Source of the DNA: Phytoseiulus persimilis
Taxonomy: Eukaryota > Arthropoda > Arachnida > Mesostigmata > Phytoseiidae
DNA length: 64,000 nucleotides
NCBI GenBank assembly: GCA_037576195.1
Contig: CM075101.1
Span: 21,452,001-21,516,000 of the forward strand
Direction of reading: 5' to 3'
Of the stretch, positions 1-64,000 are shown one piece after another. The translations under genes were made by a program, and so were the position numbers. Each line of letters starts with the position of its first letter. Position 1 is the first letter of the stretch. Below the pieces are notes generated by a model, which did not search any database, had not been told where the DNA came from, and saw only the letters and a list, made by a program, of their open reading frames with translations.

Positions 1-3000
1 GCCAGCAACGTCTTCAAACAACGCTCTGTCAACGATTACTTGGATTAAAGTGTTCCCGAGCGTGTTGTCAACTCGCTCGTTGACGTTAGAGACAACAGTG
101 ATTGAGTGAGTGAGCGAACAAGTGATAGAAGCCATCGGTTCGATCATCAAACCCCTCAAAATCATATTTGCCATCGTAGGCATCATTTTCGTCGCCATCA
201 AAGTGTCAACGGCAGCACTAGTGGCATCAGAATCAGCTACAGCTGGATCGCTATCGGCGGCGAGGAGAACCTAACACGTTGGAGGGGAGCGGGTGGTTGA
301 TGAAGTCAGCAGCTGAACAGCGAAGGCCACCACTGGGAGCAGAGGGCCCCTCAGCCATGCACTGATCCCATTTGGAATAGGCGCCCGCGTTTAGTTAACG
401 TTTTGTTCTTGGTTTTCCCACCCATCGTTTGCACGGCGCCTATCGAACCACTACTCATCACCACTCGATTGTCAAAGGTTGGCTTCACCTCGAGCAACGA
501 CATCGAATAGAAGCAACAAGAGAACGAAATCTTTGGAAGAACTCGCAGGAGATCCTCGGCGAATCCCGAGATCCAGTGACCATCGAGCGATCGCCATCGA
601 TCGGGAGCGATCTCGCTCAGCTCTGACTAAGTTTTAGTGGGTTCCAACGAGTGGGAAGCCGTGGGCTCGTTACACTCGACGGCTCCCTGTCGTATTGTCT
701 GCGTATTGTACTTCCCTGGAGCCACCTGTCTTTGGAGCTGTCATCGACTGGTTCAAGTTTTGAGGCGGAGCGCTTGCTGCCGGCGACAGAATCCAAGTTC
801 AATCTCGGCTATCAGCCTTCGGGAAGGAGTCGACGGAAAGTAGAGTCACTGAGCGCCGCACCTCATGCCATTATTGCTCGGTTCGTCTCATTTATCGGCA
901 TAGCGAGTCAGTCTCCCGAACAGTTCAACTAACTCTCTGGATCAATTCATTCCGAGGGTGGTGGCCCGAGCTCGCTAGCGGCCAGTTCCAGCAATCTAGG
1001 ATTACGGCGAGCTACGTCGGTTACGTGAACTGTATCGTCGTCATTTTATGCAACATCTGCAGGGAATTGTGAACGTGCTTCTACTGTCGGATTTAGCTGT
1101 TCGCTCAGTCCCGGTATTCACAGTGACCGCGACGGAAACAGGGATAATAACATCAATTTCTGTCCCTGTGTAACTTCTCACAGCCTGAATAAGTGACTCT
1201 TCAGGGTCGAGAGGGAGTGCTCCGTTTCCGTGTCTGGAAACAAGCGAAATTCCCACGTTCACCACTAGTTGAAGAGTCGCGAATCACGAGTTCGTGTTTG
1301 TCAAGTGGATTTTAAGTGTGACTCGTTGACCACTTCTGGATACGCAATTTCGTCGTCTAGCAGCACTGCCATGCATCACACTGCCAACACCAGGAGTGCG
1401 CGAGTCCTTCTCGGAGTCATCGTATCAGGTCAGTCAGAGGAGAACAGAGACAACGGCACCGCCGTCGAACGTCAACTGTCGTGCCAAACGAAATCTAAAC
1501 GCGAGCTCGTCCGAATTCTCTTTTCAAAGTGTGACGCTCCATCTCCAAAATGGGAACTCCGATGAGTGTATGCGCGACGCGCGGGTCGTTTCGGAATGGA
1601 ACCCGCTCGGTACCAAAATAAACTCTCAATTGTTTGGATGAGCCGTTGTGAAATGCTGTTCGGCGCTCAAGGACTCGTTCGAATGCCTGAGCAGGCCCAG
1701 AGTCAAAGTTACTATCCGATCTCTGGTTAACACATGTATGGATAGTCTCTCCGACTACGTGCACCCTAGATGAGACAAGAGGAACCATGTGTGTGGCTTC
1801 CAGTCACCGGTTCTGCTTGTGCCGGTCCATAACGCGCGTGAGTGCGACTCGCCGAGATTGTTGGAGGATGAGTGTTCGATTCGAAACGATGGAGGATCCC
1901 TTTCCGGTGAGAAGCGCGAGGCCCGATCATTAACTATTGAGCTCCAAGGAAGTCACGAATGAAAATTTGCCTTGTCCTGCGTCGATTCGAGGTGAATGGT
2001 GTTTTCCAGCTCCGCGCCATTTTTTGAGTGGCACCGAAGGAGAACTGGTTTCCGTTCTTGGCTCTGACTTTCTTCTGTCTCGATGCTCTCTCGTCTCCGG
2101 GCCCACTTCGCTTCAAGATATAGGTTCCCTTCGAAGCATAAAAAGTTAGTCGTCGTCCAGGTGGCGGAAAAACACCATCGTGGCTCGGTCGAGCGATTCT
2201 GTGACACTAAAGTTCTCTTTTCCGGGTACATCGCCACCAGAAACCTTGGAAGAAGAGATAAAGTAATGGGAGCGTTCTACGCACTGTTGCGGGATGAACT
2301 CTCTGCAGTGACGCAGAGCAGTTCGATTCAGAATGACGATGGCAGGGAAGCATGAGAAAGAGGACCGGGATTCCACTGAAAATTCTTGCGGTGAATGGAA
2401 TTCCGAACCCGAGTTTGTTGTGGTGACTGGCTGCAGTGTGGTAGTATGCCTCAAACAAGGGAAAGTCCAGAGACGTGTTTGGAAATTTCGCAACTCGATA
2501 CTCAGGATGGGCCGCGGCCAGACGAACGGAGACGGCAGAGTCGTCGTCTTTTCCGTCGGGGATACCCCAGACGCATCGATGGGTGCTGATAACGTCGGCA
2601 GCAGCCTTTGGGCTTTATTATATCTCGACCAGAGAGAAAATGCTCCTCTTCGCGTCTCAGATTACTCTTCTACTATGGCGGTCGAGGCGTTGACAAGCGC
2701 AAGAATCAGCACGAATGCGGTAGCGGTGAACGACGGTTGGAGAGCTCATTTCATTTCCTCGCTCTAGTTTGCGGAGCGCTCCGACAGGATTCGGGATGGG
2801 AACAGCTGATATCGATCGGGTGATTGCAATCTATGGACATGCGAGTCGACAGACGTTTCGTTTAGTTCCCACCGAGACTGCTCTCCGGCAGAGCTGGGAA
2901 GGCCACGAACACGGCTGGAGGAGAGGCAAGGCGTCTGGTTGGGAGGGCGGGGGGGATCCACTACATGTTCGAACCAAGCGGCGAACTACGTGCAGTTTGT

Positions 3001-5332
3001 GTACATAATATTTGTTGCACACCGTTGTTAGACCCTCGTCACCGCGAGCTTTGATCGTCGCCTTTCGTGACTGACCGGGCGACTGTTTGAACCATTCGCC
3101 CCGCCTAGAACCGTAGGTCCAGGTTGTGGAGTCGGCCCGCGAGCCATCGACCAGCGAAACCGGTCGAGGTTCCATCGGACGGTTATGGAGCGGCCGCGGA
3201 AACTCCACTCCGACGACTCTCTCGGATTGTCACCTGATCACTTCAAATTCAAATTGTGCACGTACGTACTTGATGCATATCGGGCAGCGCTGTATGATCC
3301 ATCCTCTATTGAGAGGGTGCGCCTCGCTGTCCCGAGGACGGCCAGCGATCCAGGGATATCGGGGGATTTTCTGCTGCTCAACTTCAGACGACTGCAAGTG
3401 AACGAGCTGAGCGATGTTGGGCTAGGAAACAAATGCTCAGATGGATTGAATGAAGTGGAGTGAGGATCAAGGATATCTGCGAAGATTGGAGTAGCGCCCT
3501 GTATGGATAAGTCGGAGCTTCGTCTTCAAGCCATGGACTAAGCTCGTTACTTCCAATGTCAAGTTGTTGAACAGACTTTGGTTCGAGCCGCGGCAGCGTA
3601 TGACAATGCTAACCGAAGCAAGGTCAAAGTGTTTGTGCTCCTTTAGAACGGCGAATAACTCGCTGCGAGCGATGTGCTCTGAATGAGATGGCATATTCAT
3701 TCAGGCGAGCCGGTCGACTTCTGGCCGTGTTTCGCTGAAACGGAACGATGTCCTAGGGGCTCTCAGTGAACCTCGTCGCGCCTGGAGCTCTTTGGGGAGC
3801 GACGTCGTCCACGAAACCTGGGTCGTCTGGGACATCTTCATTTCTCGGCATCCACGGCCTCGTTCCACATGGGAGCTTCTGCTGTATTTTTCTTCGGATC
3901 GAAGGGATCTTCGAAGCGCAGGTCAACCTTGTACGCGGATGGTGAAGGCCAAGGTCGTAGATTTCAGCTCCATCATTGCGAATATTTGGCCGCTTCCAAC
4001 GTGGTTTCCATGGTCAGTCACTCCCCACGCGGTCATCCCTGACACGATCGTCTTCGATGGCCGCGTTTGTGAAATTCGCTCGCTCTTTGAACTAAAGCAC
4101 GAGCTAGTTAGAACAATAAGCTTGCAGAAACTGGTTGGAGAAGGGTGGTCGGGATCAGTTGGAATTTCCAAGCGATGTCGCTGAGGTCCGTCGGGAGAAA
4201 CCGTCGTGGTGGCTTCTTCGAATGAGAGCACCGGCAAATAGATCTCCATTGCCCAACTTGGAAAGGTAATTTCATCTCCGAGCGGAGAGATGGGATGCCC
4301 AACCGAGAGACCGAGTGGGATGAGAGACAGAGAAACATCATATCCCTTCCTCGTTGGTGGTCACCGGCCCTACCGATGCGGCGTTTCTCGAATCCCGTGC
4401 TCTCGCTGTTCAGCCCGATTCAGTTTATTCTGGTGCTCAGCTTGAAACAGCTCACTGTTCCGCCGCCGCCGCCGCCGATACTAGTATTGCTCGGGGCACG
4501 AATGAGAGACACAAATTAGCAAATATATGTGGTCGACCAGAATGGCAGCGAACAACAGCGAGAAAAATCAAAAATAGTCATGCAGTGTAGCGTTGTGGGA
4601 GCCATCGCTCTGTCAGAAGTGGTCGTCGTCGTTGTTGTTGCTGCCCGTGAGTTCGCTCCTTCGCTCGTTGCTTCGTTCCCTCGTTTTAAGAGGCAGCCAC
4701 GTGACATTCGCAAAGCTTTCGACGAGCGTCGCTTCACCAGTACGAGCGGCGGCGGGACCAGAGGCGGCAGCGGGACTGTTTATGCTAATTTGCACGAGAG
4801 ACACTCGGCTTGAACAGAAGAGAGGAGGAAAAACGTATTATTTGACTGACTCGATTTGAGCTTCTGCCTTCAAACAAGAGCGACGACAGCGCTAAAAGGA
4901 ACAAATGTCCTCGCGTTCACGCCTGAAGCTTGTGAGGTGATCGTTGTTGCCATCGCTGGGCCGTTTCTGGCCCTCTCGCATCCGCGAAGGCCATCCTCAA
5001 CAGGTCAGGAACGCGAGCGGGCGCAAAGTCGACGAAGATGGAGACATCGAGAGGATTTCACCGACACACACAGATACACACACATACACAAGCACACATA
5101 TAGATGAGTCATGCCTGAACGCTTTCCGAGAACGAATTGGAGCCGATCCAACTCCGACTCTGATGTCATCATCGGTGTTCTCCCCCAGTTCTGTTGTTCG
5201 AGCGACAGAAACACGGTTTCGAGCAGAGAGGGAGTCCTCGATCCCGCTCGCACGATTCTCAAACACGTCCTCAACAAAGAGTGTCTCTTTGGAGGCGACT
5301 GAGTGCCTGTCTGTCTGAAAGCAAGTGCCGGC
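1..5332. other. Unassigned non-coding DNA, left end
   Basis: No open frame here exceeds about 145 codons, and none of the translations resembles a known protein. Frames on both strands overlap freely, which is typical of non-coding DNA with few TA-containing stops. Visible items are a short GTC/GTT trinucleotide tract near 4620-4643 and a CA repeat at 5064-5100. It may include a non-coding exon ending at the 5333 donor, but that is speculative. Confidence 0.5.
5064..5100. repeat. Imperfect (CA)n microsatellite
   Basis: Runs of ACAC broken by GAT, CAT and AAG. All frames through it give Thr/His/Cys-rich artefact peptides. Confidence 0.85.
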
Positions 5333-5340
5333 GTAAGTAT
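5333..5340 (+). other. Candidate lone donor GGC|GTAAGTAT
   Basis: GTAAGTAT is a near-perfect 5' splice-site intron end. It lies about 230 bases after a CA repeat and has no coding frame I recognise upstream, so it could close a non-coding first exon of a plus-strand gene. Other donor-like plus-strand sites are at 18067, 21177, 34240 and 54743. None is supported by a coding exon. Confidence 0.2.
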
Positions 5341-5655
5341 GTCTGGCAGCGGGAAAGGTGAATTGGTGGGTGGGTTAGTCGGTGGCCCGCTGACTGTGAA
5401 ACGACTGAGCTGAGTGAATTCGAAGCAACTAGCGGTTCACGCCAATTGGACACTGTTCACGCCTGCGGCAACCCGCTTCGAGCGGGGTTATCAGCCGCTG
5501 CGCCAACAAACCACTCAATTCCGATGAGATGAGAGACTGTCGCCGATGAATGGCGACGCCAAGAGATACGAATGCGTTCCGACAGCAGGTACAATACGAC
5601 TGGAGGGAAGCGAAAAGGAGAGTTCATTGAGGTCTACGTTTTGACGGTCGTCGTC

Positions 5656-5675
5656 GTCGAGCCGGTCGGCTCGAC
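5656..5675. repeat. Perfect 8-bp inverted repeat, 4-base loop
   Basis: GTCGAGCC-GGTC-GGCTCGAC can fold into a hairpin. It follows a GTC trinucleotide tract. No terminator or RNA gene context was seen. Confidence 0.7.
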
Positions 5676-8532
5676 CGTCCCGTTGTTATTGTGCCTCTGA
5701 GCGAGAATTCCAGCTCACCGAGAAGACTGTTCGAGCACTGTTACTTCATTCGATGATGTGGAATTGCGTCTCATTTCCTGTGGTCGCCTCTGTCCGCGAC
5801 AGTTCAAAGGTGGGCTACTTCCGACGCGACGTGCCGTGGCGTAGGAGCCGGGTCCGCCCGGGAAGGGAAACCCATTCGGGAAGCCAGAGTGACGCCGCCG
5901 CCGTCGTTACTAATGCTGTTGTTGAAGTGATGTCCTTGTCAATGTCCCATCGATGCCGTCCCGTTTTAAGATAAGCGAACTATCGGCCGGGAGCTAGATG
6001 GCCGATCCATCCAGCCAAGTGACGATCAACTTCCTCCTCGGCTCATCGCTAAGGGCATAAGTGGCCAATGGAGTTTATCTGAGAGTACATGTCGCCTTCT
6101 ACTCTGTCGGCGGACGGGCCGAGCGAGCTCCTTTCGTTCATCTGTAATGCTGGATTTCGGAATGCGGGACTGCCGGCCCGCTTTCTCTCTCGGTTCGCTC
6201 GGCCTCTCTGCTCTCTCGGTTCGACTCCCCCGTTTCTCGGTTGGTTCGGCGCCCCCTCCGAGGCGCATGAATCTGAGCCAAGGAGTTGATTCTCGCTCCC
6301 TCTTTGACTCGCGGGCCCGTTGAGCCCCTCTGGCACGCGCTGGTCGGGCCCTGTCGAACGACATCCTTCGGAGGCATCCTTCTTTCCGTGAGGTCTGCTC
6401 TCGACTGTGCTGAATGCTGTCTCCTTTCTATTGCGCCTGAAGGAGCCGACAACGGGGAGTAGGTTCCTCGGACGACTGGCACCGACAGCGACCAGACCGA
6501 CTACCGAGCGCGGACACGGTAACCAACGTACCTTCGCTGTGGAGGAATAATTGAGCAACCTCCAGTCGTCGTTGAATGATATTCTACTGACGAGGCTTCC
6601 GTGCGAAACGCTGACTCATAACACCAGCCGCGCGAGGAACGAACTGACCGAGGCGGGACGACAACGGGCCGGCGGAGGGTGAGGGGCAGACGAGAAGAAA
6701 GCCACGCTGCAATCTGCTCAAGCGCAAGAATCATTCCTGTCATGGAGACGATTAGACGCCGAACGTTTGAATGACGAGAGTTTAATATGAGCCGAACGTT
6801 GCGATGCCGTATGAGGCCCCGTCCAAGGGTTTTCTCTTGCTTGCCCGCTGAGAGCCTGACCGAGCAGGCTGACTACGCGAGCCTGACAAGCGCCCCCCGT
6901 CCCCCCTCTCACGATATTACCACTACAGAGTTCCAACGACTCTCAGCACTTTCTGCAATGGCTGTCCCGGAGGTTTTTTGATCATTGCCATGATCTACAC
7001 AGTTCCCTCGGGATTTCGACCCCCAAAAAAATCCAATCTAATCCGTCATCGCCACTCTCCGAGAGTTCGTGCATGCTTGCTACTTCCCGCTACTTTTCGC
7101 CGCCAATTTAGCGGTTTTTGATCCTGACCTCGGCCGCCCTGGCTTGATGAGCTCCGAACGACGCGGGCTCCCGGTCCCGGAGTTTCGTTTGGAGGGGAAC
7201 TCGTCGTCGGAAAACGGAATCGAGATGCGGGACTCGTAGAAATTTCTCAAGAATAGCTCGATGCGCCGCAAAGTTTTGCTCCCCACAACACACCGCGCAG
7301 GAACTCCTTCCACCGCGGAGGCACCGCTCCTAGAAAGCCGGGCTACTAGGGAAGACGCCGTTGAAGGTCCTAATTAGACGACGGCGGAGCACGAGATGCT
7401 CTTCGTCGTTGACGACGTTCCCGCGCTCCAGTCTCCTGGTATTGCGTGCTGAACCGTTTGCCCTCGCTCGCTCGCGTACTGCTTGCAGACGGACCAAAAG
7501 ACAGACGCACACGCACGCGCACTCATCGCCAACCAGCCAGACACACTCACCACAGTATGGGCTGCTGACAAAGTTAATCAGGCAAGTGTTTATCAAGACT
7601 TTGTCCTGCCGCTTATCCAGGCTTTGCGACCGGCCGCTCGGCAAGCAAGCATAGCAGAAGGGCCACGACGTCGAGCCTGGGGATTTTGTTCATCCTGTGT
7701 GTGGTAATCAAGCCAAGCGGGCTCCTCGCCTGACCCTTCCTTGCCAACCTCTGTCCCTCCTTGCCTTTCTCCAGTGGTTCTTGCTCTAGCCCACCGAGCG
7801 GTCCACCGCCCAAACGGCGAGCCCGCCGTCTTACGAACGAACGATAGATCCGACCAACCAACCGACCATGGGTAGTGTCCGAGGAGGCATCGCGGGGGCT
7901 GCGCCCCGGTAGTTTGCCCTTCCTCCGATCAAGCCCGAGATTTCATCGCACTCAACGAGTCCTGATTCGTGGACGCGGGGCTGGCCGATAGCAGTTGCTC
8001 GCGGGAGACGAGCCGACTTGAGACAGAATTTCATCACCCACCGGATCGCATGGCAATGAGCGAGAAGAACGACGGCGGAGATCAGACTTGCATCGAGTTG
8101 AGTAGGATGAGCGCTGTTATCACGAGGTTGATTGCGCAGCTCTTCTCGAACTACGTGACGTGCCTCGGACGAGCACTTCAGCAGCACAAGTGCGGACTGG
8201 CATTCTCGAACCGCTTCGATCCATGTCAAAATCGTCATCGTTTTCGTCTGAGCCTCCGATGCCTGATCCGATGCTGAGGAGAGCTTTTGTGGGAAACTGC
8301 AGAGTTATCATGCCGCACTACTCAGGAGGGTTGGATGATCGTTCGGAGCGAAGGTGCGACGGAGCTCTTCTTCCTCGAGAGCCCGATCTAGGGCTGTTCA
8401 AACCTGTTCATCGTTCCGAGAAGTTCCGGCGAAAGTCATGTCTACTCTAGTCACTATCCCGACTGACATGAGCTCCTGAATCGGATTCGACCGAACGCAA
8501 CAGCGGCCTTCGTGCCGATTCTCGAACAATGG

Positions 8533-8549
8533 CCCGCCCGCCCGCCCGC
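8533..8549. repeat. (CCCG)n tetranucleotide repeat
   Basis: About four copies of CCCG, perfect. Confidence 0.8.
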
Positions 8550-11500
8550 TCTAAAGGCTCACCCGAGAGTGGCACCCGAGCTCACCTGTGTGTGTCTGTG
8601 TGAAACGCTTGACTTGACGATTAGCCCAAGACGGCGCGCTGCCAAACGCGGGGACGCTCCTTTGTCATTGCTCCTCGAAAACCGTCCATCATAGTCGAAG
8701 TTTGTACGTGCATCCATCTGTCCGTTTTCCGCCCGCCGGGCTCAAAGCGGGCTTGTCAGCAGAGTGCTCGAGAACAGAGAGCTGCGTTTAGGTGCTTTGA
8801 GGGAAGATTCATTTCTCTTCAGGAAGGTGAAAGAAAGTCGGGGTGAAATTCGACCCGAGTCTCGGGACGAGTCTCGAAATCGTCAGAGGAACTCTTCTAT
8901 GGAATCGGTGGAGGCTCATTGTCAGTGTTACGAGTGAATATTTGCTCTGTGCTCTATTTTTTCCGAAAGTCCAGCGAGGTGTCCTCCGTTGGGGACTCCT
9001 GGGTCGGCTAAAACATAGAGTTCAGTGTCCTCGTCCTATCGTGGTTCCTGCTGAGGCGACCATATCGTAGTCTCTCGGTAGCGGTGCTGTTGTTGTTGGC
9101 GGCAATGTCGATCGCGGTGTCCGGTGTGTATTAGTGGCGTTATCGGTCTTGGTGGAGAGAGGGACCGTGTGAGCCATAAGTCAGTGTAATGCGTCTCTCG
9201 ACGGCGCGCTACGGTGTCACGGGTGGAAATTTTCATTAATTTCGTCTTGATAGGGCTCTAATTGGCTGCTTCACAAGAATCCACAAACGAATGGGTGCGC
9301 GGGCAACGGGTGTTATCGGAGTCAACTTCAATTGAACCTAATCAATACACGAGGATTTCCCACCTGACTAGCCGGCTTGCAGCCCTTCGTCGTTCGCCTC
9401 TGCCGAGAATATCCTCGATTCCAAATCGACTTTTGAACAAACGAACGAACGCCAGATAAATGATTGAGCGCGGGGAGGGAGAACTCGTTCCCTGAACTTG
9501 CTCTAATTGACACGGTATCAAACGCAAGAACTTTTCCTCGGATTGTGTCCCGCCAAAAATATATTCGTCTTGCTTCCGCCTCGCTCGTTCGGAGGCCATG
9601 ATTCTCAGCTTCCACCCGAGTCGGCACCGCTTCGGCGCGGCGCTCAAAAACAGAATACTAGAAGCGGACGAGCACCACTTTTCCTTCCCGAGCAGGTTTG
9701 GAAGTCGTCTTCTCGAACACATCGATTCGCAAACGACGGAGCCTTGCCGCCGGAAGGTCGTGGCGGAAAAATTTAGACGATACCAGAGGAGGAGGACGGA
9801 AATGAGGATAAGTGGTCCGAGATTCCAACAAAGATGATTGCATGCAACCCTATCGTGTTTGTCATGCGAACATGACGGAACGGAAGCGAGCGAAGTCTTC
9901 CAGCCGTTCATCGTGGAGAGTCTTTAGAGAAAACTCAAGAGGAGGGAATGACGCGGGCTTTTTGTTTGCGCTGGAGCTTTCCGCTGAGATTGTTCGGTCT
10001 GAGACATTTGACGGCTGTTTCCCCTCCTTTCGCTGAGAGCGCGAGCTTCCACTTCAATCAATCGTCGGCCCTCAGCATCGTGTTCTCCGGTACCGTTCCG
10101 GCCGAACGAGACGAGGCTGAAAAAACAACTCGAACAAGCGTTCCTGATTGTTGTCGTCGACGCCGGCGATGTTGTTGTCGTTGTTTTATTGAATGTGGAA
10201 ATTTCGTTTGTCGAAACCCCCGCTCCGTCTTCGAGCCAACGATTGCTTAACAAGTGCAAATTCTATTAGAGCCGGAACAACGTGAATTCTCATCCGACAG
10301 CCGCTCGCAGCGCCTCACTTGATGCTGTCGCTGAGCGATGGTTGTTGGAATCGAGGCTCGATCTCGACGGGGAGCTTCTCCGCAATAGCCGATGAGTTCT
10401 GACTCGAATCCAGAGATCGGACGCACAGAATCGTCAACATGAAGGTAAAGACCTCTTTGGCGATGAGCCTCGAGCGGAGCTGTCTCGTGAGAGTGACTCC
10501 GAGGATGTTACCACGATTTCCCTGTTTGTTCTTTGCCATCGAAACGCCGGCTTGCCTCAGGAGTCGCTCGGTTGCCTCTCGGGCCGATGCGGCCTAGTCG
10601 CCGCGCGGTCCGTCCACTTGCCTTGTGCTTGCCTTGTTGCCTTCTCAACTGCGATAGAAGAGCCCTTCAAATCGAACGGAAACGAACCCACGATGGGGCG
10701 ACACCCTCGAGCTGGGCGACGGGAGAACCGCCGCACCGAGTGTTTCATGTAGTACATAGTTCCAGGCTGGCGTGGAACACCGCTGCCGCGAAAGACTCAA
10801 CGTTAGCAGAGACTGAATCGGCGGCGTACGGAGGAGGGACCCGAGGCGTTCCGCGAACATCTTCACTTTGGAGGAGGTGTCGACCGACGGCTGACGCGAG
10901 AGGGGATTCCGATCATCTGCGTGTTTCGGTCGCTCGAATTTCAGTCTCCGCGAGAGCATCAGCGAGTTCGCCATCAAGCCGAGGAGCTACTAAATCAGGT
11001 GGACGAATCCATACTCCCATCTGAACGAGACTTCACCCGAATGGAGCAAATGGAGGTTCCTGACAGCTTTCCCCTGCTCCCACCGTCTTTCGGGTCTATT
11101 CGCTCGCCGGCTAGCTCGCGCTTACGACCAGCCGTTCTATGATCTCTTCTTGGCTGTGTTCGCTCCTTTCCGCCCGCCGAGCCGTCGGCCGGCCAGTCGG
11201 CCATAAAGGAATATTCCTCCCGCGCCCAAGGACCTCATCCGTTAGAATATAGACGAGGGAAAATAGCCGCTCGCAGCAGACAAAGAGAAAATAAAGAATA
11301 GTGGACGAGTGATTTGTGTCCTTTTTTTTTCTCCTTTCCGAGAGTTGGAAATAAGTGGATCCGGAACGGGGTCGGGCAGGGTCTTCAAGGTGGGAGTCGC
11401 GAGGGGCGTGTTGGGGGACTGGCAAACGGCGTCCAACGCGACAGGAAGAGAGAGCCCTCGGAACTCCGGAGGAAGGAATTCCTGCCAACAGCTGGAGCCT

Positions 11501-11756
11501 GCGCCAGCCGCTCGTCGTGAATCCCTCCATCGGTCCCGGATCCATCTTGCGTCTCGACCACGCGAAGCTTTCGTTTCCTCGCGGGCCGACGAGCCGGAGG
11601 ATGGAAAGAGGGGAACAGGGGCGGCCTATATTTTACTCCTTTATTGGCGTATATTTTCCAGGTTATAAACTGGACCAACCGCCCACTGAACTGAAGGTTT
11701 CCTTCTCGTTCGTCCGCTGGCGCGGCACGCTTGACCGGCATACTTCGGACCGGTTT

Positions 11757-11775
11757 TCTCTCTCTCTCTCTCTCT
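11757..11775. repeat. (TC)n microsatellite
   Basis: About nine TC units. Could serve as a pyrimidine tract on the plus strand, but no suitable AG follows closely. Confidence 0.85.
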
Positions 11776-14700
11776 TCCGTTCTCTACGCTCGCGTGCGAT
11801 GCGGCTCATTCGTTGCACGACGACCGATCTCTCGCGGCTCGGTTGCAGCCGCATGACGGCGGTCTCGCGCGCTGTGCAACCCTTCCGCCGGGAACCTCCT
11901 TCGCTTGACAACGGTTGAGCCTGGTTCGTCGCCGTCGTCCATTTCATGGGGTCAAGTTGGAACAGCTGTCCAAGCCTTTGGAGGAAATGGGGCTGATTCG
12001 GTGCCGCCTGATTTGAGCTGAGCGCCGAAGAGGTGGATCTCTTTTCCTCTCTCCGGAAGGACTTTGTCTTCTCGATGATCGAACGGCGGCGGCTGCGGCG
12101 CGGGGAGTCAGAGTCCTTCACGCAACTACATGAGCCCTGCCTCGACCGGATCTTCTACTTACGTGGACGACATCGAGAAATACCTACGCGCCGGTCGGTT
12201 GTTCGCGCCTTCCAGACGGTTCGCGTCCTCAGCGGGCAAACACCGCGCGCTGATAATCGCGTGGATGGCCTGCTTTCCAATAATATCAGCACCTGAACGG
12301 TGTGGAACCGTCGCGGAAGATGGAACGACACCGAGTCATGATGCTGTCTGATGGATCAACACAGCAAACGCCGGAAGTGGGGCCGGAACTCGATCTCTCC
12401 TCACTTCTCGTCGCTCAGATTCCTCTCTTGGCCCGCGAAGTGATCGTCCGCTCCGGGGACGAGCGAGATCATCGGAGCTAAAACCCCGTGCATTGGTCAA
12501 CAAGGCTCGCCTGACCGTGGGAAAAGGATCCGGGCTCAAATATACTCGGCCGGGCAGAAGACAGATGTGTGGACAGAAATGTTTACTCGGGTGAACGTTT
12601 TTATCCCGGCTCTTATTGGTTCGTCATGTGTCGCAGAGAACAAATGTGTTTCCAGCCGACTGAAATGAGTTTCAATTTGCATGGATACCAACGCATGTAC
12701 ACCAAGTCTCGGGGAACGTCTCTAGCAAGAGCGTCGATACGTCATTCGATTTTTTCTCCTTCCCGCGTTTCTCCCCTTCTTCCCTTTGTTTTGGAACGAC
12801 GGACTGATGAAACGGACGGATGGGCGGGGAACAAGCGATCAGGCAATCTTCGAGCGGTCTGAGCTCTCGACGAGCTCGACGGAATCGTTCGAGCGGTATT
12901 CATTCGATTTCCGAAGTTCACGGATCCTTGTAAAAGAACATCCAGGGCTGTGTTGCATCGCGCGGCAAACTATTTTGCTCACTCGAAGGTGCTATGGCCG
13001 ACGTCGCGACGTGAAGCTCTTGTTGTATAGATAGATCGCTGCGAGCACCGAACAACTTTCCCGGGACGGGGATGTATTAGGACTTGACGATGATCTCGAT
13101 ACACAAGTAGATGATCCTGTGATCCGATTTAGAACTATCCGACAGCCGAGAGCGAATCGATGCTCATGGAGCACTTGGGGTGTGGGAAATCGGAATGACG
13201 GAGGAGGAAACGAAGAAAAAGTTTCAGAAGAATGGAAGTTTATGTTCTGAGAAACAACAATGGAACTCGTGAGCCGTGTTGTATATGCCTCTGGCAAAAC
13301 CCACCGAAGAGCCTTGAATTCCTAACAAACCGAGTTCCGTGAAGAGAATGCGGATCAGAGTTTCACGACAGTCTGTCGGATCGACGAACGAACGAACGAC
13401 CGAAGCAGAAGAATAAGTGAGACGAAACGCGTCGGAGAGAGCTCTGCGAGTATCTGGCGGCGGGCCGCAGCCGACGTTAATAGCAGCAGCTGCCGGGGCT
13501 GTAGTGAAGTAGTAAACGCTTTCGAAGAATGCTGCGGATCTGGGACAACGGAGATTTTAAAACAAGTGTGGGCTGGTGAAAAACCAAAAATACTTTTCAG
13601 AAGCGAAAAAGAGGAAAAATGTAACGGATGGATTCTTGTCGTCGTTGACGCAGCGGCGGCCGTCGTCGACCCATCACCGCCGCGCCGTTGGAGCTGCTTT
13701 TAAGTGAGAAACATCTCCAGGAAAACGGCAGAAGTTCAGCTCCGCGCACCAATAAGAACGGAAAAATCGCCAACAACCAAAAACCGGAACAACCAGCGAC
13801 CGAAGAGGGAAAAATGGCACCGCGCATCGATTCGACTGAAACAACGGACGGCGCGAAAAAGTGTGGGATCGAGCGGGTGCGGAGAAGTTGGACAGAAAAA
13901 AAAACGAAAGTGAAGGCAACGTTCATCGTTGCAGGAGCGGATTCGGGTAAATGGACGTTTTTCTCAAACATGAAAGTCATCGAGAACCGGGTCGGGTCCG
14001 TGAACTGCTCCTGGCTCGAAAGTCGTTGGAACAATCTGAATTATTGTAGCTCAAGTTCTCAAAAGCCGTTCTCGAGAAACCAGGAGTTCTCTTGGCAGCC
14101 ACTCGGCTTCCAGATTGCTTCGGATCGTCTGGTCAATCGCGGTTATTCTACCGACGGGAACCCGAAACCACTGGCCGTCCCTGATCGCAATCCGTGTAGT
14201 CATGGATTGGAGCCAGGAAGTTCGAGCTTCAATCATGAATCTTGATCAACTTTTCCACCTGGCTGAACACATGAATGAATTCCGAGTGAATTCCTTAGTT
14301 CCATGATGACATCAGCTAGCTCCAATCGACCCATATTCCAACGCCATTATTCCCGAGTCGAAAGACGTTAGAAGACCTCGAGCCTGCAAGATCTAGTCAT
14401 GCCGCGAGCCATCAACATCAGCGAGCTCTTTCCTCTTGTCGGCAGATGCAGAGTTGCAACGAGCGTCCTGTCAACTAGGCTCGACTAAAACGCACAATTC
14501 CCGTCGTTCGGCACGCTCGTCAAAAATCCAGGGTCGAAATCGCGTTCTAAAATCCTCCTCGAGCTGCCGCCCACGCTCCTTCATTCTACCTCCTGGATCA
14601 ATAGCTTTTGTCCGCACGAGGTAGAAATGATCCTTCGCCTCCGGTCCGTCGGGGGCAACGATCTCCCCGGCGCCGGATGTAATGCCTGGCGGGTTGCTGC

Positions 14701-17700
14701 CCGTTTCAAGCAAAGACTCCGAGAGGGGAGACGACCGGGCAGCGAACTCGATTTTGAGGAAGCCCTCGGAGAATTACTACCGAGGACGACTATGACGGAG
14801 CCGCCGTCACTACTACCACTACCAACCACCACTACCGGCGCCTCAAGTACTACTCCTGCAAGAGGAGTTCAAATAACGCACTTAGCGAGTTATTGCCGAG
14901 GGAAGAAACGCCGGCTAGATTTCCATCCCATGGGGGAGGGGAGGGGGATGGCTGAATCTGGCACCCGCATCCACTGCGGGGCAGACTGTGGCACCGCTCC
15001 AGATTGTGCCGTCATCTCGCGACGGAACTTGCGAACGAATCACTTGACCGGAGGGTTGAGTTTTCCTTGATGCAATTCCAGCGGACCGGATGAATTTCGC
15101 GACTCGTTCCGAACTCGAATGCCTTGGGGGGGCGGCGAACATTATTGGCAATATTCTTGACACTGACGAATCACTGTTCAGGCGAGCTGATGATGGACTG
15201 TGAAATAAATTGATGTCATCGAGGGGAGGGTTTCGCTTCGGTTGAGTGAGACCAGCAATCGGTTGAAGGAGGCAGCGAGCCGGAGTTGAGCTGGTGGAAC
15301 CTGATTCGGGCGCGACACATCGTACGGTCAAATACATTCGGGTCATTCAAAAACGAATCACGCTCCGGTCGGATGCTGTCGTTGCCCCCGTTGTGGTGGA
15401 GGCGGTTGCAGCGGTCACAAATTGACAAGAAAATTGCCGCGCCTCCATGTCAGATACCCATAATGGATCATCGATAAATAGCGGATATCAGCGGTGGGAT
15501 CGTTGCTGGCTGCCCCGATCACCCTCGGCGGTATTGTTCTCCAGAAAAAAAAAGATGAAGACGAGGAAGTGTTGGCCGACTCTCTGCTGGCTGGATCCGA
15601 GGCTAACGAGAATTTCTTCAGTTTGTCTCCTCGTCAGTCAGTTACTCGCTTGGCCGGTTTGTCTGTCCCGCGGTTCGAAGGGTTGGCTCGCGACAACCGG
15701 CAGCCGCCATTTCGATCCTTCTGAAAAGTCGACTCGAGCTCTCAATCGCCAGTCAAGCATCGAAGCAAGCAGGCGGAAGGGCAGATGGCAAGATAGCCAT
15801 CCGTCCACCCATTGAGCCCCGTAGACACTGAGTTGAGAACAAAAATCGTGATTTGTCCCCTGCGCTCTCCCGCAGTCCCTTTCCGGGAATGTCAGGAAAA
15901 GATTTTTAGAGCTTCGTCGCGCTCCCGAAGGAGGAGAATCCGGAGTCAATGGATTCGCACTCATCCGGGTGCCTTCTGCTCAGTCTTTCAACGAACTGAG
16001 TTGAAGACAAGGAGTAGCTCTCCAACGAGCTGGATTCGGATCGAGCTGATTTTGACGGATGATATAATTAGTAGAGGACCGAGAGAATGAACGTGGAAGG
16101 AGGAGCGAATAATTCTTTCGGAGGTGCCAAAAGAGAAACTCGTCGGCTGCGCCGGAGATGAACGACTGGATTTATCTCCATGTATTCAAGAGTTTTCCGA
16201 ACGGCAGCAGGACGGCCGGCGCGGGCCGATCATCTGCGCCGTTGGTTCATCGGGCCAGCTAGGCTGCCTGTGCGGATCCTCTTTTGCGAGCTCCACAAGC
16301 GGCGCGGCGTCGACGGTGCTGTTCGCGAGAGTTTTTTGCTCAGATTGCCGTCGATTAGAGAATCGGCGGATTTTATTAATTACTCTGATGGAGTGAATCC
16401 CCGAATCGCACAGGAGCCTAGAGCACGCTCACGCCTAGAAGGACCAGCCTGAACTAGCGGCCTGTGATCCTCTCGGAAGACATCCACAACGATAGCGGGG
16501 AACTGGTTCGGAAATGACCCGGGCCCGATCCTCGAGGAAAACAAACGTCGATCTGTATACACCGCTCGAAGGAACCGAGTCTCCGGAAAGCTTATTTGCA
16601 CCTCTTATGAACGGCAGCTTACGCTCTTCACTCGCGTGATCCGGCGCCTCTACTTCTTGCGTTCGGAGTGCAGTCAGCGGAACGCTTTTTGGCGAATGCC
16701 ACCCATGTTGACAAAGTAGGTGAGGCAAAAATAGAACCACTGATTGACTCGCCGCTGCTCTGACCTCAACAAACTCCGAATATCTTTCTTTCGTGGTTGC
16801 TTTCTGCCTGCAAACCGGTTAGCCGTCGGCAGAGGGTGGTGTCTACAACTGTGGAAGCAGATGTTCATTTCACAATGCCCTCGCGGCGAGCACAATGCAA
16901 GTCGAACGACGCTCCGCGAGCAACCACGGGGCCGGTCGCGGACGCGTTCACAGCCCAGATCGGAACGATCGCTCCAACGGCGCTGAATGAGAAGCATTTG
17001 GCGTCAGCTCAGAGCAGCACTTCTGTCTTGGTGAACGGCCGACGTTCTCGCTGAGCTCATGGCGGGGATTCCGGCAAAACTTCCATCTGAGACGTTCCTC
17101 CAATTTTCGATCCGATAATCGTTGTCAAGTGTAGGATGGTGCGGTGGCGGCGCCACCTGAGCCAGTTTGCATGAATAACTGGACGACAGAATCGAGTCCT
17201 GCATTAGTCGCCCGCCCGGTAGGGACGATCCGACATCTAGCGAGCGACATGCGAGTCCTACCAAACAGGTTCCGAAGAGGAAAATGCCGGGTGTGGATTT
17301 CCCTCGTCCTTTCAGTTCACCGGACATGAGCGCTGCTGACAAGAAAGTTACCGGATCGTCGACTTGAATCGGCGGCTCGCTATAGGATTCCAATCTCGCA
17401 CCTCAGATGCTGAAGGTGTTGGATTGAGACCTGCTCAGCTGGAACGGGCTCCCCAAGAGCATGAGCCGCGGCGCTCCCAAGCGACCCGTCTGTCGATCTT
17501 GTAATTCGGAGGTCTCCCTTGGTGGACTTGACAAACTCTCAGCGTGTCGTCCGGTCATACTGCAGGACACTGGCCAGTTTCCACCCTTGCCATTTGCATG
17601 CAAATCCATTCCATCGGAATTAGTTTGCGGAAGGAGTCTCCAGGATTGGCAAACGTCCCTCAGAGCTCTCGCTTCGACTACGCCCAAGAACTGTTTGAAG

Positions 17701-17965
17701 TTCCGAGCGGAACCCTCGTGACCCTAGAAAGTGGTGGTCGCCGCCGTCGTGGCGAGCCCCAACTCCACGGCATAGCCCCAGGCTTCGTTTCGGAGATGTC
17801 CGGAGGAATCCGACTGATTTCAATCGTTGTGGAACGAACCGCTCTGAGAATCAGCTCAGCCCTTCGGCCCTCTTCCGCCACGTTACGTTCGTTCTTCTCT
17901 TCCCACACATCTCTGTTTTGGCCTCCGAACTGTAGCCCTGGCCCAGTGTGCTTGAATACGGCTGA

Positions 17966-18020
17966 TTGGTTGGTTGGTTGCGTGCCCGGCCGGCCGGCTG
18001 GCTGGCTGGCTGGTTGGTTG
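17966..18020. repeat. Compound (TTGG)n / (GGCC)n / (GGCT)n repeat
   Basis: TTGG units, a GGCC palindromic stretch, GGCT units, then TTGG again. The related 4-mers suggest slippage with point changes. Confidence 0.8.
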
Positions 18021-20456
18021 AGATTCCGTCCTGCTATCTCCTCGTCGGATGCTTCTGTATACCGAGGTGAGCTGTGCTGTCTATTTGCGAGTCTTATCAA
18101 ACTGGAGAGTCGTAGCGGCTGACAAGCTGACAGAATCTGACAGCGGCATCTCATCTCGGTCAACGAGTCTCGTAGATCTTGTTCTGGTGGAAGAGGTGGA
18201 GACGATGTCGACAACGACCACGGCTCGCGGAGAAAAGCAACAGGCTTCCCCGGTTAGCGGCCTCGCAAGCTCGACGATTGCCACATCGGCTGCTTCCGAA
18301 GATTCTGATCGGGCGTGTCATCCCCGTCGGACTGGCTCTGCAGCGCATTGTCGTCCGACGGCGCGAGTATACGAGCATGATTGTTTAGAAGAACCAGAAC
18401 ATGCGAACAAACACGGACTCGCGGTTTTCGCCCACTCATCCGCGTCCTGTGTTGAATTTTTTCGCTGTCCATGATCTTCGGGGATTTATACAGCGTGTTT
18501 ACAGCTTGCTCGACGATCCGAACAGCAGCGGTTCACCTGGAGAGGCTTTGTGTGCTCGGAAGCTGAATGTCCGCCCGATTCTTCTCGAGGAGGAAGCGGT
18601 CGTCTGGGCTCCGATCCGGACGCGATTTCCCGGTCCCAGGAAAGCTTTCCTCGACGGCTTGGTCGAGTGTACGCTACCGGGAATCTTTGACGCTCGAGAA
18701 GGGAGTCAAACTCATTCTCCTTTTACTCCTGCCGATTCCTTTCCAACTATGCTGAGTCACGCTCCCCGAGTGCGCTCAACTCCGGACGTTGGCGACACTT
18801 TTCATCAAATATGGAGCGGGTCCCAATCTCTGGCCGGTGCCGCGGCCGTCAGAACCCGGGTTGCGTGCCCGCTCCCACCCCTCTCGCTTGTTCGACACGA
18901 TCGAGTTCTCACATTCGGCGATGATAACTGAGTAAATCTAATTTTGTCGTTGGGATTCCCCGCTCGCCGGCCGGGTCTCGCGCGATCGGTGGTCCCGATC
19001 GGTTCGTTGGTTACTCTTGCTTGCAATCCATTAGGACATAAACACGTACCGTTGAATGGCCACTTGACCGTGTGCTTCTTCTCGAAGTAGTGCTGGTGGT
19101 ATTTTTAGATACGACCTAGGCTAATAGGGTAAAAGCGATACAATGCTCGACGACCCACCGACGCAGTTTGGCCGCCCGATTGCCCGCCTGTCGATGATCA
19201 CCGAGTGTCGTCTGCGGACGCTATTGGTCGTGGAAGTTGCGGGTGTGCATGCGCGAATGATCCTTCGACCACCTTCGTTCCAGAGGGGCAAGGAAAGTTG
19301 AGAATTGTTCTCGAACTCCGCCTACCATTGTTGCTCTGGCGTTTCGGGAAGCGGGAAAATTTAGCTCGTCAAAATGGTCCTCGGCGTTACCACGCGGATT
19401 ATTTCGACTGCCGGCTTCTGAGGAAGAAGGTTGCCGCTGAGGTTACCGAACAGGAGCGTCATTCGGCGCGCGCATGTTGAGATGATGTCACAGGTGCACA
19501 ATACCCTTCCACCTTCCCCAATGCCCCAGATGTTCGATATGGGTGGATGTGAGCTGCTCGATCGGTGTATTCCGGGTTCCGAACCCTGCCGACACCTTTC
19601 AGAATGACGTGAGTTCGAGTGACGGACGAATCATCGGGGTTCCCCGAACGCTGCGCGGCGAGAGTAAGTTGCGTTGTCACATCTTTCCTTCTGACCTCCA
19701 GTCGGACGGAATCACGGAGCAGGTTTGGAACCGCCTCGGGGAGATTGTCTCGCCGTTATGCGCACACGTCGTGGACGAGACGTCAGAAAGATTTAGTGCT
19801 CTACATTGGCACTCAAAGAGAACATAATCTGACAATGTAAACAAAAAACCGCACTCGCCATGCGGTCGTGCTAGTTCTAGCGGTAATGACAATCGTAGAG
19901 GGGAACGCTGCTGAACGTGGAGCTCCCTTCCAGATGGAGACGAAATGGAGCTATTTCCGAATCGAGGCAAACGGGCCTCACGGGCTGTGTCCCCAGATCG
20001 CGACAGTCGCCGATCGGAGACCTGAAACACCGATTGATCGACTGGTCGCTTGGATGATCGAGCGGTCGCCGCTCCACACACGTTCTGAATGCCCCGTTCC
20101 ACCACAAGGAAATATCTAAAAACTTTCCTTCCATCCCCTTTCCATATAAACTCCATCTTGCCCTCATACTTCGAGGAAGATGATGACTGATCGCTCATCG
20201 TGTCGTAACGGCTCTTTCCAGTATGAAGATTCGACTCCGTCAGCCCTTCAGTGCAAGAAATCATTCGGTTCTTCGGGGGTGGGGGCTCGGGTTCAATGAG
20301 GCTTATCCACGCACCGACACCAAGACTTTAACCAGGGCTGATTGAGCTCAAACTCCTGGACCGCGGCGGTGACCGCTCTGGAATTTCTCAAAATGTAACT
20401 ACTCTCGCTCCGGTGGCAGCTTACCTTGCTTTGGCTAGAGAGCCTGGAACTGATCA

Positions 20457-20466
20457 GGGGGGGGGG
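20457..20466. repeat. Poly-G run (10)
   Basis: Ten consecutive G after TGATCA. Confidence 0.85.
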
Positions 20467-22582
20467 CGATCAGACAAGAAAAAAGCGAAAGGTGGACAAC
20501 GAACCAGTTTAATACCTGTAGTGTCAAGAGGTTCTCGGCATCGCGGGTCGGCAGAAGGAGAAGGAGTGGGGAATCAATGGAGCCAATCAGAGCGGATTGA
20601 TGCGACCGGGCTCAACAGGCGAAGAATTTCAGAAAAAGGAACTCAATGGCTCATCCACTGATTGAAAATTTCTCTCGGCATTCCTGGAATCTCGTTGATG
20701 GATCTGCCGCCTCGAGCCGACCGTCGGCTTCCTGGACGTCTCGACTCTCGCTTGAGCGGCCAGGTTACTAGACGTCACCAGTTTCCTGGAGCGACCCTGC
20801 GCAGAACACTCTGTTCCAAGTTGCTTCTACGGCATCCGGTTGCCGTCGCCATCGTCGCTTCTGACGCTGTTGTAAACGATTGCTCTCGGTTAGAAGGATC
20901 ACCGTTCGGCTCAGTCAAATGAGCGGACTGCGGGTCTTCCAGATTGTTCCGAAGAAGCTGTTCGGAAATGAGCAAGCAGAACTCACTTGCATACTTCTTT
21001 CAGTTCGCTCGAAAACACGATTACGCAGGTATCCTTTAGAAAGTACCTTTTAAAAAAAGTATAATTCTTAGAGAGTACCACGCGCGCAAGCGAAGTGAGG
21101 AATGAGGGCCCCGTTTGGAACAACGTCGGTCCGTTTGCGGGAACTGGTGCAATCGAGCACGTCCTCCATGTTTGAAGTGAGTACTTAGTTCTCGAGAGGA
21201 CGAGAGAACACGAAGAGGGCTCTCCTTGCAGTTGCACTTGCTAGCCGCCGTTCGATAGCTCATCCATGTACTCGTTTTGAAGGCACAACGTGCAAACGCC
21301 GATGAGTCTGTCCACTTCATATTTCCGCCCTCATCACCAAGATGCACTTCCTCTTCGCGTGAACTCGGCGCTGAGGATGAAATCCTCGACGGGCGAGCTT
21401 TCGCCGAACCGAAACTAGGGTGTCAGATTCATTCGCTCTGCTACACCATTGTGGACGGGAACATCAACATCCACTGCAGGTGTTATGGACGGATGTTCTG
21501 AGAGAGTATGACGTTCTATTGCGGTTGCCATGCGACTACTCCATTGATACGTTTTTGCGTGGCTCTGCTTCTCGAGGCTCGGATCGCTTACCCACGCTCG
21601 CCTGTTCGCCTCAGCAGCTCAGTCCGCCAGCTGACCGCGGTGTGGGGATTACAGTGCTATCAGCGAAGGAGGAAAAATACTCGGACAGCTCAATTCATGC
21701 AACGGAGTAGAACGATTTCTGCCTGCCAGCCGCCCGCGGCGCCCCCGTCAGTCACAAAGCATGCACATCATTTGGACGGAAGAGCACGGCCAGCTAACGG
21801 ACGGCGAACTCCCGTGAGAGAGAGAGGGGATTATCCCGTTTATTCAAAGATGGAAACTGTCTCTGATTCCCATCGCAGAAGTGCCCCGCAGCCCCTTGAC
21901 ATTCAATCACAGATCAATACTCTGACAGTGTCGAGGTAGAAGGCAAGCAAAATCAGTCCTGTGCACAGGGCTCGGGGGTGGTGGGCAGGGTAGGACGGCG
22001 AGCCGATGCCTGAAAGTTACCTCTCTGTGGGCCAACCGCTCCCTGGGAGCCGATACAAATGGACAGGGACCAGAACGGCTCACGCGAGCACGCTGTCAAG
22101 TTGTCGGTACGAATGCCACGGAGCTTGCTAATACTTTGCCCGCCATGGTCACTCGATGTCCTATCTCGATGAAATTGCGTCATCATCATTGTCATGGTCA
22201 TCCTCTATCGCGGCGGGAATAATGAATGTCTGGCGGCTCGGATCGGATTTGGATCGAGCCGGACTGGATAAGATCGGCCGACCCGACGACACCCGATGCG
22301 GAATGTCATTCCACCGATGGCGGGAATTCGAATGAAGAATCCATCGTTTCGTCTTCGCATGTCCTGGCATTGTGACCACCCATTCAAACATCGCTCTGTC
22401 CAAATTCTCCTCAGTTCCGGCATTGTGGTCTGTTCAACTGAGCGGCGGTTTATGTTACGTGCGCGGAGGTCTTGTGCTGCGGCCGGTTTTCCGCTCGTCA
22501 ACACTTCTCTGGGCGAAGTCCGCCATCAGTGATCGAGGTTAACTAAATTTGAGAATTCAATTCCATAAAGAGCATCGGAATG

Positions 22583-22612
22583 CTAAGCGAGGTATTTCTG
22601 TTACAGGTAAGC
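22583..22612 (+). other. Candidate recursive splice (ratchet) site, CAG|GTAAGC
   Basis: An acceptor and a donor are fused with no exon between them. A CTAAG branchpoint-like motif (22583-22587) is followed by the pyrimidine-rich GGTATTTCTGTTACAG ending at 22606, then a consensus donor GTAAGC from 22607. Recursive sites in long arthropod introns have this layout: after the upstream exon joins here, the donor is remade and spliced again. The sequence match is strong. That it is used, and that a plus-strand transcript crosses here, is inference. An ordinary acceptor or a chance match are the alternatives. Confidence 0.45.
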
Positions 22613-23907
22613 TGGCATTCCACGATCGAGCGTCCGAGGAACCGAAACGCTGATGAAACTCCGAGGAAGGAGAGACGAGACACATTCTCGCCGTCAAATG
22701 GTGTAACAATATGGTTTTTATCATAGTTTCGATGTTCGTTCAAATGATTTATCCAGTCGGTGGTGGACTCGATGAGCAAATCGATTCCGTTCGGGAGCGA
22801 CATGGCAACGATTCGCCGAGAAAGGGTCCCGGTTCGCGCTGCTCTCAGTCGCCATTGTCTGGCCATCAATCCATGGCTTCTTTGTTCTGGTTTCAAAAGC
22901 TCCGTTTTTGTGAAGGTTTTTTGGGGACTCAAGAAGTTGGCGAATCAAGCAGCTATTTGATACCCGTCATGATCAAGCTCACCTAATAAAATCGGTTTTC
23001 GGAGCCGGCTGGGAACCGCTCGGTGGACTTCGGGGAGAACCGGCAAAACATGAAGGGAGAGAACTCGGGTCGGAATAGTTTTGAAATGTCCCCGAGGATC
23101 TCCGGTATACTCCGCACGTCCGTTCGTTCGTTTGTCTGTCTCTATGTCTGTTGATTCCCTCTTACGATGTTTGGCGCCTTCCGCTCGTTAGGAGGGCTGT
23201 TCGTTCTCATCTGAAGCTCAATATTGGATGTACGCCCTATGTCAGAAGTCCTGAACTCAGTGATTTCTGTCGCTGGAACGAAATGAATGTCCTTGTGAGA
23301 CGATCGATTTTATTTTGTTCGTTTCATCTCATCCCTCCCTGTGCTTGTATTTCAACGACCCGCTCGCCTCACCCACGACCATGTGCTCGTTGAATCCGAG
23401 TTTCAGGTTCCTCACCGGGAGAGACTCACTGGTTTAAACGGTAGCCGATCGCCTCTCCGGTTCATGTCGATGACCTGAGCGTTACCATCGCGCTCCCGCG
23501 TCTCGTGCTCTGCCTACTCGCCACCCGTCGTTCACCCAGCGGAGTGGAGTTCCACTCAAAGGGGAAACAAGGAGACCTTTTTTCTTAGTCGGCCGTCCCT
23601 GCTCTAGAACGGGCTAACCAGAGGGCCGGCCGCATGCTCTTATGCTTGACTAGTCGCGTCCACAGCGACCTGTCATCGGAAAAATCTCCCGCTTGCTAAC
23701 GAAGGTAATGAGCTTTCGAAAATAGGAAACGGCCAGGTTTCCGTACGGCTTTCGGACCTCGCGGTAAGCTACGGTTCTGTTGAGAACTGCGGCAGCCGAC
23801 TCAGAAGCGAGCTTTGTTTGAAGCCGGGATCGTAAAACAGCTGTTCGACAAGTTGCTCGCCGCCGTCATGATGCATTCCTCTCCATTAAGACAGTAGTCA
23901 TCTGTTC

Positions 23908-23932
23908 TTTTTTTCCTTCTCGCCGGTCTCAG
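23908..23932 (+). other. Acceptor-like pyrimidine tract ending in CAG
   Basis: TTTTTTTCCTTCTCGCCGGTCTCAG ends at 23932. The frame after it stays open for about 60 codons in one phase, but the translation is not recognisable. A second, shorter acceptor-like tract (CCTTTTTTTCTTAG, ending at 23588) lies just upstream. These could be exon starts or random pyrimidine tracts. Confidence 0.2.
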
Positions 23933-24651
23933 CCTATGTCGTCGAGTACAATCTATAGTTTTGTCGACACTTGTCCCGCGTCTCAACACTATGGTCATGC
24001 AGTCTTGGAGAACGGTTCCTTTCTCCGTCCACGTCGCCATCATCGCGACGATGACCGGAACATTGTGAGACTCGCGTCGTTGTTGTTCATTCCTTCCTAC
24101 CTTACAACGATCTGAAAACAAGTCGAACATCACAACCGAACGTTGTCAACGAATGAATCAAACGCACTCGTCTTCGGCCGCGGATGGGCCGCGCGCCGAA
24201 ATAAGGATTGCTTTTTCCAAGCGCAGTGACGAGCTAAGAGGGAGAGGATATGCTCCGATCGTTTCCTCTCCATGGGGAACCGGATCGTTGCGAACGGATC
24301 GCAAGTTCGACGAAAACCGGAGTTCATGAGTAGCTTCGTCCACGAAAGTTCCCCATTCCGCACTTCCCCTGATTATTTCCTCGAATCCAGAGTCTAGGTG
24401 GAGTTCCCTGCATCCGGGACTTGGAGCGCGTGCGGGTCCCCGCGCGTCTTTGAACAAGCCTCGATGTAGACTCGGAGGCCCGGGTAGTTTGATTCGGAGT
24501 TGCTCTGGTGAACGGTTGGAAACACTGAGAAACTCACTCGCTTACTTATGAGGACCCATGCGAGCAAATGAAAGAACTGCTCACTACCACCAGCACAGAC
24601 GGCGTTCGTTGCCACCGCCAGCCATTTTGGAAAGTCCGTCTTGTGGTTGAA

Positions 24652-24690
24652 CAACCCGCGAACCAGTTCGTTTGCCAAACTGGTTGGTTG
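24652..24690. repeat. Interrupted hairpin, 8 + 5 bp stem
   Basis: CAACC then AACCAGTT on the left pair with AACTGGTT then GGTTG on the right, around a 9-base loop. A CGCG bulge lies on the left arm. Function unknown. Confidence 0.55.
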
Positions 24691-27600
24691 AGCACGGTGT
24701 GAAAAAGTCGCAAGCTGAACGAAGGACTTGGTTTCGGTTAGAGGCATCAATTCGAATGTGCGAGCTCTGATGCGAGCTAGGCGTATGCACAAACCGACAT
24801 ATGCACGCGCACATCAGTGGCAAAGGCAGCAAACTTTAGCTGCGGCCAGAGGCTCCGAGGGAAAAGGCTCCGTGCGAGGGTGCCGTTGAGGAACTCCACC
24901 GCCCTGGCGTAGGAGGGCCTTGGGCTGTCGCTGTGTATTAGACCCCCCGTTTCCTATTCCACTTCCCGCTGTCGCCCCCGCCCGCCGTCGCTGTTATAAG
25001 CGGTAAACGGACTTCCTCGCCACTGGCAAGCCCGATTCGATGTCGGCGAAAGTTGCCCCTCTGACAAAGTGCACGTACGAAATGAGGCGGGAGCCTGCCG
25101 GCCCAATGCCGCGCCGGTCACCGACGGACCGATCCCAGGTCGGGTTTTTAGATGAGTCGGTGGGGAGACGAGGGAGGACAACGGTTCGTTGAAAAATGGA
25201 ACACGCCTGATGACAGAGTGGGTGGATGCTGGCCCTGAGAGTTAAGAGCGCCACGCGGAAAGAAGGCGCTGTAATCCGAGGAGTTGTACGAGTTAGCCTT
25301 ATCCGATGTCGAGGAATTCCGAGCGGAGCCGTGAACGGCGCTGGCAATCGACGCGGCGAAAGTGGCAAGAAGTTGGCCTGCTCGTAAGTCAGTTAGCAAC
25401 CGAGACTCGGAACGAAGTTACAGATATCTCAGCGAATAATTCGTGACCGTGGCCCCGATCCGCCGTTTCACTCTGGCGGACCGTATTCAAACTTCAATTG
25501 CTAGCGCGGGTACCTGACCGTTCTCTCCGTAAATGAAGGGTTGAGAATCGGGCTAGCGAACCGGCGGACGCACCGCTGAAAAATCCTTCTTCGGAAAAAT
25601 TTCTTCATGCTCGAGCAGAACCGAGCCGAGATTTTATCTGCGAGTTTCTCGTTTCGTTCTCCGTCATTATCGTCGAGCTCTAAGTCGGTCGCTTGGCCAG
25701 TTCTTCGAACGTTCGTTCGTTAGAGCCGCTTCGAAGACGAATTTCACGAGCAGGAGGAGATAATCTCGCCAGATATCGCGATCCCCGGGGAAACGATATG
25801 GCCTGGAAAACGGTCAAACGAACTCCGCTGTTTTCCGATGAAGCGTTTCGTCCTATCGTTTGAGCGACGGCTTCACGTCGTTCCGTGGAAGGCCACTCTC
25901 GATTTCGTGTGTTGTCCACTTCCGACCGAAAACTCGGGATTCCGGAACGCGGCGCGATATTTTTATTGCTCTTCCTTGTTCACAGTTTGAACAGGGAGAA
26001 AAAGTGCTTGTGTCGCCGGGAGAAGCCCGAGAACGGAATATGCAGGGCTCGAGCGCGGCGTCACAACAGCATCTCGAACGGTTCCGCTTTGATAATTTCG
26101 TTTAGCTAGCAGCGAAGGAGAAGCATCAAGCGAGAGAGATCACGACCGACTCGAAGGAACCAGGAAGACATGTCGAGGGACATATTTGTCGAGTCGATTT
26201 TAGCCAGCGTCCAGATGCTCTCCGCCAGGTGAAAGTCAGGTTTGCTTGCTTCGCTCTTCTCTAGGCCAGAAAGCGTTTCTCGTCATCTTTTGACATTTCC
26301 ATTCGAAGATTGGTTGCCTTCCAGATGCTCACCCGTCTGTTTTCTCCCCATTCGGTCCTCGGGTGTGATTCGCCCTATTCCACACAGGTCCACCCGCTGA
26401 TGGGAATCTTTCGGCAAAAATTTGTCATCAAGCGCGTTCTCCGCAGCGCTTGTTACTCGAGCTTCTAGAAATCTTCGAGCAGGCGATGAGCTTGCAATGA
26501 GCTCCGTTCGATGACGGGATCTGCTCTGTGGAGTCAACACTCCAACACGATCTCTCGCGTGTAAGGTAGCGACATCCTCGTTCCGAGAAAAAATCGAGGC
26601 CGCGAAATATAATGCTCCTGACGTCACCGTTCGTGACGAATTCCTGAGCTGACCCTCATCGAGATATGAGCACCGCTTATGCGGAAGTGGGGTTGTTTCA
26701 AAAGCGAGCCGTCGGTTCCGAGCGATTGAGATCGAAATTCTGAGAAAACTGAAACATGAGCTTCAAACGGACGAACGCGAGGCGGGTGCCATGCTCCCGC
26801 ACGCTGCAACCTAGGTAGAAAGTATCCGCGCCTGCGAGAACGGGGAGTGGGATGGATGCGCTCCCGTTGCTGTTATTCGAGAGCGCTGGGCAGCGAACGA
26901 CGTCATTGAAATCTTCCTCAAATTCAATTCACTCCCAACGAGAGAAAGTGCGCGGCTTGGACCCTCTTAGGCGACTCTCTGACCGAAGGACGTCTTCGCT
27001 GCTCAGTGTCCTGCTCGGTCAGAGCGGCGGTGGCATCCTGAAAGACTCTTTCGCTGCCGAGGAGGCCCAGGAACGCGATCTTTCAAGAAGAGTTCGCGCT
27101 TCTGTCTGAGTGTCCTCTGGATCCGTGTCGACGAATACATTACATCAGAGCTCCCGAAAGCGCTGCAGGTCGGTCGATCGGCTCCGGTCACGACTGTCTC
27201 CTATTCTTCCTCCGTCCCAGTGGAAACTCTTTCCCTTCGGGACGAGGCCCCAGGCCGGTCGGGGGGTTCTGGAGTCTTTTCCCGGCCCGTGATTCGACCT
27301 GTCGGGATATCTTTCCAGTCGTCAACCAGGCGATGAATAATCACCGTTCCGAGCCGAAGGATACGTGCAATTAGAGCGACTACGGCGCTCACATAGAACG
27401 GGCGGGCGTCGGGCGAGGTTGGGCTGGCGGCTCGTGTTTGAGATTGTTAGCGGATCATGGTTGCGGCCCGAATCACGTTCGGCAAGTCTGTCATGCGTCG
27501 AAGTTTTTCCGGAGCCGCGCGCTAAGTGCAAAACAATCGGCCGCCGCGCACGGCCAGACCATCCGAAGGAGAAGTCGATATTAGGGCCACGTTAGGCAAT

Positions 27601-28270
27601 ACCGTGTTCCAATCGCTCGTTCCGCGCCGACGCCTGATACCTCGAACCCGCCGCCCGAGAGCTCGCTTCCCTCGGGGGCGGAGTTGAATTTCACAAGAGC
27701 GTATTCCTGAGAAAAACAGGCAGAGGCTCGCGGGTCGTTCTGTTTTGTAAGTTTCAAACGATTTCGTGGTGGAGTTATTGCAAACCTCCGACTCGGGCTT
27801 TGATTCGGGGCTTAGCGATGACAAAGGAGAACGCAGCCGCAATTCAAGTTCGATTCCGAACAAAATGAACGAAGATTCCCGCTTCCCACCGATAGACGTC
27901 GCTCCTGCAGTCAAACAACGATGGACAACCTCTGCCGCCCCCGCTGCTGCCGTTTTCGCTCCCTGCGTGCTCGTCGTCGTCGATATTAACTTTTTTTTTC
28001 GTTCGCTCGATCGTCGTATGTACGCATGAGCCCCTAGCAAGAAAGTGAGCATCCAACCTAACAGCGGAAAGCATCCTCGTCGTCATGAAGCGGCAGCGGC
28101 AACATCTCGGATCGGGACGCCGATGACGAGACGTAGGCTGACGACGAGAGAAAGAAGGAACGCGGGGAGAAGTTTCCTTAACGTTTTAGTTGCGCGCGAC
28201 AAATCCGTCTCAAGCCCCACTTGGGCTCGTGTGTCTGCCCCGTTCCCGCCGAGGAAGTGTGGGGGGATGT

Positions 28271-28284
28271 GGGGGGGGGGGGGG
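28271..28284. repeat. Poly-G run (14)
   Basis: Fourteen G, preceded by a G6 run at 28261-28266. Confidence 0.9.
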
Positions 28285-29287
28285 TTCTTCTTCGCGTGGT
28301 TCATCTGTTGCGGATATGCTCGTCTGGCGGTACTGCGATGGGCGGCTCGGTGGGGTGGGTTGCTTCGATAGCTTGGAGCGAGGTTTTTCGCATTCAGAAA
28401 ACGCCCGCCGCGGTTCCGGCGGGGCGGCAGCCAGAGCGCAAGCGGCTAAAGCGAGGAACTTCATCGCCGGGAGCCGACAGCGACAACCTCTCGAAGTGGT
28501 GGCGAGCTGATGCATTTTTGATCGCAGCCGCCAAGAATGAATCGGAGAATGTACATGAGCGATATCTCGTGAGCCAGCGAGGGCAAGAGAGATTGTTTAG
28601 AATAACAAACCGTCGCCAAATCTCAAGGGGAATCGAACTCACCGCCAGCCTAGACAACCCCCGGCTGACGGCGGCGCACAAACAAACTGGTAACACGAGA
28701 CGATGCGAGTCTCGCGTTCAGAATAAGAAACCGTTCTTAGAGAGGAACGTTAGCGATCTCACAACGCTCCTCGAGACGGAATCAGAATTCGCTTTCGGGA
28801 TATTTCAAACGGAATCCCGCAAAACTCGACACGAAAACAGCTCTACTCGGATGCGACAGCGGAAGGAGCATCCGCGACTTTAAGATGGATGCGGGTCGTC
28901 GTCGACACCGTCGCTACGTCTGTCGATTCGATGCCAACGGCTCTTTGGTTTTGGCGAGAATTGTCCTTTATTGAGGTTCATGAAGAAGCCGCAAATGACC
29001 ACGGAGCCCGTTTCGAAGACAATATTCCGCTCAGTCAACGGAACTGATTGCTACAATTTGTCTCGACGACACCGGGGGCTTCCGGACTTCATACATTCCG
29101 ATGGCGGCGGTGACGATTGAAACGGGAATTTTCAGCGTGAAAGCTGTGATTCGCTCTCATGAGATTTATTCCGGATTCGGGATGAATACCCAGAGGGGAA
29201 GCGAGCCATTATCGTCAACGGCTTCACTTCTTTCCAAAAACTCGAATTTCCGAACGATCACGGATTTTCCTGCCGGCAGAGCACTGA

Positions 29288-29304
29288 CCCCCCCCCCCCC
29301 CCCC
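29288..29304. repeat. Poly-C run (17)
   Basis: Seventeen C, the longest homopolymer of C or G in the window. Its exact length may be uncertain in the assembly. Confidence 0.9.
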
Positions 29305-31034
29305 AACCTCCAGCTTCCCGAAATGGCCCCGTTGATCTTGCGAGTTCGGGTCTGCTCCTCGGTTGAACTCGAAACCGTCGAGGAGACAACAGCCCGGACT
29401 CCACGATATATTATGGGAACCCGTTCTCGACTCCCTTGAGCGACGAAGATTGTTTTGACCGTCGATGACCGCGTCAGAGGCTCGTCTATGTGGAAAGCCG
29501 CAAAACATTGGCTCACAGAGTGAAAACGGTGGGTGGCTGTGAAGCGACGGCCATCACGACCCGTGACCTAATGGTTTGAGCAGGGCAGAACAGAGATATT
29601 CCTTATCGTCCCGCGAGCCTGAGTCAGCTGCTCATCGAGCGAGGGGCAGACGTGGCGAGGTTAGGTTAGGTTTGGGGCCGGAGTGGACATCCGCGAGCCT
29701 TCATTCTTCAGCGGAACGCGTCAACACACCGCCATATGATGGAGACGGAATTTCGGCAAGGCCGGCGAAGTCACTCATCTCAAAATCTTGGAACCGCGCC
29801 CCTGGAAGTCGAGACGACTCTTCGATCATTCCTTCTCAACGGTTCATCAGTGCTCGAGCGCGATTAGAATTAACACTGCGTCGATCGCTGTTTTGTCTAC
29901 CCGGGTTCAAGCGCTGGAAGAACTCGATGCTTCAGGACTGGCGGGGAGTTTGCGAGAGAAGCACACGCCGACACCATTTATCGATTCTTCCGTATTGGAA
30001 GTTCCGTTGAATATCTTGCTATTCTTTCGCTTCCGACGAATTTCCTCCCATAGCTTACGCGATCGGTAGGCGCTAGGAGTGGTAGCGCTGAAAGCAAACC
30101 GCCGCCGCGCGGGCCAAATCATCCGATTATTTGGTCCCTGCATTGAGAACAGCGGAACTCGTCAATACGGTTGGCGGCGAGGCGGCCGCGCGAACGGGTG
30201 GAGATTTGTTCTCTGTCGTCGTCGTAGGCTGCGGGATATTTTTGATGAGTTCGAGATGCACTTCGCCCCGCTACCTCCGACTGTACAAACAAACGAACGC
30301 AGGCCGAGGCGCTGGCGAGGATGTCAAGACGCGAGAACGTTGGCGAAAAATTCAATACCGAATGAGCGAGCGAGCGTTATTTAGCGGGCCAACGTCAGCA
30401 CGTTGGGCCAGCTACTGCTGCCACCTTCATGGAAGTACGCTCGCGAGGTTGCGCGCGCACGAGGCTTCGCTCTTGTCTTGGCAATCAAATCCGTTGTTGT
30501 CTACATTAATTCCGGATCGAACGACTCCTCTCGTCACACGACAGCAGCTGTCTCTGTCCCTCAGCAGGGTCCCTCAGCTGGCAAGCCGTGGGTCTACGTG
30601 ACCGACAGCGTTTCTCGAGGCGTTTTGTCCCAAGTACGCTAATCTCAACCGCCCAAGAAGATAAACTCGTGCATTTTTGTCCTCGAGCAGACGAGTCGCA
30701 GACGGGAGGATTAACGAATCTCTATTACGTCGGAGAACGAATTGCTGAATCGAGTTCTTCGGGATACTGGGCAAGTCTAGGCGCACGTGATGTGAACGAG
30801 GCACTTTTCCACCGTTCTGTAGTGGCTTGAGTCCAGATCCAATGTGAGAATACCGGCCTCGATTTTCGGCTGCGAGGGGATAATGAGTGATGAATCGAGT
30901 TCTGAATGATGCCCAGGACTCCCGATCGATTGGAGAATCGGAGGCAAGTGTCACAGCCGCCGGAAACGGGGCTCCCCACAAAGCTTTCGGCTCAATCGGT
31001 TGCTGAGTGATGGCTGTTTGAAGGCTCAGTATGG

Positions 31035-31088
31035 TTTTTTTTTTTTTTTTTTACCTCCCTTCCCTCTCTCTCTCTCTCTCTGTCTCAG
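31035..31088 (+). other. Very long pyrimidine tract ending in CAG, strong acceptor-like site
   Basis: A run of 18 T (31035-31052) and a CT repeat (31063-31080) form about 50 bases that are nearly all pyrimidine, ending in TGTCTCAG at 31088. This is the strongest 3' splice-site-like tract I found. The next bases are GTCGCT, a poor donor, so it is not a good recursive site. The following frame is open for about 50 codons and rich in Lys/Arg, but resembles no known family. A microsatellite without function is equally possible. Confidence 0.3.
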
Positions 31089-32537
31089 GTCGCTTCCCGC
31101 GGGCGGTTCTGTTTCGGAAAAAGAGCATAACAGCTTGCAAGTGACACCTGCGAAACCTGAGAACAGGAACAAAAAAGATGCCCGCAAGAAACGAGGCCGC
31201 AGAGAATGGAGAATAACGCGTGTTGGGAGAGCTGGGGGGAGATTCCAATGATTTGTTCGCGTTTGAGACTCTGGGCCGTTATTGACTGCTGCTCCTGGTT
31301 CTACTCCTCAACTGCGCCACTCATTCACACGTCTTCCGTCGTCGCAGGTCGCCTGCGATGGTGGTTCGCGTTCCGTGCGGGAATTCTTCTCCGGTCTTTT
31401 TCAGTGCTTCTCTCCCTCTATCCCCCCATCTTCCCCGGGGAGGCTCCCGTGTTCTTTGTTGTCCCCGAGACAAAGCCAATCCTTCGCGAGCCCTCACAAG
31501 AGCGTTTTGCCTGCCTGAGCTCGTCGTGTGTCAGCCGAAGGAGGTTTGACGGAGCTCTCCACGGAACAGTCGAGCAGCAGACAGAATCGTCCGCGGCTCA
31601 GGAGGGACCGTCCTCGCAGACGTGCCTCCGGAGTGGGAGTCGGGGAATCAAGAGAGCCGAGAGAAAGGATAAACATAAATATTGTGCCGTATTGCAGCGT
31701 CTGGCACGACTGGGCTCGTCGTAGGCTCTGTCCCCACCGTTCGAAGAAAGAAGAAAAAATCAGACGGAGCGCCTGTTGAAGACGGAGGCGAAAGGTGCCG
31801 TGCCGTCGCTCGGAGAAATATCTCTATCCGTTATTCCCGCGGGTGCGCTCAACAAGCTTGGAACATTGACTCGTTAGATTCCATAGTGGGTTCGAGTTGT
31901 AAATATTGTATTTGCACTTCCTTTTCCATCCGCTAGCTCCATGTTGCTGCTGCTCCCCCGCCCGGCTCTCCTCTCTCGCTGTGGCTTGGCGTTTCCCGCG
32001 ACTGCGTCCTACTTGGAGCGCGTTTGAACTGGGTGGAGAGCCGATACCTTAACCCGGTGGTCCGCTCGTCCCTCGCTCATGGAGTCTGAATGTTCGTTTG
32101 AATTTTTAATGATACCATCTCCGCACAAGCGTTTGTGAACACTCGCGACACTATAAGAAGAACGGCGGCGTGCCAGCATGGTATATGCATGAGTTCACAG
32201 CGTCGCCCGCATACGTATGTGCATACTAGAGCACGCGCACACTCAGCGGCGGGTGGGCGCTCGATGCCCACTCCGTCGCGGGAAGCGCGGGGAGAGTTCC
32301 GCGGCGGGTCATTTGATTTTCGCATATTTCGCAGACGAAGTAATTGATGAATGCTCGCCCGCGTGCTTGCGTGCAAGCATGCATCTTCGGCGTATCCGTG
32401 CCAATCTCCGGCGCCGGTCGCTCTCCGCTTCGCCTATGCCATCGGCGGCCAGACCGGATGTAATTGGCTTTCGGATGTAATATGCAATCGAATTTCTCGC
32501 CGAGGTTCTCAAATCATATCCCGTTCAGAGTCGGCGG

Positions 32538-32572
32538 ATCCGAGCTCCGCGATCGGCATCGCGGAGGCGGAT
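32538..32572. repeat. 35-base hairpin with 9-bp perfect inner stem
   Basis: CTCCGCGAT-CGGC-ATCGCGGAG (32545-32566) is a perfect stem with a 4-base loop. A further ATCCG/CGGAT pairing outside it gives 14 bp with one small asymmetric bulge. Confidence 0.7.
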
Positions 32573-32940
32573 TGTTGACGGTCGTCGAAAGTTATTCGGG
32601 GATCGACTCGGATATAAATCTTCGATCTGTGCAACGTTTCCCGGATCAGAACGTCGCGGTCAAAGAGACAGGATCGGGGAATGGCTTCCGATTCGGCGAT
32701 GATTCCTCCCATGACACGGAGCCGATGCCGAGGAGAGAAGCGTCTCTTGGAAAAGCAGATTGACAGAGTCATGAGGAATGACGGGCAGCCCGCGTGGAAA
32801 ACCCGCGCATGAACAATGCCGCGGTAATCAAATCGCTATTTCTCTCAGTCGTCGACTAAGACGTCTCCATCGTCAAGGCGGTTTCTGTCGTCTTTCGATC
32901 CGTCGGTCGTCATTATTGCCTCTGCTTTGAACGTACACTT

Positions 32941-32972
32941 CCTTTCTCGTCTTGTGGTCGCTGCAGGTACGC
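32941..32972 (+). other. Weaker acceptor-donor fusion, CAG|GTACGC
   Basis: A pyrimidine-rich tract CCTTTCTCGTCTTGTGGTCG leads to CTGCAG ending at 32966, followed by GTACGC. The acceptor half is fair. The donor half has C at +4, so it is weaker than the three main candidates. It may be an ordinary acceptor or chance. Confidence 0.2.
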
Positions 32973-34665
32973 CTCTAATAGTTCGGGTCATCGCACTGAA
33001 GTCGTTTCAGTGCTGCTCCGTTCTCATTGGGCCCTCTGACTCCGAAACCAGTCCGGCTCGAGAGCAAGCGCGCGCGCAATATGGCGTAACGACGAATGTT
33101 TGGTTCTTCTTCAATATTAGTTACGTGCGTTATACGCGGCACGCCCCTACCGCGGCGGCGACGCCGGCTAACTTCGCTACGTGGGTCACATTCAAGCAGT
33201 CGTCAGTCCGAGAAACAGCGGGCTTTACGAACGAGAGAATCGTTCATGTCGGCGGCGGCGTACGAGATGATCGGTCGTGCAAACGAACCCAGCAAGGTTC
33301 TGAAGACGTCCGCTCCCAACAGCCCGCTCCACCAATCGGTCACCGCGAATTGGACGCGAGCGACGTCCGAACCCGTTCAGAGCTCTCTGAATGACCGTTC
33401 ACCTCCGGAATCAGCACCAGGGCTCCCCGTTCGCAGTTAGCCCTTCCGAAGATTCGGGCCGGAGATGCTCCACAAGATACGATCGTGGTGCTCAACACAC
33501 TTCTTGACAGGCTGACAGCAGCTCCGTTCTTCCCTGGCTCGGTCGCGCGGTGGGTTCGCTCCACTCGTTCGGTGGGTGGTTCTCGGGATAAACTTCTAAT
33601 AGACGGTGATCGTTCTCTCGGCAGAAGAAAGAAACTGAAAAAATCAGGTCTGTTTGTAGAGCGTAGGAGTGCCGGCTCCACATCGCCTGAACCGACGTAT
33701 CACTGCGGCTGACTGGGTCTTCGCGAGCATTCATCTTCTTTAAAACCGTTAGTGAAATGAAGAAGAAACAGCCGAACTTCAGTGTTAATAGCTCCCCCCC
33801 GGCACTCACGGCTACAAACACCGCCGTTAACACAATTGAGTTCTGAAAGAAGAGAAGCGCGATGGATACGTTGCTCTTGACCGGGCGTCGATCCAAAGCG
33901 TGCCTGCCGCTCTGCTCGAGCCGATGCTCCTCGTGGCCAGAAACAAAGATTCTAGAGCCTCCTCGTGGAAGTAGCATATGTAAACAATAATAACAACGCC
34001 GGCTTCGGACCGGCAAGTGGATGGACGAACGGGCCAGAGAGGGCCCGAACCGGTCAACACAAGGAGAGTTACCAGTGCGTGATGTGAATGAAATGCGTGC
34101 CTGATGCCAGCCCGTTGGTCTGCCTGCCTGTGGTTCACCCATTCCTCCCCTTCCCTCCGTCCGCTTGTGCTGATTCTGCCTCCTCCACGAGAAGAAGCAG
34201 CGGTAGGAAGTTCTGTAACCCAAATGACCAACGAACTAAGTAAGTTGATTTCTGACTTCCACCGCTCGCTGCGAGGGCTCGCTCAAAACGTATCAAGCTC
34301 AACGGTCAACGTGACCAACAGCTCGTTCGCGAGCGAGCTGCAGCTTCTGGAGCAATGGATTTCCATGAAAATGTAATGAAGCGGCGTGAACAACGCCACG
34401 GATCGACACAGTTCCATTGAACCGATGTAGGCGAAACCGGCTCGATAAACAGGAGCTCCTTGCGCTCAAATGGCGAGTGAGTGCGTGCGTAGCTCCCGTT
34501 CTGTATGAGCAGAAGCATCTGATATCGAACGGCCACAACCCTCAGGTGCTTGTAGTTTCCGAGGATGATATCGATGGCGACGCACCAGATTCTGGAAAAG
34601 TGCGCTATTGAGTGAGGTCCTGTCGACTGGGCAGAACATCAAGGGGAGAAAATGTCAGGGATGGA

Positions 34666-34677
34666 GGGGGGGGGGGG
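34666..34677. repeat. Poly-G run (12)
   Basis: Twelve consecutive G in a purine-rich context. Confidence 0.9.
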
Positions 34678-35312
34678 AGAATTCAAGGCTACATACAGTC
34701 GTCGATTCGTACTCTATTCGGTGATCTCTCACGCACGCACGCAGGTAGATTGCGATCACGACCGTCGCCGTACACGCCGTATAATAATTGCGTCAGAAGA
34801 GAGCACGAGGAAAATAGGCGAAGATTATTTTTCGTTCGGATACGATCGATGTGTCCGGATGACTTTTTCTGGTCGTCGGGCTCCATCGGAGGCAAGATCT
34901 TCGTCCCGCGGCTCACAGCAAATCCCCGCATGGGATAACCGATCTCTCGGTTCATCTTAGAGTAGGGATGCGACCGTCGGTTGGCGGTATTTGCCCAAGA
35001 ATATCGATTGTTCGGCACTTCTTGATGCGATCGGCGGAGCATTCTTCTCGCTCACGAGATTTGTTCCATGCTACGCGTAATTCGGAACTCGTTTCATGCC
35101 ACTTGTTCTTCAGTTCCCGTTTGATGGTACTTCTCATCAGCGACCGTCGTTCTTTTCACGGTTCAATGGTGAGAACGGCGACTCCCGTCGAGGAAGGAGC
35201 GAAGACGCAAGAGGGGGGAACGAGGGAAGCGCTTCTTCTGAGGAGAGTAACTTTTTCTGCAGTGTATTGAACGACCACTGTATCAATGCGCGACAGAGCG
35301 AACGCCGAAGAA

Positions 35313-35329
35313 GCGGCGGCGGCGGCGGC
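35313..35329. repeat. (GCG)n trinucleotide repeat
   Basis: Nearly six units of GCG. Frames through it give Gly, Ala or Arg runs. Confidence 0.8.
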
Positions 35330-35662
35330 AGTGATCTGCCGGCCCGTGGTCGGCCATAAATAATCGCTTCGTCTTCTCCTTCGGCTGCTGATCACTGCCG
35401 CTGGTGCCGTCGTTGTTGTTCTTATTTTTCCCTAGCGCGCCGCTCTAAATAATTCTCCCTCGTGTTCAAGCTAACACTTCCTCACATAACCACGACCGCA
35501 GTAGTAGCAACCGCCGCCACCGCCTCGTCGGATCTCGGCGTTACCGCGGCTGCAACGGTAGCATCGACGGAACGTTAAAACGTGGCGTTTTTTCTGTGCC
35601 GTCGATTCAATAATGAACCGCGGTAGCAACGACGGAAACACGAAGACGGGGCTGCAGAGAAG

Positions 35663-35690
35663 ACAGGCGAGCAGGCAGGCAGGCTGGCGA
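35663..35690. repeat. Imperfect (GCAG)n repeat
   Basis: ACAGGCGAGCAGGCAGGCAG then GCTGGCGA. A related (GGCA)n tract is at 51367-51381. Confidence 0.75.
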
Positions 35691-36473
35691 GCAGACGAAG
35701 TCATTTTCCTCGCCCGCTCGTGGCATTCTGAACGGTCAAGCCCTCCAATTATAAAAAATAAACAACTTCGCCAATGAATCACCGTTCTGCAGCGATTTAT
35801 CCCTCTATCTCTCTCTCCCGGAAAGTTCGTTCGCTCAGAAGCTATTGATCACCTCCTCCTGGGAATCTGTTCCCTGAAGTCATCTTCATACAGGCTGCAT
35901 GGACCTGCGATAATCCTCCAGCCAGGGAAACATTATGATCGAGGTCAGGGTCCCGGGACTCTCCGACGAGATCACATTATGCGGCGGGATCGGATGCTTC
36001 GAGGAATGAGAGTTTTCAGATTTTCGGTCGGAGCCCCACACCGGAGCTTGGCGCTGCTTGAGAATCGCCTCGAAAGACCCACCCAATCGCTCGGTGTGAT
36101 CGGATGCTTGCATTCCAACTAATTTCAAGCGCTCCACGACAGCGACTCGTGGCATTAGATATGGCGAGGACTCGCTTCTGCGTCCTTAATGATTCGATCA
36201 AGAAGAATACGTTCGCGTCGGGAGTGGATCCATGAAGAGATCAAGAACGAGAAATACTCGGCGCCGTGGAAGGGATTCATGGCTGAACGCGGTGACGAAT
36301 CCGACGTGCTGGGAAGCATAAGTTCATCCTTCCGAATTTTTGGACATGAGATGTCTCTCCCATGCCCCACCTCGAGTTCTTGAGGAATTCTCCTTCGGTT
36401 TCTTTATAGGTTCGGCGCATACTCGTTCGACTGTGTCCGTGATGTCACATTCATTAATCGTGCAGTACTTGGT

Positions 36474-36507
36474 CTAATGTAGTGTCTCCTCTCAATTGCA
36501 GGTGAGA
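36474..36507 (+). other. Candidate recursive splice (ratchet) site, CAG|GTGAGA
   Basis: CTAAT (36474-36478) fits the yUnAy branchpoint rule and lies about 25 bases before the AG. It is followed by TGTCTCCTCTCAATTGCAG ending at 36501 and a donor GTGAGA from 36502. An extra AG shortly after the branchpoint is probably too close to it to be used. Downstream, GTAAAG near 36561 could act as the second donor of a short 'RS exon', which recursive sites often need. Site use is not proven. Confidence 0.45.
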
Positions 36508-37687
36508 TGAGTTTCCTGGCACAGATGCGCTTTCGGCTGGAAGTCTCTCAGCGAAGGATTCCGTAAAGTAAACCTGAGAAGGACCCTTCCCCCGTCAGGG
36601 GCAGAAACTTCCGATAACGATTCTTGTGCAAGTGCTCCACTATTGCAGCTTTCGGCGCACCGCAGTTGTTTGAATGTCTAGCTGGTATTGCTGTCGCAAC
36701 CGGCTAAACCAGGCTGACTGTAGTCGATCTATCGGTTGACGAGCCTGCGGGTCGATTTTGCGGTAGAACAGGCGGACGGACTGCAGCACCAATCGAATGT
36801 GATGGCAGCGAACACAATCCAGAAATGAACTCATTGACCCGAAACAGAGTTTTTCTTTCTCACAAAACGCCCCCTCACTCACTCAGTTGTCATTTCCCCG
36901 TCAGAGCAACCGTTTGTTCTTTTTCCTCCCGCTCCTTTCAAAAATTTCTCAGCCCTTGAAGAGCGTGTCGCTAGACACATTTCTAGAGCTCTCTTTTCGC
37001 TTCTGATGGCTGCCGAACTTGATGTTACACGGAACGGAAAATATGGGAATATTCTGTATTCTGATTGATATTCGGTACGCTGCCGTCGGATGAGTAAGCT
37101 CCAGCCTTCACTTTACCGCACTCCACCTGAATGTGTTGCAGGGGATTCGGCTGGACTCAAGAGCTGGGCTCCGAACACGCCATGTCGTGAGCAGGGTTTG
37201 GAGGCGACTCTCGATCCCGGCTCTGGCTTCCATTCCGAAGCTGTTGCGTATCCGGCCGTAGAAAAAGGATCGGTTCTCGGAGCTTCGAGCGTTTTGATAG
37301 CTCAGCGATCCGGTTCACCGGGTGGCGGTACTCGTTCGCGCGAGTTTGCGCCACTCCTGGCCAACCCACCTCTCCAGGGCTATCGCCGAGCCTGACGGAA
37401 TGATCGGCTGAACGCCAGACACCAGAAGGTTCCTCCGTCCTGCTAGGTGGAGACTAAGTTGCTCCGAATAGATTTTGGGCCCCGTTCGAGATTCCCATGG
37501 TGCATCAGCCGGATCAGGTGCCGGATTAGCGTTGTGTGAAGAGACCCAACTCGCTAAGACATACTCAGGCTGGAAAATGGTGCGAAATGGGTTTTATGAA
37601 CGAAAATCTCCTCCTTGGAAGGTTCGTTGGGCGCGTGTTTATGTCGGAGGCCCCTTTACGAGGGTGGTTTGAGCTCCCCTGCGGCCC

Positions 37688-37727
37688 ATCTGTCGGTCGT
37701 TCGGTCGGTCCGTCCGTCCATCTGTCG
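37688..37727. repeat. Imperfect (GTCG/GTCC)n repeat
   Basis: Degenerate GTCG, TTCG and GTCC tetramers over about 40 bases. Confidence 0.7.
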
Positions 37728-38547
37728 GACTCTTTCAACTTGCGGCGGATTTCATTCTCACGAGAGAATAGGCCACGGTCATAAATAGGAATTCACCCTT
37801 TGTGCGTTGAATTCAGCGAGCCTCAAGTGCCGTTAATGAATGGACGAGGCTGGAAGTGGGGCTGGGGAAGAGCCTTCACATTTGCGGCGAGCGTCTACGA
37901 AAGCGTGAGATGAGGCATCTTCGCGGGGTTTGTTTTGCTTCATCTCCTTCGTTTTCACCAATGCCAAGTGCGCCTCTATCGTCTCATCGGCCGCCGCAAA
38001 CATCGATGTCGAACGACGGTGCCGAATCGGATGCGTCAACGTTGTCATCGCTCCTGAAGCAGCTTGAAGAGTTGTTGTTCGTCATCGTCGCCTTCGAGCA
38101 CTCGGAGACGACGTCAAACGCGAGCCAGCCCCTCACCCGGGCTCGTCGTCCACCCGGCTCGCGGTGGATCCGTTGCTGAAGGCGTTCAGCCAGTCTGGGG
38201 CGGGTGAAATTTCCCCTCTGACGGGCTTTGGAGCTTTGCCTCGAAAACACACGAACCGAAGAATAACTGATGTGAGTATGTGATGCAGGAAAGAAAGTCA
38301 ATGCGCTCAGTTCAGGCGTAACTGACTCGCTGACAGAGGCTCTCGCGGAACAGCAGGCGTTAGCGCTATGAGTGAGGAATGAACCGTCTTAAGATGAGGG
38401 GAGGTCCGGGAACCGTCGTTTCGTCAGTGTGACGTAAAACGCTGGTGGAGGTGCCGCCGTCGAAGTCGGTCCGAACAGTCAGCTAGCGCACAAAGCCCCT
38501 GTTCGTAGACACTTTTTCGCTCAGTCGGTAATCAGACGCACAACGGC

Positions 38548-38572
38548 TTATCGCCTCATACTTCAGGTAATG
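38548..38572 (+). other. Weaker acceptor-donor fusion, CAG|GTAATG
   Basis: CTTATCGCCTCATACTTCAG ends at 38566 and is followed by GTAATG. The pyrimidine tract is short and interrupted, and the donor lacks G at +5. It is kept only because it shares the strand and layout of the stronger sites. Confidence 0.15.
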
Positions 38573-39430
38573 GAAGCGCACAACGTGCGAGTTACTCCGT
38601 CCGGGGCATTGGGGACGGCCCTCGTCGGTGCGGTTGATAGTCAAAACACGACAGCCGGAGCCTGAACCCTGAGCGAAACGTTCGCTCGAGAAGACGCCGC
38701 GCCATTCTCATTTTTCTGAGAGCTAAAACAGTTCGTTTTATGTTCCTCTTTTCTTCCACCCTCCTTTCGATTGTTGCCGGCTCCTCTTCCACACACGCGC
38801 GTCTTCGGACCCCACTGGGGAGCCTCGGAAACGTTCTTTTTGCATTCTGAGCTCGGAAGGCCTCAGCGACCGGCGCCGTCCGCGTGAGCGTTCGCTCGCA
38901 TCCAGAAACTCCCGTCGAATAACGAATCTTGGGGAATGGAAGCCGCGAGCTATTCTGCGGCGGGAGAAGGTGGACTCGTTCGCAATTCCAACAACAACTC
39001 CTTGTACGATGGCAACCGCCGGATTGGATCAACAACGGCTCGAAACGTCAGCTGAAAAATTGCATCTGAATTAAATTCCGCGAGCACGTTCTAATATTGT
39101 TGCCGAGTCCCGCTCTGTCGACGGATGAAAACTTTCTGTCGGCCACAACGGTTGAGCGGAGGCAGAGCTGTTTCCGCGGCTCGAACGTTTCGCTGAACTC
39201 GGGAATTCCTCTGACGCTGACACCTTCGCCGCCCGGCTGCTGATGTGATTGGACAGCGGCGCGTCCAGGTGCTCGGCGCTCCGAGGATAGAATGAGCGAA
39301 TAATAGACGACGATTTGGAACGACAAAACGAGAGGTGACTCGGGCAAGGTCAATCCGCCATTCTGGCCAAGTCTGTCGGCATTGTCCTCGAGGGAAGGGT
39401 GTCCCGCCATATTGCATTCTGTCTTCGAAA

Positions 39431-39464
39431 CCGCCGCCGTCATCATCATCACCACCACCACCAC
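39431..39464. repeat. Compound (CCG)(CAT)(CAC)n trinucleotide repeat
   Basis: Three successive trinucleotide blocks. Minus-strand frames read as Val or Asp/Gly runs and are repeat artefacts. Confidence 0.8.
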
Positions 39465-40870
39465 GAGCACCTTTCATCTAAATGACAGCGACTTATCCAA
39501 AGACCCGGAGAAGAACATGAAAGCTGGCGAGTGTCGCGCTTACGAGGATCTCGGCGTTCTTGAATCATCTCGACTAACGACGGCCACGCAACACCGCCAA
39601 CTTGTTGACTCGAGAATATTTCCGTCATTCTTTCCTTCGTTGTTTCGCGCCACTTCCACGTTCTCCCACCGCTATGCACCTATATCCGGAGTGATGTGTT
39701 ATTCAACGGAGTCGTTCTCGCCGTTGTAAAGCCAACCTGAAGGCTCGGCGATCATCGGCGTGAATAAGAGTGAAACGTGACCAAAGAAAAACCTGTGTTT
39801 GGAACACTTTACTCGACGCCCGCCGAGCCGAGACAGTTGTCGAATCAACTGCTCCCTCAACCGCAACAGCCCGAGCTGGAGCGGGTGACCCGAACTGCAG
39901 TTTTTGCCTAAATCCGACTGAGCACGAGGGTGAACTCTTCTGCCCTGCCACCGTCGTCGGACGTTTTTCCAGTTGATTCAAACGAGCTTCGTAGGTGGGA
40001 AGCTAGGCGGGGGTGGCGGGATGGTTCGTTTGCTTGTCGGAAACATCGGCATCAGGGGCCGACTAGCAAAACAACGAGGGTGTTCTGCTGTTGCGCTCCT
40101 CCAAACACTCGCGGCAACGGTCGCCGTATCGCAGCGCGAACGACCAAAAACGAACGGACGAACGATCGTCCGAAACATAGTCGCTATCCGAACGCATAAC
40201 AATACAGCGTTGGAGAAAAGAATTGCTTGATTTTTATGTTCTCAGAAATTCGAATTGTAACGTTGTCCCCGGCTTTCTGTTGATAGTCGTTTGATCTGAC
40301 CGACTTGCTCGCGAACGGCTGTTTTCTAGAAATCCGCCGCGTCACCGGGTTCTCGCTCCCCTTCATCCCGCCGGGCATCTGCTTTCGTCTGATACCACGA
40401 CCCTTTTCGAGGAACGATTGCAAGTGCTGGGCGCACCTGTTTCTTAGAAGCCGGTGCGCATGTCCGAACGGCCCTTGCATTAGCGCTCGTTTGATGTTTC
40501 CAGACGTACCCGACCGTGTGGTCGCCGGGCTTTTCTGCGATAACTGAAATGATTCGGACGGAATTAGTCTGAAGTGCGCGTCGTCGTGGAGCTATCACAT
40601 GTGACCATCAAGTCGGCGCGGCGAGGCGCAGCCTCCGAACAAGCTGGAATAGCTCAATTGGTGACGAGTACGTCGGCCAGCGACGATTATCGCCCACCCA
40701 CGCCTGCTCGATATTTTGTCCGTTTGGTCGATCGATATCCAGTGGATCCGCCGCCGCCGGTTGTAGAACAATTCACTACAGCGGCTCTGCTATGCGAACA
40801 GCTCGAAAACTGAGTTTGGAATAACCGCTCAGCCAGATCGGAACCATTGCCGTCTAGAAGGACGTTGTAC

Positions 40871-40888
40871 GCGAGCGAGCGAGCGAGC
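40871..40888. repeat. (GCGA)n repeat
   Basis: GCGAGCGAGCGAGCGAGC, perfect. Confidence 0.8.
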
Positions 40889-42199
40889 AAACGCATATAG
40901 ACGTTGCAGCAATGAGAAAACGTCTCGTTTTGGGAACCTTCCCCAACTACCGACCGTTCGGCCGTGTCCAAGGCCGAAGCTGTGCCGTCCGGAATACAAT
41001 GTTTGAGGTACCTTGTGTGCTTCCCGCTGGCGCCGCTATTTTCTCGGCGAACGGGTGTCAAAAACGTTGACCAACTAAGCGAACGGTGGGCATGGAATCC
41101 AGAACGGACCTCCGAAGGCTCCCTGATGTTGCTCGAAGCAATCATGAAGGTTGGATATCAGAATGAAAAGGGGCGATCGCAGCGGATGAATATATCGGTG
41201 CGATAGGTCTCATCGTATAGCTTGAGCCATGCGCTTCCTCCGCGTTTCTAGGTTCGCTGGGTCTCATGAATTGCTTTCCTCGTGTTCGACAAGGTTCACC
41301 ATGAGGTCACGCGATTCGCTCACGCATAATTGCCTCCTGCTTCGACGAAGCTCGATCGTGAGAAAGTGGCTTCCATTTCACCGATTTTCGGTTCGAACGG
41401 GAAACATCTATCGGCTCGTCGATCAAACTCACCCGGGTACGGTTCGACGTCGGGAGATTGACATAGTCACAAGCATAGTTGACAACCATAACTCCGGCGG
41501 AAAAGCCGCACATTTGTCCGTGCGCGGCAGCAACAGGATGGCACCAGATCAACGCAACATCCAGAAAAGGCAGGGCCAAATATGAATAACCTGTCCGACC
41601 CGAGCGTGGCTTGGAGCCAACCTTCAGAACCGATATTCTCCAGGGCCTTCTCGTGCAGGAGCAACTCGAAGTTCCAAAACTCAGAGGTACGATAGACAAG
41701 ATGCGACCGTCTTCAGCTTGCGCTAGACGAGGGCCTTGCGAATGCTGCCTGTTACGGCTCCGAACCGACTCTCACGACGAGGCCCTCCTCGAAGGCACAA
41801 GACCGGATGGCCTAACAGACAAGCCCTCCGCGGGCCAGGTCTCGCATAGCTGAGATGAAGTCGTGAAGCTGTAGCCTCAGCTCATTTTTTCTCTTTTGGT
41901 CTTTTTGCCCCGGAGCAGGCGAACTTCTACTCCCTCAATGCGCCATGAAGTCATATCAGGCATTAGCCGACGCCTCCGTCCAAGTGCGCGAGATCCGATG
42001 CGCAGTTGGCGCAAATCTAATGCTCTGGAGGAGTGCTCGAGTTCCAAAGTTCCGGGCCAGACTGAAGTTGGCCCTTCGCTCCGAGGGGCAAGCATTGCCA
42101 TAACCCGATTTCGCCTGCGTGTGGATCGGGTTCAGCGTTCGTTGCCTCCTCAACGCGCTTGTCCAAGATGCAGTCTGGTCATGCATACACTGCAGGCTT

Positions 42200-42231
42200 C
42201 GCTCGCTCGCTCGCCCGCCCGCCCGCCCGCC
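42200..42231. repeat. Compound (GCTC)n (GCCC)n repeat
   Basis: GCTC units change by one base into GCCC units, about 32 bases in total. Confidence 0.85.
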
Positions 42232-42641
42232 TTCTCTGTCGGTCTGTCCTGCCATCCGGGGTTTCTGCCGTAAATCCTCTCAGCAGCAACACCGACGGGG
42301 TATGCGTTCCCCCCGTACCCCGCTGGAATACAGAAACCAAAGCGTGTCAATAATTGACCCTCAGCTGGTGCTGGCTCAGAGTCCATCAACTTCTGATCGT
42401 CGAAGGAGTTCGCCGCACGATTCTGAGAATTGGTCGTCGTCTGAGCCCGGGGCAACGGCTTTGAGGAGAGTGGAATCGGGTCTCTTTTCCACCTGTTCAA
42501 GACTGTTTTTCGTCGTCAAAAATCTGTTTTCATCGCTCGATCTAGCTAACACCCAGCTGGGCGGGAATCGCGAGTGGGAAAACAAAAAGATTGACATTCC
42601 GATATTCCACAACGAGTTATTAATGATCGAACTCGGTCGAT

Positions 42642-42669
42642 GGTGATGATCATGATGATGATAATAATG
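42642..42669. repeat. Imperfect (ATG)n / (ATA)n repeat
   Basis: GTGATGATCATGATGATG then ATAATAATGA. Confidence 0.75.
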
Positions 42670-44878
42670 AACCCCACGAGCACAGCGATAGTTTGGAGTG
42701 TCGAGTGAACGCTCCCCCTTGACAGGAGATGTTCGGCGGTGTCATTTGCCCCGAAGAAAGAACTGTAATTGGCTCTAATTGATCCTGGTGCCCATCGTCC
42801 TTTTTGCTTGTTCCCGCTGCCTTGTTCGCACTGGGCGCCGTTCAGGAGAGTGATCTCCTGCTGTCCAGAGTTGCCCCGCTGATTGTTATTTTCTCAGCCG
42901 ATTTCCGTAGTTCTCCCGCTGCTAGGCGCACTTGTTGTTCCGCATGCGTGTTTTGGAGCATAACCACTCGATTGAAATATTTCCGAAATATTCCTGTCGA
43001 AGCCATCGAGCCGTCTAGCAGAACCGGAAACCTCGGAAAAGCGTATCGGCTTTCGTGTTGACATGGACGCATTCGGCTCAGTGGAACAGCCGTATTGGCG
43101 TGCCGATCTCAGCGTCGTTGAGGCGACCGGTCGTGTTCCGGCAAGTCTCTTATCCACAGTTTATAAAACACTAAAACCGCTCTCCGATCGCCTCGAGTGA
43201 TGCGGCCATCGATCGCCCAATGTACTCCAACCGCAACGGCTTTATAGACCCCGAGAGCGGGCCGCGTGCTTCTCACTCCAAGGGCTGGAACCCGCTACAG
43301 CTCACTGAGGTCGCCCATCGCTTGACAGTTTCTGTTCTCTGGGATCCGTTTCAAGACTTTCCACCAATGGGCTCGGTCTCGAACTATGAATGAACCGGGA
43401 AGACACTCGAGACAGTCGAGCCAAGGTCAGCTCTTCAACGAACCCGAGCCTTGAACCCGTCGAACGACTCAGCCATGTTGGAATTCCCGATGTCATGAGT
43501 CACACGTGGCAATCGAGTCGCCCTCCCTTAATGTGAGAATCGTCTGAAAGTTCCTGTTCTGCCTGTTCGCGGGGCTGTCACATGTTGCTTTCCCAACATG
43601 GTGATCCTTCTACCAGGAGCGGGAACAAGCAGAACATGTTTATTTTCTGACGATTCGTCGCTCCGACGACCAGCGTCAAAAGCGGCGGCGGCGTCGACGA
43701 CGGGCAAACAGACATCGCGCCGGAGGCGAACCTGGTCCTCAACTTGGACGCCGAAAGTGGCTCGGGTCACGCTAACGACAGCAACAGTGATTCGCTCACG
43801 ACTCAGCATGAGGTTAATGCCTCAAGAGTTGCCGTTTTTGCCACTGCTGCTGCGGTTCTAACTAGTTGTCAGCTCCCTCACGCTCCTGTACACAGAACAG
43901 GGTTTGCTACTGATAAGCGCTCGGATTCGTCAACGTTCGGATCGCTCGTCGTGAGATTGGACGCGATTGGGTCAAGTGACCGCGGGCGGCGGAACCCAGA
44001 AGCGTCGTGTTCATCTCCCGTTGGGTCCGCCACAGCCGAAGGGAGTTCTCCACGTTCTCAAATACGCATCAAAGAGTGCGATTGCCGCAAAAATGCTCAG
44101 TGGCTGTGACTCATTTGCGGCGGTCCCCACCGATTCGACGGCAAGCTTCCCATTCATTTGTCTGCGAGATCACACATCCCCTCGTTGAGGTTACTCCGGT
44201 CGCTCGTTCTTGGGAAGAACCGCTTCTGGTTGCGGGGAACATTCACACGATTTCAATGACGACGAGAAGGCGACAAGATGCAAAAGTGTCCTCCGGTTTC
44301 GCAGCCCGCTTTCTCAGAAAGCCAAGCGGGTGCGCGTCCCACAACCATAACGACGACGACAGCGATTACGCGCCCAGGCTTCCATTTCCTGACGGGGGTA
44401 ATCCTCTGTTTTTTCCTCTGGATCCGCTCTGAATAAAAAAAAACGCAGTGCGTACACGACGGCCATTTCAGTGTGTTCCCAACAATCCGGAAAGCTAGAT
44501 TTGTTGTGAGCTTCACAGTCTCCGGCACGATTATGCCTCGAGTGGTTTGTCGGCCGGGTTCGTGGCTCAGTGCCTGTTTGGCAGCCCGTTTGCTCGGAGC
44601 TTGCTCTTAGCGAGCCGGGATTTAGTTTTGCGGGTAGGCAAGACAAACTCGATGAATAATCGGCTCGACGCTTGATCCCCGTTGCTCGTTAGAGAACGCT
44701 CGGCCTGACAGGGGCCAAAGCCACGAGTGAAACAGCAGCGAATCTCGCTCTTGTTCAGCGTTAGGCTCTGGTTGAGCAACGAACAAACAATCCCGCATCC
44801 GTTACTCCATACACCCTCCAGGCGCTCACCTGGCCAGCTTCCTCTTTATATGAAGGCCGACCGGCAGACTACAAGAAC

Positions 44879-44914
44879 TATTTTCCTCTCCTTCGTCTTC
44901 TCCTATGTACACAG
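44879..44914 (+). other. Acceptor-like pyrimidine tract
   Basis: The segment is almost all pyrimidine (TATTTTCCTCTCCTTCGTCT and on) and ends in GTACACAG at 44914. It has acceptor form, but no coding signal follows that I can recognise. Confidence 0.15.
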
Positions 44915-46349
44915 AGTGACTTTGTACTTCATTAATACATCGCAACAACGGGAGCGGCGGCAACAGCCGCGATTTTCCCGCTGTTTCGGGTGTTGTTGCC
45001 GCCGCCGCGCCGCCGTCGCCTCGGTCGAAAAGACTTTGTCTTGAGGAGATTCCCAACGAGGAAGGATTTCCTAGACACAGGTGGCCAGATAAGTTGCAAA
45101 TCAAGAACATAAGCCAGCCTTATATTTGCTGAGCCAGTTGCTGTCGGCCCGCTTGCTCCATGGTCGGGACGTTGCCGCTGCAATCGGTAGGACAGCTTGT
45201 TCCTGGGAGAGCCGGCCTGAAAGCTGGCTCTGATAAACGGTGTCGCTCAGCCCGTGACTTTGCGCAGATTTATGAATACCTCCGAGTTTCCGTCGGAGCA
45301 GGAGGACACGCGAAGCTGGCGAATGAAGCCCAAAATAGACGCGCGATCCCGGAACAGAGAGCTTCCCGGGGATTAGCGGGATCTGAGGTGAAATTTGACG
45401 ATTCCGCTGCTCTGGGAATTCACACAGCGGTGAGGCTTGCTCTTTCCCGCGGCTTGCGTTGCCGCGCTTGCTTCGAGTTAGTTCATCACAACGATGACGA
45501 GGGATCTTCGCAGTCGAGTGCTGAGTCAACACCTACCTGCATTTATGACCAGCATGCAATGGGGTGGGGCACGCGGGGGGCACTTGAGAAACTCTGCCTG
45601 GGGCAATGATTAGTAAGCTCTCACTGGCTTGCGTCTGCTCTCACTGCTTCGACCGGCTGCGCTTCGGTCCGTTTTCCCATCGGCCGGCTGAGAGCAGCAA
45701 GGACGAATCGGAGTCGACTCGATTCCAAAAAGAGGAATATTCCCCCTGCATTCAGCTCTTCGCGGAATGCTTCCGACTCGACTCCGAGAAAGTGGGAGCT
45801 TCTGAGATGACGGGAACTCGATGGAAAACAATTTTCCCTCCAACCGCTCTTAGGATTCCTGCCTGGTCTTGCGTTCCATCCGATGTCGCATTTGTTGAAA
45901 TCGTTCTTTCTGAATCGAACGAGGAAAGCCCTACGATTAAGATGCATGTCGATGACATAGACAATCATGGGGGGATTTACATCATCGATGCGTCCCTACG
46001 TGATGAGGGCACACTCACTGATCTGAGAATAAAACAAAATACTTGTCCTTCCTCGTTATTGACTATACATGGGGTCCCTCTCTGAGCATGATGACTCTCA
46101 TAAGGAATACAAGATGAAGTTCTAATAGTGCATCCGTGGCAGGCGGGAGTGAACCGAGCAAAACGTTCACGCTGAAAAGCGGAATCGATCCCTACAGTTT
46201 GGCGGTGGGGCGTGGATTTATAAATAAGTGAGTTTGTGTGTAAGTATGAAAGTGTGTGTTGTCACAGTTGGTGCTGATAATGGGGGAAATCATTTGCGCA
46301 TCCGACGATCGCCGAGGGAACGAGGAATGAACGGTCTGTATACGGCCGC

Positions 46350-46369
46350 TCTCTCTCTCGCTCTCTCTC
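46350..46369. repeat. Interrupted (CT)n repeat
   Basis: Two CTCTCTCTCG blocks in tandem. Confidence 0.8.
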
Positions 46370-46552
46370 GGGGAGAACGAGAATATCACACTCGAGTTGC
46401 AGAGCCGAAGAAGATTATAGTCCTCTCGCTGCCGCCGTTGCTTTCGTTCTTTTGCACCCACGTCGATTCTATCCCTGCTCGGTGGGCAGACGGTCCTGCT
46501 CGGATGGGTGGGTTGCCGAGCTGCTCGGTGTACTCCTTTAGGGAAACGAGCT

Positions 46553-47497
46553 CTAACCCCAGCGGCAGTTGTGCTGCGTCGGCGCTTCTGCGAAGCATGA
46601 GCAGAAAGATAAATGAAGTTGACAATATGTGCCGCTACCGCTGTTGGAAAAGGAAGAACTGACGGACGGAAGGAAGGACGGACGGACGGACGGACAGATA
46701 GAGCTACCAAGCAAGTAAGCGACAGACGAAGTAGGAACGGACGTACGAGCACAACCTGCAATGGACGGCGGGAGCAACGAACGGTGGACTACTATTACCA
46801 CGTTGGTACGCAAGGCGTCGACGACAATGGCCACGAGGAGAGCAACCCAAATGGACTTCGTTGTCCATCCTCGTTCCGAACGCGAGTGCTGTGCCGCAGC
46901 CGCCAGTCGTGCGCGAGTGGACCTCGAGTAGGAGCACTTCAATAACAAGCGGAAACCTCCAGAGGTCCAGGAGCTCATTTCCCTCAAGTTCTCGGACCTT
47001 GAATTTGAAAGGGACGGCCGTGCTGGAGATGGGCGCAAAGCACAAGGGTCCTGTGCGAAAACACTCTCCCTGGACAATACTTCCGGAGAATTTTGTGTTG
47101 CGACGGTTACACCGAGTTGAGTTTGACGCTCTGATCTCAACATTCGATGAAGGGTCTTGTTGCTGATGCTCCCGCGTTTCCACCATTGACTTGGGATTCG
47201 AGGTCTGTCTGCATGCTCTTGGAGGCTCGGCGATTTTTTGGCCTCGATGTTGAATGGCATTCTGCTCTCCCGGGTTTTCCACCTTTCCTGCTCATCCATG
47301 GGATGCTGCGGTGCATATCGGCTGCCTCCCGAAGCAGATCGGGTCCGGCTCCTCGCATAAAAAGTTCGATACCTTCTTTCGACCTGGGTCTGTCCCGCTT
47401 TTTTCGACTCCATGTTCTGCAGCAGACAGAAGAGCGACCTGAGCGGCGGCAAGCGGGGACAAAAGACGATGCTCCGTCTTAGAGGCACTTCTACCAC
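46553..47497 (-). other. Longest open frame outside Nol6 (314 codons), probably not a gene
   Basis: A 314-codon minus-strand frame runs here, but a second minus-strand frame is open for 192 codons in the same stretch and several plus-strand frames are open too. The translation is Arg/Ser-rich, its C-terminal part is made from a GGAC-type microsatellite, and I recognise no domain. Few stops in all frames point to base composition rather than coding. A real exon hidden in one frame cannot be excluded. Confidence 0.2.
46661..46696. repeat. (GGAC/GGAA)n repeat
   Basis: GACGGACGGAAGGAAGGACG then GACGGACGGACGGACA. It supplies the Pro/Ser/Val-rich end of the 314-codon minus frame. A short relative is at 53571-53585. 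Confidence 0.85.
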
Positions 47498-48046
47498 CGG
47501 CAGTTGGAGAGGAGGAACACTCGAACGGAATTTTGCTCACTTACGAGTTGTCTCTTTCTTGTTGTTGTTGTCGCTGTGAGCGAGCGAGATTCCTTCTCCC
47601 CTCCCCTAAGACGTGTCGGGAATCCCGAGAGAATGGACAGAAATTGTGAATATCGTCCCAAGTGAAGGGGATCCCTTCTCGGTATTCGTGAGTGCTCCCC
47701 GAATCCTGGTGCACTCGCGTGGGCCGCACCCGCATCGGGCAAACAACTAACAGGAAGCATCGGAAAGGGCCACAGTTCAAAAGCGGTCTGCACTTGCTCA
47801 GCGCAAGGACAACTCCGATCGTAGCGACGCAGAGGGATCGAAAATGGAGGAGCAGAGAGAACGTTTTTTTCTCTTGTTCTCGGTGGGCTGTCGATGCTGC
47901 TTCTTCGTTTCCGGGCAATGCCATTTCGAGCGATGATCGCACATCGGAAATAACTGCTTAAGACGCGGTGTCGGTTGGTGGAACGCCATCTTTTTTTTTT
48001 AACTTCCTCCACAGAGCGCCCACTTCCTCCCACCCGCTCTTTTCTT

Positions 48047-48059
48047 CCCCCCCCCCCCC
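48047..48059. repeat. Poly-C run (13)
   Basis: Thirteen C within a longer pyrimidine-rich stretch that also holds a T run just upstream (47991-48000). Confidence 0.9.
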
Positions 48060-51000
48060 TTCCGTCCCCCAGAAAACGAAAGCAAGAACAAAATCAACAA
48101 AAACTCTCGAAGAACCTACTTGCTCCAACAAAACCTCGACTCGATGTTCAATTAGGAAGAATGAGTTCAAACGTAGCATTGGGATCTTATCCGGTGCTTG
48201 CTCGCAACCAACTTTGCCGCCTTCGAATTGATTTCGGTAAACACCGCGATGCGTTTCCACGAAACGGTTGCGTCCGCCACTGAGACTGCACTGGAAGAGG
48301 CACCGGACGTCGCAGTTAAAACCTTCGTCTAGGCGGCCTACCCCTAGGAGAGGTATGAATCTTGAACGATTCCTGGACCCAAACTGTGGGAAGGTGTTCC
48401 GAAGCTCTGCGCGGGAAACCTTCCAATCGGGAGACCAGTGGTCTCGGAACGAGTGGCTCTCCTAGAGATCGTTCGGACCTTGATTCTGTTTCGTCAGTTC
48501 ATTTCGAATCGCAGGCGTTCCTTGCATGCAAACAAACATGCAGCTCGAGCCCTGTGGTTGACTTTTCCCTCGCTCTGAATACCCACTTCGCGTTTCAGCC
48601 CTGGTTGGAGCTCCACCCATGGCTATGGGCTTGGACGACGCGATAGGGCGAGGGGTGTATCCGAAAGGAGGCACGCTCTCAACGAAAGCAATTCTGTGGC
48701 AAACTTCAAAACGGGCCCATGGAGTCAGATTCTGCAAATGGCTCCAGATACGCACCGTGTGCCTTCTCGACCTTGTCGGAAATCAGGGGAGAGTGTTGCC
48801 ATCGTCTGAGGAAGAGCATCGGTGGGCAGAACTGCGAAATTCCTCAGAGCTGGGAAATACAAATTCGGGAACGCTTGTGTCTCGCTTTCCTTCGAACATT
48901 GTTCAGGGCGCGAGCTGTTCATCGCGGCACCCCTCTTGCCATGTAGCCCTTGCGCGAGCTCGCCTTGTTCGTTCCCTTGCGACCACGCACGGCGGGCGAG
49001 GCGTCGACGATGCCGACAGCAGTAGTGTGCGTGAGCTGTTTACGTTTGTTCGTTGAGTTCACCCTTTTCGAACGTCGGCCGACAGAGAAAGCTGCCAGAG
49101 TTCCGAGCGAATGTTGCACAGCCAACAGAAGCTCCGCTGGGGGTGCGCGAGTGAACGCGCGCGCCTCGAGTTCCTCAGTTCGGGACTGCGAAATGCTCAC
49201 CGCTGTGGCTGTGCCAGTTGTAGCCCCGATCGTGCACTTTGTTCAGCCCCCGCCGTCTCAGAGATAGGAAGAATCAATGGCAGAAATTGAAGCCTCGGCT
49301 AAAACCCTTCTCTCACCATGGGCCGTGCCATCGTTGCTGCCAACCCGGGCAAAAGGAAACGACGAACTAAAAGGCGAACAGAAGGAGAAACGGAAGAAAA
49401 AACCCTTGCCAACAGAAGTAGCTACTTTTCCCCGAAGAAAACGGATGCGTAGAACCTCTCGAGTCAATTGAGAGTGCTGTCTTTGGGTCACTGTACCAAC
49501 CCCCCTGCCCCAACTTGCCCGGCTGTCGTTCCTTCAACCACCCGGCCTCACTGCCGGTTCGTCCGCCGGCCCTTCTGTCAAGCCGTACCGTTTGCGAGTC
49601 CCTTTCTGCGGGTCTTCTATCCGCTTTGTTTGATGATTGCTTGCTCAGTGGGTGTTGGTTGCTGTTGTTGTCGTTGTCGTCATCTTCAGGCCGCGGCGGC
49701 AGTGAAGAAAACGAGCGAGAGGGGTAGAAGGGGACAGTGAGATTCTCAGTGGGGCTCTTCTCCAACGGCGTGTCCTGCCGGCTCTCGCGTCGACCCGAAC
49801 GACGTCGTGCGGAAGCTGGCTGGTGGCATCGCAAGCCGGAATTCTTTGGCACAGCTCTTCTCGTTTCTTGAGCTCTGTTTGCGAGCAAGCCGGTCAGGCA
49901 GCAGTCTGGCGATAGCGGTGAAGAGAGAGTTGAAGTAGGAGTTCGCTTCGCTGCTCCCCTGCTTCACTTTTCGAGCTTTCTTTCGTTGCTTTCAGCTCGC
50001 TTATGGTTCCCCGTCGCGGGACGCCAGCAGGCCGCGAATTCACAAGACGAGGTCTTCGTTATCGATTCCTTCACTCGCGTCCCTTCCAGGGCATCGGTTA
50101 GCCTCGATCCTGGACAAACCTTTGGAATCGTTTTCGGCATCAGTGCTCGAACCCGTCCTCATTGTCGCGGTACGGATTCGAGCCCGCATCACCTTCCCTC
50201 GTTCCTCACTTTAATTCGCACTCAGAGAACTCGCGACAAAACGGGAGCGGCGGCAGCTGAGCGAGGGGAAAATGTCGGAAGCAACGCTTGATTGAAAACT
50301 CAGATTGCGGTCGGATTTACTCCTCGACGGGCCTTCGGTGGCACAGGAGGCTCGCTCGGCTGGACGATCTGTCGGTCGTCTGGGGCGGTGCCAGAAAATC
50401 GAGTTATTAGAGTATAATTGATAGACATCACAAAAATGCTTCCGAAAAGGACGAAGTGAAGGAGTCGACGTTTTTAGTACGGTTCGGTACCGCTTGCCCG
50501 CTCGCCCGTTCGAGCACTCGACCTTCCGACCAGCCGAGCGGGCCCCGTTCGGTCTGACGCCTCGGGGCGTACCGCAGTTGGAGAACCGTCGTCGTTCCAT
50601 TCTAATTTAAGGAAACCAGTGCGTCCCCTCTCCTCTCTATAGCTAACTGGGCGACGACTTCCGGTAGTCGTCTTTAACAAGCAAACGATGAATTTCTTGG
50701 AGAACGAACCAGATCCTCAGCGGTCCGAACACACGTCTCGCGCTTCGAGTCCGCATCTTCTTCTAAAGCTTGCCTGCATCATCATCCGCCATGAGTAATT
50801 GCTTCTGAGCACCTACCCCGGAGAACAGATGATTTCTCGGATCATGAATAAGCTGTAAAATGCGAATTTGAATTAGTGGTCAGGTTTCGGGCTAACGGTA
50901 TTCGGACCAATGGCTCTCGGCCGATCGAGCGGATTCCAACTCATGTCAAAGTGAACAGGGACCGCATTCGGCTTCCCTCCACCTGGTTCGCCGCTGTCGG

Positions 51001-51366
51001 AGTCCGATGAGCGAGAGCAAGCTCGCGCTCCTGCATCGAACTCTTGATTGGTCGTCGATTTTCGCCCGAGGGTTTGCGAAACGGAAACCGACTATGAAAT
51101 TCTGTCCACGCGGACAAACCTGAGAAACGAGCTGGCGATCGAGCGAACGGTGGGAGATAACTCGCATGCCGCCGACTCGAGTCCGCCGGCTAGGCTGTGT
51201 ATATCCGCGAAAAACGTCTGCCCGCGGTGATCTGGATCCAGTGAAAAAGTAAGCGAACGCCAAACGCACTCTTGCCACTTAACGTGCATACGCCCGAAAA
51301 GCATGGAACGAAGAAGAAAAAAACATGACTGTCGCTGTTGGCACAATTGGCCCGACAAACCAGACC

Positions 51367-51381
51367 GGCAGGCAGGCAGGC
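51367..51381. repeat. (GGCA)n repeat
   Basis: Nearly four units of GGCA. Confidence 0.75.
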
Positions 51382-52200
51382 TTGGAGTGGACGCAGCCCC
51401 GGATCCAACTAGTTTACTGAACACCGCGCTTGCAAAAAAGACTACCGAAGTCCACTAGGCGACGACAGGTGCAGGAATTCGTTCGGACGATTATCGCCGC
51501 GATAGGTGCTAGCCTCCAGCTGTCTGCCCGATTGGCCCGAACATGGGCTCGTTCGCATGTTGGGACGGCTGTTCAATGTAACTCCCGAGAAGATGAGCTC
51601 AGGCGAGACTCGATGACGGGAAACTCGGGAGTTGAACTTCCGCGAGTCAGTTTCGAGAGCCGTGGGCTCCGATATAACTCTGTCGCTTGGTCAGTTGGCT
51701 GTCTAACGAAGCAAAAGACTATGAAATTGAATCGTCGTCCCGGTGGCCGTCGTCGTGGTTGGCGTCGTTCCTCAGCCAACTCCTTCGACTCCACTCCTTG
51801 GGCCGCTTCACCGCACGCTTGGCTTGTTGGTGGCTGATAGGCTGCTTTGTTGGGCGGCTCACTTGTTCAATTTATTCGTCAAGCCACTGTCTGACTTTCT
51901 ATCGATTTCATTGATTGTCGTTGGCGTGGCAGCGTCGAGCCGAAGCTTCTACCTAGGTGCCTGGCAAGACTGGAGGCAAGCGAGCCGCTCGGTCGATCGG
52001 TTGGCCAACAAGGAGGCAAGCAGGAAGCAATCTGGCCATTTCCAAACGAAGTGAAGCGAGCGAGCGAACAGAGGCCCCCAGGTGGCTCTAAAGTGCTTTG
52101 TGGTTCGTTCGCAAGCGGTCTTTGCTCATCCCCAAGTGGTCGTACCATGTATCTTCCCGATCCAGTAGCGGCGGCGGCAGAGGCAACCATCCACTGAAAT

Positions 52201-52212
52201 GGGGGGGGGGGG
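52201..52212. repeat. Poly-G run (12)
   Basis: Twelve G following GAAAT. Confidence 0.9.
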
Positions 52213-53570
52213 ACTGACGAGCAGACGGTTGGTTGGTTTGTCTGTCTTCCCCCTTGCCCCTCTCGTCCTCCGGCTCGAGGAGGGAGGCAAGTTAGACGAT
52301 CATCTGCCTGACTAACTGACGGACGGACTCGCTCGTTTGCTTGGCGCCTCGACTCACTTGCGCGCTTTGTCTCTCGGTCGAGCCCCTTCGAACTGAGATA
52401 GCCCACGGCAAGAGAAATAGAGGAGGAGCTATCCCGCCAGCCAACTAACTAGCCAGGCAACCAACCGGTCAAGCAGGAGGATCAGAGCTCAGAATATACT
52501 TTGAGAGGGATGAACAAAGGGTGGGCGGTTGGTCAAGTGGTCTCCGTCCTTCCGCCCTCTCCGGACTCGAACATCGTAGCCGAGCTCCACTTTTTCTGCC
52601 GTTTTCCCTGAGTCGTACCCTCTTCCGCCATCACAACTGCCACTGCTGCGAAGCCCACGACGACGACTACTTCGTTACGAAGGCCGGCTCCAACACCCCG
52701 CTGTAGGCTGGTTCGCAGGACTTGAGTATTTAACGAGCTTCCTCCGAGCTTTTGCGACGCGCCGTAGATCGGGGCCAGCCCGTTTCTTCATCTGAGATGA
52801 ATGATCCAAGCGAACAGGACGGACACGAGTACAAACCGCCCGGTCAGCCTGCCAATGAAAGAACTGCCCCACGACGAGCTTCCAAACGGAGTGGTGCGGG
52901 TGGCGGCAGCGGATTCAGAGAGGAGATTTATACTTGGGGTTTCACCTGCTTCCGTCTCCAAATGTTTGACGACGACTCTCATTATAGCGATGGACTTTTC
53001 TCTGATTAGTACGACTTTGACAGCCTTGTGGCGACCGGCAAGTCAGTCCTTTGAGGAGACGGGTCAGCTGTGGACGTCGGCCGTCGACTCGTCGAATGGA
53101 CACAGCAGAGAGCATTGATGAGAGCACCTCCAAATCAGCGGATGCAGGACTCCGGGAGGACTGCAGCTTGTTCCTCGAGTGTAAGCCTCGTTGAGCAGCG
53201 TAATCCCTTCGAAGACTCTTCGGAAGAAAAGCTCTTACGTGATCGCCTGTTCTGATGTTGCATAACGTGCCGTGGAGCGAGCGGTTTCACCGTTGAAATT
53301 CTTCGGTGGGATTTTGACGTCGGTTGTCTGCGTCAGGAATCCAGCACGATGCAGGCGTGCGTTCGTTGAGCTGTCGCTCCGAGTCTAGCTAAGTTGCTCA
53401 AGGGCCCGGCCAGTCAGTCAGGAGCTCGGCTCCCTCATTTGTTGAGAGGGAAACGAAGGAACTTGATTATGAGAACCTGACTGAAAGTGTTAATAAAATA
53501 TAAGACAAACAGACAGCACCAGGAGCCTCGTTGGTGGACAGATAGTGAGCGAGTCGCTGACTCACTGACT

Positions 53571-53585
53571 GACGGACGGACGGAC
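53571..53585. repeat. (GACG)n repeat
   Basis: GACGGACGGACGGAC, same motif as at 46661-46696. Confidence 0.8.
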
Positions 53586-53810
53586 CCGGCGACAGTCTGT
53601 CCGGCCGCTTTCTTGTTTCTTCCGTAATCATTAGCCGCACGCCAGCGTACATATTTCACTGTCTCCTTCCTCGGTCTGTCATTTGGCGTCCCTCCTTCCG
53701 CCCTTCGTCGGGTGATTGTACTGCAGTGAAGTAACAACAACGGCGTGGAGGATAAGAACGTCGGCAGAGCCCGAATAACTCGTAGGTGTTATTCCATCCA
53801 GTGGGGAACA

Positions 53811-53854
53811 TCCCTCTCTCTCCCGCCCCTCCTCCCCCTCTCTCTCTCCCTCCC
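53811..53854. repeat. CT-rich low-complexity tract
   Basis: About 44 bases of nearly pure C and T. On the plus strand the first AG lies well beyond it (GGGAG after CCGTTTCC), so it is a poor acceptor. Confidence 0.75.
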
Positions 53855-53995
53855 GTTTCCGGGAGTTTCGGGATACTGAGCGGACTATGACGGCAAACAT
53901 AGGAGGGAATTCGCCCAAATCAGCTGACTCTGAATCAGCGAAAAGACACGGATCGTGCTTCGGCGATGCCTGGGAACCACCCTCGAAAAAAGCCA

Positions 53996-54013
53996 CTCAC
54001 CCACCCACCCACG
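53996..54013. repeat. (CCAC)n repeat
   Basis: CACTCACCCACCCACCCACG. Confidence 0.75.
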
Positions 54014-55710
54014 CACTCAGCGATTCGATCAGGAAAATCGACTGAGAGTACATATGTAGTATTAGTGTCCGAGCCTCGCACTTCCCTTCGGCTCTAGCCA
54101 CGATCGTTGCCGCCTGCCTTCTTCGAACCTGGGGCAACTTCCGGTTCCGGTGGACGGCGGAGAGCGCGTGCGATGTTTGATTCCAGTCCCCGGTTTCCCG
54201 GCTTTCTTATTCCAGGCAGACAGCGCAGACCAGAGGCATTGCGCCGGCTGCTCGGTCGGTCGTTCCGACTCTCCGACCGTCGGTCGATCGAGCCAGCCGA
54301 CGGGTTCGACGTTCGCTCAAACTCATTGTAAACTCTTTCCTCGCTCAGTTTTTCCGTTTCTCCTCGTACCCTCTATCTTGTGCTACACGCTTCCCCCCGG
54401 TATCCGCGGAGATCGTTCTGAGTGAGTTCCTGTTTCAGGAAACTTTGGAGTTTTTCTCCTCGGTCATCCTCTTTTCAATTGCAATATCTCTCGGATTGAG
54501 TGCACGACCATTTGAAGCGATTTGTTCAGAACATCGGGGTTTCCGGCTTCTTTGGAATCGATGGTCACGCTAATTGTATTCATCCAATCAGGAGCCCGTG
54601 GGCCGAATGTTCCGACAGAGCGTTTGCGCCGCGGCCGAGGCAGTATCAGAACATTGAAAGCCCGGGGAAACGAGCCAACGAAGTGGGAAAAATCGGGCTC
54701 CTCGAAAACATCTCCGACACGACGACAGCGTTCAGAGATGAGGTGAGCGAGCCAGCCAGCCGGTATCGTGTCGGTTTTCGTCCGCCGCCGACAATCGTTC
54801 TCGGCGATCCGATCCGTCAACATGCATTGTGAGATGGGTTCAACGCTCGTTCAACTGAAGCCACAGAAATCGTGGAGAATTATATTTATTCGTGCAGATG
54901 GGACGCTCTACAGAACGAGGACCATGGTGACGGCACTGACGAAACGTTCGCGACGACAACAAAGTACAACATGAACGACTTGTCAGTGATCGGGTCACAG
55001 GGGTTGGCGTCGAACCAGCTAGTTCTCCTGATTCCGGCCGTTTGCTCCTCTCTGTTCTGGTCCTGGTGTTCCACCCATGCCCTTCTCTGGTGGCTGCCCA
55101 TCCATCGTTGTGGCCAAGAGTTCGGAATCAAGTGTCCCATTCATGGCTGTTTGAGCGCTAAATGAAGAATGGAAGCGAATCGCGTGTGATCCCCATGAGA
55201 GCAAGCGGGGAGCGAGCCTTATAGCTCGGCCATCATGGTCGATTGGCGGTCGCAACGTTCCAAAACTGTACTTTCCAATGGAGAGTCGGCGAAAGTGACT
55301 GGGAGACGTGAACTCCTCAATCCGAGTGGCAAGCTGGAATCGTGCGGGCCTTTTGCCGGAATACTCGATGTGCACTTTTCTGCAGAAGAGTTCTCGCCGC
55401 AGTTCCGTCGTCCATCCTCTCCCCTGTCCGCAGCCCCCCAGTGGGATGCTCTTCAAATTACAGAATTCGGGCAAGACTGTTCGTTGCAGCGGATGATGTT
55501 GGTTGCATTAAGGTGTGCGGCGCGAGGGAGCCACATTTCGCACTCGCGAACAGCTGCAGTACGCCACACGCGGAGACCTTCGTTCCGTGCAACGGGGAGG
55601 ACAAGGCGAGCTTGTTTTCTGGCTGGTTGTCTTTATCAGCGCATGCCATTGTCTCGTTTCGCTTCTGTTGTCCCCCGGCGTTGTACATAGCTAGCTTACT
55701 TGCTTGCTTG

Positions 55711-55813
55711 TGCTGTTGTTGCTGTCGTCGACGACGTTGTCGGTGCCGTTGTCGTTGGCGTCGCTGCCGTTGTCGTCGTCGTTGTTGTCGTCGTTGTTGG
55801 TGGTGGTGGTGGT
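55711..55813. repeat. Long imperfect GTT/GTC/GGT trinucleotide repeat
   Basis: About 103 bases of GTT, GTC, GCT, GCC and finally GGT triplets. Open in nearly all frames, giving runs of Cys/Arg/Trp, Val or Gln/Arg. It is the longest simple repeat here. Confidence 0.85.
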
Positions 55814-57870
55814 ATACAAGCCATAGCGAGCAGACCGGGAGCCGCGTGGGGGCCAGGGCCATACCATTTTTCAACCATTCACTACCACACGCTATCACCG
55901 ATCATCATTTCGCCGGGCTGAGTCGGCTCAGCCGGTCGGCCAGTGAGCTCGCCGCGCGGGAAACGGAGCCATCTTCCCAACTCAGGACGGCCGAAGCGGC
56001 AGTGAGAGAGAGAGACAGCGGCGACGGAACGCAGTGGGGTGGGGGTGGCTGAGGGGAGGAGCAAGGCACTGGGGAGTCGTGATCACCGTTGAGATCGTCA
56101 GACGTCGGAGCTGGCGTTCAACCATTGCGAATATCAGCTGCAGCCGCAGAGCACGACCTCCCCCTCTACCGGTGCGGAGTCTTTTATGATTCGCCCTCCT
56201 GTCCTCACGCGGTCATGGCTCGTGTCAGTGCCATCGCTCCTCCAACCGCTCTTCCACGTACCACATCCACGAGAATCACAGACATGGAGCTTTCCGACGG
56301 AGGTCCTGCTTTCGCAGTTTCGTGGATTTGAATCTCGTTGGCCTTGTTCATGGGAGGGAACTCCGTGCTTTGTACGACAACACAACCTCAGTTGCATCGA
56401 CTTCGATGTCAATGATGACAGTTCTCATGGGAGCTCCTAGAAATGAGTCATCGTTCATCTACGGCGTCTGTAGTGAACCTCGCTGAAAACTCTTCGATGG
56501 ATGGGATAACTTGCCTCTCCGTGGCAAAGTCCAGAGTTTCGGATTTTTTGGGATTTTCTCGGGACGGGTGACCTCGAAACTGGGTTGCGTATGTATCAGA
56601 CTGAGGGGAACTGAACACAACAGCAATAGCGAATCTGCTCCGAACCGCTGGATCTCGCAGGAGCCTATGATACATTGAGCTTATTAGATTCCCAGAAGAA
56701 AAATTGCTTTCCGATTCCTCTTTTGGTTTACCTCATCCACGATTCGCTCTGTTTTCACCACTTCGCATCGCTCCAACGGCAGCATTTGATAGCCTCCGGA
56801 TCTCTATCGAGCAACCTGTAGAAAACAACTCCTCCCCGATCACCAGGAGAGAGAGGAGATCCGCTTCGAGTAGGACAGACCCTCTTCGAAGGCCGTAGGC
56901 CGCCACCACACGATGAAAAATAGGAACCTTCACGCGGTGCGCGGCAGTTGGGTTGCGGATCCTTTCTCAGTGAGGCTTGAGCGAATTTCGAAGAGGTTTG
57001 TGGTTGCGAAATCACAACGGCCGCAGGCAGACGGAGGATCGGGAGATGGGAAAGACAGGCTCGCACGCAGTTCTGGTTCGCCATGTTTGAAACATGGCGC
57101 TGGCGGGATGGGGAGCTAAGTGAACGTTGGTGGGAATGATCGCCGTCGTTGTCGGCGACGTCTCGGTTGCTAGCTACTCCAAGTACGGGTGGTTTGAGGA
57201 GGGTCAGAGAGACGGGAGCGAGCTGTTATACAACTCTATTACAAGCTTCTTCTCTCGCCGACCATAATGGCTCCTTGGATCACGCAACGACTCGGGTGGG
57301 GAGGTTGGAGCCGAAAGCTGCTTCTGCTTTTGGTCCTGCTTCCGAGTCGGGCGTCGCTCGTAGCCGCTGTTACGGCAATTGCTACTAGCAAGGCTACTGC
57401 CACCGACGCCACGAATCATCTAAGCGTATTTCCCCTCTTCCCAGCGTTGGACAGTCAAAGAGCGGGGAAACGGAGAAATCCTACGAGCGATCCATAGTAA
57501 GCCCCCGTACAGAGAGGGGACCCGTTTGCTAAGCGAATGGGGAAGACGGGGGGCGTAGGAGGCGGACCGCGCGGCGACAGGGAGTACGAACGAAGACAGC
57601 GAGATGAAGGGCAGGCCCCGACGAAGGAGGCCACTTGCCACATGGCGCTCGAATTCCGTGATAGATGACGCAATAAATTTTCTGAGCCTACGAAGGATTT
57701 ACTTTCATCTATGTACTCAACAAGAACGCTGCGGCGTCAAAGACAAATCCTCTGCTCTCGTTTTTCCTCGATTTCATTAGAACCTTAGTGGCGCCGGTTG
57801 CGGTCTATGTGGAGTGCGGTGAACAAGATTAAGGTGGTTGAGCTAAACAGCGCGGGGTCCAGGGGCGAAA

Positions 57871-57901
57871 TTGATTGTTTACGTTTCTCTTACAGGTGAG
57901 T
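57871..57901 (+). other. Candidate recursive splice (ratchet) site, CAG|GTGAGT
   Basis: This is the best match in the window. TTGAT (57871-57875) is a plausible branchpoint about 21 bases before the AG. A TTTACGTTTCTCTTACAG tract ends at 57895 and is joined directly to the full donor consensus GTGAGT at 57896-57901. It lies about 780 bases beyond the 3' end of the Nol6 coding region, on the opposite strand. If used, a plus-strand intron would run on towards or past Nol6. Confidence 0.5.
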
Positions 57902-58577
57902 TCATTTCAACGCCGGAGTGAGACCTTGATAGCCCAACGGTGGAAGGAAGCGGGAAAAATTCCACTCCACCGTATCAGCTCCCTTCGTTCGTTCTCAGCA
58001 CTAAATCATGTCCACTGTCTCAATTACCTCCGCCGCCGTGGCGAAGGTGGTGCCCCAAGGAAGACGATTGGGTAGGTCGCAAGGGCGGAATGAAAGGGAG
58101 CAGATATCACGGAGGGAATCCATCAAACACGGAGGTCGAAGCCCGCCGCCTGCTCAATGGCCTGTATCGTTGAATTCGGCGAATTCTTCTTCCTGTATTC
58201 ACTCACTCATACCCCATTGTGTTCTTTCTCCCTCTATCTTGCGCGCGCGCGTTTCCTGGCTCCCGAAAAACCCTCTGCTTAATGGCGAACGGAGAGCGAT
58301 GGCCCACTCCACCCCACCCACTCACACCGCCATCCCGGAGCGGCCATCTCCACTCTTTGCACACGATTGAGGCAGCTCAAAGCAAACACCATTCATTTGC
58401 ACGAGGCGCAAACTGACAGATCTGAGCGCTCGTAGCCTTCAAAAGCTTTTCGGTCAGCCGGAATACATTAGGGCCGCACTAGGAGCGGGGAACAATTAGG
58501 ACACGAGTTCGTTTTGAGCGAGGGCACACAGCGCGGATGAGAGTGAAAGAAAAACGTTCAAAAATGGTTTTCACGAA
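57902..58577. other. Spacer between the last ratchet-like site and the Nol6 3' end
   Basis: About 680 bases with only short frames. If the 57895 site is a plain acceptor instead of a recursive site, this segment would hold the following exon. A donor-like GTAGGT at about 58070 would allow a short RS exon after the site. No coding similarity was seen. A GCGCGCGCGC tract lies near 58240. Confidence 0.4.
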
Positions 58578-58583
58578 TTTATT
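58578..58583 (-). terminator. Polyadenylation signal AATAAA of Nol6
   Basis: TTTATT on the plus strand reads AATAAA on the minus strand, about 100 bases past the Nol6 stop codon. Just beyond it on the minus strand (about 58537-58560) is a T-rich stretch, the expected downstream element. This implies a short 3' UTR of roughly 110-130 bases, with cleavage near 58550-58568. The signal is seen; the cleavage site is inferred. Confidence 0.7.
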
Positions 58584-58680
58584 AGAGCGTTCTCACTCCT
58601 CGGACCTGACAACCTACCCACAATGAGATCCGGGGCCCGCTATCCGGAACCCACCGTCCTCGCCAGCGACCGACAGACCC

Positions 58681-61600
58681 TTATCGACTGTCTTTCCTGA
58701 CACGCTGATTGTAATTGTTCGGGCACCTTTGCTCGACGACGTCTTTTACCAATCCCTGGCCGAGCGTCCTGAAATCGGCGAAAATCGCGCCATAGTTCGG
58801 CACGAGCACCCTCGCCGGCTCGATGAGCTTTCGCGCGTTCATGTTGCGCAACTTGAAGGGCAACGGGATCTGCGCCTTGGGTATCCAGAGGCCCCCGATG
58901 TCCGTTCCGCCGTAGCCGTCGTAGAACAGCACGCAGAGATGACCGAACGCCGCTCGTAGGTGGGAGACGTAAATCGAGACGGGGTCGAAGTCAACGACCG
59001 GGATTTCATCTCGGATTTTAGTGAACGACAGCTTCTCTTGACTGTCGAGGGCGAGGTGCGACGTGGCCACGAACCGGGGGTCCAACTTTATTACGAAATC
59101 GAACACCTCGAGCGAAGTGCGGAAAATACCAAGGACGCCCTGGCCCGCAGCCATATTGGCTTCCAAGAGTTTGAGGCACTTGCCGGCGAGCTGCGAGGCC
59201 CGATGCAGAGCGAGGCCCATGGGTTTTTCTGACGTGACGAATGACGTGTGCGCTTTGTCGAACGGAGTCCGGACATACATCGGGGGCAACGATTGACGCT
59301 GCCGGGTGAAGTGCGAGTTGATCTGTTGGATATCGTCCGAGCTGAATTGGTTGTTTATATTCACAATGAGAGGGTTGAGTCGCCAGTCGAAAGTCGACAG
59401 CAAATGGAGGAAGCTCTGGAAGGCTGCACGAGAGGAATGAGGCGGCGCGCAGCTCAACGGCAGAGGGCTCAAGTACAGCGACGCAACTACGAGGTCCACC
59501 ACGAGAGGAGGGAAGGCTTCGTATAGCATATGGCACGAGAGCCATCGTTTCGCTATCCGGCAAGTCGTACCGAACGTTGGATGTTGCAACTGCAGTCCAT
59601 GCAACGCCGATATCAGCTGAGGGAGTACGGTGTGCTCGAACTCGAGCCGCTGGCTGATTTTGTTCTCGTGCGATCTGACCATCCCCTCCGGGGTTAGCTC
59701 CTGCTTCGAGAGGAGGATTTCTTTCGGGCACGAGATCCGGAGACGGAACACCAGGCCCTGGAAGAGGACTAGAAGGTGCTCGGGGAACACTTGGCACTCG
59801 CGACCCTCGAGTTTTGTGGCCAGTGCCAAATAAAACGCCGTTTTTATGTGTCTGATGGCCCCGAGCTCATCGGGCCACTTGCTACTGCTCTCCATCACCA
59901 ATAAAATATCCACGGGCTTGACGAGCTTTGGGACGCCCTGATCTGCTGCCGGCCTGGGAACGCACCGGCCACCGACTCTAGTTATGAGTCGTGCGTCTGT
60001 GTCACACGACGCCGATGCCTGGGGAAACACGGCCGTATAAGCGATCTCCTCGGATAAGCCCTGCACGGTGGTGATGCCCAGTGGAAGATCCTTGAGCGAT
60101 CGGAGTAGCCGGGCGAATTCATTGAACTTCGTATTGATGTCGAACAGCTGATTTTGCCCGGTGCCGTAGCGCTGCGAAAAATGACACTTCGGCAGCTCGA
60201 GCACACGGTCACAGAGCTCTCCGACGAAACTGATCCGAGAAATATCGTGTTGCCGCAACAGGATGTACTCACAAATGTGCTGTACGACTTTTTTGTGGTC
60301 GTCTTCGTCGGGCCATACGACCGTCTCGAGTATCGAGCCATCTTGAAAACGACGGATCTCGCACTTTTCGCCCCAGAAGCTCCGGAAATCCTCTGCCTCA
60401 CTCGAGTCGGCCGGCGGGCCCTTGTCGATATGATGAGTCTCGTCCGGGTTCAAGTTCCAGCCTATTTCGAACTCTTGAGCCTCCTTAGGAATTTTGCAAC
60501 CGATGTCCCATTGCGCGGTTCCGAGCGGCTTGCTGGCTAATAGAGAGACCCGCCGACCGAAAGCTCGAACCAATGTTGCCAATATCGCTTCTGCGCACGG
60601 CCAAAGTACACTTCCCCCGAAATCTGCTCGAGTCCAGCCGTCGAGGCGGTTCATCACTTGTTCTCTTTGGCTCGGTTCGTCGCCGAGCGAAATTTTGGCA
60701 TAGCAGTCGAGTTTGCGATAGAAAGAGATCCTCGTCGAGAACAGCTCGTTGATCAATGTAACAGAGCCCGAGTTCACCGTCTGCAAGGCAGCCCGAGCCT
60801 CTTCTTTCAACAGGCTGCGACTAGAAGCCGACATCCTGTAGAAGTAGTTATGGCAGCCGGACTCATCGAGGAGAACGCTGTTCGATGTCGTCCAGTCGTC
60901 CGCTTGGATCTGGGCCAGAATCGCCCGGACGACTTGGTAGGCACCCATCATCGAGTTCAGGCGATCCGTTTTGAGCAGGTGGCTGGCGTATATCGTCAGC
61001 AAGAATGAGGAGAATCCATCGGGACCCTCGGAGAGTCCGCGCGTGCGGAGCCACAGTTTTAAAACTTGGATTCCTTCACGCAGGCCTCTTGAGCTGCTCA
61101 GCTGTTTCGAGAGAGTTTCAGCCGTCGAGGTGAGCAGCATGTCTTGCAACACGCCGCCGTTATAGATGGGCACGGGTTTCCGCGAATTCATCGGCATGTT
61201 GATGAATTTCTCCTGGATATTCAACTTGTCTGCGGCGAAGCGCGAGTTTTGAAAACAACCTCCTTCGGGAACCGCATGGATGAGTGCTGAATACGAGCCA
61301 TCGCTTGAAGTGACCGTCAGCTCGGGCAGGCGGTAGTCTCCGTTGACCTGCCACTGCAGTTTCGAGTAGAGTTGCTGAGCGGACGACCTTTGGAAAGCGG
61401 CTGCGAGGTGCGTGAGATAGAGAGCTCGCTTGTGATGATACTTCAAGTTGTGATAATCCCACTTCGTGAAGCACTCTTTTGGCATCTCCACCGCAACGTC
61501 CAATGCACTCCATTTGACAGCGGTGTCGTAAGCGAAACTCCCAACCAAACGCACGCTCTTCGGTGGATGGAAGACGAACTCTTCTAAGAGCGGCGGCTCC

Positions 61601-62082
61601 GGTGCGAAGCGACCCTCGATCGGGATCGGCACAGGAGGGTAAGCCGCCGCCGTTGCCGGTCCCTGTACACGTTTTTTTTTCGATTGGTGTTTCGCGCTAT
61701 TCTGGCCGGCGGCAAGTAAAAGCGCTTCAATCTGCGAGAACCAGGTGAGGAGCGCTTGTCGTTTCTTCTCTTTGAGCGTAATTTCTTTTAGGATCTCCTT
61801 GATTTGCAGAGTGGCAACATCGCTCTCGAAGTCTGTGAGGGCGCGAACCTCTTCGCCGATCTTGAGTTTTTCTCTCTTCTTCCGACGGTCCTTGTTAGGA
61901 GGCGGCGGCTGCTGCTTCTCTTGGCGAGCGCCTGCGGAGATTTTTTCCTGTTTCTTCTTGCTCGGTGATCCATGAGGTTCCGCCGCAGGTCTCGATCCTT
62001 GTTCCGAATCGTCGGAAGCCTCAGCGTCCGAGAAGTTCTCTGAGAGCTCTGATTCACCAGAATCGAAGTCACTGTCCGACAT
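58681..62082 (-). CDS. Nol6: Nucleolar protein 6 (Nol6/Nrap, Utp22 homologue), complete single-exon gene
   Basis: The protein has 1133 residues, close to the usual animal Nol6 length of about 1150, in one open frame without introns. In this family the protein is a structural part of the small-subunit processome (UTP-C module in yeast, with Rrp7) and acts in the nucleolus in 18S rRNA maturation. Seen here: an acidic Ser/Asp-rich N-terminus (residues 1-30), basic nuclear-localisation-like stretches (64-74, 131-139), and the first nucleotidyltransferase-like domain from about 173 with Gly181-Ser182 and Asp195. Position 197 is Ala where an active enzyme needs Asp/Glu, which fits the family's inactive, structural fold. 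The family signature FRSFWGEKCEIRRFQDGS is at 566-583, SSSKWPDELGAIRHIKTAF at 732-750, RIAKRWLSCHML at 842-853, and LFYDGYGGTDIGGLWIP at 1052-1068. From about 170 to 1125 the order matches Nrap domains 1-6. The start has ACC before ATG and an in-frame TGA 9 bases upstream. Identification is secure; the domain limits are rough. Confidence 0.97.
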   Translation of the reverse strand: MSDSDFDSGESELSENFSDAEASDDSEQGSRPAAEPHGSPSKKKQEKISAGARQEKQQPPPPNKDRRKKREKLKIGEEVRALTDFESDVATLQIKEILKEITLKEKKRQALLTWFSQIEALLLAAGQNSAKHQSKKKRVQGPATAAAYPPVPIPIEGRFAPEPPLLEEFVFHPPKSVRLVGSFAYDTAVKWSALDVAVEMPKECFTKWDYHNLKYHHKRALYLTHLAAAFQRSSAQQLYSKLQWQVNGDYRLPELTVTSSDGSYSALIHAVPEGGCFQNSRFAADKLNIQEKFINMPMNSRKPVPIYNGGVLQDMLLTSTAETLSKQLSSSRGLREGIQVLKLWLRTRGLSEGPDGFSSFLLTIYASHLLKTDRLNSMMGAYQVVRAILAQIQADDWTTSNSVLLDESGCHNYFYRMSASSRSLLKEEARAALQTVNSGSVTLINELFSTRISFYRKLDCYAKISLGDEPSQREQVMNRLDGWTRADFGGSVLWPCAEAILATLVRAFGRRVSLLASKPLGTAQWDIGCKIPKEAQEFEIGWNLNPDETHHIDKGPPADSSEAEDFRSFWGEKCEIRRFQDGSILETVVWPDEDDHKKVVQHICEYILLRQHDISRISFVGELCDRVLELPKCHFSQRYGTGQNQLFDINTKFNEFARLLRSLKDLPLGITTVQGLSEEIAYTAVFPQASASCDTDARLITRVGGRCVPRPAADQGVPKLVKPVDILLVMESSSKWPDELGAIRHIKTAFYLALATKLEGRECQVFPEHLLVLFQGLVFRLRISCPKEILLSKQELTPEGMVRSHENKISQRLEFEHTVLPQLISALHGLQLQHPTFGTTCRIAKRWLSCHMLYEAFPPLVVDLVVASLYLSPLPLSCAPPHSSRAAFQSFLHLLSTFDWRLNPLIVNINNQFSSDDIQQINSHFTRQRQSLPPMYVRTPFDKAHTSFVTSEKPMGLALHRASQLAGKCLKLLEANMAAGQGVLGIFRTSLEVFDFVIKLDPRFVATSHLALDSQEKLSFTKIRDEIPVVDFDPVSIYVSHLRAAFGHLCVLFYDGYGGTDIGGLWIPKAQIPLPFKLRNMNARKLIEPARVLVPNYGAIFADFRTLGQGLVKDVVEQRCPNNYNQRVRKDSR

Positions 62083-62094
62083 GGTAGCCGATCA
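62083..62094 (-). other. Start context and upstream in-frame stop of Nol6
   Basis: Read on the minus strand, the bases before the ATG are TGA TCG GCT ACC. The TGA is in frame, so the reading frame cannot extend further 5' without splicing. A at position -3 with C at -1 is a good animal initiation context. This fixes residue 1 of Nol6. Confidence 0.85.
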
Positions 62095-64000
62095 TTACTG
62101 GAAGGAAGAGGAGAAGATCGAATGAGACGAATGTGTCAGATAGTGAACCACGAGTCTCCATCTCAGCTGGTCGAGCTTTAGAAGCGAAAGATACCAGCAT
62201 TTCTGATCTGATTCGAGAAATTCGAGTAATTCGATTCGCTCGAATCGAGAGCCCCACGGCGCAAGCTGTTTAACAGGAAATTTCCGACCTGTTGGGGCAC
62301 TTCCATAGAGCTTCGACAAACGCAAGATCAGAATCGATCGACGCTCGAGCGTGGGAAGTGCAGTTAGCTAAAATGAACATCAAACAATTCTTTTCTGCCG
62401 CGCGCTTCGACGTGAACGGGAACAGCTGACGATGTATCGAGTCTAGCCCTCTGGCCTACTTGATGAGATTCGAGCCTTACACTGATGACTTCTAACTTCA
62501 AACGAAGATTCCAATCTCGTTTCGCGAGAATTCTGGTCCTCTGAACAGAATCCGACACTCACAAAACACTGGGAGTACCATAACTCGCACCAACACGTGC
62601 CTTCCACTGTTTGTGATTCCTGCTTGTTATTGTGAGGCAGGGGAGAGAGCAACGGGTCGTGGGCGCGAAGATTCAAATAACTGACAGGCCTCTCCTTCGT
62701 CTTGCCTGTTCAGCTTCGTGTCCTATAATTTCCACGGATTAATCGTCAAATGATTGGTCAGTAGTCAGCGAGAAGCCTGCACGACTTAACGCAGATTCTC
62801 TGGAGTCCAAATGAAGCAGGAATGTCCGGAGCGTCTCATCTATACTCTCTACTCGAATTAGAACATGGAATATCCGGGGCTTCATCTCGCTCTTCACACG
62901 GAGTTTGTTCAAGTGTTCGTTCTGCATTTTCCTGCCGCAGGAAAGCCTGATTTCCAAAGAGGGAGAAGAAAGAATCCAGGTCTAAGACACCCAGTTTCGT
63001 CGAGACGGTTTACCGAAGAACAGACGAAAATATCGCACGTGTCGCAATCACGTGGGATAAGGGCGCTATTGCAGCTGCATCGCGAAGCACGAAAAGCTCA
63101 GATTTAATGAGGCAACTTCGCCTGTCTGCCATACCTCGTTCTAGCTCACCATGTTGACCTGCGGCTTCATGCAGCACGCATGAGCAGCACTTCCGAGGGG
63201 GTTTACCGTACGACTGTAGAAGTACGACGTGAAGCCACGACTGCGGACACCGATGCATCGCACAACCTGCAGATTCCAAATCATTCGAATTCCTCTTAAA
63301 TTTCCCTCATCGAGTGATCTCGGAGTTCCCTGCAAGCGAGGAAGATGACGAAGGTGAGCCGATCTGCTCAACCGATCCGCGTTGCGCCGCAAGTCCTCGG
63401 ATCGGCTCTCAGTGCGAGATAAATTCACCGTCAGCGGTTCTTCGATCGCTAATCTCTTCAGGGGATCGGACAGAAACTCGACTATGCAAATCATTTCATT
63501 CCGTCGTCCAGAAAGGAGAAATAACGTTGCCGAAGTCTCTCGGAGGACCGGAATCTAATACAGAGGCTTGTGGAGCTCGTTGTTCGGAGCCGGCGCCGCC
63601 GTCCTCCACCGACGCCGATCGTAGTAATCCAAAGTAAGATTTTCGTCGATCCGCTCGCTATCTCTTCAGGGTTCTCCGCTGCAGGACAGGGCCGTGAGCG
63701 GTCTCTCGGTCGGACGGAGAGAACTCGATCCGGTAGCTGCCGCTGCCGCCGGACCCCGGTTGAAGAAAGATTTATCTGCTCTGCTGGATATTTAATACGT
63801 TGTTTTAATTATAATGATTCCGTTCCGGGATTCCAAAAGATTGCGATAGCAAGAGGGGCAGAAGACAGAGTAGAGAACAATCGAGGGTAAAATAACCTGA
63901 GTTCCGGACCAGACCCACGTCGATCCCGACCCTCGAAACCAATGTTTAGATTGGGGAGTCGTCGCGGGACCGGAACCTCGCCCTCGTTGCACCATACGGA
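62095..64000. other. Non-coding flank upstream of Nol6, holding its 5' UTR and promoter
   Basis: This is the 5' side of the minus-strand Nol6 gene, so its untranslated leader and promoter should begin here. I see no clear TATA box or DRE (TATCGATA). The open frames are short and resemble no family I know. One plus-strand donor-like site, GAAG|GTGAGCCG, lies at 63354, after a short acidic-coding stretch (Ser-Glu-Glu-Asp-Asp-Glu) and an AG-ended pyrimidine-rich segment. That could be a small exon, but the evidence is thin. No tRNA or repeat was recognised. Confidence 0.5.

Follow-up and report, generated by a model that had tools for sequence, protein, structure and literature searches.

The window, the whole stretch of 64,000 nucleotides that was analysed, belongs to a contig of 54.7 Mb in a 181 Mb eukaryotic genome, with a G+C content of 54% and a CpG observed/expected ratio of 1.18. 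The sequence taken in also covered 100 kb on each side and another 20 kb at the right, and positions at the locus are given in window coordinates. Coding content was assessed with a codon-periodic scan trained on frames of neighbouring genes; its cut-off for reporting a segment is 14 bits, and exons that are short or noncoding can therefore be missed. The left flank is gene-dense up to -8,412, where its last frame, an RNA methyltransferase gene that we take to be METTL16-like, comes to an end (Table 1). It is followed by an exon-poor stretch of ~168 kb (about -8.4 to +159.5 kb), and the sole strong coding segment that the scan identifies between -8.4 and 159.3 kb is the minus-strand NOL6/Nrap gene. 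The remaining segments scanned in this stretch reach at most 18 bits, compared with 235–378 bits for the three genes at its edges and inside it. The initial annotation had described about 58 kb with no recognisable exon, and in the coding scan this holds up to 58,683, where the NOL6 frame starts. An Rfam gathering scan of the window matched none of 4227 families, the tandem repeats in the window are short arrays only, and TTAGG is absent from both 2-kb ends of contig 1. The left flank also contains a minus-strand transposase fragment, presumably mariner-type, at ~ -32.5 to -31.8 kb (Transposase_1, E 7e-32).

NOL6 is a single uninterrupted frame, unlike some neighbouring genes, in which introns seem to be present; its introns may have been lost, or the gene may be an old retrocopy. 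The exon-poor stretch is closed on the right by an open frame with a BTB domain. Going downstream from the fused splice-site motifs described below, no plus-strand coding exon is convincing before this one. The BTB exon likely starts at 159,490, in the context ...TTTCGATTGCAG/CGCCATG (here and below a slash marks the splice junction), which places the ATG at 159,494, shortly past a CAG. An ATG right behind the exon start is expected if the 5' UTR exons lie far upstream. The pyrimidine tract of the putative acceptor is weak. The coding scan reveals no other convincing plus-strand coding segment between -8.4 and 159 kb, although exons that are short or noncoding may lie unnoticed in this range. 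Of the plus-strand exons that the initial annotation expected on either side of a giant intron, the downstream candidate is the BTB exon, and the upstream first exon was not found in the coding scan of the exon-poor stretch.

Table 1. Genes, fused splice-site motifs and proposed intron at the locus, in window coordinates; scores are joint acceptor and donor matrix scores.
Feature	Position	Strand	Description
RNA methyltransferase frame, last of left flank	-10,013..-8,412	-	Methyltransf_10, E 8e-66
In-window part of proposed giant intron, left of NOL6	1..58683	+	No convincing exon in coding scan
Putative ratchet site 1	22583..22612	+	Score 13.8; CTAA at 22583-22586 (-24); junction CAG/GTAAGC before 22607
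Putative ratchet site 2	36474..36507	+	Score 15.4; CTAA at 36474-36477 (-28), pyrimidine-rich stretch, CAG/GTGAGA before 36502
Putative ratchet site 3, best of the region	57871..57901	+	Score 20.2; CAG/GTGAGT before 57896
NOL6/Nrap gene	58684..62091	-	One open frame, 1136 codons; six Nrap Pfam domains, E 5e-17 to 2e-36
Fused site outside window	72,337	+	Score 17.1
Fused site outside window	84,343	+	Score 17.4
Fused site outside window	102,865	+	Score 14.9
Fused site outside window	111,081	+	Score 16.6
Open frame with BTB domain	159,317-162,211	+	BTB E 2.9e-22; zinc-finger match under Pfam cut-off

Fused acceptor and donor motifs in the exon-poor stretch

Within the window, the motif CAG/GTRAG, in which an acceptor directly abuts a donor, occurs on the plus strand at 22604, 36499, 57893 and 61742 (first base of CAG) and on the minus strand at 44825 and 8581. 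The first three plus-strand matches are the sites on which the initial annotation had based its proposal, and they are present as it described. Its two minus-strand matches are present as well and score lower, at 11.4 (8585) and 5.8 (44829). The plus-strand match at 61742, missing from that annotation, scores 10.1 and lies antisense inside NOL6. Each score combines a generic acceptor matrix (-20 to -1) with a donor matrix (+1 to +6), and all 767 AGGT positions in -8.4 to 159.5 kb (370 plus, 397 minus) were scored in this way. The seven top-scoring positions are all on the plus strand, and the best minus-strand position reaches 12.7. The scan of both strands, run alongside simulated sequence, therefore adds four plus-strand sites to the original three and finds no minus-strand site as good; these four lie outside the window, so the initial annotation could not have included them.

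Successive sites are separated by 13.9, 21.4, 14.4, 12.0, 18.5 and 8.2 kb, with up to 31 kb of exon-poor sequence ahead of the first site and 48 kb behind the last. Two of the seven have weak donors, GTAATG and GTAAAA. An origin of the seven sites as copies of a repeat was rejected, as their flanks (600 bases each way) have no detectable similarity.

Three comparisons bear on whether so many sites could arise by chance. First, at a cut of 13.7, set by the weakest of the three sites in the initial annotation, seven plus-strand and no minus-strand sites are observed in the 168 kb, versus 0.9–1.2 per strand in sequences simulated with order-2 and order-4 Markov models (60 each). The highest simulated count at this cut is five with both strands pooled, the best simulated site scores 20.3, and the Poisson probability of seven plus-strand sites is 4e-5 to 2e-4. 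Second, permutation of donor scores among AGGT sites at the same cut gives P 0.007 on the plus strand and 1.0 on the minus strand; at a cut of 12 the plus-strand value is 0.16, which is not significant. Third, the flanks contain six sites of at least 13.7 in ~232 strand-kb, at least one of which resembles the donor of an ordinary coding exon. The abutment of acceptor and donor consensus appears better than chance, a result that depends on a high score cut.

The same dependence applies to the strand bias. Plus- and minus-strand counts are 22 and 22 at a cut of 8, 9 and 12 at 10, 8 and 7 at 11, and 8 and 2 at 12, becoming 7 and 0 at 13, 6 and 0 at 14, and 4 and 0 at 16. The bias is therefore seen only above a score of ~12, and at 10 the minus strand holds more sites than the plus strand. 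From 13 upward the top fused sites appear confined to one strand, the same strand as the downstream BTB exon. The individual components are balanced: acceptor-only matches of at least 8 number 149 on the plus and 148 on the minus strand, and GTRAGT occurs 47 and 48 times; AGGTRAG occurs 16 and 10 times. A strand skew in pyrimidines was rejected as the cause of the bias, pyrimidine content being balanced between the strands (50.3%).

A branch-point-like word accompanies most of the seven sites. CTAA begins at -24, -25 or -28 in five of them, at bases outside the scoring matrix, compared with 4% for -24 to -28 in the 727 AGGT sites that rank lower (P 2e-6); the word was picked after looking at the site contexts, among five words tested. 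Four words related to CTAA give P values of 0.0002 to 0.016. Site 3 is without CTAA and has a weak branch-like TTGAT at 57871 (YTRAY at -25). CTAA is found in two of the seven best minus-strand sites and in none of six flank sites scoring at least 13, and when weaker sites are admitted (at least 4) it accompanies five on the plus and three on the minus strand. CTAA at -21 to -25 is also present in three of 13 script-inferred introns of neighbouring genes, and the word thus fits the species.

Fused sites across the genome

A strict fused pattern, Y8-N-YAG/GTRAGT, has 64 matches in the genome, compared with 21 for a control with the same core behind eight purines. Read backwards, the strict pattern has 73 matches, and the raw count of 64 is therefore unimpressive by itself. 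The purine pattern read backwards has 70, which indicates that matches to the forward core are few in general, with about three times as many of them behind pyrimidines as behind purines. A looser set, in which the last base is not T, comprises 137 matches versus 226 backwards.

Neighbours no more than 25 kb apart form six pairs among the 64 strict sites, every one of them same-strand, versus 0.57 expected under uniform placement on four contigs of approximate length; the purine control has no such pair, and the backward control has one, with identical letters. In a combined set of 143 sites, limited to C1, C2 and part of C3, eight same-strand pairs and one opposite-strand pair lie within 30 kb (4.5 expected in all), and 12 and six, respectively, within 60 kb. 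A union of 175 sites has 13 same-strand pairs and one opposite-strand pair within 25 kb, and 19 versus seven within 60 kb. This union includes 61 of the 64 strict sites (three on small contigs are left out), 96 from the first 100 of the 137 looser matches (four near-identical copies at C3:24.77 Mb are left out) and 43 of the 44 matches to a pattern requiring CTAA. The corresponding control pattern with AATC has 25 matches. CTAA is in place in 16 of the 64 strict sites, compared with two for AATC. Together with the five of seven at the locus, selected post hoc, these counts suggest that a branch-point-like word stands at acceptor distance from such sites.

Several same-strand groups of fused sites stand out. 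On the plus strand of C4, at 17147244-17177112, three strict sites are 13 and 17 kb apart; four homeodomain matches, presumably zfh2-like, cluster on the same strand 160–190 kb downstream of them (C4:17.338-17.344 Mb). In the 20 kb past the third site, the best plus-strand position is 17,195,736, at 14.4, and the best minus-strand position scores 11.0; the former may be an ordinary exon edge, as the stretch holds open frames of up to 370 codons. Further same-strand clusters are located at C2:17909091-17954841 (minus), C2:45700253-45716312 (minus), C3:10662581-10710884 (plus), C1:14226625-14240943 (minus) and C4:21736084-21758745 (minus). By their sequence pattern, the same-strand clusters on C1 to C4 are candidates for giant recursively spliced introns. 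At C3:24774179-24789119 on the minus strand, at least four copies of one fused-site sequence recur at ~5 kb spacing; this repeat was excluded from the counts.

Relative to homeobox exons within 200 kb (70 of 95 homeobox places used), fused sites have no clear orientation preference: 11 are upstream on the same strand, eight upstream on the opposite strand, five downstream on the same strand and six downstream on the opposite strand, and three of the 11 belong to one cluster. Few sites lie within 200 kb of BTB exons (23 of 74 places used), with corresponding counts of three, one, one and two.

A proposed recursively spliced giant intron

These observations suggest that the seven sites are probably ratchet points for recursive splicing, and that the intron in which they lie, on the plus strand and ~140–168 kb long, belongs to a BTB zinc-finger-type gene. 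The dependence of the strand bias on a high score cut slightly reduces our confidence in this reading. The initial annotation had proposed one very long plus-strand intron. This idea is supported and withstood the refuting test that the annotation had named, a matrix scan of both strands against simulated sequence together with a search for genes, but the extent would be ~140–168 kb and not 58 kb, and the intron would hold a gene on the minus strand. Since the scan found no upstream first exon, a single intron is a proposal. The proposed intron would extend to ~159.5 kb, and its start may lie left of the window.

Each site would first serve as an acceptor, using a branch point (often CTAA, ~24–28 nt upstream), a pyrimidine tract and the CAG. 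The upstream exon would then be joined to the GTRAG past the site, remaking a donor that could splice to the next site, so that the intron would be removed piecewise in segments of ~14, 21, 14, 12, 19 and 8 kb. NOL6, on the opposite strand, is probably nested antisense inside the intron and would sit within one of these segments. In this model we infer that transcription crosses the region, that a first exon lies upstream, that the BTB exon has the acceptor assigned to it, and that splicing in fact proceeds in steps.

Three other explanations deserve consideration. It is plausible, but unlikely, that the ratchet points are real and belong to a different plus-strand transcript, such as a long noncoding RNA or the 5' intron of another gene. 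The missing first exon, the weak tract of the supposed BTB acceptor and a last segment that, at 48 kb, exceeds the others would all fit such a host; however, a plus-strand transcript would meet no convincing coding exon before the BTB exon, whose ATG lies just past a CAG, and no competing plus-strand coding segment emerged from the scan, short or noncoding ones aside. We regard it as decidedly unlikely that intergenic regulatory DNA makes up the exon-poor stretch and that random matches in it happen to share a strand. Although single sites this good arise in simulation, six occur in the flanks and the strand bias is absent at lower scores, a chance origin would have to accommodate seven sites where about one is expected, a 7:0 division at high score, CTAA at a nearly fixed distance in five of the seven, and same-strand clustering with CTAA enrichment elsewhere in the genome. 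That the sites border short cassette exons or RS-exons in 5' UTR isoforms, and are not pure ratchets, is very improbable: some fly ratchet points do have includable RS-exons, according to the available text of PMC8605326 and PMC6110457, but here donors are not enriched within 200 nt downstream (best donor at +15 to +200, mean 3.6 at the seven sites versus a background of 3.9 at 2000 random places), which leaves an exon-defined RS-exon variant unsupported.

Comparison with known ratchet systems

Read as a ratcheting intron of the BTB gene, the locus is a further arthropod case of a mechanism already known from flies and, by computation, from other insects and a sea urchin. Among the papers listed by a literature search on mites or arthropods, no title or abstract opening concerns recursive splicing there, most subscription papers being outside the scope of the search. 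We tentatively suggest a broader possibility, that ratchet recursive splicing operates genome-wide in a non-insect arthropod, perhaps to remove giant 5' introns from transcripts of regulatory genes; at this locus it would proceed across an intron containing an independently transcribed, uninterrupted antisense housekeeping gene. A placement among parasitiform mites is weakly suggested by arginine kinase: the best match among single-domain PDB chains is 7re6, a tick enzyme (PMC12387690), by a small margin (608.7 bits, next 600.4), while two chains with two domains have higher total scores. At this locus a giant intron and the way it runs were suggested by nothing more than sequence, which also directed us to a candidate coding exon ~95 kb beyond the edge of the window. 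Should RNA data confirm this, ratchet points could help to decide which genes the exon-poor stretches of new arthropod genomes belong to, the age of recursive splicing within arthropods would become testable, and so would the question of how a ratcheting transcript copes with an active antisense gene inside its intron.

The closest parallel is provided by the ratchet points of Drosophila, which likewise combine the fused (Y)nNCAG/GTRAGT motif with a sense-strand position in a very long intron. In the portions of PMC6110457 available, recursive segments of the fly usually measure ~9–15 kb, and recursively spliced fly introns are enriched among first introns; the segments proposed here are of similar size, 8–21 kb. 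Table 2 of PMC2773006, from a partial text, gives 2.2 fused sites on the sense strand and 0.10 on the other strand per 100 kb in flies, compared with seven and none per 168 kb here, under a different scoring. Unlike the fly ratchet points, the sites here include two with weak donors, and one proposed segment would hold a nested antisense gene. As far as the same partial text extends, a sense-strand enrichment of fused sites in large introns was computed for fruit fly, mosquito, bee, beetle and sea urchin, and no such enrichment was obtained for vertebrates by that method. The mosquito, bee, beetle and sea urchin RP-sites of that study resemble the present sites in their computed strand bias in long introns; they come from other species, whereas the present case consists of one locus and genome-wide clustering, obtained without gene annotation. 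Human recursive sites with RS-exons, as described in the available part of PMC6110457, likewise have a fused acceptor and donor in long introns, but exon definition there needs a downstream donor, of which there is no sign at the seven sites.
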